NCBI RefSeq assembly: GCF_028473145.1
Contig: NZ_CP092370.1
Coordinates: 1,116,001-1,180,000 of the forward strand
From: Flavobacterium sp. CBA20B-1
GTDB taxonomy: Bacteria; Bacteroidota; Bacteroidia; Flavobacteriales; Flavobacteriaceae
Length of the DNA: 64,000 nt
Direction: 5' to 3'
Shown: positions 1 through 64,000 of the stretch, piece by piece
Position numbering within the stretch: position 1 is the first letter of the stretch
Layout: every line of letters begins with the position of its first letter
Program-made: the position numbers and the translations under genes
Notes under the pieces: generated by a model
Told to the model about the DNA's origin: nothing
Seen by the model: the letters and a program-made list of their open reading frames with translations, nothing else
Database searches by the model: none

Positions 1-476
1 AAAACACCAGAAATTGAGCAAACAGCGTGTAATTTATAGCCATAAAAATGTAAATTTTGTGAAGCACAAAATCCCTTGTTGGGAATGGCATAATCGACCT
101 CCTTACATATTTTACTTCTGGAAGAACGTGTTATTTTACACACTTCCAAGGGCATACTATCGACCACAAAATAGTTTTCAAACTCATTAAATTTTTTTAC
201 CATTTTCATTCTGATTTCTTCGATAAATGGAAATAATTTTCTTTTTCTTCTGTTGTAAACACTTCGCTCAATTTTAGATTCAATTTCAAAACCCTTAATT
301 TCTCTAAATAGCTGATGTTCAGAATCAATCGATTTAAATTCTGACAAGATTATTAAACTAATTAATTCAATATCAGATAGTTTAGGCTTTATTGGTTTAA
401 AATATAAATTCTCTTTTTCCGAAATTTTCCGCAATTCCTTCAAAATTAATTTGTAACTTGCTTCTAAGTTGCTCAT
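1..476 (-). CDS. IS982-family transposase, N-terminal part (cut by window start)
   Basis: The minus strand reads from an ATG at 476 to the window edge without a stop, giving about 158 residues. The reading contains an N-terminal helical part, then VVDSMPLEVCK, a Lys/Arg-rich stretch, GFCASQ and FYGYKLHAV. These match the order of conserved blocks in IS982-type DDE transposases, with the first catalytic Asp in VVDS. The C-terminal half lies outside the window. It probably copies and inserts its own element. The family call rests on motif recall, not on a search. Confidence 0.8.
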   Translation of the reverse strand, partial: MSNLEASYKLILKELRKISEKENLYFKPIKPKLSDIELISLIILSEFKSIDSEHQLFREIKGFEIESKIERSVYNRRKRKLFPFIEEIRMKMVKKFNEFENYFVVDSMPLEVCKITRSSRSKICKEVDYAIPNKGFCASQNLHFYGYKLHAVCSISGV

Positions 477-555
477 GATTGTATTTGATTGTCAGTCAAT
501 ACAATATACTACTTTTTTGTATCTTGAGCAACTTTTTATATAATGCACTACGGGT
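1..555 (-). mobile_element. IS982-like insertion sequence, one end visible
   Basis: The element comprises the transposase fragment plus about 80 bases upstream. Read on the minus strand, the outer end starts near 555 with ACCCGTAGTGCATTATATAA, a plausible terminal inverted repeat. The other end is outside the window, so length and target duplication cannot be checked. It lies next to, and may have truncated, a group II intron. Confidence 0.65.
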
Positions 556-687
556 TATTTTTAGTAATTTAATCAGCAAATTCAAGCGTATATCTTCGTA
601 AAATATACAATTAACAATCATCTATTTTATTAATTCACGTATGATGGATGTAGTGCGATTTTTTGTTTAAATAAAGGCTTCGCTAGA
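556..687. other. Short AT-rich spacer without recognised content
   Basis: This is about 130 bp between the IS end and the first base that matches the intron copies further right. I see no ORF, tRNA or terminator. It may be old flanking DNA left after the deletion that removed most of the intron. Confidence 0.4.
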
Positions 688-969
688 TTCTGTTCGTCGG
701 TACAGACTTTTGCCGTTTACCCCGCCTGCCTGCTGGCTCATTCGCTAAAAATGTCCACTGGACATTTTCTTTACGCTCTGTGCTTTTAGTGCATACCTCA
801 CGATAAACCACCTTGCCATGTACTAACGATTCGGATTGTTAGTCCGCTCGTAAGAGACTTGCACCCTCTGGAAAAATAACACCCCGAAAACTTGGTTCTT
901 AATACTAAATTTTTATTTTTTAACTATTTGAAAAGCTTTCGGGGTGTGTCCTGCATATGCAGGGCACAC
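688..969 (-). mobile_element. Group II intron fragment, 5' end only
   Basis: The minus-strand copy of an intron 5' end starts at 969 with GTGTGCCC, which fits the GUGYG consensus. It continues through the same inverted-repeat hairpin (around 876-948) and the domain I signature CAGAGGGTGCAAG seen in the complete copy at 59288-61259. Homology stops near 688; the reverse transcriptase and 3' domains are missing. The preceding exon bases (970 onward, ACAAGG) match the insertion point of the complete copies. The fragment carries the 60-bp palindromic repeat at a different internal position than the other copies do. Confidence 0.75.
720..780. repeat. 60-bp palindromic (REP-like) repeat, copy 1
   Basis: The core is the inverted repeat AAAATGTCCA/TGGACATTTT, flanked by GCCTGCTGGCTC on one side and TTTACGCTCTG on the other. 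Near-identical copies lie at 60831-60893 and 63667-63730. Here it sits elsewhere in the intron sequence than in those two copies, so it appears to move independently. Confidence 0.65.
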
Positions 970-1090
970 ACAAGGTATTTATGAAATGGCGGCTAAAGTG
1001 CTAAAAACAAACGAAGTGCATTTAATGAGCTTCTGTGCTAACACGAAAGTTTCAGTTTCCAAAACCACCACTTCATAAATACCCGAACCG
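970..1090 (+). repeat. attC-like recombination site L0 (intron-interrupted)
   Basis: The left arm GGTATTTATGAAATGGCGG pairs with the right arm CCACCACTTCATAAATACC. The mismatches are one A-C and one C-A on the top strand, which become T-G and G-T wobbles on the bottom strand. The site ends in ACCG, directly followed by TTATGGGC, the start of the next cassette. Its left core box is separated from it by the intron that ends at 969. Confidence 0.7.
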
Positions 1091-1148
1091 TTATGGGCAA
1101 GCTAAAACGACAGAAACCTTAAATTAAACAATTCAAACAAATAGAAAA

Positions 1149-1751
1149 ATGAAAAAAACAACTACCAAAATTGCAGTCGGACTTTTTACTTTATTATCAA
1201 TCGGACTAACTTCTTGTTCTGAAAAAGAGCCAACCCGAGATGAAATTGTAAAGAAAAATGCGGAAGAGTATATTAAGTCAAAAATGAACGACCCTGAAAG
1301 TTATGAATTCGTAAAAATTGAATTGGTTGATTCCGTATTATATAGTGACAATATTGAATACAGAAAAGAAAATTTCAAGAGCGATATGGAATACGACCAA
1401 AGCTCACTAGAACGATTAGAGAGATACAATACTGAAATTCCATCTATGTATGACGAACAAGAAGTAAAAGAATTAAACTCTAAAATTGAAAAAAGTAAAA
1501 AAATACTAACTAAAATTGACTCATTAGAATCTGAACTTGGCGATAGAAAAAATGAAGTTGCATCATACACGTATATCTTTAGTTTTCGCGGTAATAATGC
1601 TTTAGGTGCAAAAATTTTAAATGAATATGCAGTACAAACCAACCCAGCACCTGAATATAAAATCATCAATATGACAGATGACAAAGACAAAATGTACCTT
1701 AACCCAAATGATTTTCCTGGATACAGAGAAATGATTGATAAAAATCTGTAA
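1149..1751 (+). CDS. Cassette lipoprotein of unknown function (200 aa)
   Basis: The protein starts with a lipoprotein signal peptide (KKTTTKIAVGLF... LTSC, lipidated Cys near residue 23), so it is probably membrane-anchored after export. The mature part is charged and helical, with a Lys/Glu-rich segment around residues 95-130 that could form a coiled coil. I recognise no domain. The gene fills one cassette: the unit begins TTATGGGC at 1091 and its last bases before the site are GCCCATA at 1760, the exact reverse complement. It is the only clearly intact cassette gene in the left patch. Confidence 0.75.
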   Translation: MKKTTTKIAVGLFTLLSIGLTSCSEKEPTRDEIVKKNAEEYIKSKMNDPESYEFVKIELVDSVLYSDNIEYRKENFKSDMEYDQSSLERLERYNTEIPSMYDEQEVKELNSKIEKSKKILTKIDSLESELGDRKNEVASYTYIFSFRGNNALGAKILNEYAVQTNPAPEYKIINMTDDKDKMYLNPNDFPGYREMIDKNL

Positions 1752-1759
1752 AAAAGCTA

Positions 1760-2049
1760 GCCCATAATCGATTAAACTGCCCTGCCAGAAACTAGCAGGG
1801 AGAGCCCCTCTCACACCACCGAGCGTCCGGGTCACGTACTCGGCGGTTCGCAAAATGATGTATTAAATTCGATGTAATATCCGTGTTTAATTTTTTGAAA
1901 AGAATTTTGAAAGTGAAATTTATTTCGTCCTTGCATAAAGCTATATACATTTTTTATTTATATTTTAGTGGTGCAGCGAGTGCATGGGTTTTGCAAAATC
2001 CTTTCACTGATAAAACTCGGAAAAAGAACTTCGTAAAACCGCCGCCGCG
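1760..2049 (+). repeat. Degenerate attC-like site L1 with intron remnant
   Basis: The left core box GCCCATA (1760-1766) is directly followed by a minus-strand intron 3' end. The right part (about 1971-2049) resembles the right half of the mini-unit sites: GGTTTTGC, AATCCTTTC, CTCGGAAAAAGAACTTCG and a CCGCCGC end. It stops at G|TT at 2049/2050. The left arm between these parts is lost. Confidence 0.6.
1767..1865 (-). mobile_element. Group II intron fragment, 3' end only
   Basis: The minus-strand reading ends ...TCGAT immediately before TATGGGC, as in the complete introns. It includes a domain V-like hairpin (CCGAGTACGTGACCC paired with GGACGCTCGG). The domain VI hairpin (around 1780-1800) differs in sequence from the other copies, and similarity fades after 1865. 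No reverse transcriptase remains. The following ~100 bp are AT-rich with no clear content. Confidence 0.7.
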
Positions 2050-2070
2050 TTACCTATTCTATAGATTGAA

Positions 2071-2753
2071 ATGCAGAAAACAGCAATCAAAATATTTATT
2101 TTATTAGTATTAATCTCGTGTAAACAAGTAAAGCGAGATAATAATAGTAATGAACCAATCCAAAGTGTAGATTTAAACAATGTTAATGATGGTTGGACAA
2201 TTGAAAAACTTTATAACACCCATATGATTATTTTGATACAATTTTGAGTAATGGTTATCATTTGTCCTTTTCATATATTCAAGATAATGATGATGATGTA
2301 ATTCAAAAATGTTTAACTTTAAACAGGGGAGATAAAATTATAGATACATTGAATGTTATGGGTTATGCAGCTATTGATAAAAATCTAGGATATGTTGGAG
2401 CTGATTTTGAAGAGTATTTTGCGTTTGTTAATTCATACGGTAGTGGAAATCCACATTATCTTTCTTTAAGGAGAAAAAAAAATGCAAAAGAGATAAAATC
2501 GGGTTATATAATAACTTCAAATTCTAACCCTGAATTACTTATATACAAAGACAGGAATGATGAGAAATTAAAAATATTTGATTTTGAAAATAATAATGAC
2601 ATTGATATTAGCGATATAAACAATGACTGCTTTTTATGGCAACTAACAGATGCTTTGCTAATAAAAAAAGTAACTGAAAATGAAGTGCATATGGAATATG
2701 CAGACAACAGTGATAGTATCAAAAAATATAAATACAACCGCCAACAGCGATAA
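2071..2753 (+). pseudogene. Cassette lipoprotein broken by a 1-bp frameshift
   Basis: An ATG at 2071 opens a lipoprotein signal (MQKTAIKIFILLVLISC). The frame runs to a stop near 2247, while the rest of the protein continues in another frame from about 2225 to 2753. Adding one T near 2224 would give a continuous reading LYNTHYDYFDTILSNGYHLSF, so a single-base deletion is the simplest cause. The full product would be about 227 residues, acidic, of unknown function. The cassette starts TTACCTATTC at 2050, but the matching GAATAGGTAA at its end is absent, so the unit is also truncated. Confidence 0.7.
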
Positions 2754-2897
2754 CCGTTACCAAATCCCATTTTTCTGATAACATTTAGAATATCCAACCT
2801 CGTTTAAAGCCTTTTAAGGGAGATTTATTTTTTTATAATACACAGAATCTCCACCTCAAGCAATTATTCAACTTTCTTTCAATAAAAACAAACATAA
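2754..2897. other. Right edge of the left cassette patch
   Basis: ACCG|TTACC at 2753-2761 looks like the right end of another site with its stem deleted. The rest is AT-rich, with no ORF, up to the convergent stop of the first chromosomal gene. Confidence 0.4.
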
Positions 2898-3665
2898 TCA
2901 GGCTTCATCTATGAGCCATGAAGGGTATTCATCTACATAAATCCATTGGTCTTTTTCTTTTCGAATAAAAATAAAACTTCGGCAAATCTCCTCTTTTCTG
3001 CAATAAAACGACACTAAATAACAGGCTTTGGTAGCGTTGCTGTTTAAAACCAATCGGAATATTTTATCAAGCTTCACACAATATTCGTCTTGGCAAATTT
3101 TGTCGCTGCTACTGAATTCATAATACGAATGATTTAATTGGTTTAATAATATGGGTTGATTTGTACCTTTAAAATCAATTTGCTTTTTGATTAAATCAAT
3201 ATATTCTTTTCCAATTATGGTATCTAGCCGAACGTGTTTATTTTCCTCAAAATCTTCCAATAAATAAGAATATTCCGTTTGCCAATCGTCCTTATTTTTT
3301 AGGTTCTTCAAAGCTGGTTTATACTGATAGGCAAAAAGCGTATCGTTTACATATACGTTTATTTTGCGCTCTTTTAACTCGTTTTCAATTGCTTTTGAAA
3401 CAAATTCCAAACTATCTAAAGCATTTTTTATTTCTTGGTTTTGAATGGAAACTTCTTCCATTACAGTACCTACAACCAGCCCAAACTGTATCATTTCATA
3501 TCCTTTTCTTCCTTTGATATAACTTGCAATTGAATTGGGGTTTGTATCTAAATACTGGCTTAAAGTTTGTTTAATAATTGCTTTTTCGGTTTCTAAATCA
3601 ATTGTTTGTGCCGAAGAAATACTTCCAAAAAATAAAAAAACAAAAAGTATAAGTGCTTTTTTCAT
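2898..3665 (-). CDS. Exported protein of unknown function (255 aa)
   Basis: It has a clear N-terminal signal peptide (KKALILFVFLFFGSISSAQ, cleavage after about residue 20), so it is probably periplasmic. The body is mixed helix/strand with two Cys-rich spots near the C-terminus (DEYCVKL and SFYCRKEEICRSF). I recognise no family. It lies 32 bp downstream of the radical SAM gene on the same strand and may be co-transcribed. It is the first gene of the ordinary chromosome after the left cassette patch. Confidence 0.7.
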   Translation of the reverse strand: MKKALILFVFLFFGSISSAQTIDLETEKAIIKQTLSQYLDTNPNSIASYIKGRKGYEMIQFGLVVGTVMEEVSIQNQEIKNALDSLEFVSKAIENELKERKINVYVNDTLFAYQYKPALKNLKNKDDWQTEYSYLLEDFEENKHVRLDTIIGKEYIDLIKKQIDFKGTNQPILLNQLNHSYYEFSSSDKICQDEYCVKLDKIFRLVLNSNATKACYLVSFYCRKEEICRSFIFIRKEKDQWIYVDEYPSWLIDEA

Positions 3666-3697
3666 GTATTGATAAAAATTAGATGTTAACGTACAAT

Positions 3698-5935
3698 TTA
3701 AACAATTAACAAACCAAAATCGCGTAATTGTTCTCCTTGTTTAGAGAAAATAAAAGGTTCAAAATCTTCGTTTGTTTGTTCTTCAAAGCTTTTTTTCATT
3801 TGCTGAAAAGACAATGTTCCTTTTGGGTTTACTTTTAAATCATTGCAAAACTGCACAAACCACTCGCCTGCTTCTTTATCAACCTCAACCTGCAACAAAT
3901 CGTTTTTAGAATGCACATTAATTCGGGCTTTTTCAAACGTTTTTCCTTTTTTAGATTTGGTAAAATGTTCTAACACAGGTTTTGTGCCCAACCAAACCAC
4001 TTTTTGATTGGCTTTGTAAACCGGAAATGCTTCATTTTCTAAAACAGATACTATATAATCGTGCGGAATTTTGGTGCGGGGAATGTTAAAATCGAACCAT
4101 TCCTGCAATTCAAAATCTAAACACAAACCGTGCATATAGTTAAAGAGTGATTTCTTTAATCCGAATGAAAATTTATCGTGAACCGCACCCGATTTTTCTT
4201 TATGCACCAAATCGTTGTTGGCAAATGTTCCAATTTCTTTTGATAGATTAACCACATCAAACGCTTCTGGATTCAATCCAACCGGACTGTGAGCGGTCAT
4301 TGCAAACTGATGCCAAAAACCGGATTGCATGATGCCGACTTCAAACATTTGTCGAACCATTTCCAATGAATCAATCGTTTCTTGAGCCGTTTGCGTTGGA
4401 AAACCATACATTAAATATGCATGTACCATAATTCCTGCTTCGGTAAAGTTTCTATTCACTCGCGCCACTTGTTCAACGGTTACGCCTTTGTCAATCAATT
4501 GTAACAATCTGTCTGATGCTACTTCCAATCCACCCGAAACCGCGATACAACCCGATGCTTTTAATAATCGGCATAAATCTAATGTAAAACTTTTTTCAAA
4601 CCGCATATTCGTCCACCACGAAACCGAAAGTTTGCGCTTTATAATTTCTAACGCTACTTCGCGCATTAACGCCGGTGGTGCTGCTTCATCTACAAAATGA
4701 AAACCGCTGTTGCCTGTTGTGGCAATCAATTGTTCCATTCGGTCAACAATTTCCTTAGCAGCAATGGGTTCGTAAATCTTTATATAATCTAACGAAATAT
4801 CGCAAAAAGTACATTTCCCCCAATAACAACCGTGTGCCATCGTCAGTTTGTTCCAACGACCATCGCTCCATAAACGATGCATTGGATTTACCACTTCGAT
4901 TACCGAAATATATTGCGACAAATCAATATCGGTATAATCGGGACAACCAACCTGACTCTGTTTGTAGTCCTGAATCAGCGGGTTGTTCATATACTTCACT
5001 TCATCATCTTGCAATAAAAAAGTCCGTTTTAATTCGTTTGCAGAAATTTCATTATTCACAAAACGAATCAACTGTTCGGTTGGCGCTTCGCCATCGTCTA
5101 AATTAATAAAATCGAAAAACTGAAACACACGCACATCAGACACAGAACGCAATTCGGTGTTTGGAAAACCGCCGCCCATAACCATTTTTATCTGTGAAAA
5201 ATTTTGTTTGATGAACTGTGCGCAACGAAACGCGCTGTACAAATTTCCTGGAAAAGGAACCGAAAAACCTACAATTTTAGGATTTGTTTTTTCTATTAAT
5301 TCGCGTAAACTTTTAAGCGTGATTTGGTCGATATAAGTCGGTTCGCTATGTAACTTGTGGTACAATTCATCAAAAGAATTGGCAGACCTTCCCAAACGTT
5401 CGGCATAACGGCTGAATCCGAAATTTTCATCGACTGTTTCTATGATAAAATCCGATAAATCTTCTAAATAAAGCGTAGCAAAATGCTTGGCTTTGTCTTG
5501 AAAACCCATTGATCCAAATGCCCAATCCAACTCATCTAACTGTGAAAACCGGCTTGCCTGCGGTAAAAAATCGTCTTGAACAATGGCATTTGCCAATGTA
5601 GGATTTTTACCTTGAAGAAACGAAATCACCGAATCTACGGTATGAATATAATCATCTTTTAAAGCAAAAATCCTTTGAGAATTCTCGCCTAAAACCAAAT
5701 CAGATCGATTGATAAAATCAAATAAATTAATTAATCCCTGTTTGGAAAACAACTTCAAAATCACTTCTATCCCTAAATCGGCTTGATAGGAAGAAATGTT
5801 CTTTGTATTTAAAAATCCCTTTAGGTAAACCGTGCCCGGATAAGGCGTGTTCAGTTGCGTAAAAGGCGGTGTAACTAATAAAATTTGTGTCTCCAAACAA
5901 TGAAAATTTAGGCAAAAATACGATTTACTTATCAT
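3698..5935 (-). CDS. Radical SAM protein with B12-binding-like N-terminal domain
   Basis: The 745-residue protein has a Rossmann-like N-terminal half (ILLVTPPFTQLNTPYPG; later KIVGFSVPFPGNLYSAF and KMVMGGGFP) arranged like a cobalamin-binding domain, then a radical SAM core. The cluster motif reads GCYWGKCTFC, that is Cys-x4-Cys-x2-Cys instead of the usual Cys-x3-Cys-x2-Cys. The expected DxHxxG cobalamin ligand motif is replaced by ADLGIE, so B12 binding is doubtful. The C-terminal ~170 residues contain no motif I know. The substrate is unknown. The N-terminal 13 residues look unconserved; a TTG codon near residue 14 is an alternative start. Confidence 0.8.
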   Translation of the reverse strand: MISKSYFCLNFHCLETQILLVTPPFTQLNTPYPGTVYLKGFLNTKNISSYQADLGIEVILKLFSKQGLINLFDFINRSDLVLGENSQRIFALKDDYIHTVDSVISFLQGKNPTLANAIVQDDFLPQASRFSQLDELDWAFGSMGFQDKAKHFATLYLEDLSDFIIETVDENFGFSRYAERLGRSANSFDELYHKLHSEPTYIDQITLKSLRELIEKTNPKIVGFSVPFPGNLYSAFRCAQFIKQNFSQIKMVMGGGFPNTELRSVSDVRVFQFFDFINLDDGEAPTEQLIRFVNNEISANELKRTFLLQDDEVKYMNNPLIQDYKQSQVGCPDYTDIDLSQYISVIEVVNPMHRLWSDGRWNKLTMAHGCYWGKCTFCDISLDYIKIYEPIAAKEIVDRMEQLIATTGNSGFHFVDEAAPPALMREVALEIIKRKLSVSWWTNMRFEKSFTLDLCRLLKASGCIAVSGGLEVASDRLLQLIDKGVTVEQVARVNRNFTEAGIMVHAYLMYGFPTQTAQETIDSLEMVRQMFEVGIMQSGFWHQFAMTAHSPVGLNPEAFDVVNLSKEIGTFANNDLVHKEKSGAVHDKFSFGLKKSLFNYMHGLCLDFELQEWFDFNIPRTKIPHDYIVSVLENEAFPVYKANQKVVWLGTKPVLEHFTKSKKGKTFEKARINVHSKNDLLQVEVDKEAGEWFVQFCNDLKVNPKGTLSFQQMKKSFEEQTNEDFEPFIFSKQGEQLRDFGLLIV

Positions 5936-6043
5936 TTTTTATTGTGATTTCGCTTTTTAGTCGTTTATAATTTTACCAATAATTTATAGTTTATATGGTG
6001 CAACGATTTTAGTATTTTACTAAATTTGAAAAAAATCAGATAA

Positions 6044-7627
6044 ATGTTCCAAATTCCATACGAACAAACCGGCTATTTCTCTCAATTAATGATTGATTAC
6101 CTTTGTAAAAGCAATCAGTTGAGCACTTTATACAATCGTTTTCCTTCCATAGAAAATTTTAAAGACCAGATTTTAGAAAAGCAAGCGAACTTTCCTTCAG
6201 CAAACAGACAAATACTTGCAGACAGCCTGCAAAATCAATATAAAAATTTTTCGGTAACAACTGCCACTCAAAACAACATCAACAACCTTAAAAATAACAA
6301 TACATTTACTGTTGTAACGGGGCATCAGCTCAATCTTTTCACGGGACCGCTTTACTTTTTATACAAAATTGTTTCTACGATTAATTTGTGTAAAGAATTG
6401 AAAAAGAAACATCCCGAATACGATTTTGTACCTGTTTATTGGATGGCGACGGAAGATCATGATTTTGATGAGATTAACTTTTTTAACTTCAACCGAAAAA
6501 AATTTCAGTGGAACAAGGAAGTTTCGGGTCCGGTTGGCAGATTGAATACCCATGGATTACAAGCGGTTTTTGATCAATTCAAAAAACAGTTGCCATTAGG
6601 AAACAATGCCGACGAACTTGCCCATTTATTTGAAAACACTTATTTAAAAAACAACAATTTAGCCGATGCTACTCGATTTTTAGCGAATGAATTGTTTGGC
6701 AACGAAGGTTTGGTTATTGTTGATGGCGATGATGTGGCATTGAAAAAACTTTTTGTTCCACATATAAAGGAAGAATTGACTAATCAGTCGTCTTTTAAAG
6801 AAGTTGAGAAAAGTTATGCTATTTTAAAAGATTACATGATTCAGGTAAATCCGCGTGAAATTAATTTATTTTTTATTGAAGACGGCTTGCGAGAACGCAT
6901 TGTTTTTGAAGAAGATTTCTATAAAGTTTTAAATACCGAAATACAGTTTACAAAAGACGAATTGTTGCATTTGGTTGATACCAATCCAGAGAAATTCAGT
7001 CCGAATGTAATTCTGCGTCCGTTGTATCAGGAAGTTATTTTACCGAATTTGTGTTACATTGGCGGCGGCGGCGAACTGGCTTATTGGTTGGAATTGAAGG
7101 AAGTTTTTACGTTGCACAACATTACCTTCCCGATGCTTTTATTGAGAAATTCTGTTTTATTGGCAACCGAAAAGCAAAATAAAAAACGAGAGAAATTAAA
7201 TCTTTCGTGGGAAGAATTGTTTTTAAAAACCGATGATTTCCTGCAAAAGAAAACAAAAGAATTTGCTCAGCACGTATTTGATTTTGAACAGCAAAAACAT
7301 TTTTTAAAGCAACAGTTTTCCGCTTTAAAAGAAGTTACACTGCAAACCGACAAATCGTTCATTGGTGCGGTAAATGCACAAGAAGCCAAACAAATTAAAG
7401 GTTTAGAGAATTTAGAAAAGCGTTATTTTAAAGCCGAGCGTTTAAAAAATCAAGATCAGTTGGACAGAATGCTTGATTTAAAAATTGCTTTGTTCCCAAA
7501 CAACAGTTTACAGGAACGTATTGATAATTTTTCGACATTATATGTAGATTATGGTAAAGAAATGATGGATATTTTGTTAGAAAACTTAAATCCGTTAGAG
7601 CAGCATTTTGCAGTAGTGGTTTTGTAG
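6044..7627 (+). CDS. bshC: Bacillithiol biosynthesis cysteine-adding enzyme BshC
   Basis: BshC is assigned to the last step of bacillithiol synthesis, adding cysteine to glucosaminyl-malate in the cytoplasm. The 527-residue length fits the family. Diagnostic blocks are TGHQLNLFTGPLY (about 92-104), VPVYWMATEDHDFDEI (129-144) and the glycine-rich NLCYIGGGGELAYW in the second half, with a Lys/Glu-rich helical C-terminal part. No other bacillithiol gene is nearby. It is transcribed divergently from the radical SAM gene, with about 108 bp between the starts. Confidence 0.93.
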   Translation: MFQIPYEQTGYFSQLMIDYLCKSNQLSTLYNRFPSIENFKDQILEKQANFPSANRQILADSLQNQYKNFSVTTATQNNINNLKNNNTFTVVTGHQLNLFTGPLYFLYKIVSTINLCKELKKKHPEYDFVPVYWMATEDHDFDEINFFNFNRKKFQWNKEVSGPVGRLNTHGLQAVFDQFKKQLPLGNNADELAHLFENTYLKNNNLADATRFLANELFGNEGLVIVDGDDVALKKLFVPHIKEELTNQSSFKEVEKSYAILKDYMIQVNPREINLFFIEDGLRERIVFEEDFYKVLNTEIQFTKDELLHLVDTNPEKFSPNVILRPLYQEVILPNLCYIGGGGELAYWLELKEVFTLHNITFPMLLLRNSVLLATEKQNKKREKLNLSWEELFLKTDDFLQKKTKEFAQHVFDFEQQKHFLKQQFSALKEVTLQTDKSFIGAVNAQEAKQIKGLENLEKRYFKAERLKNQDQLDRMLDLKIALFPNNSLQERIDNFSTLYVDYGKEMMDILLENLNPLEQHFAVVVL

Positions 7628-7631
7628 CTAC

Positions 7632-7730
7632 GCATGCGTTAGGGATAGCAACAGAAAGCCCACAGCGAGGAGGCACGACGAGCGAGGACTTGTCGTGAAT
7701 AGCCCGACCCCCTATTCTTTTGCGGAATTT
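7632..7730. repeat. GC-rich palindromic intergenic repeat
   Basis: A GC-rich block stands out between bshC and folC. It starts ACGCATGCGTTAGGGATAGC and contains the stem GCACGAC/GTCGTG and then AATAGCCCGACCCCC. GGGATAG...GAATAGCCCG blocks of this kind are familiar to me as dispersed repeats of Flavobacterium-type genomes. Only one copy is in this window. Confidence 0.45.
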
Positions 7731-7812
7731 TAATACTTTGCATCAATGGTGTTTGAGCCTATATCTTGGTTATGAAACGCAATTTTAGGGGGGAACGCCC
7801 AAAAAGAAATTT

Positions 7813-9033
7813 TTAAATAACTTCACCCACCACAAAAGTACTTCCGCCGATGTAAATTAGGTCGTTTGGTGTAGCATGTTGTTTGGCACACGCTAACGCA
7901 TTTGGAATAGTATCAAAAACCGTGGATTGGAAACCGTTTGCGCTTAATTTTTCTTTTAAAATGTTTGCATCTAAACCGCGGGGAACATTTGGCTTTGCAA
8001 CAAAATATTGGGCATTTTTGGGTAGCAATGGCAAAATAGCATCAATATCTTTGTCGTTTACAACGCCAAAAACCATATACAATTTATCAAATTTTTGTTG
8101 CTGAACCTGCTTCATTACCAATTCAAGTCCGTTTTTATTGTGTGCTGTATCTGCAACAATCAAAGGTTTTTCAGACAAAACGGTCCATCTGCCTTTTAAT
8201 CCCGTATTTTTTTGAACATTCAAAAAGCCTTGAACAACTGTTTCATCGGCAATTTCAAAATGGCTTTTTAACAACTGAATTGCTTGGTAGGCCGTTTTTT
8301 TATTGTGCGTTTGATAATTTCCTTTTAAATCGGAGTCTAAATCGGGTATATTATTGATTGCAGATGCAAAATAAATTGGTGCATTTTGCTGTTGCGCCAC
8401 TTGCTGAAACACTTCTTTGGTTTGATTGGTAAATTCACCAATAACCACAGGGATTTTGTTTTTAATGATTCCTGCTTTTTCTGCTGCTATTTCTTCTATA
8501 GTATTGCCCAAAACGTTCATGTGGTCCCAGCCAATATTAGTGATAACACTCACTAATGGCGTGATGATATTGGTAGAATCTAAGCGACCGCCTAAACCAA
8601 CTTCAATCACTGCGATATCAACCTTTTCGTCTGCAAAATATTGAAATGCCATGCCCACAGTCATTTCAAAAAAACTTAATTTGTTCGTTTCTAAAAATGT
8701 TTTGTTTTTTTCAATAAAATGTACCACAAAATCTTTAGCTATTTCTTCGCCATTAATGCGAATGCGTTCACGAAAATCAACCAAATGTGGAGAGGTGTAC
8801 AAGCCCACTTTTAGCCCACATTCTTGCAACACTGAGGCTATTAAAGAAGATGTAGAACCTTTTCCGTTAGTACCGCCCACGTGTATGGTTTTAAACTGCT
8901 TTTCGGGCTGGTTTAAATGGGCAGAAAAAAGCAACGTCTTTGTTAAATCTTTCTCAAAAGCAGCGCTGCCAATTCGCTGAAACATGGGCAGCTGTGCAAA
9001 CATCCAATCTAAGGTTTGGGAATACTTATCCAT
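7813..9033 (-). CDS. folC: Dihydrofolate/folylpolyglutamate synthase
   Basis: A Mur-ligase-type enzyme that adds glutamate to dihydropteroate and folates, making the polyglutamylated cofactors. The 406-residue length is normal. Visible motifs are the P-loop VGGTNGKGSTSS (52-63), YTSPHLVDFRERIRING, the EVGLGGRLDSTN block, ITNIGWDHMNVLG and the C-terminal-domain ADTAHNKNG. The start MDKYSQTLDWMF matches the family N-terminus. It is convergent with bshC and divergent from exbB. Confidence 0.93.
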   Translation of the reverse strand: MDKYSQTLDWMFAQLPMFQRIGSAAFEKDLTKTLLFSAHLNQPEKQFKTIHVGGTNGKGSTSSLIASVLQECGLKVGLYTSPHLVDFRERIRINGEEIAKDFVVHFIEKNKTFLETNKLSFFEMTVGMAFQYFADEKVDIAVIEVGLGGRLDSTNIITPLVSVITNIGWDHMNVLGNTIEEIAAEKAGIIKNKIPVVIGEFTNQTKEVFQQVAQQQNAPIYFASAINNIPDLDSDLKGNYQTHNKKTAYQAIQLLKSHFEIADETVVQGFLNVQKNTGLKGRWTVLSEKPLIVADTAHNKNGLELVMKQVQQQKFDKLYMVFGVVNDKDIDAILPLLPKNAQYFVAKPNVPRGLDANILKEKLSANGFQSTVFDTIPNALACAKQHATPNDLIYIGGSTFVVGEVI

Positions 9034-9156
9034 AAAAGCAAAAAATGTGTTCTATTAATTTAATTATCTGATATTTTTTTCATTATTTAGCACAAATAAT
9101 TTTTTTAAAAATAACAATCTACAAAAATCATTTTTTTACGCGTTAAATAAAACTTT

Positions 9157-9873
9157 ATGATGACATTTTTTTTGCAAGCTGCACCTGACAGTTTAACCCA
9201 AACAACACAAGCGATTGTAGAAAACGTTGCCACAACTAAGGAACTTTCTTTGTTTGAGTTTGTTATGAAAGGCGGTGTTTTTTTAATACCAATTGTAATT
9301 TTATTCATTTACACTATTTATCTAACCATTGAAAGATATTTGTTTATTCAAAAAACAGCAAAAAAAACCAATTCTGGTTTAATGGATTCTTTAAGCACAC
9401 AATTAAACTCTGGAAATTTAGATTTAGCAGTAGCTTCTGTTCAAAGAGAAGATACTTCGGAAGCTAAAGTTTTGCACGAAGGTTTGCTTACAATTGGAAG
9501 ACCCATTTCAGAGATTGAGTCGAATATGGAAAAAGTTACCAACATCGAAATTGCAAATATGGAACGAAAATTGAACCATTTAGGAACCATTGCCGGTATT
9601 GCGCCAACATTGGGATTTGTGGGAACTATTTCGGGAGTAATTAAGATTTTTTATAATATTTCGATTACTGAAAATATTAGTATTGCCAATATTTCTGGAG
9701 GATTATATGAAAAAATGATTAGTAGTGGTGCCGGATTAATTGTAGGAATTATCGCTTATGCCGCATACCACATGTTGAATGGAAAAATTGATAATTTTGC
9801 ATTACGCGCTCAGAAAATCATCTTAAAATTTATTAACATAATACAACGACCAAATGGCCATAAAGAGAAATAG
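9157..9873 (+). CDS. exbB: ExbB/TolQ-type proton channel subunit
   Basis: An inner membrane channel subunit that uses the proton gradient to energise TonB- or Tol-dependent outer membrane processes. Three membrane segments are visible, around residues 38-62, 145-172 and 185-208. The GTIAGIAPTLGFVGTISGVI block is characteristic of MotA/TolQ/ExbB proteins. The first ~20 residues resemble a signal/periplasmic leader. The reading frame overlaps exbD by 20 bp, indicating a coupled operon. No tonB or tol-pal gene is adjacent, so ExbB versus TolQ cannot be decided. Confidence 0.85.
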   Translation: MMTFFLQAAPDSLTQTTQAIVENVATTKELSLFEFVMKGGVFLIPIVILFIYTIYLTIERYLFIQKTAKKTNSGLMDSLSTQLNSGNLDLAVASVQREDTSEAKVLHEGLLTIGRPISEIESNMEKVTNIEIANMERKLNHLGTIAGIAPTLGFVGTISGVIKIFYNISITENISIANISGGLYEKMISSGAGLIVGIIAYAAYHMLNGKIDNFALRAQKIILKFINIIQRPNGHKEK

Positions 9874-10249
9874 ACGATTTCATGCGGAAGTCGCCACTTC
9901 ATCGTTAAGCGACATCATGTTTTTTCTGCTACTTTTCTTTATTATCATATCTACTTTAGCGAATCCAAATGTAATTAAAATGACATTGCCTAAAGCAGAA
10001 TCAACAGAAAAAACAAACAAACAGCTGATTACTTTATCTGTAAATGAAAATAAAGAGTTTTTTATTGATAAAGAACCCGTTAATCCGCAAGATTTAGAAG
10101 CACATTTGCTAGCAAAGCTAGGCGAAGATAAAACCCAGACTGTGGTGGTAAGAATTCCTTATAACTTACAGGTACAAGATTTGGTAAATGTTTTACAAAT
10201 TGGTGTTAAGAACAATCTTAAATTTGTAATTGCAACTAATAAACGATAA
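9854..10249 (+). CDS. exbD: ExbD/TolR-type proton channel subunit
   Basis: The 131-residue partner of the preceding channel protein. It has a short basic cytoplasmic N-terminus, one membrane helix (about residues 20-40, SLSDIMFFLLLFFIIISTLA) with the conserved Asp that carries protons, then a periplasmic domain. The 20-bp overlap with exbB and the strong terminator behind it show a two-gene unit. Confidence 0.87.
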   Translation: MAIKRNRRFHAEVATSSLSDIMFFLLLFFIIISTLANPNVIKMTLPKAESTEKTNKQLITLSVNENKEFFIDKEPVNPQDLEAHLLAKLGEDKTQTVVVRIPYNLQVQDLVNVLQIGVKNNLKFVIATNKR

Positions 10250-10263
10250 ATTTCATAAAAAAA

Positions 10264-10295
10264 ACTGAGCTTTAGATTAAGCTCAGTTTTTTTTA
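10264..10295. terminator. Bidirectional rho-independent terminator
   Basis: The perfect stem ACTGAGCTT/AAGCTCAGT (10264-10287) has a 6-nt loop, with A-runs on the left and T-runs on the right. It can stop both exbD and the convergent helicase gene. Confidence 0.85.
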
Positions 10296-11639
10296 TTTTT
10301 TCTTTCTTTTTTCTGCTCGTTTGCGCTCTACAGCTCGGTTTCTTGGTGCCGATTTTCTAGGAGTGCGTTTACCGGGACCGCCTAAATTTACTTTTTTGTT
10401 TTTATCTTTTTTCTCGTGAAAAGCTTCACCACGCTCATTATCTATTTTCCGTTTGTTGGTTTTCATTTTCACCTTATCCTTTTCAAACTCTAAACGTTGC
10501 TCTTCAATTTTTACATGGGCTGGAATCTCATTTAATGGAATTTCATAATCCATTAAAGATTCAATTTCAAAATGAGTTTCTTCTTCTTTAGGGCTCACAA
10601 AACTTATGGCAATACCGTCTTTATCGGCACGTCCTGTTCTACCAATTCGATGAATGTATTGTTCTGGAATTTCGGGCATTTGTAAGTTAAAAACGTGTGT
10701 GATATCGGTGATATCTAATCCACGCGCCATTACATCGGTGGTTACCAAGCCCCGCAATTCACCATTTTGAAACAATTCCATTGTGTTTAAACGGTAATTT
10801 TGAGTTTTATTGGAATGTATCACGCCAAATTGCTCTGGAAATGCTTCTTCTAAATGTTCTAAAACATAATCTGCTAAACGCTTGTTATTTACGAACAATA
10901 ACACACGTGTGGTGGTTTCATCGGTTGTTAAAATATCTTTTAAAATGTTTAGTTTCGTAAGAAAATTTGGAACGATATAAGCACTTTGTTTGATTTTTTC
11001 TAATGGTGTTCCCGATGGAGCCAATGAAATTTCTTCTGGAAAATTGAAGTAGTCATCTAACAGTTCATCTACTTCTTCGGTCATGGTGGCAGAAAACAAA
11101 ATATTTTGTCGTTTATCTTTCATCATTGAGAGAATGGATGTTAATTGGGTACGAAAACCTAAATTCAATATTTCATCGAATTCATCAATCACTAATTTCT
11201 GCAAGTTATCAAAACGTAAAATATTATCGAGCGCCAAATCCATCACTCTTCCGGGTGTTCCCACCAAAATATCGATTCCGTTGTAAACCGATGTTTTTTG
11301 TGTATTGATGTTTACTCCTCCGTATATTCCCAAAACACGGATAGACATGTATTTGGTTAATTTTTCAACTTCTTCCACCACTTGAACAACCAATTCGCGG
11401 GTAGGAACCAATATCGCAACGCGAGGCGCATCGGTTGGTTGAAATTTCCATTGTTTTAGTATAGGTAATAAATAGGCAAATGTTTTTCCGGTTCCGGTTT
11501 GAGCGATCCCCATAACATCCTTTCCTGATAAAATCGCATTGAATGATTTTTCTTGAATGGGTGTAGGGTTTACAAAGCCTAAATCATCGATTGCTTTTTG
11601 TAAAGATTTTGGTAGATTGAATTGCTCAAATGTTGCCAT
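10293..11639 (-). CDS. DEAD-box-type RNA helicase (motif II DEFD)
   Basis: An ATP-dependent RNA helicase of the RhlE-like bacterial group, with likely roles in ribosome assembly or RNA turnover. Motifs in order: Q motif NPTPIQEKSF (24-33), Walker A AQTGTGKT (46-53), PTRELV (79-84), motif II DEFD (152-155) in place of DEAD, SAT (183-185) and HRIGRTGR in domain 2. A Lys/Arg-rich tail of about 70 residues (KKDKNKKVNLGGPGKRTPRK...) is typical of RNA-binding extensions. Length is 448 residues. Confidence 0.9.
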   Translation of the reverse strand: MATFEQFNLPKSLQKAIDDLGFVNPTPIQEKSFNAILSGKDVMGIAQTGTGKTFAYLLPILKQWKFQPTDAPRVAILVPTRELVVQVVEEVEKLTKYMSIRVLGIYGGVNINTQKTSVYNGIDILVGTPGRVMDLALDNILRFDNLQKLVIDEFDEILNLGFRTQLTSILSMMKDKRQNILFSATMTEEVDELLDDYFNFPEEISLAPSGTPLEKIKQSAYIVPNFLTKLNILKDILTTDETTTRVLLFVNNKRLADYVLEHLEEAFPEQFGVIHSNKTQNYRLNTMELFQNGELRGLVTTDVMARGLDITDITHVFNLQMPEIPEQYIHRIGRTGRADKDGIAISFVSPKEEETHFEIESLMDYEIPLNEIPAHVKIEEQRLEFEKDKVKMKTNKRKIDNERGEAFHEKKDKNKKVNLGGPGKRTPRKSAPRNRAVERKRAEKRKKK

Positions 11640-11696
11640 AAAAAAATATTTTGGGCAAAGATAAGCATTCTAGCAAGGAAATGTGGAATTAAACAA

Positions 11697-12455
11697 TTAA
11701 ATGATTTTTTTTATCACGCGAAGTTTGTGTGTATGGCGACCACTATCTATATTCAAAATACCTAAATGATCTAAACGGTCAATACGCACTTTTCCGTGTG
11801 CATGAATGATATAGTTGTTTTCCATGATGATGCCTACATGAATAATTTGCCCTTCTTCGTTATCAAAAAAAGCCAAATCGCCTACTTCGCTTTCTTCGAT
11901 AAAACTTAAAGGTTCGCCAATTTTTGCTTGTTGAGAAGCGTCTCTGGGAATATAATATCCGTTTAAACGATACACCATCTGCGTGAGCCCCGAACAATCG
12001 ATGCCAAAAGGGGTTTTTCCACCCCAAAGATAGGGTGCGTTTAGGTATAAAAAAGCAGTTTGCAGAAGGTTTGCTTTGGGCTGAATTCCAGTAGTTTGAT
12101 TTCCATCAAAAATAAGCGCGTTGGAATTAATATCAGGAAAATTTAAAAACGACAAATCGCTTCCTAACGAAACAGGCATTAACGTGTTTGCACCGGTTAC
12201 ATAATCAATTAAATCTGCACAATATTTTTTAGGTGTTTGCTGTAATTGCAAGTATTGACTTTCAGAAATGGTAATAAATTGTTTGTTATCAATCCATCCT
12301 TCATACAAATCGGTAGATAAGGAAATTTTAGACCATTTTTCTTTTTGTTCTAAAATAATAAATGTTTCTCCGAAAAGAACTTGAGTAACTAATTCACTTC
12401 TATCCGAAGGTTCAAAACGCAAAGGAACAATTGCTAAATTACAAATTGCAAACAT
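11697..12455 (-). CDS. NlpC/P60 cell-wall peptidase with SH3-like N-terminus
   Basis: A C40-family gamma-D-glutamyl-diamino acid endopeptidase that trims peptidoglycan peptides. The N-terminal ~130 residues look like bacterial SH3 repeats (VTQVLFGETFIILEQKEKWSKI). The catalytic domain has Cys154 in GIDCSGLTQMVY, His206 in IIHVGII and a further His in IIHAHG (218/220). No signal peptide is obvious, which is common in Bacteroidota homologues. Length is 252 residues. Confidence 0.88.
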   Translation of the reverse strand: MFAICNLAIVPLRFEPSDRSELVTQVLFGETFIILEQKEKWSKISLSTDLYEGWIDNKQFITISESQYLQLQQTPKKYCADLIDYVTGANTLMPVSLGSDLSFLNFPDINSNALIFDGNQTTGIQPKANLLQTAFLYLNAPYLWGGKTPFGIDCSGLTQMVYRLNGYYIPRDASQQAKIGEPLSFIEESEVGDLAFFDNEEGQIIHVGIIMENNYIIHAHGKVRIDRLDHLGILNIDSGRHTHKLRVIKKII

Positions 12456-12471
12456 ATTTAAGTTTTAAAAG

Positions 12472-12508
12472 AAGATGAGAAGGGCTTTGATGTACCTTCT
12501 CATCTTTA
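12472..12508. terminator. Terminator behind the thiolase gene
   Basis: A 12-bp stem AAGATGAGAAGG/CCTTCTCATCTT (12472-12506) lies just past the thiolase stop in the direction of transcription (minus). It separates that gene from the NlpC/P60 gene. Confidence 0.75.
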
Positions 12509-12520
12509 TAAAATATATAA

Positions 12521-13699
12521 TTAAACCTTTTCTATAACAATTGCCGATGCACCACCGCCACCATTACAGATTGCAGCTGCACCAATTTTACCATTGTTTT
12601 GCTCTAAAACATTTAATAAAGTAACCACAATACGTGCTCCTGAACACCCAAGTGGATGACCCAATGATACAGCACCTCCGTTTACATTCACTTTTGCAGG
12701 GTCTAATTCTAGAATATTTGTGTTTGCAATACCAACTACTGAGAAAGCTTCGTTAAACTCAAAAAAATCTACATCATTGATAGCAACACCAGCTTTGTCT
12801 AATGCTTTTGGTAATGCTTTTGCAGGTGCGGTTGTGAACCATTGTGGCTCTTGAGCTGCATCTGCAAACCCTTTTATGTATGCTAAAGGTTTTAAGCCTA
12901 ATTCATTTGCTTTCTCTTCGCTCATTAAAACTACTGCAGCAGCACCATCGTTAATAGTAGAAGCATTTGCAGCGGTAACAGTACCCTCTTTTGTAAAAGC
13001 AGGATTCAATGCCGGAATTTTCTCTAACTTCACATTGGTATATTCCTCATCTTTAGTAACCATGATAGGATCACCTTTTCTTTGCGGAACCGCTACTGGT
13101 ACTACTTCGTTATCAAATTTACCTGCATCCCAAGCAGCTGCAGATCTTTTATATGAATTGATAGCAAATGCATCTTGCTCTTCTCTTGAAATATTGTATT
13201 TAGTTGCCGTTGCATCTGCGTAAACGCCCATTGCTTGATTTTCATACGCATCACTTAAACCGTCTTTTTGCATACCATCAATAAAGTTGGTTCCGCCAAA
13301 CTTGACACCGTTTCTTAAATGCGCGTAATGTGGAATCATACTCATATTTTCCATACCACCAGCAACAATAATATCTGCATCGCCATTTGCAATTGCCTGT
13401 GCACCTTGCATTATTGCTTTCATCCCGGAAGCACACACTTTATTAACAGTAGTACAAGGAACTGATTTAGACAAACCAGCTAATATAGCAGCTTGGCGTG
13501 CAGGAGCCTGACCAACGCCAGCTTGCACCACATTTCCCATTAAAACTTCTTCAACTTTATTTGGATCTAAATTGATTTTATCTAAAGCACCTTTAATTGC
13601 TGCTGCACCTAATTTTGTGGCAGGAACGGAAGATAAAGCGCCCATAAAACTACCTATTGCAGTTCTCGCAGCTGATACAATTACTACTTTTTTACTCAT
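12521..13699 (-). CDS. Acetyl-CoA C-acetyltransferase (thiolase)
   Basis: It condenses or cleaves acetoacetyl-CoA and longer 3-ketoacyl-CoA in fatty acid or ketone metabolism. The 392 residues carry the acylated Cys89 (VNKVCASGMKA), the GHPLGCSGAR histidine block near 348 and the second Cys in ICNGGGGAS near 378. No beta-oxidation gene is adjacent, so a biosynthetic role is as likely as a degradative one. Confidence 0.92.
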   Translation of the reverse strand: MSKKVVIVSAARTAIGSFMGALSSVPATKLGAAAIKGALDKINLDPNKVEEVLMGNVVQAGVGQAPARQAAILAGLSKSVPCTTVNKVCASGMKAIMQGAQAIANGDADIIVAGGMENMSMIPHYAHLRNGVKFGGTNFIDGMQKDGLSDAYENQAMGVYADATATKYNISREEQDAFAINSYKRSAAAWDAGKFDNEVVPVAVPQRKGDPIMVTKDEEYTNVKLEKIPALNPAFTKEGTVTAANASTINDGAAAVVLMSEEKANELGLKPLAYIKGFADAAQEPQWFTTAPAKALPKALDKAGVAINDVDFFEFNEAFSVVGIANTNILELDPAKVNVNGGAVSLGHPLGCSGARIVVTLLNVLEQNNGKIGAAAICNGGGGASAIVIEKV

Positions 13700-13888
13700 A
13701 AATTATTAAAGTTTTGTTTCATGCGAATGTACTAAAATTAATGCTTTTTTACAACATTTTTTTGACGGTGAAATAACCACCAGCTTTTTGTTTGTTTATA
13801 TAAAAAAATAAATAATGTTTTATTTTACTGATTATTAATAGAATGGTAGTATAAAACCTTTTGTTTTTAAAAAAAATACAATAAATAC

Positions 13889-13919
13889 TTGCAAAGTCTT
13901 AAATCTCGTTATACATTTG
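13889..13919 (+). promoter_or_regulatory. Bacteroidota-type promoter of the tRNA cluster
   Basis: TTG at 13889-13891 is followed after 20 bp by TACATTTG at 13912-13919, a perfect TAnnTTTG box. The first tRNA starts 34 bp downstream. Confidence 0.7.
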
Positions 13920-13953
13920 CAACCGCTTAACTGATTTAAGATGAGTTATAGCA

Positions 13954-14037
13954 GGAGAGGTGCCGGAGTGGTAACGGAGCAGATTGCTAATCTGTCATCG
14001 GGTAACCGATGCCAGGGTTCGAATCCCTGTCTCTCCG
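13954..14037 (+). tRNA. tRNA-Ser(GCT), copy 1
   Basis: An 84-nt cloverleaf with acceptor GGAGAG/CTCTCC, anticodon loop TTGCTAA (GCT, codons AGC/AGU), a long class II variable arm (CATCGGGTAACCGATG) and T-arm GGGTTCGAATCCC. It is the first member of the cluster and identical to 14779-14862. Confidence 0.95.
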
Positions 14038-14053
14038 CGGTTAATGACCAATT

Positions 14054-14128
14054 CGGGGTGTAGCGTAGCCCGGTCATCGCGCCTGGTTTGGGACCAGGAG
14101 GTCGCAGGTTCGAATCCTGCCACCCCGA
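14054..14128 (+). tRNA. tRNA-Pro(TGG), copy 1
   Basis: Acceptor CGGGGTG/CACCCCG; anticodon loop TTTGGGA gives TGG, reading CCA and probably other proline codons. The 3' CCA is not encoded. Identical to 14879-14953. Confidence 0.95.
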
Positions 14129-14157
14129 CATTTTAAACAGTTGTTTGTTTAAGGTTG

Positions 14158-14231
14158 GGTCCAATAGCTCAGCTGGATAGAGCAACTGCCTTCTAAGCAG
14201 TAGGTCTCAGGTTCGAATCCTGATTGGATCA
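14158..14231 (+). tRNA. tRNA-Arg(TCT), copy 1
   Basis: Acceptor GGTCCAA pairs with TTGGATC (one G-U). Anticodon loop CTTCTAA gives TCT, reading AGA/AGG. Identical to 14983-15056. Confidence 0.95.
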
Positions 14232-14263
14232 CAAAAATTAAGATTCTTTTTAGAATCGTTTTC

Positions 14264-14336
14264 GACTCGATAGCTCAGTTGGTAGAGCACAACACTTTTA
14301 ATGTTGGGGTCCTGGGTTCGAGCCCCAGTCGGGTCA
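14264..14336 (+). tRNA. tRNA-Lys(TTT), copy 1
   Basis: Acceptor GACTCGA/TCGGGTC with one T-G pair; anticodon loop CTTTTAA (TTT). First of four identical lysine tRNAs. Confidence 0.95.
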
Positions 14337-14351
14337 CAATTGAAGTTTACA

Positions 14352-14433
14352 GGCCGCGTGGAGGAATTGGTAGACTCGCCATCTTGAGGGGGTGGTGCTG
14401 AAAGGCGTATGGGTTCGACTCCCATCGTGGTCA
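14352..14433 (+). tRNA. tRNA-Leu(GAG)
   Basis: Acceptor GGCCGCG/CGTGGTC, class II variable arm, anticodon loop CTTGAGG (GAG, codons CUC/CUU). It is the only leucine tRNA in the cluster. Confidence 0.93.
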
Positions 14434-14454
14434 CGAAAAAGTCGAAATAATATT

Positions 14455-14527
14455 GACTCGATAGCTCAGTTGGTAGAGCACAACACTTTTAATGTTGGGG
14501 TCCTGGGTTCGAGCCCCAGTCGGGTCA
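14455..14527 (+). tRNA. tRNA-Lys(TTT), copy 2
   Basis: Identical in sequence to 14264-14336. Confidence 0.95.
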
Positions 14528-14566
14528 CAAAATTTTATTGATAAGTTACGGACTTTTTAGTTCAAT

Positions 14567-14639
14567 GACTCGATAGCTCAGTTGGTAGAGCACAACACTT
14601 TTAATGTTGGGGTCCTGGGTTCGAGCCCCAGTCGGGTCA
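14567..14639 (+). tRNA. tRNA-Lys(TTT), copy 3
   Basis: Identical lysine tRNA. The spacer that follows it is nearly identical to the one before it, so copies 3 and 4 come from a ~112-bp tandem duplication. Confidence 0.95.
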
Positions 14640-14678
14640 CAAAATTTTATTGATAAGTTACGAACTTTTTAGTTCAAT

Positions 14679-14751
14679 GACTCGATAGCTCAGTTGGTAG
14701 AGCACAACACTTTTAATGTTGGGGTCCTGGGTTCGAGCCCCAGTCGGGTCA
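14679..14751 (+). tRNA. tRNA-Lys(TTT), copy 4
   Basis: Fourth identical lysine tRNA, exactly 112 bp downstream of copy 3. Confidence 0.95.
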
Positions 14752-14778
14752 CAAAAATCATATTCTTTTAGATTTTTA

Positions 14779-14862
14779 GGAGAGGTGCCGGAGTGGTAAC
14801 GGAGCAGATTGCTAATCTGTCATCGGGTAACCGATGCCAGGGTTCGAATCCCTGTCTCTCCG
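14779..14862 (+). tRNA. tRNA-Ser(GCT), copy 2
   Basis: Same sequence as 13954-14037; it opens the duplicated Ser-Pro-Arg block. Confidence 0.95.
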
Positions 14863-14878
14863 CGGTTAATGACCAATT

Positions 14879-14953
14879 CGGGGTGTAGCGTAGCCCGGTC
14901 ATCGCGCCTGGTTTGGGACCAGGAGGTCGCAGGTTCGAATCCTGCCACCCCGA
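14879..14953 (+). tRNA. tRNA-Pro(TGG), copy 2
   Basis: Same sequence and same 16-bp spacer from the serine tRNA as in copy 1. Confidence 0.95.
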
Positions 14954-14982
14954 CATTTTAAACAGTTGTTTGTTTAAGGTTG

Positions 14983-15056
14983 GGTCCAATAGCTCAGCTG
15001 GATAGAGCAACTGCCTTCTAAGCAGTAGGTCTCAGGTTCGAATCCTGATTGGATCA
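14983..15056 (+). tRNA. tRNA-Arg(TCT), copy 2
   Basis: Last tRNA of the cluster, identical to 14158-14231, with the same spacer to the proline tRNA. Confidence 0.95.
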
Positions 15057-15062
15057 CATACA

Positions 15063-15094
15063 AATCGTACTTTATTTAGTGCGATTTTTTTATG
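15063..15094 (+). terminator. Terminator of the tRNA cluster
   Basis: The stem AATCGTACT/AGTGCGATT with one mismatched pair and a TTTATTT-type loop is followed by a run of T (15064-15091). It lies right behind the last tRNA. Confidence 0.75.
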
Positions 15095-15685
15095 TGTATT
15101 TCTACTGATTTTTAAGTTTTATTGACATTCCTTCTTCCAAAATTATGATATTTTTCCAAATTTAAAAAGAACTTTAAATTAAGGTTTAAGACATTAGAAT
15201 TTTAATTTCAAAATTAAAACTGCTAGATTTTAACGCTCAAAAAAATACTTCCATCTGCAACTTTTTTAGTAGCATTCCAATGCTTGCTCTGGTTTATTAA
15301 AAGAAACAACGATATAAAAATATATTTTCGACATCACTAATAACTACTATATTGAAAAAACAGCAGTGTTTTTCATGCAGTTGAAAATTTTGTAATAGTG
15401 CTTTTAATTGCTCTATTTTTAAATTTTTAAATAAATGAAAAGCGGGTATTTTTTATTGTTTCCTAACTTCCAGTTGGTTCTATCTTTTACCAAAATCACC
15501 GATTAATTATATGAAATTAAGCTAAAAATAATCTGTGAAATCCATTTCATGAGCGTACACAGTACCTAGGAAAGAATACATTAATATTTTTAAAATCAAA
15601 TTTTTAACCCAATTTAAACACAATTAGTTTGTTGATTTTTATTGTCATGAATTGAAGTTAATAATACAAATTGATAGGAGTAGTC
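15095..15685. other. Long AT-rich gap without a recognised gene
   Basis: About 590 bp between the tRNA terminator and a tiny possible ORF. I see no coding frame of useful length, no tRNA and no strong hairpin with a T-run. Confidence 0.5.
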
Positions 15686-15826
15686 ATGATATTTAAATAT
15701 GAAAACGACACCAATCATCAAGATGAACCTGATACATTGATTGTTCATTTTATTCGTTTCACTGAAGTGATGATAAAAAAAGAAATTTTCAGTGTTATTC
15801 TATCAATTGAAGAACAAGAAAGTTAA
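15686..15826 (+). CDS. Possible small protein (46 aa), unknown
   Basis: The frame MIFKYENDTNHQDEPDTLIV... ending IEEQES has an AGGAG sequence 6 bp before the ATG, unusually good for this AT-rich genome. It is acidic, without a membrane segment or known motif. It lies alone in an otherwise empty 840-bp gap, convergent with rfbD. It could equally be a chance ORF. Confidence 0.3.
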   Translation: MIFKYENDTNHQDEPDTLIVHFIRFTEVMIKKEIFSVILSIEEQES

Positions 15827-15896
15827 ATCAACATCCTTCCTGCGCCCTCTTAAAATACGAAGAAATAAAATTCTTATTGTAAAAAAAGATAAACGA

Positions 15897-16748
15897 TTAA
15901 CGCATCTTTAAAAGCATTTCTTCCAAGCTTGTTTTCCAGTGCGGAACGGCAACTTGGTACACTTCTTTAATTTTTGATTTATCCAGCAATGAAAAATGAG
16001 GTCGCTTTGCGGGTGTGGGAAAAGCATCGCTGCCAATGGCGTTTACGGTGGTGCTGAAGCCTTTGATTTCTTTTATTGCTGTGGCAAATTCATGCCAACT
16101 TATTTTACCTTCGTTACTGTAGTGATAAACTCCTTGAACAAACACAGGTGCTTCTACAATCGTCATGATGGCTTGTGCCAAATCGCGAGCATAGGTCGGC
16201 GTGCCTACTTGGTCTGCCACCACCCCTATTTCATCACGTTCGCTCATTAAACGCAGCATGGTTTTTACAAAATTAGCTCCGTACGTTGAATATACCCAAG
16301 CGGTGCGAATGATGACATTGTTGGCACCTGAAGCTTGTAAAGCTTGTTCGCCTTGCAGCTTTGTTTGTCCGTACACGTTGATTGGATCTGGTGTATCGGT
16401 TTCCTTTAACGGTGTTTCACTGTTGCCATCAAATACATAATCGGTAGATATATGAATGACTTTTGCTTGGTTTGTTGCGGCCCACTCACCAATTGTTTGC
16501 ACAGCGATATGGTTTACAGCATTGCACAGTTCTTGGTCACTTTCGGCTTTATCAACGGCTGTATATGCGCCTGCACTTACAATAATCCCTGGTTTTTCGG
16601 TTTTTAAAACTTCGAGAATCTGTTCCGGATTACTTAAATCCATTTCCTCACGATCTACAAAAACCATTTGGTGTTGAGGATATAATTCTTTTAAATCGTA
16701 TAATTCGGATCCTAGTTGACCTTGACGACCGGTGATTAATATTTTCAT
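15897..16748 (-). CDS. rfbD: dTDP-4-dehydrorhamnose reductase
   Basis: It reduces dTDP-4-dehydro-L-rhamnose to dTDP-L-rhamnose, the last step of rhamnose donor synthesis. The SDR features are the nucleotide-binding GRQGQLGSEL at the N-terminus, STDYVFDG, YGQTKLQGE (Tyr-x3-Lys) and VADQVGTPTYARDLA. The 283-residue length is usual. It is the last gene of a minus-strand sugar-nucleotide cluster and is separated from rfbC by a low-complexity spacer. Confidence 0.93.
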   Translation of the reverse strand: MKILITGRQGQLGSELYDLKELYPQHQMVFVDREEMDLSNPEQILEVLKTEKPGIIVSAGAYTAVDKAESDQELCNAVNHIAVQTIGEWAATNQAKVIHISTDYVFDGNSETPLKETDTPDPINVYGQTKLQGEQALQASGANNVIIRTAWVYSTYGANFVKTMLRLMSERDEIGVVADQVGTPTYARDLAQAIMTIVEAPVFVQGVYHYSNEGKISWHEFATAIKEIKGFSTTVNAIGSDAFPTPAKRPHFSLLDKSKIKEVYQVAVPHWKTSLEEMLLKMR

Positions 16749-16900
16749 CTTAGAAGGTGTTATGGTTAAATGGTTAAATGGTGGTTCGATGAACTGATTA
16801 TTTGATGAACTGACAAAGTAACATAATAACGATTAAACATATCATCAATTAAACAGTTAAATACATCAACGATTAAACAATTCTACAAATGAACAAATTA
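16749..16900. repeat. Low-complexity spacer of AACAATTAAAC-like units
   Basis: The spacer is made of degenerate repeats of TTAAA, GATTAAAC and AATTAAACA type (for example ACGATTAAACA, ATCAATTAAACA). There is no ORF, and I infer no function. Confidence 0.45.
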
Positions 16901-17446
16901 TCAATTAAACAATTGATTAAAAGTTGGCAAAATGATGTCTTTTTCTGATACGATCTCATCTTCTGCCTCTATTCCCCAATCAATAAGTAATTCAGGTGAA
17001 TTGTAAAAAACGCCTTGTTCTGATTCTTTGTTATAAAAATTATCACATTTATAAAAAAAGATTGCTTCTTCGCTCAATACCGAAAAACCATGCAAAAAGC
17101 CACGTGGAATAAACAACTGCTGATTATTTTCTGCTGATAAATGCACGGCTACATGCTGACCAAAAGTGTCTGAGTCTGGACGGGCATCAACAGCTACATC
17201 AATTACTTCGCCTTTTAAAACGCGTACCAATTTTGCTTGGGCATGAGCACCTGCTTGCGCATGCAATCCGCGTATCACTCCTCTTGTGGAATAACTTTGA
17301 TTGTCTTGCACAAAATGGGTGTTTGTTCCCGTTAAATCGTTAAATGTTTTTTCGTTAAAGCTTTCAAAAAAGTACCCGCGTTCGTCTTCAAACTTGCGTG
17401 GTTCTATAATAAAACAGCCTTTTAGTTTTGTTTCGAATATTTGCAT
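16901..17446 (-). CDS. rfbC: dTDP-4-dehydrorhamnose 3,5-epimerase
   Basis: A cupin enzyme that epimerises C3 and C5 of dTDP-4-keto-6-deoxyglucose. Seen: GCFIIEPRKFEDERGYFFESFNEKTF, the active-site region VIRGLHAQAGAHAQAKLVRVLKGEVIDVAVD and FIPRGFLHGF. I chose the ATG at 17446 (MQIFETKLKGCF) because the 14 upstream codons do not resemble the family. In many homologues the RGLH sequence is followed by Q; here it is RGLHAQAGAH. Confidence 0.92.
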   Translation of the reverse strand: MQIFETKLKGCFIIEPRKFEDERGYFFESFNEKTFNDLTGTNTHFVQDNQSYSTRGVIRGLHAQAGAHAQAKLVRVLKGEVIDVAVDARPDSDTFGQHVAVHLSAENNQQLFIPRGFLHGFSVLSEEAIFFYKCDNFYNKESEQGVFYNSPELLIDWGIEAEDEIVSEKDIILPTFNQLFN

Positions 17447-17500
17447 GTGATAATATGGTAACGCAGTGACACCGTAAACAAGTGACACAGCTATATTTAA

Positions 17501-17857
17501 TTATTTTTTTTGTAAACTTTGAATTAATTTCAACAACATTCTTCTAATAGAAGCGTTTTCATCCAACAATTCATTCTTATCGATATTCCCCTTAAACCCT
17601 AACAAAACAGCTAATTCTATTTGTGTTTCAACTTCAGCTAAAGAACCTAAGGCGATGTACAAAAATTGAATAAATTCTTTATGATACTGTCTTGCAGCTC
17701 CTTCAGCGATATTACTTGGTATAGAAACAGCCGCTCGCCGTAATTGACTGGTTAATCCATATCGTTCTTCAAGCGGAAAACCTTGTGTAAAATTATATAT
17801 AGACTTAACATATAAGAGTGATCTTTGATAAACAATCAAATCTTTATGACTTTTCAT
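17501..17857 (-). CDS. Four-helix bundle protein (23S rRNA IVS type)
   Basis: A 118-residue helical protein with the hallmark blocks DLIVYQRSLLYVKSIYNFTQGFP, LTSQLRRAAVSIPSNIAEGAAR and ALGSLAEVETQIELA. Family members occur within 23S rRNA intervening sequences and scattered in genomes, often inside polysaccharide clusters of Bacteroidota. Their role is unknown. Here it sits between rfbB and rfbC on the same strand. Confidence 0.9.
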   Translation of the reverse strand: MKSHKDLIVYQRSLLYVKSIYNFTQGFPLEERYGLTSQLRRAAVSIPSNIAEGAARQYHKEFIQFLYIALGSLAEVETQIELAVLLGFKGNIDKNELLDENASIRRMLLKLIQSLQKK

Positions 17858-17865
17858 AACATTTT

Positions 17866-17940
17866 ATCTTTTAATTCTGCAATGGTCACTTGGTCACTCC
17901 GTCACTTGGTCACCCCGTCACTCGGTCACTCCTCTTCTCC
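17866..17940. repeat. Degenerate tandem GTCACTYSG repeat
   Basis: Six or seven tandem 8-9-bp units of the form GTCACTTG, GTCACTCC, GTCACCCC and GTCACTCG fill the gap between the four-helix gene and rfbB. Similar GTGACAC pieces occur at 17465-17490, on the other side of the four-helix gene. They may mark where that gene was inserted. Confidence 0.6.
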
Positions 17941-17941
17941 T

Positions 17942-18991
17942 TTACTTATACTGCCCCTCATAATATTTCTGATAATCTCCCGATGTGACATTGTTCAGCC
18001 AATCTTGATTGTCCATAAACCAATCAATTGTTTTTGCCAACCCTTGTTCAAAGGTTACGCTTGGATACCATCCCAATTCTTTATTAATCTTATTCGCATC
18101 AATGGCATAACGCAAATCGTGCCCCGGACGGTCTTTCACAAAGGTAATCAACTGTTCACTAGTGCCTGGTTCTCTACCTAATTTGGCATCCATTTGCTTG
18201 CACAATTCTTTGACTAAATCAATATTTGTCCATTCATTAAATCCACCCACATTATAACTCGCACCGTTTTTTCCTTCGTGGAAAACCAAATCAATCGCTT
18301 TGGCATGATCAATCACAAACAACCAATCGCGGGTATATTTTCCATCACCATAAATTGGCAACGGCTTGTTATTGATGATATTATGGATACACAACGGAAT
18401 TAATTTTTCTGGAAAATGGTTCGGGCCATAATTGTTGGAACAATTGGTCATGATGATCGGCATGCCGTATGTATCGTGATATGCACGCACAAAATGGTCA
18501 GAAGATGCTTTGGAAGCGGAATAAGGCGAGTGCGGATCGTATTTAGTATCTTCGGTAAAGAAACCTTCGCTGCCCAACGCACCAAAAACCTCATCGGTTG
18601 ACACATGATGGAAACGTTTACCCTCATAATTATCTTTCCATATTTCACGTGCGGCATTTAATAGATTCACCGTACCAATTACGTTGGTCATCACAAAAGC
18701 CAAAGGATCGGCAATGGAACGATCTACGTGCGACTCGGCTGCCAAGTGAATAACGCCGGTTGGTTGGTATTTTTCAAAAACACGATTAACAGCCTCTGCA
18801 TCACAAATATCAACTTTTTCAAAATGATAATTGGGCAAGTGATCGATATCTTTTAAATTTTCTAAATTACCAGCGTAGGTCAACACATCTACATTTACGA
18901 TGGTATAATCGGGATATTTGGTCACCAATTCGCGTACCACGTGCGAACCGATGAATCCGGCTCCACCTGTAATGATAAGGGTATGTTTCAT
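17942..18991 (-). CDS. rfbB: dTDP-glucose 4,6-dehydratase
   Basis: It converts dTDP-glucose to dTDP-4-keto-6-deoxyglucose. An extended SDR with GGAGFIGSHVV, HLAAESHVDRS, STDEVFG (catalytic Asp/Glu pair) and YSASKASSDHFV (Tyr-x3-Lys). The 349-residue length is standard. It works upstream of rfbC and rfbD. The first enzyme of the path, RfbA, is not in this window. Confidence 0.95.
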   Translation of the reverse strand: MKHTLIITGGAGFIGSHVVRELVTKYPDYTIVNVDVLTYAGNLENLKDIDHLPNYHFEKVDICDAEAVNRVFEKYQPTGVIHLAAESHVDRSIADPLAFVMTNVIGTVNLLNAAREIWKDNYEGKRFHHVSTDEVFGALGSEGFFTEDTKYDPHSPYSASKASSDHFVRAYHDTYGMPIIMTNCSNNYGPNHFPEKLIPLCIHNIINNKPLPIYGDGKYTRDWLFVIDHAKAIDLVFHEGKNGASYNVGGFNEWTNIDLVKELCKQMDAKLGREPGTSEQLITFVKDRPGHDLRYAIDANKINKELGWYPSVTFEQGLAKTIDWFMDNQDWLNNVTSGDYQKYYEGQYK

Positions 18992-19039
18992 TTTTTTGAA
19001 TGTTTCTAATCGAATGGGTTCAAAGATACTATTTTATTA

Positions 19040-20053
19040 TTACTTTTCTGTTTGTTGCTGAAATTTCCAAGAGGTTTGCATAGAGGTTTCTAAGCTGGTT
19101 GTGGGCTGCCAATTAAGTTGGTTTTTTGCTAACGAATAATCGGCAAATGCTTGCACAATATCACCTGCTCTGCGGGGTTTCATTTCATAGGGTATTTTGA
19201 TTCCGTTTGCTTGTTCAAAAGCATGTACAATTTCTAGAACTGTTGAGCCGGTACCTGAACCCAAATTAAAAAACTCTAAATGAGCTTGGTTTTTCTTATC
19301 CAACAAACGTTGCATGGCTTTAACGTGGGCATCGGCTAAATCATTTACATCGATATAATCGCGAATAGCTGTGCCGTCGCGCGTATCGTAATCGTTGCCA
19401 AAAATTCCTAAACGTTCCCTTATTCCCAACGCTGTTTGCGTAACATATGGAACTAAATTATTAGGTATGCCGCTTGGCAATTCACCAATCACTCCAGATG
19501 CATGAGCACCAACAGGATTAAAATACCGCAAGGCTATGGCGTTTTTTTGTGTAGCTTTCACAAAATCTTCAATGATCTCCTCGCCTATTTTTTTGGTGTT
19601 TCCATAAGGCGACTCTGGTTTTTTCAGCGGTGTTTGTTCATGTATCGGCATTTCATCTGCTTGTCCGTACACGGTACACGATGAGGAAAAAATAAAATGG
19701 TCTGCCGCATAATCGTCCATTGCTTGCAAAACATTCATCAATCCCAACAAATTATTGCGGTAATAAAGCAAAGGTTTTTCTACTGATTCGCCTACTGCTT
19801 TGTAAGCTGCAAAATGAATGATACCATCAATATCATGTGATTGAAAAAAAACATTCACCGCATTTGCATCTTTCAAATCGATATTGTAAAAAACCGGCTG
19901 TATGTTGGTAATGGATGTGATTTTTTCCCAAACGTTTAGATGGGAATTTGATAAATCGTCTATAATATACACTTGAAAACCGGCTTGCTGCAAAGCCACT
20001 ACGGTGTGGGAACCAATATAGCCTAAGCCACCTGTTACCAATATATTTTTCAT
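19040..20053 (-). CDS. galE: UDP-glucose 4-epimerase
   Basis: It interconverts UDP-glucose and UDP-galactose (or the GlcNAc pair). Seen: GGLGYIGSHTVV, HFAAYKAVGESV, SSSCTVYG, YGNTKKIGEE and ALRYFNPVGAH. The 337-residue length is usual. It belongs to the same minus-strand cluster as rfbB. Confidence 0.93.
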   Translation of the reverse strand: MKNILVTGGLGYIGSHTVVALQQAGFQVYIIDDLSNSHLNVWEKITSITNIQPVFYNIDLKDANAVNVFFQSHDIDGIIHFAAYKAVGESVEKPLLYYRNNLLGLMNVLQAMDDYAADHFIFSSSCTVYGQADEMPIHEQTPLKKPESPYGNTKKIGEEIIEDFVKATQKNAIALRYFNPVGAHASGVIGELPSGIPNNLVPYVTQTALGIRERLGIFGNDYDTRDGTAIRDYIDVNDLADAHVKAMQRLLDKKNQAHLEFFNLGSGTGSTVLEIVHAFEQANGIKIPYEMKPRRAGDIVQAFADYSLAKNQLNWQPTTSLETSMQTSWKFQQQTEK

Positions 20054-20085
20054 TTTTTTCTTTTTTAAGAGTGAATTTTGGGTGC

Positions 20086-20514
20086 TTACTCGTTGCTTTT
20101 AATGCTTTCTTTTTCGGCTACGCTTTTGCGCAAACCCGAACTTGAGAAACGGTGATCGCGTTGGTTAAAATACATTGCAATACCTTTTTCCTCACAATAA
20201 GCTCTACCAGTAAAATTCTTATCGCGGTATTCTTCTCCTAAAATACGAACATCGATTTTAAACGACCGAAGAATATCTTCTAAATCTTGCTCGGTTGCGT
20301 AAGGAACAATTTCATCAACATGAATACATCCTTTTAACTGAATATACCGCTCTACAACGCTTTGGGCGGGTTTGTTTTTTTCAGGTCGATCTATTGTGGG
20401 ATCGGTTTGCAACCCACAAATTAAATAATCGCACTGACGTTTTGCGTCTTCGAGCATTTTTATATGTCCTGCGTGCAACAAATCGAACGCACTAAAAGTA
20501 ATTCCTATTTTCAT
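20086..20514 (-). CDS. Cytidylyltransferase-like protein (TagD/RfaE C-domain type)
   Basis: A 142-residue nucleotidyltransferase with the HxGH motif (HAGH, 14-17), then VDEIVPYATEQDLEDIL and the terminal RFSSSGLRKS that takes the place of the usual ISTTxI-type loop. It would activate a sugar- or polyol-phosphate with CTP or ATP. The acceptor is not evident. It lies 33 bp upstream of galE, so the two may be co-transcribed. Confidence 0.8.
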   Translation of the reverse strand: MKIGITFSAFDLLHAGHIKMLEDAKRQCDYLICGLQTDPTIDRPEKNKPAQSVVERYIQLKGCIHVDEIVPYATEQDLEDILRSFKIDVRILGEEYRDKNFTGRAYCEEKGIAMYFNQRDHRFSSSGLRKSVAEKESIKSNE

Positions 20515-20902
20515 AATGTTTTGTATAACTCTTCAGAAAAAATGTATTTTCGAAGGATGCATCACTTTTACTTCCTACCTTTTCTGTACACCGTCTAAAA
20601 AGCATTTATGGGTGGAAATTTACCACTTTTTTATGGATTGAAGAAAAACTTTTTAAGCGTGCGTGTATATTTGAATAAGCGAAACATTATTTTTTAGTTT
20701 GTTACTCCTTATTTATACTACTGCTTTCGGAGTGGCATTTAACAGTAACAAAATTTGATTCTCACAAAATATCAAAAAACTTTTAACTATTGATTGTGCT
20801 ACATGATGCCTAATATGCATTAACATCTTGAAAGGTGTTTTTAATACTATCATTAAAATTATTTCAATAATGCTTCAAAGGATACCGAGCGCCAACAATG
20901 TC
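20515..20902. other. 388-bp intergenic gap
   Basis: The gap is AT-rich and lies between the cytidylyltransferase start and the UDP-sugar dehydrogenase stop. I see no ORF or clear hairpin terminator. It probably holds the promoter of the downstream cluster. Confidence 0.4.
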
Positions 20903-22195
20903 TTACAGTCTGCCATCTACCGGTTCTTGTAAAACTCCTTTCACATCATAAATCACGCCAGATGGGTTCAAATGTTTTCGAACATCCATCGATAAAAATT
21001 GTTGATGGGCTACGGCTAAAACTGCTGCATCGAAGGTGGTATTTTCTAAAGATTCTAAAACAATGACTTCTTTTGGAAGCACACGATTTTTCCAATTTAC
21101 CCATGGATCATATACGGAAACACAGCATCCATAATCTAAAAGTGCATCTACCACATCCCATACTTTGGAATTGCGCATATCGGGACAATTTTCTTTAAAA
21201 GTGACACCTAATACCAAAACTTTAGCTTTTTTTATCTTCATATCATTTTGAATCATTAGTTTCACTACTTGGGATGCTACAAATGCACCCATTGAATCGT
21301 TTAACCTACGTGCCGATAAAATCAATTCTGAATAATAGCCCATTTGTTGTGCCTTTTGTGCCAAATAAAACGGATCCACCCCAATACAATGTCCGCCTAC
21401 TAAACCTGGTTGAAAGGGCATAAAATTCCATTTGGTTCCTGCAGCTTGCAATACTTCTTTGGTATCGATACCCATTAACGCAAAAATTTTTGCCAATTCG
21501 TTTACAAAAGCAATATTTATGTCGCGTTGCGCATTTTCGATCACTTTTGCTGCTTCTGCCACTTTGATTGAAGATGCTTTGTGTGTTCCAGCTGTTATAA
21601 CCGATGCATAAAGTGCATCAATCTCCTGAGCAATTGCGGTTGTTGAACCAGAAGTTACTTTAATAATTTTTTCAATAGACCGTTCTTTATCGCCCGGATT
21701 TACCCGTTCTGGAGAATATCCTGCAAAGAAATCAGTATTGAACTGCAAACCTGAAATTCTTTCTAAAATAGGCACACATTCTTCTTCTGTTACTCCTGGA
21801 TAAACAGTTGATTCATAAACCACTACATTTCCTTTTCGCAGTACCGAACCCACCAATTCAGATGCTTTTTTAAGAGGCGTTAGATCGGGTGTGTTGTTTT
21901 TATCAACAGGTGTAGGCACGGTGATGATGTAATAATCGGCTATTTCCAAATCTACCTCACAGTCTGAAAAACGCAAACCGTTAGAAGCAGTAGTACTCGC
22001 TAATGATGTATTTAAAACAGACTGTAAGGTTTCTTTTGATACCTCTAAAGTTCGGTCTTCGCCATTATTAAGCGCTGCAATTCGGTTTGTATCGATATCA
22101 TAACCAATCACTTGGTATTTTTTGGCAAATAGACAAGCTAGTGGTAGCCCCACATAGCCTAAACCAATGACCGCAATTATAGGTTGTTTGTTCAT
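20903..22195 (-). CDS. UDP-N-acetylhexosamine / UDP-sugar 6-dehydrogenase (TviB/WbpA type)
   Basis: It oxidises C6 of a UDP-sugar to the uronic acid using two NAD+. Seen: the N-terminal Rossmann GLGYVGLPLACLFAKKY (11-27), ESTVYPGVTEE, YSPERVNPGDKE, the catalytic Cys in GGHCIGVDPFYLA and the C-terminal GVTFKENCPDMRNSKV. The PERVNPGD block is typical of the UDP-N-acetyl-hexosamine dehydrogenases for capsule/O-antigen. Length is 430 residues. Confidence 0.9.
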   Translation of the reverse strand: MNKQPIIAVIGLGYVGLPLACLFAKKYQVIGYDIDTNRIAALNNGEDRTLEVSKETLQSVLNTSLASTTASNGLRFSDCEVDLEIADYYIITVPTPVDKNNTPDLTPLKKASELVGSVLRKGNVVVYESTVYPGVTEEECVPILERISGLQFNTDFFAGYSPERVNPGDKERSIEKIIKVTSGSTTAIAQEIDALYASVITAGTHKASSIKVAEAAKVIENAQRDINIAFVNELAKIFALMGIDTKEVLQAAGTKWNFMPFQPGLVGGHCIGVDPFYLAQKAQQMGYYSELILSARRLNDSMGAFVASQVVKLMIQNDMKIKKAKVLVLGVTFKENCPDMRNSKVWDVVDALLDYGCCVSVYDPWVNWKNRVLPKEVIVLESLENTTFDAAVLAVAHQQFLSMDVRKHLNPSGVIYDVKGVLQEPVDGRL

Positions 22196-22397
22196 ATTTC
22201 TTCTTTATAAACAGCTTTTTAAAATCAATTAACAAGCCAAAACACCATTTATATTGAACCTTACTGTTTTCAATAGTTTTAAAACTGAAAACATCAATAC
22301 CTTTTGTTGGAACAATCTACAAGTTGGTGCCTACTTCCGCAAAAATAGTTAAATGTAAAATGAGTACCCAAAAGTACTCATTTTTATTTATTTTTCG

Positions 22398-23822
22398 TTA
22401 CAACTCAATATCGTAGAGTTTTAATTTATTGTACAGCGTTTTACGGTCAATTCCCAATATTTGTGCTGCTTTTGTTTTGTTGTATTTTGCTTTTTCTAAT
22501 GCCACTCTGATTAAATGCTCTTCGTTTTTAGATGAATACAACTTCATCTCCTCTTCAGGTGAAATACCGTTGCTGAAATTAGTTGCTGTATTTTCATCTG
22601 TCTCATTGCTTTTTAACAAAGTGTTTTGCTGAAACATTTCAGCAGGTAGAACAGAAGTTTCAATAAAATCGGATTTACTTAATAATACCGCTCGTTTAAT
22701 TACATTGCGCATTTCTCGTAAATTTCCCGGCCATTCATAGTTTAAAAACAATTCTGTAACTTCATCAGACAAACCATGAACATCGCGCTCTAATTCCTCA
22801 TTTGATTGCGCTATAAAAAAATTTGCAAATTCAAGAATATCCTTACCTCGTTCATTTAAACGGGGAGCTTGAATGGAAAATTCGTTTAATCGATGGTATA
22901 AATCTTCTCTAAAATGTCCGTCTCGAACTGCTTTTTGTAAGTCTTCGTTGGTAGCAGCAATAATGCGAATATCTACATTTATTTCTTTACTGCTTCCTAC
23001 AGGTTTCACTTTTCGTTCTTGCAAAGCACGAAGTAGTTGCACTTGAACATCGTAGGTTAAATTACCTACTTCGTCTAAAAAAATAGTTCCCCCATTAGCT
23101 GCTTCAAAGTGACCAACTTTATCACCCGTTGCACCTGTAAAGGAACCTTTTACATGGCCAAAAAATTCGCTTGCAGCTAAATCTTTTGGGATTGCCCCAC
23201 AATCAACCGCCACATAAGGCATGTTTTGACGCTTGCTTAATTTGTGAATGGAATAGGCTATGTTTTCCTTTCCGGTACCACTATCACCTATGATCAATAC
23301 CGAAATATTTGTAGGCGCCACCACGTTGATAAACTCGTGCAATTCTTTAGACTTTTCACTTTTACCTTTAATGAAATGACTACCTGTGTATGCATTTTTT
23401 ACAGGTCGTGTTTCATTGGTTTCAGTATTTTTTTCGGAGTGAACCACCGTAGCTGTTTTTCCGGAATCTTTCAGTGCTTTGTCAATAGTATGCAGGATTT
23501 CGTCAGAATTTATGGGTTTCGATACATAGTCAAAAGCACCCATTTTCATCACATTAACTGCTGTTTTGATATCGGTGTAGCCAGTCATTAATATTACTTG
23601 AATGGCAGGATTGATATCTTTAATGAATTTGAGTATTTCGATACCATCGTTATCTGGCAAGCGCACATCGGTTAAAACTAGGTCAATTTTTTCATCGTTT
23701 AAGATTATAGCCGCTTCTTTGAATGAAAAAGCATGGAACACTTCGAACCCTTTTTTGGTTAGAAATGTCTTCATCATCAGGCAGAAAGACACATCATCTT
23801 CTATTATTAAAATTTTTTTCAT
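22398..23822 (-). CDS. Sigma-54-dependent response regulator (NtrC family)
   Basis: Receiver domain (1-120) with acidic pocket DD9-10, phospho-Asp52 in TDVRLPD and Lys102. AAA+ domain (about 150-390) with Walker A GDSGTGKE (180-187), the sigma-54 contact loop read as GSFTGA (226-231, usual GAFTGA) and GGTIFLDEVGN. A Fis-type helix-turn-helix ends the protein (NKTKAAQILGIDRKTLYNKL). No sensor kinase is adjacent, so its signal is unknown. Confidence 0.92.
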   Translation of the reverse strand: MKKILIIEDDVSFCLMMKTFLTKKGFEVFHAFSFKEAAIILNDEKIDLVLTDVRLPDNDGIEILKFIKDINPAIQVILMTGYTDIKTAVNVMKMGAFDYVSKPINSDEILHTIDKALKDSGKTATVVHSEKNTETNETRPVKNAYTGSHFIKGKSEKSKELHEFINVVAPTNISVLIIGDSGTGKENIAYSIHKLSKRQNMPYVAVDCGAIPKDLAASEFFGHVKGSFTGATGDKVGHFEAANGGTIFLDEVGNLTYDVQVQLLRALQERKVKPVGSSKEINVDIRIIAATNEDLQKAVRDGHFREDLYHRLNEFSIQAPRLNERGKDILEFANFFIAQSNEELERDVHGLSDEVTELFLNYEWPGNLREMRNVIKRAVLLSKSDFIETSVLPAEMFQQNTLLKSNETDENTATNFSNGISPEEEMKLYSSKNEEHLIRVALEKAKYNKTKAAQILGIDRKTLYNKLKLYDIEL

Positions 23823-23986
23823 TCTTGGGCAAGATATTTTGTATTACATAATAATAAGGATTTTGAAAGGTACAAAATTTTCTATTAATACATATTTTTT
23901 ATTTGGTGAAATTTTTGCTTCCCTCAAAACATGATTATTAATCCTACGTCATTACAAATTTGGTATAAAATCTGCCTAAAAAAATA

Positions 23987-26302
23987 TTAAAACGGATACC
24001 CAATGGCAATATTAAACATAAGGTTATCTCGGCGCCATGTTTTTCGTGAAAAGTCTATTTCATTGAAAGTCCAGCGGTCTCCTTTGGGATAGTAAGGTAT
24101 GCGCAAAGGCATTGCCAAATCGGCACGAAGAATGAGGATATTAAAGTCGAAACGCAAACCAAAACCAGCGCCAACGGCAATTTCTGATAAAAATTCTTTG
24201 CTAAACTGTCCGCCGGGTCTTGTAGTTTCTTCGTTAAAAAGCCATACATTTCCGGCATCTACAAACACTGCTGCATTTAAAAAACTAATAATATTGGCAC
24301 GGTATTCTAAATTTGCTTCTAATTTCACATCTCCTGCTTGATCATGGTAAAAAGATGAACCTTCTCCGCGCGGATCATAGCTACCCGGACCCAACGTACG
24401 TGCTCGAAAAGCACGAATACTATTGCTACCACCCACAAAAAATTGTTTAGAAAAAGGCATGTGCACCGAATTTCCATACGGATAGGCCACTCCTGCAATA
24501 AAACGGCTCGCAAGTTGCGAGGTATTGTTCAGTTTTAAATAGTACCTAAAATCGTGTTCTGTTTTGATGTATTGGCTATATGCAACACCCAAAATGGTTT
24601 TAGGCGCTTCTTTTTCTGCGTTTGCTCCTGATATAATACCTGTTAAATTGGCCGATAAGTCTAATAATCCTTTGTAATAAAAAGTGTGTTTTTTAGGCAA
24701 CATGGTATTGGTGAAAATATACGAATATACCGGACCAAAAATCAATTGCTTTTCGGTAACACGGGCTAATGGTGGATATTTTGCAATCTCTTCTTCATAC
24801 TTTGCAGTGGTTTTTTCAGGTGCAACATAGGTAACTTCAAGCAGTTTTAGATCGTGTTCGCGCAAGGCGTTTTCTTTCCATAGATATCCAAATGATGCAT
24901 TGAAATTATGCAACGTGTATAGTTGGGTGCGGTTTTGATATTCGTATCCTAATTGTACCCGAGTACGCGGCACAAAGGCACTTGATGACTGAAATTTAAA
25001 CGGGGCAATGATGCGCGGCCAAGTTAAACTAAAACGGCTACCCACACGGTAAATATTATTGGCTTCCTTACTGCCGCCCAATTGAAAATCGATGGCTGTG
25101 TAGAGTGTTGCTGTAAACAATTCTGCTCCGCGAAGAAAATTGCGGTGGCGCCAATTAAAGTTTACTTCTCCGCCCACATAACTTGCAGAATTCGATTTTC
25201 CCAATGTTTCCAATCGAAGCGACTTGAAATCGTTTGGAGTGAGGTAATAATACACATCGAATTTTTGAGCGGTTGAGTCTTTTAATACAAATTGATTTTT
25301 TACAAACTTAAACGTACCCAAATTTATCAGTCGGCTTAAAGTGAGGTTGTGATTGGAACGATTGTACAAATCGCCCGATTTAAAATACAACGCCCGATCA
25401 TAAATTTGCGGACGGAATTTTTCTTTTGGGTCTAAAATATATACATTGTCTTTCCACAGAATGGTATCGGTGTTTGCACGCACCAAATTGCGGCGGTTGC
25501 GCGCATTTCGCAAGTTATAATCCGAAAAGATATAAATTTTATCAATCGTAAACTGTTCTTTTGCCAGTTCGGGTGTATCGTTTTTAATTTTTACTTTTAA
25601 GTTGACTTTGTGTTTTACTTCGGTACTATCTACTTGTACAATAATGTTGTTGGGGTCAAAATAATAAAAACCATTTTCTTTTAATTTCGCATCGATACGC
25701 TCGCGTTCATTTTTAATGACATCTAAACTAAACGGATCGTTTATTTTTAAAAGCGATTCATCGGTTGTTTTCCGGATTTCTTTTGCCAAAATGGTTGAAT
25801 CTTGTGGAAAAGTAACCTCATTGATTGTATATTGAACGCGCGGCGATACTTCATAATTGATATGTACTTTCTTGTTTTTGGGCACGGTATCATAACTTGC
25901 CGAAATATTAAAATAACCATTATTCTCACCCGTGTTTTCGATTAAATCTAAGTTAAAAGGAATGTCCACATCACTTAAATAGACCGGTTTTTTTCCTACT
26001 TTATACTTTAACCAATGTTTAAATCCCTTGTCTTTTTTTGGTTCGCTTACTTTATTGTAGATATATATTTGTGGACGCAACCCCAAAAATGATTTGTTGG
26101 GTTTTGGGGTTAACGATTCTTTTAGCAAATCTTCTAATGCCGATTTTTTGCTTTTCGGCAAGGAATCGCTTAAAATAGTAATAGATGCACCTGTGTATAA
26201 ATAATCACCTTCGGGCACAAAACGCGTATTGCTACAGCCAACCAAAAACAAAGCTGTGGCTGCAAAAAGTAGTTTATTTAGTAGTTGGGGTAGCTTGTTC
26301 AT
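23987..26302 (-). CDS. tamL: TamL: lipidated BamA-family translocation protein
   Basis: A 771-residue outer membrane protein with a lipoprotein signal (ALFLVGCSN, Cys23), POTRA-like modules (about 30-330) and a C-terminal BamA-type beta-barrel with KQFFVGGSNSIRAFRARTLGPGS. Bacteroidota carry a lipidated TamA variant named TamL, coupled to TamB, and the adjacent gene is tamB. It probably assists outer membrane assembly or lipid transport. It overlaps the end of tamB by 29 bp, so translation is likely coupled. Confidence 0.9.
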   Translation of the reverse strand: MNKLPQLLNKLLFAATALFLVGCSNTRFVPEGDYLYTGASITILSDSLPKSKKSALEDLLKESLTPKPNKSFLGLRPQIYIYNKVSEPKKDKGFKHWLKYKVGKKPVYLSDVDIPFNLDLIENTGENNGYFNISASYDTVPKNKKVHINYEVSPRVQYTINEVTFPQDSTILAKEIRKTTDESLLKINDPFSLDVIKNERERIDAKLKENGFYYFDPNNIIVQVDSTEVKHKVNLKVKIKNDTPELAKEQFTIDKIYIFSDYNLRNARNRRNLVRANTDTILWKDNVYILDPKEKFRPQIYDRALYFKSGDLYNRSNHNLTLSRLINLGTFKFVKNQFVLKDSTAQKFDVYYYLTPNDFKSLRLETLGKSNSASYVGGEVNFNWRHRNFLRGAELFTATLYTAIDFQLGGSKEANNIYRVGSRFSLTWPRIIAPFKFQSSSAFVPRTRVQLGYEYQNRTQLYTLHNFNASFGYLWKENALREHDLKLLEVTYVAPEKTTAKYEEEIAKYPPLARVTEKQLIFGPVYSYIFTNTMLPKKHTFYYKGLLDLSANLTGIISGANAEKEAPKTILGVAYSQYIKTEHDFRYYLKLNNTSQLASRFIAGVAYPYGNSVHMPFSKQFFVGGSNSIRAFRARTLGPGSYDPRGEGSSFYHDQAGDVKLEANLEYRANIISFLNAAVFVDAGNVWLFNEETTRPGGQFSKEFLSEIAVGAGFGLRFDFNILILRADLAMPLRIPYYPKGDRWTFNEIDFSRKTWRRDNLMFNIAIGYPF

Positions 26303-29300
26303 TTTGTAATTTTCTTTGTTGTTTTCTAAAGGCGCGGTTTCGTTTGCTGCGGTTGATCAACTCTCTAAATTTGTTGTAATCTAATGTAATCACAAAACCA
26401 ACGCCGGTTTCAATAATTTGTCCTTGTAGTGCCACTTGGTATTCGTCTTTTCGATAGGCTTTTAATAAATACCTGCCGTCTTTAGACAATAAATATTCTA
26501 TCTGAATATCGCCTGCAATATTGGTCATTTGTTCGTTTTGGCGTTCATTTCCTTCTAAACCAAAATTACTGCCCACACTCACTTTTAAACGATCATTCAA
26601 CAATGTTTTAGAAATATTTACATTCAAATCGGTACGGTTTTGTTGGGTACCTGTGCTGTAATCGTCGGTAGATTCTAAATCAAAATTCAATTCCACACCA
26701 TCAATTAAATCAGCAGCAATATTGTTTAACTGCTCCGAAAGCATACGGCTTACACTTTGGCGGGCAACGCTTTCTGCAGACATTCCTGCACTGCTTTGAA
26801 ATGGATTTTCGCCAATGAAACGATTCAACAGTAACAAAGCAAAAACTTGTTTGTTCATTTCCGACTCTTCGGTGCGCAGTTCACTTAGTTTATTGCTTAC
26901 AGCTGCGGTGATTTCCGTTGGTATGCCGGGATTATTGCCATCTACTTCTATATCAAATGTAATGATTGGTTTTAGCAATTCGCCCGACATTTTTAACAAG
27001 GTATTAAAAGGAATGCGTTGTTTGTATAAGTTCGAAATTTCGTCGTTGCCCACTTGTTGTTGTACCAAATCATAAGGTGCTGCTTTGGTTTTATAGATAG
27101 CTGTGATATCAACATCTGCTTTTGTAGGCTCGCCCGTCCAAGTGATAGAACTTCCTTTTTGAATGATGAATCGACGTTTTAACAAACTTACCGACATTTC
27201 ATAAGCGCCTTCGTTTACCTCATATCTTCCCACAAGGGTTGTTTTGCCCGATGGATCAATACCACCTGTTAACTGCCCTTCTCCTTGCAATTTGATAAAA
27301 TCTCCGTTTGCTTTATCAATTACGATAGACATTTGTGCTTCTTTGTCTAACTCGATATTTAAGTTTACATCCAAGCCGCTTAGTGTTTGGTTTAAATCTT
27401 CTTCGGGGTCTTCTATGGTATCTTCCAAAGCCAATTGATCTTGATCTACAAATTCTATAATGCCTTCGCGTTCTTGCAACGCCGGACTTGATTGCGGCAT
27501 TACAAATGTGAAATCGGTTTTATCGGTTACATTTATCGTTCCGTCTATTTTTGGAAGATCTAAATTGCCTTTTACACCAATATTAGCATTGATAGCCATC
27601 ACCCCATAAAGCATTTGATTATCGGTTTTAGTAGAATTCACCACTTTGAAATTGCGCGCCGAAAGATTCAAATCAAAATTAAAATCTTGATACGTTTTGG
27701 TAAGTACTGCGCCGTTTATGGTTAAGGCATTTCCATCGGTATCATTTATTTTAAACGATTTAAACACAATTCCTCTATTAGTAAATTGAATTTCATCGTT
27801 CATGTTTTGAAAAGTAGTGTTGAGCTGTGATACGCCAAAACCGGCATCGTTAAACTGTACATTCCCCAATATACTTGGTGCATCAGTAGTGCCGGTAAGT
27901 TTCAATTTACCCGAAATATATCCCTTAGCATCGCTGAGTTGGTTCATTGAAAAACCTTGAATACTGGTCATTTGCAAGGCTTTTATATCTAAATCGGCAT
28001 CAAATTTACTTGCTGCGGTATCATAGCTTCCCAATAGCGACAAGTTGTTGTTGAAGCCGCTCAATTTAATATCTGCATTATATAAAGAAGATGTTTCGTT
28101 TGCCACCAAAGCATCTATCGTTCCAATGGCATTTCCAAAAACTTTTAAATCTTTAATGTTTAAATCGGCTGTTAACCGCAAATCATTCATCACATCTTTT
28201 AATACCGCTTTTCCATTGATGGTTCCTTCTGCAGGTAACGAATCTTTACGAACAATCTCTGTTAATGTTTCAATTTTAAAATCTTTAAATTGAATATTTA
28301 AAGGCGCTGCAGGTGTGTCGCCTTCTGAATTAATCGTAATGGAACTGTTGGCGCTTGTAAGATCTAAATTTTGTGCCACCAATCCTGTTGGATACACAGT
28401 AAGTTTATTGTTCGGTGCAACACTCCAAGCATCATAATTCAACACAAAACCGTCTTGTTTCAAGCTTAAATCAATCAAATCATTGGCTGTGGCTACATTT
28501 CCGGCAATTTTATATTGAACTTCCTCGTTGTCGTCTTTAACCAATAAATTGTAATCAATGACATCGTTTGCTATAAATCCATCTAAAACAATATTTTCTA
28601 ACCTAAATTGTTCGCTGTCTAACTGGTTCAATGTTACGGAATAATTCAAGCTTTCTTCATCGTTTCCAGCCGATAATTTAATGTCATTCAGTTGATAAGC
28701 ATCATATTGCACTTGGGGCACACTTCCATATACCGTAATTTTACGCGAATCGGCATTGTAGGAACCGTACAGATTGATGGTTTGAAACGATGTAAGCGCA
28801 GGTGCAAACTTGCGAATGAGGTCGTCGTTTTTAATTTTTCCTTTAAAATCAAAATATTGCGATGGACTAATTGGTTTTTTGGGATCGCTTTCTTTTTGAA
28901 AATGATAATATTGATTTAATGTGCTAAGCAACGAAGCACTAATTTCGGTTAATTTATATTTTCCGGTAATGGCTGCATCAACAATTTGTGATTTTAAGTC
29001 GATGCTATTGATGCTGTCATTACTCACCGCTTTTAGGCTTATTGTACTGATTGGATAAATTTCGTCACCGTCTGAAAGCACAAAATCTTGCAACAGCATT
29101 TCGCCATTCAAAGCATCGGGATTAAGCGATGAAAAATCGGCCTTTAACTTTCCTGCCAAAGCCATTGGTGTATCGTAAAAACCAAGTTTGTTAAGATCAA
29201 TTTTAAAAATAGTACCATCGGTTTTTACAGTTGGCTGCGTGGCGTTGTACACTCCGCTGGCTGCGATATTTAATTTTGCGTTTTCATCATCAGAACGAAG

Positions 29301-31319
29301 CGTTGCCTCGTAATTTCCATTGGAAATTTTTCCTTTTAAATCAACGCCTTGGTAAGTGTAACCTTTATAAGTTGCTTGGGTTACAAATGCATCGATCGTG
29401 GCATTGTTCTGTTCGAAATTAAAACCAGTTCCGTTTATTTTTGCCTGAGCAGTTACGATGCCCAAATCGGGTTGTTTCAACAATTTGCCTACGTTAAAAG
29501 ATGCTAACGTCGCATTGATGTCATACTTTTCAGCATTTTTCACTTTTTGATTAAATGTTCCAGTGAATTTTGCATTACCAAAGGAAGATTGCAATCCTAA
29601 ATCGGCATATAAATCATTCAAACCGCCTTTAATTTTCCCGGAAAGGTTCATGTTTTCCGGAATTTCTATGCTATTTGGAATCGCATTTTTTGGCGCTAAA
29701 TTATTGATCAAACGCTTATCTGCTGTGAGGTTTGCAATTTTTAAATTCATCCATAAACGATCGGTTTCCAATGCGTTTTTTATGGTTCCCGAAGCATTTA
29801 CATTTAAACTACCTAAGCCTGAAAGTTTGAATTCTTGTACTAAAAGATCGTTTACTTTTCCTTTTACATTGGCAGAAACATTCAGAACCGCAGTGGGATA
29901 CGAATTAAAAGGCGCCGTATTTTTTAAATCGGGTGCCAACCAAAGAATATCTTTAAAGCCGATTTTCGTATCGGGCAAATTGGCTTCTAACGCTACATTT
30001 CCCAGATTATTCGTAAAATCATCAATTGACTGGTATTGCAGTTTTAAACTGCGTTGCAAAAAGGTGTTGGGAGTTTTTAATGTTAAGTTTTCTAAAAGAG
30101 TTTCCTTTTCACCATATACAAATTTTGTTGACAGCTCTTCCAACAAAAAGCCACTGGTTTCAGTAAAACTTGCCTCTTGAATAATTCCTTTCACATTGCT
30201 GCCTATCATTTCTAGATCGTTGATGTTTGCTGTTAATTTTTTAATATCTAAATGATTGGCATTAAATGCTTTTGAAGTATTTTCGCCCAAACCGTTGTTG
30301 TAAACCACGTTTACATTTTGCAGATTGGCTTTGTTTAAAAATACTTTAAACGGATTGGTTTCAGCGGCAACTTCTTCTTGATTATTAGTTGCTGAATCAT
30401 TGACACTTTGCGATGCTTTTGACATAGGTGTGAGCAATACATTTACAAATGCATCATGAAATTGAAGGTCCGAAATATTAAAGCTATTAGTAGGCAGGTC
30501 TATTTTTTTAATTTTTGACTGCAATTTAGCAAAGACTATTTTTGCGCGTGTAGCACTATTTTCATCATCATATAAAACATCAAAATTTGTGAGATTTAAT
30601 GCGTTAACAACAATGTTTAAAGGGTTTTCTTCAGATAAAGAATCTACCTTTTCTCTGGTATTAGCAGCTACTTCTTCTAACATGCCTTGGTTAAAAACCA
30701 ATTGAAATCCGTCGGCATTAATGTAATCAACAGCGTAGTTGTTTTTTTCTAAGTCAAAAACCTCTACCACGGTTTGCAAATCGGTTAATTTTAAAGTAAT
30801 ATCGTTTTTGCTGGTGCGATCGTTGTATGTAACATTTATATTTTGTAGGTGTATCTTATCTAAATCAATTATAAAAGGTTTGCTTTCCTCATCCTCTTCA
30901 TCGTTAGTGGCAAATGCATCAATAATATAGTCAAAATTAAAAGTGCTGTCTGCGCGTTTTTCCACGTTTGCTGTTAATCCATCCAATTCAATAGCAGTAA
31001 ATTCGGCTTTGTTATTTAATAATTGAGGAAGGTCTAAACCAACATTTAGGTGGTTAACGTATAAAAGCGTATCGGCATTTTGATCTTCGAGATATAATTG
31101 TTCCAGCTCAATTTTATTAGGAAAATGAACATACACCCGATTTAAAGAAACCTTGGTTTGTATTTTTTCTTGCAAATAGTTTACCAATTTATCTTTCACA
31201 AAATTTTGCACAGCAGGAAACTGAAGCGAATAAATTGCCACCAAAATTAACACCAATAAAGAGGCTAAAGTTATTAAAACGTATTTAATAACTTTTAAAA
31301 TTTTCTTTTTCAAACTCAA
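26274..31319 (-). CDS. tamB: TamB-like translocation/assembly module protein
   Basis: A 1681-residue AsmA-like protein. A single membrane helix near residues 13-33 anchors it in the inner membrane. The long repetitive beta-rich middle is typical of lipid-groove proteins, and the C-terminal TamB (DUF490) domain has GQLTGGIDPSGKTTLVGRYE and VALLLLNRFIG-like blocks. It is thought to span the periplasm and reach its barrel partner, here TamL. It is the largest gene in the window and first of the two-gene unit. Confidence 0.9.
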   Translation of the reverse strand: MSLKKKILKVIKYVLITLASLLVLILVAIYSLQFPAVQNFVKDKLVNYLQEKIQTKVSLNRVYVHFPNKIELEQLYLEDQNADTLLYVNHLNVGLDLPQLLNNKAEFTAIELDGLTANVEKRADSTFNFDYIIDAFATNDEEDEESKPFIIDLDKIHLQNINVTYNDRTSKNDITLKLTDLQTVVEVFDLEKNNYAVDYINADGFQLVFNQGMLEEVAANTREKVDSLSEENPLNIVVNALNLTNFDVLYDDENSATRAKIVFAKLQSKIKKIDLPTNSFNISDLQFHDAFVNVLLTPMSKASQSVNDSATNNQEEVAAETNPFKVFLNKANLQNVNVVYNNGLGENTSKAFNANHLDIKKLTANINDLEMIGSNVKGIIQEASFTETSGFLLEELSTKFVYGEKETLLENLTLKTPNTFLQRSLKLQYQSIDDFTNNLGNVALEANLPDTKIGFKDILWLAPDLKNTAPFNSYPTAVLNVSANVKGKVNDLLVQEFKLSGLGSLNVNASGTIKNALETDRLWMNLKIANLTADKRLINNLAPKNAIPNSIEIPENMNLSGKIKGGLNDLYADLGLQSSFGNAKFTGTFNQKVKNAEKYDINATLASFNVGKLLKQPDLGIVTAQAKINGTGFNFEQNNATIDAFVTQATYKGYTYQGVDLKGKISNGNYEATLRSDDENAKLNIAASGVYNATQPTVKTDGTIFKIDLNKLGFYDTPMALAGKLKADFSSLNPDALNGEMLLQDFVLSDGDEIYPISTISLKAVSNDSINSIDLKSQIVDAAITGKYKLTEISASLLSTLNQYYHFQKESDPKKPISPSQYFDFKGKIKNDDLIRKFAPALTSFQTINLYGSYNADSRKITVYGSVPQVQYDAYQLNDIKLSAGNDEESLNYSVTLNQLDSEQFRLENIVLDGFIANDVIDYNLLVKDDNEEVQYKIAGNVATANDLIDLSLKQDGFVLNYDAWSVAPNNKLTVYPTGLVAQNLDLTSANSSITINSEGDTPAAPLNIQFKDFKIETLTEIVRKDSLPAEGTINGKAVLKDVMNDLRLTADLNIKDLKVFGNAIGTIDALVANETSSLYNADIKLSGFNNNLSLLGSYDTAASKFDADLDIKALQMTSIQGFSMNQLSDAKGYISGKLKLTGTTDAPSILGNVQFNDAGFGVSQLNTTFQNMNDEIQFTNRGIVFKSFKINDTDGNALTINGAVLTKTYQDFNFDLNLSARNFKVVNSTKTDNQMLYGVMAINANIGVKGNLDLPKIDGTINVTDKTDFTFVMPQSSPALQEREGIIEFVDQDQLALEDTIEDPEEDLNQTLSGLDVNLNIELDKEAQMSIVIDKANGDFIKLQGEGQLTGGIDPSGKTTLVGRYEVNEGAYEMSVSLLKRRFIIQKGSSITWTGEPTKADVDITAIYKTKAAPYDLVQQQVGNDEISNLYKQRIPFNTLLKMSGELLKPIITFDIEVDGNNPGIPTEITAAVSNKLSELRTEESEMNKQVFALLLLNRFIGENPFQSSAGMSAESVARQSVSRMLSEQLNNIAADLIDGVELNFDLESTDDYSTGTQQNRTDLNVNISKTLLNDRLKVSVGSNFGLEGNERQNEQMTNIAGDIQIEYLLSKDGRYLLKAYRKDEYQVALQGQIIETGVGFVITLDYNKFRELINRSKRNRAFRKQQRKLQNEQATPTTK

Positions 31320-31432
31320 TTTCTTACTTTTTTACTAACAAAAGTACCATATATTAATGATATTTAAAAGCAAATTATGAGTTTGTTGGGAAATGTTAAA
31401 AATTGTTTTTGGTGATTGGTTTGGGGGTAAAA

Positions 31433-31456
31433 AAATCGCCTTTAAAAAGGCGATTT
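31433..31456. terminator. Terminator behind the methionine gamma-lyase gene
   Basis: The 11-bp perfect stem AAATCGCCTTT/AAAGGCGATTT is followed by T-runs on the minus strand, just past the stop of the lyase gene. Confidence 0.8.
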
Positions 31457-31463
31457 TAATCAA

Positions 31464-32660
31464 TTAAATAACTTTTAAGTCAACTAAGCAACTTTTCATG
31501 AGTTCAAAAGTACGTGCGATGTCATTATCTAAGCCGATAGAAAAGCGAATCAATCCATCAGACAAGCCCATTTCTTTTTGTTCATCGGCCGGAATTTCTG
31601 ATGATGTCGATGTTCCAGGTGCACTGAATAGAGTTTTGTAAAATCCTAAGCTTACGGCCAAATATCCAATGTTTCGTTCTTGCATTAATTCCATAACTGC
31701 ATTGGCATTTTCTAATGAACCAACATCGATTGTCAACATACCACCAAAACCAAACTCGCTATTGTACATACTTTTAAAAATTTCATGAGATGGATGGGTT
31801 GATAATCCTGGATAAACCGTTTTAACCCCTAATTCATTAAAAGCTTTGGCCAAATAGAGCGCATTGGCACTGTGTTGCTTCATTCGTAAATGTAGGGTGC
31901 GCATATTTTTTAAAATACTTGCCGACCGCATACTATCCATCGTGGAACCTAACAACATGCATGCACCATTGTTTACATTCTTTAGGCTGTTGATAAATTC
32001 AGCGCTGCCACAAACCACGCCGCCTACTGTATCGCTGCTGCCGTTTATATATTTGGTTAAACTGTGAATTACAATATCGGCTCCTAAATTGGCAGGAGTT
32101 ACGCTTAGTGGTGAAAAGGTATTATCTACCACCACTTGTATATTGCGCTGTTTGCCAATTTTAGAAATTGCAGGAATATCCGCCACTTCTAGCAAGGGAT
32201 TGCTAACGGTTTCTAAATAAATTACTTTGGTATTTGGCCTTATCAACGACTGAATTTTATCGATATTAGTAATATCAACAAAATCGATTGTTACACCAAA
32301 TTCAGGTAAAAAATTCTTTAAAAAAGCATACGTTCCGCCATAAATTGTTCTGCTGGCAATAATATGATCGCCACTTTTGCACAATTGCATAAGCGTTGCT
32401 GTAATTGCACCCATACCCGATGCAGTGACGTTGGCAGCTTCGGTATTTTCTAATTGTGCCAAAGCTTCGCTTAAATATAAATTAGAGGGCGAACTGTGCC
32501 GACTGTACAAATAACAACCATCGGTATTGCCTTCAAATGTATCAAACATTGTTTTTGCGGCTAGGAAGGTATAAGTTGAAGAATCGGAAATTGAGGGATT
32601 CACACCGCCAAATTCTCCAAAAAATTGTAAGTCTTGAATTTTATCTGCTGGTTTAAACAT
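31464..32660 (-). CDS. Cys/Met metabolism PLP enzyme, methionine gamma-lyase-like
   Basis: A fold-type I PLP enzyme of 398 residues. The cofactor lysine is Lys203 in SLTKYINGSSDTVGG; other blocks are YSRHSSPSNLYLSEALAQLE, SGMGAITATL, YLETVSNPLLEV and VVDNTFSPL. Methionine gamma-lyase is the best guess; cystathionine gamma-lyase/synthase is the alternative. A divergent Lrp regulator starts 150 bp upstream and probably controls it in response to an amino acid. Confidence 0.85.
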   Translation of the reverse strand: MFKPADKIQDLQFFGEFGGVNPSISDSSTYTFLAAKTMFDTFEGNTDGCYLYSRHSSPSNLYLSEALAQLENTEAANVTASGMGAITATLMQLCKSGDHIIASRTIYGGTYAFLKNFLPEFGVTIDFVDITNIDKIQSLIRPNTKVIYLETVSNPLLEVADIPAISKIGKQRNIQVVVDNTFSPLSVTPANLGADIVIHSLTKYINGSSDTVGGVVCGSAEFINSLKNVNNGACMLLGSTMDSMRSASILKNMRTLHLRMKQHSANALYLAKAFNELGVKTVYPGLSTHPSHEIFKSMYNSEFGFGGMLTIDVGSLENANAVMELMQERNIGYLAVSLGFYKTLFSAPGTSTSSEIPADEQKEMGLSDGLIRFSIGLDNDIARTFELMKSCLVDLKVI

Positions 32661-32810
32661 TTTTTTGTATTTTTTAATTTAGCGTTTTAAAAGTAGGAAC
32701 ACCTATTTGTTTATCCAAATAAAAAATTGTATATTAGAAAATTAATCATCAAAAAGTTTGATTTTACCGAATAAAAATCTATAATAAAGATAAATAACTT
32801 AAAATATAAT

Positions 32811-33272
32811 ATGAAATTAGACGATACAGATTTAAAATTAGTGGCATTGTTACAAAAAAATTGCAAGCAAACCACAAAAGAACTTGCAGACCAATTGCAA
32901 CTTTCTACCACCGCTGTATATGAACGCATTAAGAAGTTAGAAAAGCAACAAATTATTACCGATTATGTGGCAATTGTGAATAAAGATAAAATCAATCGCA
33001 GTTTTATGGCTATTTCTCACATAAAAATTAAATCGCATTCAAAAGATGCCATTTTGCGCTTTGAAAAGAAAATACATGAAATTCCTGAGGTTTTAGAGTG
33101 TTTTCATGTGAGTGGTGAGTATGATTATATTTTAAAAATTGGTGTTGCAGATATGGAAGCTTATCGCGAGTTTATGCTTTCTAAACTCACAACGATGGAA
33201 GAGGTGCAAAGCACACACAGCATGTTTGTTATTAAAGAAGTGAAGAACTTAAAAACCTATGAGATTTTATAG
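32811..33272 (+). CDS. Lrp/AsnC-family regulator
   Basis: A 153-residue protein with an N-terminal winged helix (TDLKLVALLQKNCKQTTKELADQLQLSTTAVYERIKKLEKQQII) and a C-terminal RAM ligand-binding domain (FHVSGEYDYILKIGVADMEAYREFM). It is divergently transcribed from the methionine gamma-lyase-like gene, the typical arrangement for a local regulator that senses the substrate or product amino acid. Confidence 0.92.
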   Translation: MKLDDTDLKLVALLQKNCKQTTKELADQLQLSTTAVYERIKKLEKQQIITDYVAIVNKDKINRSFMAISHIKIKSHSKDAILRFEKKIHEIPEVLECFHVSGEYDYILKIGVADMEAYREFMLSKLTTMEEVQSTHSMFVIKEVKNLKTYEIL

Positions 33273-33281
33273 CGTTTTCAA

Positions 33282-34181
33282 TTACTTATTGCTCCAAGGG
33301 TGAAATTTTTCTATTTCTTCTTTTAATTTATTTCTGTCTAAATGCAAATAAATTTCAGTAGTGGTAATGGATTCGTGTCCCAGCAGCATTTGTATTGAAC
33401 GTAAATCAGCTCCGTTTTCTAACAAGTGCGTGGCAAAAGAATGCCTCAATGTATGTGGACTTATGTTTTTATTTAATCCAGCCATTTTTGCTAAATTTTT
33501 CAAAATCGTAAAAATCATTGCACGGGTTAACTGACTTCCTCTTCTATTTAAAAACAGAATGTCTTCGGCTTCTTTTTTTATTTTTAATTGAAAACGAATT
33601 TCATTTATATAGGAATGAACCTTTTTCATAGCAGATTGGGTAATGGGTACAAAACGTTGTTTGTCGCCCTTTCCTAAAACTTTTATATATCCTTCATCAA
33701 AAAAAAGATCAGAAAGCTTTAAGTGAACAACTTCAGACACGCGCAACCCACAACTGTAAAGCACTTCAATAATTGCATCGTTACGCACCCCTTCATGGGT
33801 ATCTTTTTTAATGAATGATTGCAGTAGATCAATCTCGTCAACAGTAAGTACCACCGGCAATTTTCTTGATTGTTTGGGCAATTCGATAAAGGCTACCGGA
33901 TTTTGATCAATTTTTTGCTGTAAAATTAAAAAGTTATAATAGTGATTTAATGCCGAAAGTATTCGTGCTTGAGTGGATGGTGCTAAAAAATCGGCTATAA
34001 AATGAATAAAACTTCTGATATTATGTTCTTGAGCATACGCTATTTCACAATCGCTTCCCAAAAAGTGTTGTAACTTTTCTAAATCATACAAATAGTTCAC
34101 CAGTGTATTTTCTGCTACACCGCGTTCTAATCTTAAATAATATGCATATTGTGCAATAGTATCACTCATAGGAAAAGCCAC
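33282..34181 (-). CDS. xerD: XerD-type chromosome-dimer recombinase
   Basis: A tyrosine recombinase of 299 residues with an N-terminal SAM-like domain. The catalytic set is complete: Arg in SCGLRVSEVVHL, Lys in GKGDKQRF, HTLRHSFATHLL, LLGHESI and Tyr in TTEIYLHL. It has no N-terminal extension and no SPLDxL end, unlike the recombinase beside the cassette array. It probably resolves chromosome dimers at dif, and lies divergent from aroQ with two outer membrane protein genes between them. Confidence 0.9.
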   Translation of the reverse strand: MAFPMSDTIAQYAYYLRLERGVAENTLVNYLYDLEKLQHFLGSDCEIAYAQEHNIRSFIHFIADFLAPSTQARILSALNHYYNFLILQQKIDQNPVAFIELPKQSRKLPVVLTVDEIDLLQSFIKKDTHEGVRNDAIIEVLYSCGLRVSEVVHLKLSDLFFDEGYIKVLGKGDKQRFVPITQSAMKKVHSYINEIRFQLKIKKEAEDILFLNRRGSQLTRAMIFTILKNLAKMAGLNKNISPHTLRHSFATHLLENGADLRSIQMLLGHESITTTEIYLHLDRNKLKEEIEKFHPWSNK

Positions 34182-34235
34182 CTTTACGGTGGCTAAATAT
34201 ATTTGTAATTTAAAATACTGATGTATGGTGCAAGC

Positions 34236-35039
34236 TTAAAACTTATAACCAACTGATAATTGAACCGAAGTGTTTGTTAAAGGTGCAAATTTTAAATTAT
34301 TGTTGATATAATCAATTTCTCGCTGAAGTTCTTCTCCTGCATCCGGAATTGTAAACTTTCGGTAATCGTTATCTATCTTATAAATATCTTGTAATCCCAT
34401 ATAGTAACGGAAGTTAAAGAATACACCGCTGTCTAAGTAGTATGAAAAACCGCCTGTAAGACCATAATCTAATCTTTCATAGAAATCATCTGGATCTTTA
34501 CTGCGGTAACCAGCTTCAAACAAAGCTTGGTCTAATTGCGAATAGGAGGCAGCATAACGCGGATCTGTTAAATACAAATACGAGCGAGCGGTATTGTATT
34601 TATTGGCATCAAACTGACCTTGCGCATGCAACATATAACCTACTTGGCCACCAAATTCTACTGAGAAATTTTTACTTGCGTAGTATTTAAAGGTAATTGG
34701 CAAATACATATAATGCATGGTAACATCTTCTAACTTGAATGTTTCAGTAGTTTCGCCGGTTAACATATCAATTTGATTATATTCAGCGCCTTTGTACCCT
34801 TGCACTGCATATTGCAATTCGGCTTGAACGGCAAACTTTTTATAAAAAGACAAGGGAATTTCAACTGTTCCTCCTATTTGCAATCCAGGCTTGAATTCTT
34901 GAGTGTTTCCACCTGTTAAGCGTGACATATTAGGACCAATCTTAATTCCTGTTTCTATTAAGTTTCGATGATTGCGTTGCGCAAAGCTATTCGTTGTTAA
35001 CAACCCTAAAAAAGCGATTGACAGTACTATTTTCTTCAT
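34236..35039 (-). CDS. PorT-family outer membrane beta-barrel protein
   Basis: It has a signal peptide (MKKIVLSIAFLGLLTTNSFAQ) and alternating beta strands (GIKIGPNMSRLTGG, FAVQAELQYAVQGYKG, FSVEFGGQVGYMLHAQG) ending in SVQLSVGYKF, the aromatic C-terminus typical of outer membrane barrels. Length is 267 residues. Specific function unknown. Confidence 0.82.
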   Translation of the reverse strand: MKKIVLSIAFLGLLTTNSFAQRNHRNLIETGIKIGPNMSRLTGGNTQEFKPGLQIGGTVEIPLSFYKKFAVQAELQYAVQGYKGAEYNQIDMLTGETTETFKLEDVTMHYMYLPITFKYYASKNFSVEFGGQVGYMLHAQGQFDANKYNTARSYLYLTDPRYAASYSQLDQALFEAGYRSKDPDDFYERLDYGLTGGFSYYLDSGVFFNFRYYMGLQDIYKIDNDYRKFTIPDAGEELQREIDYINNNLKFAPLTNTSVQLSVGYKF

Positions 35040-35083
35040 TAGTTCAGCTTTAAATATATTTTAAGCCTTAAAGATATAAAAAA

Positions 35084-35108
35084 AGCCTTTCAAAAATGAA
35101 AGGCTCTT
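35084..35108. terminator. Terminator behind the OmpX-like gene
   Basis: The stem AGCCTTTC/GAAAGGCT has a 6-nt loop and a long T-run on the minus strand, 30-50 bp past the stop of the barrel gene at 35137. Confidence 0.8.
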
Positions 35109-35136
35109 AAAATTTTATTAAATTTCTTTAAAAAAA

Positions 35137-35796
35137 TTACAATTTAAAGGTTAAACCGAAGGTTGCTGTATCAAAAAAGTTATTAAAGTTATTTATATTA
35201 GCATAGAAATCGGTTGTAGCTTTAGCATTTGGCGTATCCATTTTCGATGAATTAAAACCTATAACATTGCTCAGTGCAAAATTTACTGCAATTTTAGGTG
35301 TTACAAAGTAATTGATACCTAAAGTAGCATTCACACCAAAACGGTTTGTTTTATCTAAATCTCTAGTGATTGTGGTGCTAGTTGCTTCATCATATCTCGA
35401 AATTTCTCCGCCTAAAGAATTATAGCCAATTCCCACTTCACCATAAGGTTGAAATCTATTTAAATCCATGAAGTAATAACGTCCGAAAACCTCAAAACCT
35501 ACGTTGTTAGCCTTTTGGGTAACTCTATCTGCTACTACATCTGAATAGTTTTCAGTCTTAGCAGAACCAAAATTTAATCCTAACCCTACTGCAAAGTTAT
35601 CATTAATGAAATAACCTGCTTTTGGTGTGAAATTAAATTCTGAAGTTTTTACTGTTTCCAACTTGTTGTCTTCTGAATTTGCTTGTAAACTTCCTTCTAA
35701 TAAAACATCTCCTTGGTTAAAACCAAAAGTGCGTTCTTGTGCTTGTGCTGCAAAACTTGTTGCCAATACAGCTACTGATAATAAAATCTTTTTCAT
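35137..35796 (-). CDS. Small outer membrane beta-barrel protein (OmpX/OprF-like N-domain)
   Basis: A 219-residue barrel. It has a signal peptide ending SFAAQAQ, then about eight amphipathic strands (FTPKAGYFINDNFAVGLGLNFG, FEVFGRYYFM, PYGEVGIGYNSLGGEI, FGVNATLGINYFVTPKIAVNFAL) and a terminal FGLTFKL. The fold class is clear, the function is not. It sits just upstream of the PorT-like gene on the same strand, with a terminator between them. Confidence 0.82.
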   Translation of the reverse strand: MKKILLSVAVLATSFAAQAQERTFGFNQGDVLLEGSLQANSEDNKLETVKTSEFNFTPKAGYFINDNFAVGLGLNFGSAKTENYSDVVADRVTQKANNVGFEVFGRYYFMDLNRFQPYGEVGIGYNSLGGEISRYDEATSTTITRDLDKTNRFGVNATLGINYFVTPKIAVNFALSNVIGFNSSKMDTPNAKATTDFYANINNFNNFFDTATFGLTFKL

Positions 35797-36003
35797 TTCT
35801 AATAATTATTTTTATAGTACAAATTTAGCAAATCGCAATACCCACAGACAACTTATTTAACAATACTTTAATCACTCGATAATGATTTATTCATGTTTCA
35901 TTCAACTCATAGAGTAATAATAATATTGTAAGTGTTTTCATTTATTTCCTTTTAATTTTTACAATCTAGTTTGTTATCTTTACTAAAATTAAAAACTCCA
36001 TTC

Positions 36004-36423
36004 ATGAAAATAGCCATTATTAATGGACCTAATTTGAATTTATTAGGAAAAAGAGAGCCCGAAATCTACGGTAATATAAATTTTGAAGATTTTTTTAAAT
36101 CATTACAAAACGAGTTTCAAACTGCTGATTTAATTTACTTCCAAAGCAATCACGAAGGATCTATAATTGACACCTTGCATGAGATTGGCTTTTCATACGA
36201 TGGCATTATTCTAAATGCAGGTGCATATTCCCACACATCAATTGCTATAGCCGATGCTGTTCGTGCCATCTCAACGCCTGTTATTGAAGTACATTTAAGC
36301 AATATTTATAGCAGGGAACCATTTAGACATCATTCCTATATTTCTGAAACAGCGGTTGGTGTTATATGTGGTTTTGGCTTGCAATCCTATAAATTAGCGC
36401 TTCAATCCCTAATCAACCTTTAG
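36004..36423 (+). CDS. aroQ: Type II 3-dehydroquinate dehydratase
   Basis: Third step of the shikimate pathway. I chose the ATG at 36004 (MKIAIINGPNLNLLGKREPEIYG), which is the family N-terminus; the 11 upstream codons are not conserved. Catalytic Tyr lies in EIYG; other blocks are FQSNHEGSIID, NAGAYSHTSIAI and EVHLSNIYSREPFRHHS. The length of 139 residues is normal. Confidence 0.94.
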   Translation: MKIAIINGPNLNLLGKREPEIYGNINFEDFFKSLQNEFQTADLIYFQSNHEGSIIDTLHEIGFSYDGIILNAGAYSHTSIAIADAVRAISTPVIEVHLSNIYSREPFRHHSYISETAVGVICGFGLQSYKLALQSLINL

Positions 36424-36473
36424 TGAAAAAGAATTGTTTTTTTTAACATAATTTTTTAATTTTGCAACGAGAT

Positions 36474-36542
36474 TATGGACGCCAGAAACCATGAAAAACG
36501 GAGCGATGCCGAAAAGCTATACGAGTAGGACACTGAAAAAAC
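36474..36542 (+). promoter_or_regulatory. GC-richer leader before the TM2 gene
   Basis: This block (around ATGGACGCCAGAAACCAT and GATGCCGAAAAGC) stands out from the AT-rich surroundings and contains short self-complementary parts such as ATGG/CCAT. It could be a structured leader RNA or a short leader peptide (17 codons, ATG at about 36476). I cannot assign it to a known riboswitch. Confidence 0.3.
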
Positions 36543-36548
36543 ATACAA

Positions 36549-36902
36549 ATGGACGCACAAAAAGTGGATATGTTCCTAATGACCAACGGAAAATTCTTTG
36601 AAAGTCATCAATTAGGATACATTAGAGAAGAACTTTTAAAGTTAGACGATTCTCAATGGTCAATCATTCAAACGCAACAATTTAAAGACCCTACAACCAG
36701 CTTGATTATTTCTTTAGTAGGAGGGGGAAGTTTAGGTATTGACCGATTCATTATCGGAGATACCGGAATGGGTATTGGTAAATTATTAACTTGTGGCGGT
36801 TTTGGAGTTTGGACTATTATTGATTTCTTTTTAATCATGGGTGCTACCAGAGAAAAAAACATGGAGAAATTGCAACAAGTATTCTTTAATGCCTCGTATT
36901 AA
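36549..36902 (+). CDS. TM2-domain membrane protein
   Basis: A 117-residue protein. The cytoplasmic N-terminal ~45 residues are followed by two membrane helices joined by a short turn (SLIISLVGGGSLGIDRFIIGDTGMGIGKLLTCGGFGVWTIIDFFLIMG), the TM2 signature with its conserved Asp-Arg-Phe. It is first of three small membrane protein genes with overlapping ends. The role is unknown. Confidence 0.85.
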   Translation: MDAQKVDMFLMTNGKFFESHQLGYIREELLKLDDSQWSIIQTQQFKDPTTSLIISLVGGGSLGIDRFIIGDTGMGIGKLLTCGGFGVWTIIDFFLIMGATREKNMEKLQQVFFNASY

Positions 36903-37308
36903 AAAAAATACCTTTTATTTTTTATTACTCATAGCCTGCATTGCGGGCTATATTTGGCTTTTTTACACTATTAAAACCGTTTCAAATACCCATGCGGAAG
37001 TAACAGTTTGCAGTATTAAAAGAATAACAACTTTTCCTTGCCCTTCGTGTGGATCAACACGAGCTGTAATAGCTTTAATGAATGGTGATATTCAGAAAGC
37101 ATTGCTGTTGAATCCGTTGGGAATCATCATCGCAATAATTATGCTGGTGCTACCTATTTGGTTGTTGTTTGACTTATCCTTTAATAAAAATACTTTCTTA
37201 AAATTTTATAAGGATACAGAACAATTCTTGCAAAAGCCTAAAATTGCTTGGACAGCAGTATTGTTACTTCTTTTAAATTGGATTTGGAACATCATAAAAG
37301 ATGTATGA
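36889..37308 (+). CDS. DUF2752 membrane protein
   Basis: The start at 36889 (MPRIKKNTFYFLLL) overlaps the TM2 gene by 14 bp. It has three hydrophobic segments and the DUF2752 signature CPSCGSTRAVIALMNGDIQKALLLNPLG. About 139 residues, function unknown. TM2 and DUF2752 genes are frequent partners in Bacteroidota. Confidence 0.85.
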   Translation: MPRIKKNTFYFLLLIACIAGYIWLFYTIKTVSNTHAEVTVCSIKRITTFPCPSCGSTRAVIALMNGDIQKALLLNPLGIIIAIIMLVLPIWLLFDLSFNKNTFLKFYKDTEQFLQKPKIAWTAVLLLLLNWIWNIIKDV

Positions 37309-37736
37309 TTTTAAACAAGCGTTTTTCTTATACCCCCAGCGAACACGAAGCAGAAAAAGCATCGAATAGCTATTTAATGTCGTTAGTGGCTTTGGTGGCC
37401 GGCTTGCCCTTGCCCATTGTTAACTTAATTGCTACCGTAGTGTTTTATTTTAGCAATCGAAAAGGAACTTATTTTGTGCGTTGGCATTGCACACAAGCAT
37501 TACTTTCACAATTAATTGTATTTGTTTTTAACAATATATGTTTTTGGTGGACTATTGCCTTGATTTTGAACAAATCCGGCGTGAATACGATATATTTTGT
37601 GTACCTTTCTGTGGTAATCATTTTTAACATTATAGAATTTATAGCTACGATTTACACAGCAATTGAAACACGCAAAGGAATTCATATCGAATGGTGGGGC
37701 TACAATAAATTAACCCACCGCCTTTGTAAACCATAA
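37305..37736 (+). CDS. DUF4870-like small membrane protein
   Basis: The ATG at 37305 overlaps the previous stop in the ATGA pattern, so translation is coupled. The 143-residue protein has a short hydrophilic N-terminus (SYTPSEHEAEKASNSYLMSLVALVAGLPLPIVNLIATV) and three or four membrane helices. KGTYFVRWHCTQALLSQL resembles the DUF4870/Tic20-like family. Function unknown. Confidence 0.7.
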   Translation: MILNKRFSYTPSEHEAEKASNSYLMSLVALVAGLPLPIVNLIATVVFYFSNRKGTYFVRWHCTQALLSQLIVFVFNNICFWWTIALILNKSGVNTIYFVYLSVVIIFNIIEFIATIYTAIETRKGIHIEWWGYNKLTHRLCKP

Positions 37737-37741
37737 AAAAA

Positions 37742-37770
37742 ACTCCCAAAATTAGCTTTTTTTGGGAGTT
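37742..37770. terminator. Bidirectional terminator
   Basis: The stem ACTCCCAAA/TTTGGGAGT (37742-37769) lies between convergent genes, the membrane trio and proS, with A- and T-runs on both sides. Confidence 0.8.
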
Positions 37771-37778
37771 TCACTTTA

Positions 37779-39257
37779 TTAGTAGGCTTTTGCAAACAAC
37801 ACTCTGCCTTTTGAAGGCTTGCCTGTAAGTACACAAACACCTTCTTCCGTTTTTTGATCCATCGGGATGCAGCGAATGGTTGCTTTGGTTAACTCTTTAA
37901 TGCGCTCTTCGGTTTCGGGTGTTCCGTCCCAATGTGCCAATAAAAAGCCGCCTTTTGTTTTTAAAACTTCTTTAAATTCATCAAAAGAATTCACTTCAGT
38001 GATATGTGTTTCTCTAAAATTCAATGCCTTTGTAAACAAATGTTCTTGAATTTCATTCAATAAATTTTCGATATAATCTACTGCATTTGTAGCCGAAACA
38101 ATTTCTTTGGTCAATGTATCTCTTCGGGCTACTTCAAAAGTGCCGTTTTCTAGATCTTTCGGACCAATAGCAATGCGCACCGGCACTCCTTTCAATTCCC
38201 ATTCCGCAAATTTAAAACCTGGTTTATGGGTGTCGCGGTCATCGTATTTCACAGAAATCCCTTTCTTTTTAAATGCTGCAATCAATTCATCGGCTTTGTT
38301 GCCAATTTCTTGTAATTGCTCTTCGGTTCTGTGAATAGGAACAATCACCACTTGTATAGGTGCTAATTTGGGAGGCAACACCAAACCATTATCGTCAGAA
38401 TGTGTCATAATCAACGCACCCATTAAACGCGTGGAAACCCCCCACGAAGTAGCCCAAACATAATCTTGTTTGCCTTCTTTATTGGTAAATTTCACATCGA
38501 ACGCTTTGGCAAAATTCTGACCTAAAAAATGCGAAGTACCTGCCTGCAACGCTTTTCCGTCTTGCATTAAAGCTTCAATGGTATAGGTTTCATCGGCACC
38601 TGCAAAACGCTCGGTTTCGGTTTTGTAACCTTTAATAACCGGTATTCCCATGACATTTTCAACCACATCCACATACACATCCTGCATTTGTTTTGCTTCA
38701 ACCAAAGCTTCTTCTTTAGTGGCGTGAGCCGTGTGACCTTCTTGCCATAAAAATTCAGCAGTTCTTAAAAACAAACGGGTACGCATTTCCCATCGCACCA
38801 CATTTGCCCATTGGTTGATAAGTATCGGAAGGTCGCGATAAGATTGTATCCAACCTTTATAAGTGCTCCAAATAATTGCTTCGGATGTTGGGCGAACTAT
38901 TAATTCTTCCTCTAATTTTGCATCGGGATCCACCATTAATTTCCCAGGGTTGTTTGGATCATTTTTTAAACGATAATGCGTAACAATCGCGCATTCTTTT
39001 GCAAAACCCTCGGCATTTTTCTCTTCAGCTTCGAATAAACTCTTCGGAACAAACAAAGGAAAATATGCATTGCTGTGACCTGTTTCTTTAAAACGAGTAT
39101 CTAATTCGCCTTGAAGTTTTTCCCAAATAGCGTATCCGTAAGGTTTAATAACCATACATCCGCGAACACCCGAATTTTCGGCCAAATCGGCTTTCACAAC
39201 CAATTCATTATACCATTTTGAATAATCTTCTGCCCTAGTAGTTATATTCTTGCTCAT
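37779..39257 (-). CDS. proS: Prolyl-tRNA synthetase (short, archaeal/eukaryal type)
   Basis: It charges tRNA-Pro; a matching tRNA-Pro(TGG) is in this window. The 492-residue length and order of motifs fit the class II short form without an editing insertion: [76 protein letters not shown] and [16 protein letters not shown]. Confidence 0.95.
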
Positions 39258-39356
39258 TTTTTGTATTTTGGTATATATTTTGATAAATTAAAATTAACAA
39301 ATAATTAAGTGCAAATCTACTTAAATTTGTAATGTTCAACAATAAAAACTTTAAAT

Positions 39357-40277
39357 ATGCTACATATACCTATTAAAAGATTCAATGTGTTGGGCTTTTG
39401 CCTATTTGCAGCAGCAGGAGCAACCCTTACAAGCTGTTCTAGTTTAAGCCAACAGCCTTATGATGTGGATGGAATTTACAACAACAGCAAAATTGTTGTG
39501 GAAGATACACATGAAAAAGGTAAATACTACGCAGAGTATTTCAAAGAAAAAACGGAAGATAACGAAGCATTTTTTACCGATGTTGACAATTATTCCTCAA
39601 ATTACAATCAACCAAACGGCGGCTGGGGCGATGCTACCACTGATACCCAAATTGTTTATAATTTTGACAATTGGGGTTGGGGTAATCCTTATTGGGGCTG
39701 GAACAATTGGGGTTGGGGCAGTCCATTTTGGGGTTGGAACAACTGGGGCTTTGGCTGGGGCATGGGAATGGGCTTTGGTTGGGGCGGTGCTTGGGGCTGG
39801 AACAATTGGGGCTGGGGTAATCCTTACTGGGGTTGGGGCTATCCTGGAGTTGGCTTTAGAAATATTTCGAGAAGCAATTCCTACAGAGCTTTAACTTCGC
39901 GCCAATGGGCTTATAACAACCGCATGGCGACCACAAACGCTCGTGGTTTGCGAAGTAGTAGTTTATCAAACAGAAATAGTTTTGGTAGATCTACCACCTT
40001 TGCCCGTGAAAACTCTAGAGCTACCCGAATGGCGGTATCGCAAGAAAGATTCCAAAGCAACCGAAACAGCTTCGATAGATCTCGCAACACCAACAACAAT
40101 TTTAACACCCGTACTAATAGATCCAACCGCATAGAAACCAATCGCATGCAAAGAAGTACGCGTCCGGTTTATACACCTTCTAGCAACTCTCGAATGAATT
40201 CAGGCGGAAGTTTTGGTGGTTCACGAGGCGGTGGCAGCATGGGCGGCGGAATGCGTTCTGGTGGCGGAAGAAGATAA
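39357..40277 (+). CDS. Trp/Gly/Asn-rich lipoprotein
   Basis: It has a lipoprotein signal (ATLTSCSSL, Cys near residue 28) and a short acidic part. A region of about 70 residues (100-170) is built from NNWGWGNPYWGW-type repeats, followed by an Arg/Ser/Asn-rich tail ending in glycine-rich SFGGSRGGGSMGGG. The composition suggests a surface or matrix-associated protein. It lies 39 bp before the OMPP1-type gene on the same strand, possibly one unit. No known domain. Confidence 0.75.
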   Translation: MLHIPIKRFNVLGFCLFAAAGATLTSCSSLSQQPYDVDGIYNNSKIVVEDTHEKGKYYAEYFKEKTEDNEAFFTDVDNYSSNYNQPNGGWGDATTDTQIVYNFDNWGWGNPYWGWNNWGWGSPFWGWNNWGFGWGMGMGFGWGGAWGWNNWGWGNPYWGWGYPGVGFRNISRSNSYRALTSRQWAYNNRMATTNARGLRSSSLSNRNSFGRSTTFARENSRATRMAVSQERFQSNRNSFDRSRNTNNNFNTRTNRSNRIETNRMQRSTRPVYTPSSNSRMNSGGSFGGSRGGGSMGGGMRSGGGRR

Positions 40278-40316
40278 AAACCTTTAATTTTAAGAAATAT
40301 AAAGACAAATAGCTCT

Positions 40317-41846
40317 ATGAAAAAAATATATTTACCATTGCTTGCCATTTGTGGAATCATGCAAACGCAAGCACAAGAGTTTAATCCGAATGATGCGGTG
40401 CGAATTGGAACGCAACAAGTAAATGGTTCGGCACGATACAATGCCATGGGTGGTGCTTTTGGTGCATTGGGTGGCGATATTTCTACCATGCAAATAAACC
40501 CCGCGGGAACGGCTTTGTTCAACTACAATAATTTTAGTTTTACAGGCAATTTGCAATTACAAAGAAACGAATCTATCTTCAACGGCAATTCATCAAAGGC
40601 AAAAGAAAACGACTTGAATTTATCAAATTTTGGTGCTGTTTTTGTAATCGATTCTAAAAATCAAGAAAAAGCATTAAAAAAAGTAACTATTGGTTTGGGA
40701 TATCATTCCAACGCACGATTTAACGACCGTACGTTTTCGAGCGGAATAACCAATCAATCGGTTACCAATTACTTTTTAGACCACGCCAACAACGGATTTA
40801 ACGGCGGAAGCGTGCCTTTAGATTTGGTGCAAACAATGGAAAATGAATCGATTACCGATTTGTATGATTACCTAAACACCATTCCTAATGGTTTTTCTGC
40901 TCAGCAAGCTATGCTGGCTTACCAAGGATATTTGATCAACGACACAGGTACGGGATATACCTTGAATGGTGCCGGAAGCAGTTTTTATCAAGAAAACGAA
41001 ACTTTTACCACTGGTTTCAACAATCAGTTAACAGCTAATGTGGCTTTTGATATCGACAAAAAATTATATGTGGGAGCCAATTTAAACCTTCATTTCGTTG
41101 ATTATCTTACTTCTTCTGCCATTTATGAAGAAAACCGTGCAGCAATAACCGATGGTTATAAAGAATTGTTGTTTAGAAATGACGTATATACTTACGGTTC
41201 GGGATTCTCTTTTAATATAGGAGGAATTTACAAAGCAACCGAAGCCTTTAGAATTGGAGCTTCGTATCAATCACCTACTTGGATGCGCTTGCAAGACGAA
41301 TTTTCTCAGAGTTTGCAAACAAGTATTGCTACAGGAGGTAGTTTTCAATTATACAATATAGACCCTGCTATTACAACACTTTACAACAAATATTCAGTGA
41401 AAAACCCAGGAGCGTTTACAGGAAGTTTAGCGTATGTGTTTGGAACAAAAGGTTTATTGAGCATGGATTACATCCGTAAAGATTACAGTACCATAGAATA
41501 CAGCGCAGATGATGCCAACTATGATCTTACCAACGATTTTTACAGAAACAATTTGCAAGCTACCAATGAATTTAGAATTGGTGGCGAGTATCGATTAGAC
41601 CGTGTAAGTCTTCGTGCAGGATACCGATTTGCAAGCAGCCCGTATAAAAACAAAACCATTATGGACGATTTAACAAGCTATAGTGGCGGTATTGGTTACA
41701 GTTTTGGAGCATCGCGTATTGATTTGGGTTATCAGTTCTGGCAGCAAGATGCGCAGCAACGAATGATTAGCTCGGGCACCAACGGTTTGGCAAATATTCA
41801 ATCTAAAAACCATAACATCAGTTTGAGTTACACCGCAAGTTTTTAA
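40317..41846 (+). CDS. OMPP1/FadL/TodX-family outer membrane transporter
   Basis: A 509-residue barrel with a signal peptide ending QTQAQE and the N-terminal plug/hatch region GSARYNAMGGAFGALGGDISTMQINPAGTA, which is the FadL-family hallmark. The C-terminus is beta-rich (HNISLSYTASF). It probably transports hydrophobic compounds across the outer membrane; the substrate is unknown. Confidence 0.87.
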   Translation: MKKIYLPLLAICGIMQTQAQEFNPNDAVRIGTQQVNGSARYNAMGGAFGALGGDISTMQINPAGTALFNYNNFSFTGNLQLQRNESIFNGNSSKAKENDLNLSNFGAVFVIDSKNQEKALKKVTIGLGYHSNARFNDRTFSSGITNQSVTNYFLDHANNGFNGGSVPLDLVQTMENESITDLYDYLNTIPNGFSAQQAMLAYQGYLINDTGTGYTLNGAGSSFYQENETFTTGFNNQLTANVAFDIDKKLYVGANLNLHFVDYLTSSAIYEENRAAITDGYKELLFRNDVYTYGSGFSFNIGGIYKATEAFRIGASYQSPTWMRLQDEFSQSLQTSIATGGSFQLYNIDPAITTLYNKYSVKNPGAFTGSLAYVFGTKGLLSMDYIRKDYSTIEYSADDANYDLTNDFYRNNLQATNEFRIGGEYRLDRVSLRAGYRFASSPYKNKTIMDDLTSYSGGIGYSFGASRIDLGYQFWQQDAQQRMISSGTNGLANIQSKNHNISLSYTASF

Positions 41847-41867
41847 GTAAAATAACATAAATAGACT

Positions 41868-41899
41868 AGCCCTTACCTTCAAAGTAAGGGCTTTTTTTG
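41868..41899 (+). terminator. Terminator behind the OMPP1 gene
   Basis: The 9-bp stem AGCCCTTAC/GTAAGGGCT is followed by TTTTTTG, 22 bp past the stop. Confidence 0.85.
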
Positions 41900-42201
41900 T
41901 GGTGTTATAAAATCTCTGAAACATAATTAAACACGCTAAAATATTTATATACAGACAATTATTGGTTTACGAAAGACACATTCATATAATTTTAAGCGTT
42001 ATGTTTACCAATAATTAAGATTTCACTCATCTTGCCTACATCAAATACAATAATGTGGTATCGCTTTTAAAATTTATTGAGAAGATTGTTGAAAATGCAT
42101 CAATTTGTAGTAATTCTAGAATAGATATAGAGGTAGAATAAAATATTTTAACGCATTTTTACCAATTAAAATCGTAATTTTGCACCCTGAATTTTAATTT
42201 T
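41900..42201. other. 302-bp intergenic gap before rimO
   Basis: AT-rich, with no ORF, RNA gene or further terminator seen. It presumably holds the rimO promoter. Confidence 0.4.
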
Positions 42202-43518
42202 ATGAGAACTAAATCTTTAAAGAAAAATAAAATCAACGTAGTGACCCTTGGCTGTTCTAAAAACGTTTACGATAGTGAAGTTTTAATGGGGCAATTGAAA
42301 GCAAGCGGAAAAGACGTTACCCACGAAGCTGCTAATAATGAGGCAAATATTGTGGTAATCAACACTTGTGGTTTTATTAATAATGCAAAAGAAGAATCTG
42401 TAAATACGATTTTAGATTATGTGGACAGAAAAGAACAAGGTTTGGTTGATAAAATTTTTGTAACCGGATGTTTATCTGAACGTTACAAACCCGATTTAGA
42501 AGCAGAAATTCCTGATGTGGATCAATATTTTGGGACGACCGATTTGCCCTTGCTGCTAAAAGCCTTAGGAGCTGATTACAAACACGAATTATTGGGCGAA
42601 CGACTGACCACCACACCAAAAAATTACGCCTATTTAAAAATTTCAGAAGGATGCGATCGTCCGTGTTCATTTTGTGCAATTCCTTTAATGCGCGGTAAAC
42701 ATGCATCGCAACCCATTGAAAAATTGGTAAAAGAAGCCGAAAATTTGGCAAAAGACGGCGTTAAAGAGTTGATTTTAATCGCACAAGATTTAACGTATTA
42801 CGGATTGGATCTTTACAAAAAACGCAATTTAGCAGAATTGCTTGAAAACTTGGTAAAAGTAGAAGGTATTGAATGGATTCGTTTGCATTATGCTTTCCCA
42901 ACTGGTTTTCCAATGGATGTGTTGGATTTAATGAAACGCGAGCCAAAAATTTGTAATTATATCGATATTCCGTTGCAACACATTGCCGACAATGTTTTAA
43001 AATCAATGCGCCGTGGCACCACTTATGCAAAAACCACACAGCTTTTAAAAGATTTTAGAGCAGCCGTTCCCGGCATCACCATTCGCACCACTTTGATTGT
43101 GGGCTATCCAGGTGAAACCGAAGAAGACTTTGAAATCCTTAAAAATTGGGTACAAGAAATGCGCTTTGAACGTTTAGGATGTTTTACCTATTCACACGAA
43201 GAAAACACGCACGCTTATTTGTTAGAAGACGATGTGCCTGCGGATGTAAAACAAAACCGTGCCAATGAAATCATGGATATTCAGGCTCAAATTTCATGGG
43301 AATTGAATCAAGAAAAAATTGGAAAAACATTTCGCTGCATCATCGATCGAAAAGAAGGAAATAATTTTGTTGGAAGAACCGAATTCGATTCGCCCGATGT
43401 GGATAATGAAGTTTTGATTGACGCTACAAAGCATTATTTGAAAGTAGGCGAATTTGCGAATATAGAAATTTATGATGCCACCGAATTTGATTTATACGGC
43501 ACACCGGTAACTAATTAA
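42202..43518 (+). CDS. rimO: Ribosomal protein S12 methylthiotransferase RimO
   Basis: It adds a methylthio group to the conserved Asp of ribosomal protein S12 using two iron-sulfur clusters. The N-terminal UPF0004 domain has VVTLGCSKNVYDSEVLMGQL, a second Cys in NTCGFI and a third in TGCLSER. The radical SAM motif is CDRPCSFC (GCDRPCSFCAIPLMRGKH). A C-terminal TRAM domain follows (IIDRKEGNNFVGRTEFDSPDVDNEVLI). The 438-residue length is normal. Confidence 0.95.
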   Translation: MRTKSLKKNKINVVTLGCSKNVYDSEVLMGQLKASGKDVTHEAANNEANIVVINTCGFINNAKEESVNTILDYVDRKEQGLVDKIFVTGCLSERYKPDLEAEIPDVDQYFGTTDLPLLLKALGADYKHELLGERLTTTPKNYAYLKISEGCDRPCSFCAIPLMRGKHASQPIEKLVKEAENLAKDGVKELILIAQDLTYYGLDLYKKRNLAELLENLVKVEGIEWIRLHYAFPTGFPMDVLDLMKREPKICNYIDIPLQHIADNVLKSMRRGTTYAKTTQLLKDFRAAVPGITIRTTLIVGYPGETEEDFEILKNWVQEMRFERLGCFTYSHEENTHAYLLEDDVPADVKQNRANEIMDIQAQISWELNQEKIGKTFRCIIDRKEGNNFVGRTEFDSPDVDNEVLIDATKHYLKVGEFANIEIYDATEFDLYGTPVTN

Positions 43519-43524
43519 AAATCA

Positions 43525-43556
43525 AACCGAAAGACTAAAAAACTTTCGGTTTTTTA
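43525..43556 (+). terminator. Terminator behind rimO
   Basis: The stem AACCGAAAG/CTTTCGGTT is followed by TTTTT, directly after the rimO stop. Confidence 0.85.
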
Positions 43557-43569
43557 TTGATTATAAAAT

Positions 43570-44487
43570 ATGTCTAGTATTCTTTTACTATTTCTTTGCT
43601 TGTTTATTGGTATCGCCCTACAAAGAGTAAAAAATTTCCCTACAAACACCGCCACGGTGCTAAACCAGTATATTTTGTATGTGGCATTGCCCGCCATGGC
43701 CTTGCATTATTTACCCAAAATACAATTAAGCTGGGATTTGCTTTTGCCAGCATCGGTCGCTTGGATTGCCTTTGGGTTATCATTTGTATTGTTCCATTTT
43801 TTAGGATCGATTTATAAATGGTCAAAAAAGCTAACGGGCTGCTTAATCATAACATCTGGTTTGGGAAACACCTCATTTGTAGGCATTCCGATCATTCAGG
43901 CGTTGTATGGCGAAGAAGGTTTAAACACCTTAATCATTGTAGATCTTCCAGGTACATTTGTAGTACTTTCAACCGTGGGTGTGTTGGTAGCAACGCTGTA
44001 TTCCAATCAAAAAAAAGCCGAGGCATCTATCCTAAAAAAAATGTTCACTTTTCCGCCTTTGTTGGCCTTTTTAGTTGGATTGATAATGGTTTTACTGCAA
44101 ATTGATTTTCCTGAAGCCTTAAGCACTACTTTTAAACAATTGGCAGCCACAATATCTCCCATAGCATTGATTTCGGTAGGCTATCAATTAAAATTTAAAA
44201 CCTATGGCAAACATTTTAAGTTTCTATTGCTAGGACTTTTTTTCCAACTTGTTGTACTGCCATTTGTAATACTCACCCTATTTTATTTTGTATTAGGAAA
44301 AACCGATTTAGCCACCAAAGTATGCATCATTGAAGCAGCCATGGCACCAATGATCACCGGCGCTATTTTGGCATCAACTTATGGACTAAAACCCGAATTA
44401 AGCAATATGATGGTGGGCTATGGCATACCGCTATCGTTTGTTACTATTGCCGGTTGGTATTTTATTGTTGCCCACTTGTTGGGGTGA
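43570..44487 (+). CDS. AEC-family (auxin efflux carrier-like) permease
   Basis: A 305-residue protein with ten hydrophobic segments in two sets of five. Blocks such as LNQYILYVALPAMALHYL, GLGNTSFVGIPIIQALYG and EAAMAPMITGAILASTYGL are typical of the AEC/malonate-transporter family. The substrate is probably an organic acid or amino acid. It is convergent with the recombinase gene, leaving 13 bp between the stops; this marks the left border of the cassette region. Confidence 0.85.
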   Translation: MSSILLLFLCLFIGIALQRVKNFPTNTATVLNQYILYVALPAMALHYLPKIQLSWDLLLPASVAWIAFGLSFVLFHFLGSIYKWSKKLTGCLIITSGLGNTSFVGIPIIQALYGEEGLNTLIIVDLPGTFVVLSTVGVLVATLYSNQKKAEASILKKMFTFPPLLAFLVGLIMVLLQIDFPEALSTTFKQLAATISPIALISVGYQLKFKTYGKHFKFLLLGLFFQLVVLPFVILTLFYFVLGKTDLATKVCIIEAAMAPMITGAILASTYGLKPELSNMMVGYGIPLSFVTIAGWYFIVAHLLG

Positions 44488-44500
44488 TTGGCAAATGATT

Positions 44501-45568
44501 TTATAAATCGTCTAACGGACTTTTGATTTTGCTTTTTGAAAAATGCGAAACGTGAGTATAAATTTGTGTAGTTTTGATGTTGTAATGTCCCAAAAGCTCT
44601 TGAATATAACGCAAATCGGCACCACTTTCTAGCAAATGAGTGGCATAGCTGTGTCGCAAACCATGCACGCCTATTCGCTTGTGAATACCTGCATTTTTCA
44701 TGGCTGTTTTAAAAATATTTTGCACGCTACGGTCAGAATACCGTCCGCCGTATTGGCCGTTAAATAAATAATGTTTGGGCTGAAATTCTTTGTAATATGC
44801 GCGCATCTCTTGCAATACGCTGTTTGGGAGGTTTACCACACGGTCTTTTTTACCTTTTGCTCCTTCGATGCGCACCAGCATATCGTCGCTATTAATGTCT
44901 TCAATTTTTAGGTTAACCACTTCGCTTAGCCTCAATCCCATGCCGTAAACCATTTTGAGAATCAGCAAATGTTTTGGGTTTTTGACGCTATTAAAAATAC
45001 GTTTGATCTCGGGTTTAGACAGATGTTTGGGAAGCGTTTGAGGTTTTTTGGGCCGCGGAATATCAAAAAACATTTTTGGTCGATGCAAAACTTGTTCAAA
45101 ATAAAATTTAATTGCGTTGATTTTGCCATTCATTTTACGCTCTTTTGTCTGTTCTTTTTTGAGACAATATAAAAAATATGATTTGAGCTGATCTGGCGAC
45201 AAGTCATCCACGTTATGTTGTTTTATCGTTGATAATAAATGCGCAAACTCGTTCAAATATGCCTTGATGGTGTTGCTGCTGTATGCTTTTAGCTCTAACT
45301 GTTCTAAAAACAAGGTAAGTGCTTGGTGGTTGTTTGGGTGTGTTTTTTGGAAATAGTTTGCATAATTATTTTTTTTATGCAAGCCCAATTGCTCTCTGAT
45401 ACTAGGAAAATCGGGTAGATACCAAGCTTTTTTTGTAGCACTCCATTTGGCAGACGGAAACTTATTTTTCAGTTTTGACTTGAGAGAATCAGAATACGGA
45501 AAACTTATAAGGATGACGTTTTTTGCTCTGTGTACTGCAAAATCGTATTTGTATTGATGTAGTTCCAT
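44501..45568 (-). CDS. Array-associated tyrosine recombinase (integron-integrase-like)
   Basis: I chose the ATG at 45568 (MELHQYKYDF); an in-frame ATG at 45634 is possible. The catalytic set is complete: Arg in GMGLRLSEVVNL, Lys in GAKGKKDR, HGLRH, LLGH and the nucleophile in TTQIYTHV. It ends KSPLDDL, close to the SPLD end of IntI proteins. The ~62 residues between the KDR and HxLRH blocks leave no room for the extra IntI-specific helix of ~20 residues. Residues ~24-90 of the longer frame form an extra N-terminal domain (ISFPYSDSLKSKLKNKFPSAKW...AWYLPD), perhaps DNA-binding. The gene is divergent from an attC-like cassette array that starts 170 bp away, the classic integron layout. Confidence 0.85.
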   Translation of the reverse strand: MELHQYKYDFAVHRAKNVILISFPYSDSLKSKLKNKFPSAKWSATKKAWYLPDFPSIREQLGLHKKNNYANYFQKTHPNNHQALTLFLEQLELKAYSSNTIKAYLNEFAHLLSTIKQHNVDDLSPDQLKSYFLYCLKKEQTKERKMNGKINAIKFYFEQVLHRPKMFFDIPRPKKPQTLPKHLSKPEIKRIFNSVKNPKHLLILKMVYGMGLRLSEVVNLKIEDINSDDMLVRIEGAKGKKDRVVNLPNSVLQEMRAYYKEFQPKHYLFNGQYGGRYSDRSVQNIFKTAMKNAGIHKRIGVHGLRHSYATHLLESGADLRYIQELLGHYNIKTTQIYTHVSHFSKSKIKSPLDDL

Positions 45569-45738
45569 TGCGTAATTGTGATATATTCTAATAACAAATA
45601 TAAGTTTTTTTTGGGATATAGATTTATTGCGCAACTGAAAACTTTTTGTAAGTATCTGAAAAACTATGCTTTATATTGTATTTATTATATATTTTTTGTT
45701 TTACATGGATTTTTAATTTAATTTCGTATATATTTGTG
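45569..45738. promoter_or_regulatory. Recombinase upstream region / candidate attI
   Basis: This 170-bp AT-rich region separates the recombinase start from the first array unit. In an integron it would hold the attI site and the promoters. The junction to the first unit reads TTTGTG|ATGTAGCG, whereas inside the array the same unit is preceded by ACCG|ATG. No folded attC-like stem is visible here, as expected for attI. Functional assignment is inference. Confidence 0.5.
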
Positions 45739-45896
45739 ATGTAGCGAAATCCGCTTACGCTCCTTTCGCTACATCGGGGCGACGCCTGCACCGCACGATG
45801 CGCTTGTCGCTTCGCGAACTTCGCACATCATGCGGTTTTGCTAAATCCTTTCCCCGAGCAAGCTCGGAAAAAGAACTTCGCAAAGCCGCCGCCCCG
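45739..45896 (+). repeat. Gene-less mini-unit, copy 1
   Basis: A GC-rich unit that recurs identically three more times in the array. It opens with ATGTAGCGAAA, has 14 bases, then TTTCGCTACAT (the reverse complement). After that comes a folded site with outer stem CGGGGCG/CGCCCCG, an inner ACCGCACGATG/CATCATGCGGT stem and a CCGAGCAAGCTCGG hairpin. It fits a cassette without a gene. This copy is first in the array, next to the recombinase. Confidence 0.8.
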
Positions 45897-46028
45897 TTGT
45901 GCGTCAGCATTTCCGAACAATCGCACAAAAATCAGCTTCGACAAAATATTGACTTAAGAGTGAATTTTTACTGAAAACACTTGTTTCCTAAATAAGAAAC
46001 TTTTATCTTTGCTTAAAAATGATATTGA

Positions 46029-46376
46029 CTGGATGAATACAAATTTCGGGTTGAATTTTTAGAAGAAGCGAAAGAATTTTTGGATAGTTTGGACGAAAAA
46101 ACAAGAAACAAAGTTGTTTACAATGTTTGGAAAGCTCGAAGTGTAAACGACAAAGACCTTTTTAAGAAATTGCAAGACGAAATTTGGGAATTCAGAACAA
46201 AATACAACAAAGCCTATTATCGACTTTTTGCATTTTGGGACAAAACCAACAAAAATGATACAGTTGTAATATCAACTCACAGACTGATTAAGAAAACGGA
46301 CAAAATTCCGAAAAGTGAGATTGAACGAGCAGAGAAATTAAGAGAAAAGTATTTTAACGAAAAAAATAAAAAATAA
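46029..46376 (+). CDS. higB: HigB/RelE-type toxin (Gp49-like)
   Basis: The reading matches Gp49-like HigB ribonucleases, which cut mRNA on the ribosome (VEFLEEAKEFLDSLDEKTR; IWEFRTKYNKAYYRLFAFWD; VVISTHRLIKKTDKIP). Homology extends upstream of the TTG at 46080 to about 46032 (DEYKFRVEFLEEA), but there is no in-frame ATG/GTG before the stop at 46026; only CTG at 46029. One extra G in GGATGAATAC would create ATGGAATAC, so a 1-bp deletion may have removed the start. The stop overlaps the higA start (TAATG). Confidence 0.75.
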   Translation: MDEYKFRVEFLEEAKEFLDSLDEKTRNKVVYNVWKARSVNDKDLFKKLQDEIWEFRTKYNKAYYRLFAFWDKTNKNDTVVISTHRLIKKTDKIPKSEIERAEKLREKYFNEKNKK

Positions 46377-46684
46377 TGAAGACATATAGTTTAGAAGATT
46401 TGACCGACCAATTCATCGGAAAAAAAGGAACAAAAAAGCGTGACGAGTTTGAAAACGAACTTCGTCTTGACTTGTTGGGACAAGCGATAAAACAGGCTCG
46501 ACAAGAACGCAACTTGACACAAGAAGAATTGGGCGAATTGGTGGGCGTGAAAAAAGCTCAAATCTCAAAAATCGAAAATAGTACAACTGATGCAAGATTT
46601 ACAACAATTTTGAAAGTTTTTGAAGCTTTGGGAGCAAAAGTGAACTTCAATGTCGAACTAAATAACAAAAAATTAGCTTACTAA
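46376..46684 (+). CDS. higA: HigA-type antitoxin with XRE helix-turn-helix
   Basis: A 102-residue protein with an N-terminal part that may wrap the toxin and a classic HTH (RQERNLTQEELGELVGVKKAQISKIENSTTDARFTTILKVFEALG). It neutralises HigB and represses the operon. The toxin-first order is typical of higBA. Toxin-antitoxin cassettes are known to stabilise large integron arrays. Confidence 0.87.
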   Translation: MKTYSLEDLTDQFIGKKGTKKRDEFENELRLDLLGQAIKQARQERNLTQEELGELVGVKKAQISKIENSTTDARFTTILKVFEALGAKVNFNVELNNKKLAY

Positions 46685-46696
46685 AAACTATGCCGA

Positions 46697-46824
46697 ACGC
46701 ACAACAAGGTATTGCCAAAAGCGGGGCTGAAAGTATTCCTTTGAAGTTTTTTACTATATTTGAATTATGGTATTTCCCTTGAAGTTGGGACACAAAATCC
46801 CCCGCCTTCGGCAATACCCAACCG
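46697..46824 (+). repeat. attC-like site, family C (after HigBA)
   Basis: ACGCACAAC-AA, then stem GGTATTGCCAAAAGCGGGG against CCCCGCCTTCGGCAATACC, ending in CAACCG. Two A-C mismatches on the top strand become T-G pairs on the bottom strand. The loop contains TATATTTG. Confidence 0.8.
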
Positions 46825-46982
46825 ATGTAGCGAAATCCGCTTACGCTCCTTTCGCTACATCGGGGCGACGCCTGCACCGCACGATGCGCTTGTCGCTTCG
46901 CGAACTTCGCACATCATGCGGTTTTGCTAAATCCTTTCCCCGAGCAAGCTCGGAAAAAGAACTTCGCAAAGCCGCCGCCCCG
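46825..46982 (+). repeat. Gene-less mini-unit, copy 2
   Basis: Identical to 45739-45896. It is inserted exactly between ACCG of the previous site and TTACCTGC of the next cassette. Confidence 0.8.
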
Positions 46983-47026
46983 TTACCTGCTATTATAGAA
47001 CGACAACGAACTAACTGAGATTAAGT

Positions 47027-47599
47027 ATGGAATTTATAACAAGGACAATACTGACACTTTTTATAACAATCGGACTGAACTCGTGTAACTCTCAAAACAT
47101 AGTGACAGTTTTTGAAACCAATGAAAAGGATAAGGCGACAGAACTCAATGAAACTAAGATTTACAAATTAAAAAAGCAGACAACAAATTCTGACTTCAAC
47201 TATTCGAAACTTAACGGCATTGACGGTCATAAAATGGACACCTTGAATATCCGAAACATAATTACCGTTTTTGAACCAGTACGTGGAGAATTCAATTATT
47301 ATCAATTTTTAGCGACATTTAAGGGAGAAGGTTACAATTCTGGAGAAGCTCCAATTATTAAGGACTTTCACGACATTTTAATCATCAAAACTGACAGCGA
47401 CAACAACATTTTAGATAGTTACCATTACACATTAGAGTGGGCAGAAATACCATTACAATATGACGTATTTAAGGGTTCTTCGAAGAATTTAAAACTTACA
47501 GACAGTTTACAAATTTCAAAACTCAAACTAATACGGACATATAGTTGGAGTGAAGACAATAAAGAACTAATGGACAACGGGATAATCAGACTGAAATGA
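47027..47599 (+). CDS. Cassette lipoprotein of unknown function (190 aa)
   Basis: A lipoprotein signal (TILTLFITIGLNSC, Cys20) is followed by about 170 mostly beta-rich residues (FNYYQFLATFKGEGYNSGEAPIIKDFHDILIIKTDSDNNILDSYHYTLEWAEIP). I recognise no domain. The gene fills its cassette, ending 7 bp before the recombination site. Three cassettes in this window begin with such lipoprotein signals, so export is a common theme of the cargo. Confidence 0.75.
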   Translation: MEFITRTILTLFITIGLNSCNSQNIVTVFETNEKDKATELNETKIYKLKKQTTNSDFNYSKLNGIDGHKMDTLNIRNIITVFEPVRGEFNYYQFLATFKGEGYNSGEAPIIKDFHDILIIKTDSDNNILDSYHYTLEWAEIPLQYDVFKGSSKNLKLTDSLQISKLKLIRTYSWSEDNKELMDNGIIRLK

Positions 47600-47606
47600 G
47601 AAAAAC

Positions 47607-47735
47607 AGCAGGTAACAACACCTACCCAAAAGTGGCTGTTCATTGGTTAAATCAAGCTTTGTACTTCTATCAAAATTTCTGCTTGGTTGACAGTGAAGTG
47701 CTTCGAAATCGCCACCTTCGGGTAGCTGCAAACCG
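47607..47735 (+). repeat. attC-like site, family D
   Basis: AGCAGGTAAC-AACAC, then CTACCCAAAAGTGGC paired with GCCACCTTCGGGTAG, ending CAAACCG. The same two A-C mismatches (AAAA against CTTC) are present as in family C. Confidence 0.8.
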
Positions 47736-47893
47736 ATGTAGCGAAATCCGCTTACGCTCCTTTCGCTACATCGGGGCGACGCCTGCACCGCACGATGCGC
47801 TTGTCGCTTCGCGAACTTCGCACATCATGCGGTTTTGCTAAATCCTTTCCCCGAGCAAGCTCGGAAAAAGAACTTCGCAAAGCCGCCGCCCCG
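47736..47893 (+). repeat. Gene-less mini-unit, copy 3
   Basis: Identical to copy 1; lies between AAACCG and TTGCCCAC. Confidence 0.8.
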
Positions 47894-47913
47894 TTGCCCA
47901 CAATTTGAAAAAA

Positions 47914-48825
47914 ATGCAGAAATTAATTATAATTTTAGCTTTAATTACAATTTCTTGCAAAGGAGAAACCGAGAAAACTAACTCGACTGAAAAATATACG
48001 GCCGAAATTATTACAACATCGGAATTTGAATTAATCAAAGCTGAAAATCAAAAAGGACTGTTGATTTTATTTCCCTGCTTCCTTTGCGACGCTAAAAACA
48101 CATTAAACGAATTTAAGATTTCAGAAATTAGCGTTAATAATGGCTTTTCAGTTTTGGCAATGAACTTAAACGAACTCTTATACCTTAAACCAAAAGAAAA
48201 ACAAGAATTGGCTGAATAACTAACGAAAATTGTTAATGAACATAACTTACCAAAAATGAACATATTTGTTGGTGGATTTTCGAGCGGAGGAAATGTGAGT
48301 TTAACAATCTCTGATTATCTTGTGAATAACAAAAGCCAAATTCAACCAAAAGGCGTTTTTATTGTGGATTCGCCAATTGACCTTTTGGGACTTTACAGAA
48401 CAGCAGAAAAAAATTTAAAGCTCAATTTTTCAAAACCATCGGTTGCGGAATCAAAGTGGATTAAAGAAATGTTAGATAATGAGTTTGGAAATCCAGAAAA
48501 CGGAATCAACAATTACGAACTGAACTCGCCTTTCACTTTAGAAACCCAATATATTGAGAACTTGAGAGGATTGAAAAATCTAAAAATCAGATTTTATACA
48601 GAACCTGATTTAAAATGGTGGGATGAACACGCAAAAAACGATTATAAAGATTTAAATGCTTTTTACATTCAAAAATTATCAGATCAATTAAAAGTCGAGT
48701 TTGGAAAAGATAATATTGAACTTATAAAAACAGAAAATCAAGGCTATCGAGCAAATGGAGAAAGACATCCACATTCTTGGTCGATAGTAAATGAAAAAGA
48801 TTTAGTAAATTGGATGACTGAATAA
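47914..48825 (+). pseudogene. Lipoprotein alpha/beta-hydrolase-like gene with in-frame stop
   Basis: The ATG at 47914 begins a lipoprotein signal (MQKLIIILALITISC). The frame runs to a TAA at 48217-48219 and then continues in the same frame (LTKIVNEHNLPKMNIFVGGFSSGGN...) to 48825. A single nonsense change splits a ~303-residue protein. The second part has the nucleophile elbow GFSSG (Gly-x-Ser-x-Gly) and a late His in GERHPHSW, as in alpha/beta hydrolases. Either the gene is dead or two pieces are made. Confidence 0.75.
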
Positions 48826-48830
48826 AAAAC

Positions 48831-49018
48831 TGTGGGCAACAATGTATAACCGCAATAGCGGGTTAGGTGCTAAAATCAAAGTTTCTATTTCCTTTGTCGC
48901 TACTTGCAAATTAATTTCCTTTTTGTAAATTTAGCAAATAAATATGCAAGTAGCTTATGTTTGTGTAAAGTTGAAAGTTTTGACTTCTCTACTCCGCTAC
49001 TGCGTTTATACGTAACCG
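48831..49018 (+). repeat. attC-like site, family E
   Basis: TGTGGGCAAC-AAT, then GTATAACCGCAATAGCGG paired with CCGCTACTGCGTTTATAC, ending GTAACCG. There is one A-C and one C-T mismatch. The loop of ~110 nt contains TATGTTTG, a possible promoter -7 box. Confidence 0.75.
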
Positions 49019-49587
49019 TTGGCTACAATTTCGCATCAAAACGACAATTGAAAATTAATTGAATTATTTACCGAAACGGACGGAAAATTATAATGCGGAA
49101 TTCAGAAACTGAAAAAAAACTCAGCGGAACTAAACTAAAAATATAATTGTGGAAATTTGTCGCAAACGAAAATTGCGGAAAAAACGTGAAATTACTAAAC
49201 GGAATTTGACTGTCCAGAGCTGAAGAATTAATAAAATCGCTCGAAAAAATTAAGTCGAAAAAAACTAAATCTAAAACAAATAGAATTTAAAAAACAGCGG
49301 AAAAAATTCAACGAAAAATGAATTTAGCAATGAAATCTAAATTTTATGTGATTTTATCACGAAAATCGCACAAAAACTAACCGAAAAGCACGCAAAACAC
49401 AAAACTGCAGCCAACAAAGGCTATACATAATGCGGGGTTAAGTGTGTAATTTTAAATTTTCGTCTTGTTTTTCGCTTCGCCTTTTGTATATTTATTGAAA
49501 ATTTAAAATATTCAACGGCTACGCTCTACTTCGTGCCGATTTGAAACTTTCAGCTTTCAAATCCCGCACTACGTATAGCCCAGACCG
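49019..49587 (+). mobile_element. Cassette 7: gene-less cassette, copy 1
   Basis: Starts TTGGCTACA; its site starts TGCAGCCAA (49406), 8 of 9 complementary. The ~390 bases between hold no ORF on either strand. They are A-rich, with repeated CGGAAAA, GCGGAA and AACGAAAA motifs. A second copy at 50898 carries an insertion sequence. It may encode an RNA or be a decayed gene. Confidence 0.7.
49406..49587 (+). repeat. attC-like site, family A, copy 1
   Basis: AAC-AAA, stem GGCTATACATAATGCGGG against CCCGCACTACGTATAGCC, ending CAGACCG. Two A-C mismatches on top become T-G on the bottom strand. The ~130-nt loop is shared by four sites and contains TTG-N19-TATATTTA. Confidence 0.85.
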
Positions 49588-49636
49588 TTGTGTGCAATTT
49601 TACCGAAATCCCGCACCAAAAATAAAACACAGAAAA

Positions 49637-50551
49637 ATGGGAATATTTGACAAACTCTTTAGTGCTAAAAAAAGTGAAGCACCTACCTGGAAAATTGAAT
49701 TAAATGATAATGGAATTTTCATTAATGAAATTGAAATTTCATTTCCCACATCAATATCAAAACTTTCTGAAATTTTCGGAGAGCCAACTCGTCAATATCA
49801 CGAAGATAATGATTGGAGAATAATTTGGGACAATCTAGGCGTTTGTACTAACGGAGGTTTAAGCAATATTCTCGACCTACGCTTCTTAATCAAACCAGAA
49901 AATAATTTAAAACATCTACCCAAAGATTTGTTTAAAGGAGTAATTTTAGTAAATGGAAAAGCCTCTGAAAGTATAGAGGAGCAATGGACAAAAGTAAACA
50001 AATATCAGTTTGGAAAATTAAGATATAAAGGTGATGAGAATAATGACATATATTGTTATTCACTTATGAAAAACTATTCCTACAAAGAAATTAAGGACAA
50101 AAACAAATATAAACTTCATAAAATATCGGGAGAAAAAATTGAGTTTAATGACTTTAATTTCAAATTGGCTATTATCGAAGAACTCATGTACAATAAAGAG
50201 CTTTTAAAGCCAAAATTTGATGTTTATGAATTTGCAGAGTTTTACGATAAAAGAGAGATTGACATTGATGAAGATGGTTATGACCCAATTCCCGAAGTTG
50301 TAGAATATTTTAAAGCATTAGAAATTGACAAAAAATTTGCAGAGGAAATCACAGAAATATATCAAGACGGAGGAAACGAAATCTATATGAACATTACGCC
50401 ATTTTGGGATGGCGAAGACGATGAATTTAACATTACTAATTATGATGACGTCAAACACTTTCCTAACTTAAAGAAAATGACTTTATTTGGAACCAACCCA
50501 AAAATTTTTGAAGAACTTAAATCAAAAGGAATTGATGCAAAACCACTATAA
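49637..50551 (+). CDS. DUF6892-like cytoplasmic protein (304 aa)
   Basis: The start at 49637 (MGIFDKLFSAKKSE) was preferred because the 32 upstream codons lie inside the previous recombination site. The N-terminal half (residues 15-150) contains KIELNDNGIFINEIEISFPTSISKLSEIFGEP, like DUF7738-type modules. The C-terminal half (about 160-300) has FKLAIIEELMYNKELLKPKFDVYEFAEFYDKREIDIDEDGYDPIPEVVEYF, which I associate with DUF6892. Such proteins often sit near immunity or SMI1-like genes, but no function is established here. Confidence 0.65.
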   Translation: MGIFDKLFSAKKSEAPTWKIELNDNGIFINEIEISFPTSISKLSEIFGEPTRQYHEDNDWRIIWDNLGVCTNGGLSNILDLRFLIKPENNLKHLPKDLFKGVILVNGKASESIEEQWTKVNKYQFGKLRYKGDENNDIYCYSLMKNYSYKEIKDKNKYKLHKISGEKIEFNDFNFKLAIIEELMYNKELLKPKFDVYEFAEFYDKREIDIDEDGYDPIPEVVEYFKALEIDKKFAEEITEIYQDGGNEIYMNITPFWDGEDDEFNITNYDDVKHFPNLKKMTLFGTNPKIFEELKSKGIDAKPL

Positions 50552-50557
50552 CAAAAC

Positions 50558-50739
50558 TGCACACAACAAAGGCTATACATAATGCGGGTTTAAGTGCAAA
50601 ATTTGAAATTTTCGTCTTGTATTTCGCTTCGCCTTTTGTATATTTATTGAAAATTTAAAATATTCAACGGCTACGCTCTACTCCGTGCCGATTTGAAACT
50701 TTCAGCATTCAAATCCCGCACTACGTATAGCCGAGACCG
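50558..50739 (+). repeat. attC-like site, family A, copy 2
   Basis: Same stem and loop as 49406-49587; ends GAGACCG and is followed directly by a mini-unit. Confidence 0.85.
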
Positions 50740-50897
50740 ATGTAGCGAAATCCGCTTACGCTCCTTTCGCTACATCGGGGCGACGCCTGCACCGCACGAT
50801 GCGCTTGTCGCTTCGCGAACTTCGCACATCATGCGGTTTTGCTAAATCCTTTCCCCGAGCAAGCTCGGAAAAAGAACTTCGCAAAGCCGCCGCCCCG
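50740..50897 (+). repeat. Gene-less mini-unit, copy 4
   Basis: Identical to copy 1; lies between GAGACCG and TTAGCTAC. Confidence 0.8.
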
Positions 50898-51148
50898 TTA
50901 GCTACAATTTCGCATCAAAACGACAACTGAAAATTAATTGAATTATTTACCGAAAACGGACGGAAAATTATAATTCGGAATTCAGAAACTGAAAAAAAAC
51001 TCAGCGGAAATGAACGTAAAATAGATTACGGAAATTTGTAGCAAACGAAAATTTCGGAAAAAACGTGAAATTACTAAACGGAATTTGACTGTTCAGAGCT
51101 GAAGAATTAATAAAATCGTTCGAAAAAATTAAGTCGAAAAAAACTAAA

Positions 51149-52933
51149 GAGGCTGTCCAAAAAGGATAGCCTCTTTGTTATACTACTAACTTTTCAACAT
51201 CATCACTAAAGTTAATTTCTTGCTTTTTTTGAAATAAAGACCGCTGATAGCATCTAAATTCGACAAAAATGACAAGTTTAGAACCAAAAATACGGCGTTT
51301 GAATACCGTTTTTCTTCCCGCAACTGCTACAGCCACCATTTTTCTAAAATTATGTCCAAGAGCCATCAGTAGAAATTCTAATTCTACTTTCTCTAAGCCT
51401 TTGAATGTAAATCTATTAAAATCATTATTGTGCTTGAGTTGCCCAAAAACAGCCTCTACTTCTATAGGGCGTTTACTGCGATGTTCCAGCCCTTTCTCGC
51501 TCGTTAATAAATTTCGAGCCTTTTCTTTAAGCTCATTCAACCGGTGATTGACTTCTATTCTGCGATTACCTTTTGCATTGAAGCATTGCTCTCGAAGCGG
51601 ACAATTATTACAGTTTTTTGCCTGATAATAAGACACTTGCGATTCGTGTCCGTTGCTCGAAATTCGTTTTCCTTTGCCAACATTTTCCATTCGTTGACCC
51701 ATCGGACAAACGTAAAAATCTTGTTCTTTGTTGTAGAATAAATTCTGAACCAAAAACGGATTATTTTTCATCGTCCGTTTCGCTTCTTTGTGAAAATAAT
51801 TGTACTTCACGTAGGCTTTAATGCTTTTATTTTCAAGCATTTCGTAATTTTCTTCGCTTCCATAACCTGCATCGGCAACCACATCTTTGCTTTGTTTTCC
51901 ATAGAGATTTTCAAAACCATCAAGATGCGATTCCAAAGTCGTGGTATCCCCCGGTTTTTGATGGATGGAAACGTGGGTAATAAACTGATTTTCAGTTGAA
52001 ATCTGCGTATTATAAGCCGGTTTAAGCTGTCCGTTTTTCATGTGATCTTCCTTCATCCGCATAAAAGTAGCGTCAGGGTCGGTTTTGCTGTAAGAATTCC
52101 TATCGCCTAAAGTTTCTAGGTCTTTTTCGTATTTTTCTAATTTTGGAAGATGCTCATCCTGAAGTTTTTGTAGCTCTTTTGCCTGTTTTTTAGTGGGTTC
52201 TTTCAGCTTTTTATTCAAGATCGATAGCTTCTCCCGAAGTTCTTCCGAATTGATGCTTTTAGGTAATTCTTCTTTGTTAATTTCTTGATTATCAGACTGA
52301 ATAGCACTTTCGATATCTGAAAGAATCGTGTTGATTTTAACTTCTAATTTTTCCTTGTATTTTTCAATCGAACCTCTCCAAACAAAAGTATAACGATTCG
52401 ATTTGGCTTCGATTTTTGTTCCATCAATGTACTGAATATCAAGACTTACATAGCCCATTTCAACCAGCATTTTCACTACTTCGGCAAATAGTTGTTGAAT
52501 ATGATTTTTTAATATTTTCCCTCGAAAGTCGTTAATGGTTCGGAAATCAGGCGTAGAGTTGCCCGAAATGTACATGAAATAGATGTTTTCGGTGAGTGCT
52601 TTAGCTATTTTCCGGCAAGAATAAACGTTTGACAAATAGCTGTAAAACAACACTTTAATCATCATTCTTGGATGATATGCAGAGGTACCACCTCCTTTGT
52701 ACAACTTAATTATATTGCTAATATCCAACGAGTTAACGACCTCTTCGATTAATCGAACAGGGTGATTATTAGGGATTTTATCAAAAATATTAATCGGAAA
52801 AAGTTCAGGACTATTGCCTGTTTGATTTTTAAAAACTACCTTAGCCATTGTTGGTTTTTTGTGCAACTCTAAGATAATTATTTTGGAGAAAAAATACAAC
52901 AAAAAAAAGCTGTCCGACTTTTCGGACAGCTTC
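51149..52933 (-). mobile_element. IS1182-family insertion sequence
   Basis: The ~1785-bp element has imperfect terminal repeats (GAGGCTGTCC at the left, GAAGCTGTCC at the right, read inward). It carries one transposase. It splits the gene-less cassette. Relative to the uninterrupted copy, about 25 bp (TCTAAAACAAATAG...) are missing at the junction. No clear target duplication is visible. Confidence 0.8.
51178..52848 (-). CDS. IS1182-family DDE transposase
   Basis: The start at 52848 (MAKVVFKNQTGNSPELFPINIFDKIPNNHPVRLIEEVV) fits the family; the longer frame would enter the terminal repeat. Blocks: YHPRMMIKVLFYSYLSNVYSCRKI, FMYISGNSTPDFRTINDFR, VADAGYGSEENYEML, the Cys-rich NCNNCPLREQCF and RPIEVEAVFGQLKHNNDFNRF. 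About 557 residues, apparently intact. Confidence 0.9.
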   Translation of the reverse strand: MAKVVFKNQTGNSPELFPINIFDKIPNNHPVRLIEEVVNSLDISNIIKLYKGGGTSAYHPRMMIKVLFYSYLSNVYSCRKIAKALTENIYFMYISGNSTPDFRTINDFRGKILKNHIQQLFAEVVKMLVEMGYVSLDIQYIDGTKIEAKSNRYTFVWRGSIEKYKEKLEVKINTILSDIESAIQSDNQEINKEELPKSINSEELREKLSILNKKLKEPTKKQAKELQKLQDEHLPKLEKYEKDLETLGDRNSYSKTDPDATFMRMKEDHMKNGQLKPAYNTQISTENQFITHVSIHQKPGDTTTLESHLDGFENLYGKQSKDVVADAGYGSEENYEMLENKSIKAYVKYNYFHKEAKRTMKNNPFLVQNLFYNKEQDFYVCPMGQRMENVGKGKRISSNGHESQVSYYQAKNCNNCPLREQCFNAKGNRRIEVNHRLNELKEKARNLLTSEKGLEHRSKRPIEVEAVFGQLKHNNDFNRFTFKGLEKVELEFLLMALGHNFRKMVAVAVAGRKTVFKRRIFGSKLVIFVEFRCYQRSLFQKKQEINFSDDVEKLVV

Positions 52934-53047
52934 AACAGCGGAAAAAATTCAACGAAATATGAATTTAGCAATGAAATCTAAAATTTATGTGATTTTTTCA
53001 CTAAAAAACGCACAAAAACTAACCGAAAAGCACGCAAAACACAAAAC

Positions 53048-53230
53048 TGTAGCCAACAAAGGCTATACATAATGCGGGGTTAAGTGTGAAATTTGAAATT
53101 TTCGTCTTGTTTTTCGCTTCGCCTTTTGTATATTTAGTGAAAATTTAAACTATTCAACGGCTACGCTCCTACTCCGTGCCGATTTGAAACTTTCAGTCTT
53201 CAAATCCCGCACTACGTATAGCCCAGACCG
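53048..53230 (+). repeat. attC-like site, family A, copy 3
   Basis: Same family A stem and loop; ends CAGACCG, followed by TTGTGGTGC. Confidence 0.85.
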
Positions 53231-53254
53231 TTGTGGTGCATATAAAAAAACGAA

Positions 53255-54826
53255 ATGAGAGTTGAATTTTTAGGACACGGACTTCATAAAGACCATACCA
53301 ATACGGTTGGACACTATATGATTGACTCTTTTAAAAATGACGACTACTACTCATTTATTGGATTCTCGGGATTTACGAAAATGTCAGGAATTAATCGAAT
53401 TAAGGAAGAACTACTTGAAGCTTCAAAAAGGTTTCAGTCATTAAAATTCTATCTTGGAATTGTAAGAAAAGGAACTTCAAGAGAATCTCTTCAATTTTTA
53501 ATCGACAACAATATTGAAACTTGGATTTTCTGCACAGAAGACCAAATAATGTTTCATCCAAAAATCTATTTTTTCAAAGGCAAACATAATTATCGCTTTG
53601 TCACCGGTTCATCAAACTTGACAAGTTTTGGGCTCTTTGATAATATAGAAGCTTCAACCCTTTTTGAGTTTTCAAAGACAAATCAGCAAGGGAAAAAACT
53701 AGTAAGACAATTTGAAGAATATTTCGAGCCAATTTTAAAAGGCACTGATAAGAACGTACAGAAACTAACACAAGAAGTATTAAAAGACCTAGAAGAATCA
53801 GGTTTTATATGGCCAGAATCTCAAACAAATGCTGAATACGAATTTGTCAAGTCAAATAAAAAAACCTTTGCTAAAAGAAAGAAAACCAAGTTTGATAAAA
53901 ATTCACTAGGCAAAATTGAAACAAAACCACCTTCAAATAATAATAATTCAGACTATATACCTGCGATAACACAAGAATACTTAAACTCTTGGCCTGATTT
54001 TTTTGAGCTATTTAAGGAGTTCAAAAAAGAGAATAAAGACAAAGGAGAAAAATATAGTGTTGTTGTTCCAAGAGATTATAAAAATCCGTCATTATATAAT
54101 TGGTACTTAAAACAAAAGATTTACTACAAAAACAAAATTTTACCACCTGAACACGAAGAACTGCTCAGAAAGGAACATTTTTATTTTGGTGATGCTCATA
54201 AACTATGGCAGGAATGGAAAGACAGCACAAAACTAAAATTGCTACAAGAAGCTGTAGACGAAGGCGAAAATATCGGACTTAGCCAGAGATATGAATACAA
54301 AGGTGTGCGACTTGGAACTTGGATTCAAGGAATTAAAAAGGCAAACAAATCAGGCAAAAAACTAGACGTTATGGAGAAAATCAATGACATTTTCGACTTG
54401 TCTTCAAAAAGCAGAACGCCAATTGACACAGCTAATAGATTTGTAAACGACCTTTTAGAAGCAGAGAATCCTGAAAAAGCTCATTTTCAAAATAGATTCA
54501 ACCATTCAATTAGGGATAGAATTGACGAGCTTCCTGATGAAGTACAACAGGATATTGTTGATGTTTGGTTTCTTGTATTTGAAGAAGAGCGTCCACTTGG
54601 TAGAATAAGAACAAGGCAAAAAGATAGAACAGATGAGTGGAAAGAATTCCGATATAATAAATCAATAAATCCGGAAGGTCATTGGTTTTCAACTTATTCT
54701 CTAATGGGAGATTTATACAGTTGGGTCAGACAAAAAAGGGAAGTTAAAACTAGAATGGACTTAGTCAAAAAGAACTTTAATGAACAAGAGAAAAGTGAAT
54801 TACGGAGAGAAGGATTCCCGATATAA
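53255..54826 (+). CDS. PLD-like nuclease with C-terminal helicase-associated-like domain
   Basis: The N-terminal ~170 residues show a phospholipase D-type half-site: His101 and Lys103 in MFHPKIYFF, then TGSSNLTSFGLFDNIEAS (118-134), as in restriction-type PLD nucleases. The middle is Lys-rich. The C-terminal region has an RYEYKGVRLGTWIQGIKKANKSG block resembling the helicase-associated (HA) domain. The 523-residue protein has no helicase of its own. A role in defence against foreign DNA is likely but inferred. Confidence 0.7.
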   Translation: MRVEFLGHGLHKDHTNTVGHYMIDSFKNDDYYSFIGFSGFTKMSGINRIKEELLEASKRFQSLKFYLGIVRKGTSRESLQFLIDNNIETWIFCTEDQIMFHPKIYFFKGKHNYRFVTGSSNLTSFGLFDNIEASTLFEFSKTNQQGKKLVRQFEEYFEPILKGTDKNVQKLTQEVLKDLEESGFIWPESQTNAEYEFVKSNKKTFAKRKKTKFDKNSLGKIETKPPSNNNNSDYIPAITQEYLNSWPDFFELFKEFKKENKDKGEKYSVVVPRDYKNPSLYNWYLKQKIYYKNKILPPEHEELLRKEHFYFGDAHKLWQEWKDSTKLKLLQEAVDEGENIGLSQRYEYKGVRLGTWIQGIKKANKSGKKLDVMEKINDIFDLSSKSRTPIDTANRFVNDLLEAENPEKAHFQNRFNHSIRDRIDELPDEVQQDIVDVWFLVFEEERPLGRIRTRQKDRTDEWKEFRYNKSINPEGHWFSTYSLMGDLYSWVRQKREVKTRMDLVKKNFNEQEKSELRREGFPI

Positions 54827-54834
54827 AAAAATAC

Positions 54835-54962
54835 GCACCACAACAACGGCTATAAGCAATTGGGGTTTAAGTGATTATATTAAAAATAAGTAAAGAAATC
54901 AAGGTCAATGCTAAACCGAAAAGTCAGGGCGAAAAATCCCCAACTGCTCATAGCCACGACCG
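54835..54962 (+). repeat. attC-like site, family F
   Basis: GCACCACAAC-AAC, stem GGCTATAAGCAATTGGGG against CCCCAACTGCTCATAGCC, ending ACGACCG. Two A-C mismatches again, at slightly different positions than in family A, and a shorter loop. Confidence 0.8.
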
Positions 54963-55017
54963 TTACCACCAATTAAAAAACAAACCCGAGAAGAATAAGC
55001 AAACAGACGAATAATAA

Positions 55018-55770
55018 ATGCCTTTTACATTTTCACACCCAGCAATAATACTACCATTGACTTTTTTACCAAGACATTGGTTTTCGCTGACTGGACTTGT
55101 AATTGGAAGCCTCACTCCTGACTTCGAATATTTTATAAGAATGAGAATTAAAAGCGAATTCAGTCATACAATTGAAGGACTTTTTTGGTTTGACTTACCA
55201 CTAGGACTAATACTCGCTTTTTTATTTCACAGCATTGTACGTGACAGACTTTTCGACAACTTGCCGACATTTTTAAAATCACGATTTTTGTCTTTCCAAA
55301 AGTTTGACTGGAACGAACATTTCAAAAAAAATTGGATAGTAGTGTCTATTTCGATTTTAATCGGAGGCTCTTCACACATTTTTTGGGACAGTTTTACTCA
55401 CGACCACGGTTATTTTGTTCAGACCATTCCTGCGTTACAAAACGTGGTTGATTTTTTAGGTAGACAAATTCCCATTCTAAAAATATTACAACACTCTTCA
55501 ACATTACTCGGTGGACTTATAATTGCTTTTGCCATTTATAAACTACCTCAAAGTAAGACTGAAAACGACAATATAAATCTGAAATACTGGGCAATTTTAG
55601 TTGGACTGACCTCGACAATTATTTCAATCAGACTTTTGAGTGGACTTGACTTAAAACAATACGGAAACGTAATTGTGACAGCAATTTCCGCAGGACTAAT
55701 TTCACTAACAATAACACCTTGGCTGACAAAAAGTAAAAAAATAACTGGTGGTAACAATGGCTATACATAA
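55018..55770 (+). CDS. DUF4184-family membrane protein
   Basis: A 250-residue protein with about six membrane segments. The DUF4184 pattern is MPFTFSHPAIILPL, GLVIGSLTPDFEYF, FLFHSIVRDRLFDNLP and GGSSHIFWDSFTHDHGYF, with several conserved His/Asp that could bind a metal as in related metal-dependent membrane hydrolases. The reading frame runs into its own recombination site by about 24 bp. Biological role unknown. Confidence 0.8.
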   Translation: MPFTFSHPAIILPLTFLPRHWFSLTGLVIGSLTPDFEYFIRMRIKSEFSHTIEGLFWFDLPLGLILAFLFHSIVRDRLFDNLPTFLKSRFLSFQKFDWNEHFKKNWIVVSISILIGGSSHIFWDSFTHDHGYFVQTIPALQNVVDFLGRQIPILKILQHSSTLLGGLIIAFAIYKLPQSKTENDNINLKYWAILVGLTSTIISIRLLSGLDLKQYGNVIVTAISAGLISLTITPWLTKSKKITGGNNGYT

Positions 55771-55927
55771 TGCGGGGTTAAGTGTGAAATTTGAAATTTT
55801 CGTCTTGTAATTCGCTTCGCCTTTTGTATATTTAGTGAAAATTTAAAATATTCAACGGCTACGCTCTACTCCGTGCCGATTTGAAACTTTCAGCTTTCAA
55901 ATCCCGCACTACGTATAGCCCAGACCG
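55747..55927 (+). repeat. attC-like site, family A, copy 4
   Basis: Family A stem and loop; ends CAGACCG, followed by TTATGGGC. Confidence 0.85.
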
Positions 55928-55977
55928 TTATGGGCAACCCCACGACCGAGCAACCCGACATTCGATTTTAAAACACA

Positions 55978-57309
55978 ATGGAAAATAAACCGAAAATAAT
56001 AAAAGTAAGAGAGTTGCTTACAAATGACTCTTTACAAATTCCAAGTTACCAACGTCCTTACAAATGGACAACGAAAAATGTCAATCAACTTATTGACGAC
56101 ATTCTAATACACAAAGAAAAATCAGAATATCGTTTAGGAACGCTTGTGGTTCACAATCACGACAATATTTCTGACATTGTTGACGGACAACAACGAACAA
56201 TTACTTTGACATTGATTGCTTATGCAATAACTCAAAAACAAAACAAAACGACAGAAGAAGAAAAAGCCTTAAAAAGTTTTGACCCTAAACTTTTGAATTT
56301 ATCTTTTGCTAATGACATTTCAAAAGCAAATATCCAAAACAACTACAAACAAATCGAAAGACGAATTGCAGATTTTGACGAAAAGTCAATATGGTTCTTC
56401 TTGGAAAAATGCACTTTGGTAGAAGTGGTATTGAATGATATTTCAGAAGCATTTCAGTTTTTTGATTCTCAAAATTCAAGAGGTAAAGATCTTGAACCAC
56501 ACGACTTGTTAAAGGCATTTCACTTGCGAGAAATGAATAATTTTTCAACGGAAGAAGAACGCAAAAAGACTGTTGAAAAATGGGAAAGTTTGGACACAGC
56601 AAAACTTTCAAAACTATTTTCACAGTATTTATTCAGAATTAGAAATTGGAGCAAAGGACATTCAGCACGATATTTTTCAAAAAATGAAGTTGATGTTTTC
56701 AAAGGTGTAAGTCCCGACATTGAAGAAAATTATCCTTTTGCATCAATGCTTCGCATTGCTCATTTTTATGTTGAAGAATACAACAGCTCATTTCACAGAA
56801 ATATAGACAAACGAGAAATGACTTTCCCTTTTCAAATAGATGAAACTATTATAAACGGAAAACGATTTTTTGAAATGATAGAACATTATCAAATGATGAT
56901 TGATAATGTAAAGTCAAAAGAAATGAGTGAAAAATATCCTATTTTAAACACAATCAAAACGTATGACGGTAGTTTCCGCACAGGCGACAAATATATTCGC
57001 AACTTGTTTAATTGTGGTTTAATTTATTACATAGACAAATTTGGGGATAAAGATTTATCAAAAGCTATTGATAAAATTTTTGTTTGGGCATATACATTAC
57101 GTTTGAAGTTACAAGCAGTTGGCATTGATTCTGTTGATAATTTTGCTCTAAATCAAGGACATTCTCAAATTCAGCTATTCAAGAAAATGAAAGAAACGAT
57201 TAAACCTAATGACATATTAAACTTACGACTTGAGACTTTAAAAGAAAACAAATCAAGCAAAACAGAACTAATTGTTGAACAATTCAAGCGTTTGAAATAT
57301 TATGAATGA
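55978..57309 (+). CDS. DUF262 protein, GmrS-like (443 aa)
   Basis: The N-terminal ParB/Srx-like NTPase domain has LQIPSYQRPYKWTTKNVNQLIDDI (20-43) and the nucleotide-binding motif DGQQR (69-73). No HNH block is visible in the C-terminal part. DUF262 proteins with a DUF1524 partner form GmrSD-type modification-dependent restriction systems and related phage-defence systems. It overlaps the next gene by 8 bp, so the two are translated together. The gene is inside one cassette and probably forms a two-protein defence unit. Confidence 0.8.
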   Translation: MENKPKIIKVRELLTNDSLQIPSYQRPYKWTTKNVNQLIDDILIHKEKSEYRLGTLVVHNHDNISDIVDGQQRTITLTLIAYAITQKQNKTTEEEKALKSFDPKLLNLSFANDISKANIQNNYKQIERRIADFDEKSIWFFLEKCTLVEVVLNDISEAFQFFDSQNSRGKDLEPHDLLKAFHLREMNNFSTEEERKKTVEKWESLDTAKLSKLFSQYLFRIRNWSKGHSARYFSKNEVDVFKGVSPDIEENYPFASMLRIAHFYVEEYNSSFHRNIDKREMTFPFQIDETIINGKRFFEMIEHYQMMIDNVKSKEMSEKYPILNTIKTYDGSFRTGDKYIRNLFNCGLIYYIDKFGDKDLSKAIDKIFVWAYTLRLKLQAVGIDSVDNFALNQGHSQIQLFKKMKETIKPNDILNLRLETLKENKSSKTELIVEQFKRLKYYE

Positions 57310-59272
57310 TAAACAGCCGAAATATTACAATATAAAAACATTATTGGGTTCAGACGATTATGTAATTCCAATCTACCAAAGAAATTACGAATGGGGAGAG
57401 CCTCAAATAACTCAACTTATTCAAGACATTGTAGATTACATTCTTAAAAGCAAAGTATCAGAGAATAAACCTAAATACTACATTGGTTCTTTGATTGCTT
57501 ACGAAAGAAAATTAGAGGGAAGCGTAAACTATGAAACCATAGACGGACAACAACGCTTAACAACATTAACCATATTGTTGAATGTAATCAAAAATGAATA
57601 TTCAACGATTGATTTATCTTGGTATAAAAAACTCAATTTGTCTTTTGACAGCCGTAAAATTGCGTCAAACACACTTTCATATCTTTTTAAAGATGAAAGT
57701 TTAGACAATAAAGAATGTAATGTTGCTATTCAACAAGGTTATTATGATGCAAAAAAATCATTAGCGAAAATATTAGCTGACAATGATTTGTCTATTGATG
57801 AATTTTGCAATTACTTTTTTGATAAGGTTACAATCTTGCGTGTTTTAGTTCCAGAAGACACAGACTTGAACCATTATTTTGAAATAATGAATAGTCGTGG
57901 AGAACAATTAGAAAAACACGAAATTTTAAAAGCAAAAATGCTTGAAATTTTGGAAGACGACAATTTGAAATATGCTTTCAACTTGATTTGGGAAGCAACT
58001 TCAAATATGGAAAAATATGTTCAATACGGTTTTTCAGTTGCACAAAGAGATGAACTATTTGGTAAAAATGATTGGAACAATTTAGTTGGTAAAGACGATT
58101 TATATCAGAAATTACAAATTCCAACAGCTAATCAAACTTCAGAAGAAACTCTGACTATTAGCCAACTTCTTTTAAAAACAGCAAAACCTATTTCTGATAA
58201 TTCAAGCACTACTGACGAAAGCCCAGATAGATTTAATACAATTATCAATTTTGCAAACTTCTTACTTCACATTTTAAGAATACAAACAAAATTCGACGTT
58301 CCATTAGACGACAAACGACTTTTGGAATTGTTTGAACCCTATTTGAAAGCTGAGGGTAAAAAAGAATTTGTAAAACAATTTGGTTACAATTTGTTGAAAG
58401 GGAAATTCTATTTTGATAAATATGTTATAAAAAGAGAGTTTGCAAAAGGTTCTGACCATTGGAGCTTGAAACGATTGAAATGGTATGACGGAAATAAAGT
58501 TAGTTATGTAAATACTTTTGATGCGGATAATGTAGAAACCAATGACGGTGCTAATAGAGAAATTTTGATGTTGTTATCAATGTTTCACGTTTCAAATCCA
58601 ACATTGGTTTACAAACATTGGTTAAACGCTTCCTTGAAGTTCGTTGTAGAATATTCGGGAACTAACTTGGCAAACGATTATAAATCATATCTTGAAAATC
58701 TTGCAAAATCATTTTTAAATGACAGATATTTAGCCGTTAATCAAAGAGATTTTTATGAAATAATTTATACAAACAACGGACAACACAAAAATTCTGAAAC
58801 AGACATTGAAATTAACAAACTCAATCAAGGAACAGCAGTAGAAAACTTTATTTTTAATTACCTTGATTATTTGTTGTGGCAAGATTATAGGACTAACAAA
58901 AATTATTTCAAAATCAAGAATGGACAAGCATTTACAGACAATCGTGTGAAAGATTTTGAATACACTTTTAGAAGTTCGGTAGAGCATTATTATCCACAAC
59001 ACCCTATTGACGAAAACTTAATCTTAAAAGGACAAGATGCTGATTGGTTAGACAATTTTGGAAATCTCTGCCTTATTAGCGGTAGTAAAAATTCTCGTTT
59101 GAGTAATTTTATGCCAACAGCAAAGAAAGATTATTATACAGGAAGTTCAACAATTGACAGTATAAAACAACGAATTATGATGGAATATGAGCATTGGGAC
59201 ACAAACGGTTCGAATAATCATAATGAAATAAAAGAACACTGCGAAAAAATGACTGAATTACTAACAAGATAA
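57302..59272 (+). CDS. DUF262-DUF1524 protein, GmrSD-like (656 aa)
   Basis: N-terminal DUF262 domain with YVIPIYQRNYEWGEPQ (20-35) and IDGQQRLTT (80-88). The C-terminal DUF1524 (HNH-like) nuclease domain has VEHYYPQHP, then DNFGNLCLISGSKNSRLSNFMPTAKKDYY, the expected His...Asn order. It would use nucleotide hydrolysis to control cutting of modified or foreign DNA. Two DUF262 proteins in tandem, with only the second carrying a nuclease, is a recognisable defence layout. Confidence 0.82.
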   Translation: MNDKQPKYYNIKTLLGSDDYVIPIYQRNYEWGEPQITQLIQDIVDYILKSKVSENKPKYYIGSLIAYERKLEGSVNYETIDGQQRLTTLTILLNVIKNEYSTIDLSWYKKLNLSFDSRKIASNTLSYLFKDESLDNKECNVAIQQGYYDAKKSLAKILADNDLSIDEFCNYFFDKVTILRVLVPEDTDLNHYFEIMNSRGEQLEKHEILKAKMLEILEDDNLKYAFNLIWEATSNMEKYVQYGFSVAQRDELFGKNDWNNLVGKDDLYQKLQIPTANQTSEETLTISQLLLKTAKPISDNSSTTDESPDRFNTIINFANFLLHILRIQTKFDVPLDDKRLLELFEPYLKAEGKKEFVKQFGYNLLKGKFYFDKYVIKREFAKGSDHWSLKRLKWYDGNKVSYVNTFDADNVETNDGANREILMLLSMFHVSNPTLVYKHWLNASLKFVVEYSGTNLANDYKSYLENLAKSFLNDRYLAVNQRDFYEIIYTNNGQHKNSETDIEINKLNQGTAVENFIFNYLDYLLWQDYRTNKNYFKIKNGQAFTDNRVKDFEYTFRSSVEHYYPQHPIDENLILKGQDADWLDNFGNLCLISGSKNSRLSNFMPTAKKDYYTGSSTIDSIKQRIMMEYEHWDTNGSNNHNEIKEHCEKMTELLTR

Positions 59273-59350
59273 ACGGGGCAGCCCATAATCGAGTAGACGG
59301 CTCCGCCAATAACTGACGGAGTGCGCCTCTCACACCACCGAGCGTACGGG

Positions 59351-60646
59351 TCACGTACTCGGCGGTTCGCAAAGAGATGGATTAAGCTCTAAATATAATT
59401 CGGTTAAGGAAATATACCCCCTTTTCTTCAAGCGTTGTAAAGTAATGGTTGTTCCTAAAATAGGACTTTGTGCAATTGCCCAACCTCCTTTTCTCGTTCT
59501 GCTCCAAGCGTAGGCGTGGTCTTGGCTGGCGCCCAATCGAATCAGGTTTTTCCGCTTTCGTTCAGGTTTCTTCCAATGATGCCAAATGCAGTAGCGCAGT
59601 CGGTTACGTAACCAACCATCTAAATCTCGTAATTTGCCCAAAATACTCGTGCCTTGAAAATAGTTCAACCATCCTCGTTGCACTTCTTTTATCTTGGTAA
59701 TACGTTCTTCGAACGTGGCTGGTGTAGTTTTTCGGGTTATGGCTTTGAGTCGCTCTTTTAGTTTCTTCCATGCCTTTTCCGAAACGATGAGTTGGTATTG
59801 ATTCTTGCTTCCTTTTTTGTACGTAGGCACAAACCCAAAACCTAAAATCGTGAAGTTGATTGGTTTTCTAATACCGCTCTTTTCTTCATTTATAGTTAAT
59901 TTGAGCTTGTTTTTCAGGAACTTCTCAATTACCACTCTCGTAGCTTTGGCTTGATTGTGGCTTTTGCAATAGATACTAAAATCATCCGCATAACGTACAA
60001 ATTTGTGTCCTCTTCGGGTCATTTCCTTATCCAATTGATGCAGTAAAATGTTCGACAATAGCGGACTTAAGGGACTTCCTTGCGGAACGCCTTTTCTTCT
60101 CTTTTGTAGCTTTCCGTTGATTTTAATCGGTGCTCTGAGCCATTTACGTATGAGTTGCAGGGTAGCTTTGCATTTTACTTTCTGATAAATTAAATTCAGT
60201 ACTAAACAATGGTCAACTTCATCGAAGAAGTTTTTCAGGTCGATATCAACAATGTGATTGAGCCCTGAATGGATGTATTCCCTAGATTGTCCAACAGCTT
60301 GTCGGGCATTCTTCTGGGGTCTAAATCCAAAACTATAATTACTAAATTCGGGTTCAAAAAGTGGTGCAAGGGTTTGTGCTACGGCTTGTTGCAACACACG
60401 TTCTGTAGTGGTGGGAACACCCAATAATCGGGTGTTTCCGTTTCCTTTCGGAATTTCGATACCTAAAATGGGGTGTACTTGGTAGTTTCCGTGTTTGATG
60501 TCTTCAATCAGTTGTAGTTTCTTTTCAGAAAACACCTTGCGGAGTTCTCGGATAGAAACACCATCAACACCCGCACTGCCTTTATTGGCAATAACGTGTT
60601 CCAATGCTTTTTGAAGATTAAACGGTTGTACTACTCTTGTTATCAT
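59351..60646 (-). CDS. ltrA: Group II intron reverse transcriptase/maturase (intact)
   Basis: A 431-residue protein with an RT domain in the usual order: VIANKGSAGVDGVSI, RLLGVPTTTERVLQQAVAQTLAPLFEPEFSNYSFGFRP, DIDLKNFFDEVDH, QGSPLSPLLSNILLHQLD and the catalytic FVRYADDFSIYCKS. A maturase part follows (GWLNYFQGTS, LRDLDGWLRNRLR). No C-terminal endonuclease domain is seen, as in group IIC. A 10-bp insertion near 60687-60696 separates the N-terminal extension present in the other copy, so I start at MITRVVQPF. Confidence 0.88.
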   Translation of the reverse strand: MITRVVQPFNLQKALEHVIANKGSAGVDGVSIRELRKVFSEKKLQLIEDIKHGNYQVHPILGIEIPKGNGNTRLLGVPTTTERVLQQAVAQTLAPLFEPEFSNYSFGFRPQKNARQAVGQSREYIHSGLNHIVDIDLKNFFDEVDHCLVLNLIYQKVKCKATLQLIRKWLRAPIKINGKLQKRRKGVPQGSPLSPLLSNILLHQLDKEMTRRGHKFVRYADDFSIYCKSHNQAKATRVVIEKFLKNKLKLTINEEKSGIRKPINFTILGFGFVPTYKKGSKNQYQLIVSEKAWKKLKERLKAITRKTTPATFEERITKIKEVQRGWLNYFQGTSILGKLRDLDGWLRNRLRYCIWHHWKKPERKRKNLIRLGASQDHAYAWSRTRKGGWAIAQSPILGTTITLQRLKKRGYISLTELYLELNPSLCEPPST

Positions 60647-60830
60647 TTTAGCTTGTTTTAACCTGTTTTCGTTAAGTAGGGCTACTATGCGTTCCGTTAC
60701 TCATTAAAAACCTCTTTACGTTCGGTCCTTCCTTAATTGTGAGTCCTATGCGGTATCTATTCGCACCTCGTTTGCCTTCAAGTACTATGACCTCTGCTGA
60801 CTTCTCTTTGTGATTAACTCGTAATCTTTT

Positions 60831-60893
60831 GCCCGCCCGCCTGCTGGCTCGTTCGCTAAAAATGTCCATCGGACATTTTCTTTACGCTCTGCC
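60831..60893. repeat. 60-bp palindromic (REP-like) repeat, copy 2
   Basis: Same AAAATGTCC/GGACATTTT core as at 720-780. On the minus strand it supplies ATGGACATTTTTAGCGAACG, the possible start of a longer RT reading frame. Confidence 0.65.
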
Positions 60894-61259
60894 CTCCTGG
60901 TAAATGCTTTTCCCTTCCATCTATCGCCGGTACATCTACATAACAATAATCTGATTTAATAACATGTTCAGAACACTGTTTTGGACTTCGTATTGCTGTG
61001 GATACTCATCCTTATTGCTATGCCTCATATGTACTTTCTGTTCGTCGGTACAGATTTTTGCCGTTTGGCTTCCTTTAGTGCATACCTCACGGTAAACCAC
61101 CTTGCCACGTGCTAACGGTTCGGATTGTTAGTCCCGCCCGTAAGGGGCTTGCACCCTCTGGAAAAATAACACCCCGAAAACTTGGTCAATAAAACTAAAT
61201 TTGTATTTTTGAACTATTTGAAAAGCTTTCGGGATGTGTCCTGCATATGCAGGGCACAC

Positions 61260-61381
61260 ACAAGGTATTGCCAAAAGCGGGGCTGAAGGTATTCTTTTGA
61301 AGTTTTTTACTATATTTGAACTATGGTATTCTCCTTGAAGTTGAGGCACAAAATCCCCCGCCTTCGGCAATACCCAAACCG
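61260..61381 (+). repeat. attC-like site, family C, right portion (cassette 13)
   Basis: ACAA, then GGTATTGCCAAAAGCGGGG paired with CCCCGCCTTCGGCAATACC, ending CAAACCG before TTGTGTGC. It is continuous with 59281-59287 once the intron is removed. Confidence 0.8.
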
Positions 61382-61431
61382 TTGTGTGCAATATAACAGA
61401 ACAAAAAACGTATTACTAAAAATGACATAAT

Positions 61432-62121
61432 ATGGACAGAAAAAAATTTTTAAAGAAAGGATTGGTTGGATTAGGGACTATTGTTGCTTTACCAACAGTT
61501 ATAACCTCTTGCTCAAATGATGACGACAACAACTCTACAACTACAGGAGATTGTGATTTATCCCCAAGTGAAACAGCTGGGCCATTTCCAATTATAACAC
61601 CAGCTCAATTGGCTCAAGCAAATATAATTGGTAATAGAACTGGTGTGGCATTACTTATTACACTTACAGTTCAAGACCAAAGTGACGATTGCAACCCACT
61701 TTCTGGAGTATTAGTTGACTTATGGCATTGTGATGCGGAAGGAAACTACTCGCAGTATGGTGGAACTCAAATGCAACAAACAGATTATACAAATGAAGAT
61801 TTCTTACGTGGAAGACAAACAACGGATTCTAATGGACAAGTTTCGTTCATAAGTATTTTTCCAGGTTGGTATATGGGCAGAGCACCTCATATTCACGTAG
61901 AAATATTGGATTCAAATGAAAATTCGTTGCGTGTTACGCAAATTGCATTTCCTAAAGATATTTGTGATACGGTTTATGCAACAACGGGTTACAATGGAGA
62001 AGCTGATACACTAAATGAAAGTGACAATGTTTTTTCTGATAGCCTTGATGGTAATATGCTTGATTCCTTGACTGGAAATACTACTGATGGATATACTTTG
62101 TTAAAAACAATTGTAGTATAA
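61432..62121 (+). CDS. Intradiol ring-cleavage dioxygenase-like lipoprotein
   Basis: A 229-residue protein. The N-terminus MDRKKFLKKGLVGLGTIVALPTVITSC looks like a Tat-type leader with a single Arg, joined to a lipoprotein Cys, so it is probably exported and anchored. The body has the intradiol dioxygenase pattern: SPSETAGPFP, GVLVDLWHCDAEGNYSQY, FLRGRQTTDSNGQVSFISIFPGWYMGRAPHIHVEI. Possible Fe(III) ligands are Tyr in GNYSQY, Tyr in GWYMGR and the two His in PHIH. Whether it cleaves catechols is unknown. Confidence 0.8.
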   Translation: MDRKKFLKKGLVGLGTIVALPTVITSCSNDDDNNSTTTGDCDLSPSETAGPFPIITPAQLAQANIIGNRTGVALLITLTVQDQSDDCNPLSGVLVDLWHCDAEGNYSQYGGTQMQQTDYTNEDFLRGRQTTDSNGQVSFISIFPGWYMGRAPHIHVEILDSNENSLRVTQIAFPKDICDTVYATTGYNGEADTLNESDNVFSDSLDGNMLDSLTGNTTDGYTLLKTIVV

Positions 62122-62197
62122 AATACTGCACACAATCGAGTAGACGGCTCCGCCAATAACTGACGGAGTGCGCCTCTCACACCACCGAGCGTACGGG

Positions 62198-63706
62198 TCA
62201 CGTACTCGGCGGTTCGCAAAGAGATGGATTAAGCTCTAAATATAATTCGGTTAAGGAAATATACCCCCTTTTCTTCAAGCGTTGTAAAGTAATGGTTGTT
62301 CCTAAAATAGGGCTCTGCGCAATTGCCCAACCACCTTTTCTCGTTCTGCTCCAAGCGTAGGCGTGGTCTTGGCTGGCGCCCAATCGAATCAGGTTTTTCC
62401 TTTTCCTTTCGGGTTTCTTCCAATGGTGCCAAATGCAATAGCGCAGTCGGTTTCTTAACCAACCATCTAAATCTCGTAATTTGCCCAAAATACTCGTGCC
62501 TTGAAAATAGTTCAACCATCCTCGTTGCACTTCTTTTATCTTGGTAATACGTTCTTCAAACGTGGCTGGTGTAGTTTTTCGGGTTATGGCTTTGAGTCGC
62601 TGTTTTAGTTTCTTCCATGCCTTTTCCGAAACGATGAGTTGGTATTGATTCTTGCTTCCTTTTTTGTACGTAGGCACGAACCCAAAACCCAAAATTGTGA
62701 AGTTGATTGGTTTTCTAATACCGCTCTTTTCTTCATTTATAGTTAATTTGAGCTTGTTTTTCAGGAACTTCTCAATTACCACTCTCGTAGCTTTGGCTTG
62801 ATTGTGGCTTTTGCAATAGATACTAAAATCATCCGCATAACGTACAAATTTGTGTCCTCTTCGGGTCATTTCCTTATCCAATTAATGCAGTAAAATGTTC
62901 GACAATAGCGGACTTAAGGGACTTCCTTGCGGAACGCCTTTTCTTCTCTTTTGTAGCTTTCCGTTGATTTTAATCGGTGCTCTGAGCCATTTGCGAATGA
63001 GTTGCATTGTAGCTTTGCACTTTACTTTTTGATAGATTAAATTCAGCACCAAGCAGTGGTCAACTTCATCGAAGAAGTTTTTCAGGTCAATATCCACAAT
63101 GTGATTGAGCCCTGAATGGATGTATTCCCTAGATTGTCCAACAGCTTGTCGGGCATTCTTCTGGGGTCTAAAACCAAAACTATAATTACTAAATTCGGGT
63201 TCAAAAAGTGGTGCAAGGGTTTGTGCTACGGCTTGTTGCAACACACGTTCTGTAGTGGTGGGAACACCCAATAATCGGGTGTTTCCGTTTCCTTTCGGAA
63301 TTTCGATACCTAAAATGGGGTGTACTTGGTAGTTTCCGTGTTTGATGTCTTCAATCAGTTGTAGTTTCTTTTCAGAAAACACCTTGCGGAGTTCTCGGAT
63401 AGAAACACCATCAACACCCGCACTGCCTTTATTGGCAATAACGTGTTCCAATGCTTTTTGAAGATTAAACGGTTGTACTACTCTTGTTATCATTTTAGCT
63501 TGTTTTAACCTGTTTTCGTTAAGTAGGGCTACTATACTCATTAAAAACCTCTTTACGTTCAGTCCTTCCTTGACTGTGAGTCCTATGCGGTATCTATTCG
63601 CACCTCGTTTGCCTTCAAGTACTATGACCTCTGCTGACTTCTCTTTGTGATTAACTCGTAATCTTTTGCCCGCCCGCCTGCTGGCTCGTTCGCTAAAAAT
63701 GTCCAT
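62198..63706 (-). pseudogene. Group II intron reverse transcriptase with nonsense mutation
   Basis: The reading starts MDIFSERASRRAGKRLRV and continues into MITRVVQPF and the RT domain. At 62882-62884 a CAA codon (Gln in LLHQLDKEM of the other copy) is TAA. The remainder reads MDKEMTRRGHKFVRYADD... to the end in the same frame. Without the stop it would be a ~502-residue protein. The YADD motif is behind the stop, so the protein is inactive unless supplied by the intact copy. Confidence 0.85.
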
Positions 63707-63730
63707 CGGACATTTTCTTTACGCTCTGCC
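63667..63730. repeat. 60-bp palindromic (REP-like) repeat, copy 3
   Basis: Identical in core to copy 2 and at the same place within the intron. Confidence 0.65.
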
Positions 63731-64000
63731 CTCCTGGTAAATGCTTTTCCCTTCCATCTATCGCCGGTACATCTACATAACAATAATCTGATTTAATAAC
63801 ATGTTCAGAACACTGTTTTGGACTTCGTATTGCTGTGGATACTCATCCTTATTGCTATGCCTCATATGTACTTTTTGTTCGTCGGTACAGATTTTTGCCG
63901 TTTGGCTTCCTTTAGTGCATACCTCACGGTAAACCACCTTGCCACGTGCTAACGGTTCGGATTGTTAGTCCCGCCCGTAAGGGACTTGCACCCTCTGGAA

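What the first reader, a model, noticed from the sequence alone, without database searches (positions are those of the whole stretch)
45738..64000. Integron-like cassette array in a Bacteroidota genome: every unit's two ends are reverse complements
Fourteen consecutive units lie head to tail with all genes on the plus strand. Each gene unit starts after G|TT, and its first 8-9 bases are repeated as reverse complement just before its folded site: TTACCTGCT/AGCAGGTAA, TTGCCCACA/TGTGGGCAA, TTGTGTGCA/TGCACACAA, TTGTGGTGC/GCACCACAA, TTACCACC/GGTGGTAA, TTATGGGC/GCCCATA, TTGTGCGT/ACGCACAA. This is what integron cassettes show, because a circular cassette carries both halves of its own core site. Canonical core sites are GTTRRRY; here the bases after GTT are free as long as they match their own partner, so this looks like a distinct integron type.
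Basis: partly seen in the sequence, partly recalled or inferred. Interest (0 to 1): 0.93.

Follow-up and report, generated by a model that had tools for sequence, protein, structure and literature searches.

The report
Second integron type in Bacteroidota
This stretch of a Flavobacteriaceae chromosome is a row of swappable gene cassettes next to a recombinase that is not the usual integron enzyme; related recombinases and cassette sites recur across the phylum Bacteroidota, so a gene-capture system like the one that spreads antibiotic resistance elsewhere seems to have been overlooked there.

Summary
Fourteen units (10 gene-type, 4 copies of a 158-bp gene-less unit) lie head to tail from 45739, beside a divergent tyrosine recombinase (44501-45634, -). 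Unit ends pair with their own partner: with sites found by hairpin arms alone in 12 arrays, 60 of 69 own pairs reach 6-7 of 7, against 78 of 754 swapped pairs. At one locus shared with Paenimyroides aestuarii, 95.7% identical flank stops at the predicted junction and the arrays beyond differ. Sites fold on the bottom strand; 16 of 17 consensus pairs covary. The recombinase lacks the roughly 41-residue IntI-specific domain and lies outside the IntI clade. In 198 genomes of the phylum the sites follow this recombinase (48 of 50) and not canonical IntI (10 of 37). So: an integron-like system distinct from IntI integrons. A fixed unpaired position 11, a T.G wobble on the bottom strand, does distinguish it. 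No excision or circle has been shown; the mechanism is inferred. No description found in the open papers searched.

The parts
44501..45634 (-). tyrosine recombinase of the array-associated Bacteroidota family (377-aa frame; likely start at 45568, 355 aa)
   Evidence: PF00589 137 bits; NF040815 223 bits (cut-off 220); TIGR02249 IntI model 202 bits (under its 265 cut-off); 355-aa relatives
45722..45738 (+). attI-like attachment point TTTCGTATATATTTGTG| holding a Bacteroidota-type -7 box (TATATTTG; motif recalled)
   Evidence: three exact copies in the genome, each followed by type A and an array, and one in P. aestuarii followed by a cassette
45739..45896 (+). gene-less 158-bp unit (type A), copy 1
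   Evidence: 11 full-length copies in the genome
45897..46824 (+). unit 1: HigB/RelE-like (46080-46376) and HTH antitoxin-like (46376-46684); folded site from 46703
46825..46982 (+). type A, copy 2, exactly between G and TT
46983..47735 (+). unit 2: 190-aa protein without a family match; site from 47614
47736..47893 (+). type A, copy 3
47894..49018 (+). unit 3: one frame split by an in-frame stop; site from 48838; 77% relative in the P. aestuarii array with the same end
49019..49587 (+). unit 4: no clear gene; site from 49413
49588..50739 (+). unit 5: DUF7738/DUF6892 protein; site from 50565
50740..50897 (+). type A, copy 4
50898..53230 (+). unit 6: copy of unit 4 (about 95%) split by an IS1182-family element (transposase 51178-52971, -); site from 53055
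53231..54962 (+). unit 7: PLD-like protein, weak match to a phage-defence family; site from 54842
54963..55927 (+). unit 8: DUF4184 protein; site from 55753
55928..61381 (+). unit 9: GmrSD-type restriction pair (55978-57309, 57302-59272); its site is split by a group II intron
59288..61259 (-). group II intron inserted on the bottom strand of unit 9's site at TTGT/T
   Evidence: Rfam RF02001 110.6 bits, - strand; reverse transcriptase 59351-60646, TIGR04416 366 bits; boundaries read from sequence
61382..64000 (+). unit 10: gene 61432-62121 (dioxygenase-like by eye; no NCBIfam match), second copy of the intron from 62135; unit continues past the window

Best explanation
This is a chromosomal integron-like cassette array served by a tyrosine recombinase that is not IntI. 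Shown by sequence: units start at G|TTR and mostly carry one or two genes and a folded site; each unit's start pairs with its own end over about 14 bases; sites are predicted to fold better on the bottom strand; the recombinase gene adjoins the array; the corresponding array of a related species differs from the predicted junction onward. Inferred: the recombinase excises units as circles by joining their two ends into one hairpin site on the bottom strand, cutting at G|TT, and inserts them at an attI-like point or at another site. In this genus the insertion point lies directly after a promoter-like -7 box, so the newest cassette would be transcribed from about its first base. One recombinase appears to serve several arrays in the genome. 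The N-terminal 60-odd residues, HARP-like in some members, may recognise the hairpin in place of the missing IntI domain (weakest step).
For: Own-end pairing 60 of 69 against 78 of 754; positions 12-14 all paired in 83 of 110. Position 11 is A opposite C on top, T.G on the bottom, in 92 of 110 and never Watson-Crick. Circular-form sites fold more stably on the bottom strand in 96 of 105. RNAalifold: 16 of 17 pairs with two-sided compensatory change; one G.U wobble kept in 50 of 55. Array beside the recombinase: 22 of the 80 best loci have a strict downstream unit; relaxed totals 48 downstream against 2+3 upstream and 1 in one shuffle per locus; 6 of 8 same-genus or same-order loci checked; P. 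aestuarii, 13 unit starts. Junction: 95.7% flank over 3119 bp ends at attI, arrays of about 19.6 and 9.9 kb do not align apart from three pieces of 44-130 bp, flank resumes at the last site. Sites track this recombinase: 48 of 50 genomes with it alone, 10 of 37 with IntI alone. A group II intron sits at TTGT/T on the bottom strand, as reported for IIC-attC introns in canonical attC (PMC7923331 passages). R, K, H, R, H, Y positions invariant in the 10 aligned (catalytic roles recalled).
Against: No circle, excision product or expression data. 37 of 91 genomes with neither recombinase still have sites. The last site of the shared locus has no unit start that matches it in either species. Of 8 loci with room downstream, 2 showed no unit; three more lay at contig ends; 58 of the 80 best loci show no strict downstream unit, many with little downstream sequence. 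Window and P. aestuarii have the divergent layout, the other loci with units the co-directional one. Type A starts with AT, not TTR. Array differences at the shared locus could arise by homologous recombination. HARP is matched in 3 of 27 members only, not in the window protein.
Confidence: 0.85

Rival explanations
1. A canonical IntI integron whose integrase and attC sites have drifted.
Against: The gap between the K..DR motif and HxLRH is 64-69 residues in the array-associated recombinases and 106-107 in three IntI (these three score 440-488 bits with TIGR02249); window and four array-associated relatives score 188-217 bits, under the 265 cut-off; IntI forms its own 100/100 branch (only 3 IntI rows); canonical attC stretches in 10 IntI loci score at most 29.5 bits with the site model, window sites 55.9-101.5.
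Confidence: 0.08
2. A CALIN: stranded cassettes moved by a canonical IntI elsewhere, the neighbour being a bystander.
For: 47 of 128 genomes without this recombinase still have sites.
Against: No IntI over cut-off in this genome, and none of the 57 IntI genomes of the sample is of the own order by its kinship label; sites are scarce with IntI alone (10 of 37, mean 0.7); the first unit lies 34-300 bp behind the recombinase stop in 13 loci.
Confidence: 0.04
3. Transposons with terminal inverted repeats, or dispersed palindromic repeats copied along with genes.
For: Ends are inverted repeats; some site types and type A are repeated almost unchanged.
Against: The arms differ from unit to unit (69 distinct starts in 110), which one transposase would hardly read; no transposase belongs to the units; arms co-vary with a fixed mismatch; the arrays of two species diverge at attI. 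Target-site duplications were not searched for.
Confidence: 0.03

Closest known systems
Integron (intI, attI, attC; sedentary chromosomal integrons)
   Same: Tyrosine recombinase beside a head-to-tail array; junctions at G|TT; folded site better on the bottom strand; cassette ends pair; bottom-strand group II introns in sites.
   Different: Recombinase without the IntI-specific domain and outside the IntI branch; site family distinct; fixed T.G at position 11 and an arm of about 14 bases; often co-directional layout; several attI-like points in one genome.
XerA / 'site-specific tyrosine recombinase/integron integrase' (NF040815)
   Same: Best curated family for the window protein and best fold match.
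   Different: Extra N-terminal domain; linked to cassette arrays; scores straddle the cut-off (196-223 bits against 220).
'Integron-like' recombinase subgroup of Smyshlyaev et al. 2021 (PMC8138268, passages)
   Same: The passages say that subgroup's IntI insertion is not fully conserved; this family may be among its insertion-lacking members (not tested).
   Different: No cassette arrays are described for such members in the passages seen.
Xer-pdif modules of Acinetobacter plasmids (PMC7530245, passages)
   Same: Recombinase-moved gene modules.
   Different: 28-bp dif-like sites, not long folded sites with unit-specific arms.

Membership tests
Integron (canonical, IntI) | integrase with the IntI-specific additional domain | tested here: not met
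   motif gap 64-69 aa against 106-107 in three IntI; 2a3v alignment breaks at the insert
Integron (canonical, IntI) | integrase over the IntI model cut-off and within the IntI clade | tested here: not met
   202 bits against 265; 82-row tree, IntI 100/100 apart; only 3 IntI rows, relation between the groups unresolved
Integron (canonical, IntI) | attC with RYYYAAC / GTTRRRY cores | tested here: not met
   GTTRRRY in 8 of 110 units and 3 of 91; but also only 17 of 60 in IntI loci, so a weak criterion
Integron (canonical, IntI) | folded bottom-strand recombination site | tested here: met
   covariation in 16 of 17 pairs; bottom more stable in 96 of 105; prediction only, use by an enzyme not shown
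Integron (canonical, IntI) | attI next to the integrase with tandem cassettes | tested here: met
   function of the attI-like point inferred
Integron (canonical, IntI) | integrase-dependent excision and insertion of circular cassettes | not testable with these tools
   needs bench work; junctions at one shared locus fit it
NF040815 XerA / integron integrase | score over the curated cut-off | tested here: met
   window 223.2 against 220; of four array-associated relatives one is over (220.8) and three under (219.3, 210.5, 196.2)
HARP domain (N-terminal part) | PF07443 match | tested here: inconclusive
   3 of 27 members, best E 5.7e-6; window protein itself not matched
Group IIC-attC intron (inserted element) | insertion at TTGT/T on the attC bottom strand, opposite to cassette genes | tested here: met
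Group IIC-attC intron (inserted element) | intron of class C by its reverse transcriptase | not tested
   only the general group II RT model was matched

The most novel reading that the evidence does not exclude
Bacteroidota carry a second, IntI-independent class of integron, found in about a third of the genomes sampled (70 of 198), whose recombinase reads folded bottom-strand sites with a hairpin-binding N-terminal domain in place of the IntI domain, inserts cassettes straight behind a promoter, serves several arrays in trans, and has fed cassettes such as tet(X3) into clinical plasmids.
Probability: 0.5. Interest if true: 0.95.

Novelty: new variant of a known kind. Interest (0 to 1): 0.87.

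Why it matters
Integrons are defined and searched for by the IntI-specific domain (PMC9668308 and PMC2426708, passages), so this family would be filtered out: passages of an IntegronFinder survey name a single complete integron in Bacteroidetes proper (PMC9024848). If the reading holds, a large pool of mobile cassettes in a major phylum has gone unseen, the IntI domain is not essential for folded-site recombination, and the site model described here lets others look for it. It also gives a testable origin for tet(X3): that gene lies in first-cassette position behind a shortened recombinase of this family.

Tried and rejected
Strict unit detector on the window alone: little above shuffles and control stretches; replaced by site-first and relatives-based tests. 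A canonical control in three IntI loci of the first scan gave no attC with my pattern; replaced by 20 IntI loci, which overturned the 'free bases' argument; some of those genomes also carry the new recombinase elsewhere. Homologous cassettes in other genomes (16 of the 30 loci fetched tested): unit ends seen in 2 of 16. tet(X3): ends pair in 6 of 9 bases (read by eye), the unit scan found none there and the site model gives 12 bits, so that link rests on position and recombinase kinship alone. N-terminal fold: the VIA-align listing covered residues 75-343 only, so nothing is said about the rest. Pfam name PF22823, listed for relatives, is MrpR_C_cat and did not match the own genome. Literature: searches (listings and abstract starts of open-licence PMC papers); passages only of PMC9024848, PMC9668308, PMC8138268, PMC7530245, PMC8618304, PMC7923331, PMC2426708. 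None of these described this system; subscription papers and preprints were not seen.
Full report
THE ARRAY. The window lies at C1:1116001-1180000 of a 3.04-Mb genome. Its relative G022 carries the label 'same genus' and is Paenimyroides aestuarii, inferred from a shared contig length of 2,961,016 bp and protein P0019. From 45739 on, ten gene-type units and four copies of a 158-bp gene-less unit (type A) lie head to tail. Each gene-type unit begins after G|TTR and ends with a folded site, AAC-3 nt-arm ... arm-6 nt-G. Cargo: a HigBA-like pair, a GmrSD-type restriction pair, a PLD-like protein, DUF proteins. The array runs past the window, with further sites at C1:1180096, 1181169 and a lone one at 1190118.

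IS THE PAIRING REAL? Sites were found by hairpin arms alone in 15 stretches where units had been seen; 12 gave consecutive sites. Own start and own end then pair at 6-7 of 7 bases in 60 of 69, non-own ends in 78 of 754. In 110 units from 30 loci, chosen for at least 8 paired bases, positions 12, 13 and 14, not used in the choice, pair in 99, 101 and 87; all three in 83, against a shuffled mean of 11.4 and maximum of 19. Position 11 is never Watson-Crick paired: 92 of 110 have A at the start against C at the end, a mismatch on the top strand and a T.G wobble on the bottom strand.

STRAND. With own end and start joined as in a circle, the bottom strand is the more stable in 96 of 105 units (5 with sites under 100 nt left out), mean -31.9 against -28.1 kcal/mol. 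An alignment of 55 sites (of 64 that passed a length filter) taken as bottom strands gives 17 consensus pairs, 16 with two-sided compensatory changes, and one G.U wobble kept in 50 of 55. The covariance model R1 built from them finds 35 sites at E below 1e-4 in this genome: 11 in and just behind the window array plus one 9 kb beyond, 10 and 9 in two further arrays, two at 363.5-364.8 kb, and lone ones at 233.0 kb and at window 969; the next match has E 0.16 (150 of 4569 candidates scored). In the window all strong matches are on the bottom strand; the top strand of the best site scores 23 bits against 101.

LINK OF RECOMBINASE AND ARRAY. With relaxed geometry the totals are 48 downstream, 2 and 3 upstream, 1 in one shuffle per locus; 36 hits on minus downstream are mostly the same units read backwards. 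Carriers include Flavobacterium enshiense, Winogradskyella ursingii, Seonamhaeicola aphaedonensis, Algibacter onchidii, Algoriphagus ornithinivorans, a Rufibacter, Bacteroidales MAGs and one Spirochaetota MAG. Of eight same-genus or same-order loci read with downstream sequence, six have units. P. aestuarii has 13 unit starts paired through position 10, the first right after CCATATATTTGCG|. One Chryseobacterium plasmid has recombinase and 4 sites; a second one and a Parabacteroides plasmid have the recombinase but no site was found.

JUNCTION TEST. The string TTTCGTATATATTTGTG occurs three times exactly in this genome, each time at the head of an array, and once in P. aestuarii. At one of these loci the two species share 95.7% over 3119 bp up to that string (the alignment runs four bases past it, three of them shared by chance); G000 then continues with type A, P. 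aestuarii with a different cassette; about 19.6 and 9.9 kb of array do not align apart from three pieces of 44-130 bp, and the flank resumes at the last folded site, 94-95% over about 12 kb in pieces. At the recombinase locus the flank is 87% identical and one cassette recurs at another position with 77% identity. TATATTTG resembles the Bacteroidota -7 box (recalled), so insertion is right behind a likely promoter.

DISTRIBUTION AND CONTROL. In 296 genomes of the phylum profile A1 gives a clear upper group (my cut: 240 bits). In the 198 genomes searched with R1 (17 candidates scored per genome, so a floor) 112 have sites; 70 have the recombinase; both 65, sites only 47, recombinase only 5, neither 81 (relatedness of genomes not corrected). 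Canonical IntI over cut-off is present in 57 of 198 drawn in the same way and bearing the same handles; by kinship label one is of the same class and 56 only of the same phylum. Splitting: this recombinase alone, 48 of 50 with sites (mean 9.1); IntI alone, 10 of 37 (0.7); both, 17 of 20; neither, 37 of 91. The last figure is unexplained: stranded arrays, or recombinases missed by my cut.

Twenty IntI loci were then read as control. Ten gave chained cassettes, 60 units; ends are self-complementary to about position 11 (45 of 60) and then fade (27, 21, 25 of 60 at 12-14); GTTRRRY in 17 of 60. The same detector on 12 arrays here: position 11 paired in 1 of 91, positions 12-14 in 78, 82, 71; GTTRRRY in 3 of 91. 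Self-complementary, cassette-specific ends are thus a general integron trait; the skipped position 11 with a longer arm is specific here. R1 gives at most 29.5 bits in those ten loci.

ACCESSORY EVIDENCE. Two copies of a group II intron sit on the minus strand inside the sites of units 9 and 10; at unit 9 the boundaries read as bottom-strand TTGT/T, the target and orientation reported for IIC-attC introns (PMC7923331, passages).

VERDICT. It works like an integron; it is not an IntI integron by the domain that defines IntI. Shown: anatomy, covariation, adjacency, diverging arrays at one shared junction, co-occurrence. Inferred: excision as circles, bottom-strand use, promoter-coupled insertion, service in trans, role of the N-terminal domain. 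Some members are already named 'site-specific tyrosine recombinase/integron integrase' in databases, without the system being described in what I could search.

Noticed in passing
45739-45896, 46825-46982, 47736-47893, 50740-50897; L044, L045, L046, L047: Type A: a 158-bp gene-less unit, 11 full-length copies at 98-100% identity in the genome, all set exactly between G and TT; first behind the attI-like string in three arrays and behind a variant of it at a fourth place. Its own ends pair over 11 bases but start with AT. It looks like a minimal or parasitic cassette.
   Followed up: partly
L177 (Acinetobacter baylyi pJAT2044) 2967-4988: tet(X3) lies 190 bp behind a shortened recombinase of this family (48% identical over query residues 142-377), between a GTTA and the left half of a site-like hairpin: first-cassette position. 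Ends pair in only 6 of 9 and the site model gives 12 bits.
   Followed up: partly
window 900-2100: A second, decayed array with a strong lone site (969-1092, 78.8 bits), intron remnants and a partial type A.
   Followed up: partly
L044 3273-5251 and 8266-10244; L045 7753-9731: A two-gene element, tyrosine recombinase plus a 365-aa frame (a similar pair on a Chryseobacterium plasmid is annotated IS91 family transposase and recombinase), present three times inside arrays, apparently next to the AAC of folded sites.
   Followed up: no
49019-49587 and 50898-53230: Two gene-less units are about 95% copies of each other with slightly different end arms; one is split by an IS1182-family element.
   Followed up: partly
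47905-48825: The gene of unit 3 has one in-frame stop; the 77% relative in the P. aestuarii array was compared only at DNA level.
   Followed up: partly
phylum sample: Canonical IntI over its cut-off in 57 of 198 genomes of the phylum sample, more than the published survey passages suggest (the sample follows another taxonomy); 20 of these also carry the new recombinase.
   Followed up: partly
phylum sample: 37 of 91 genomes with neither recombinase over my cuts still have R1 sites, up to 17 per genome.
   Followed up: no
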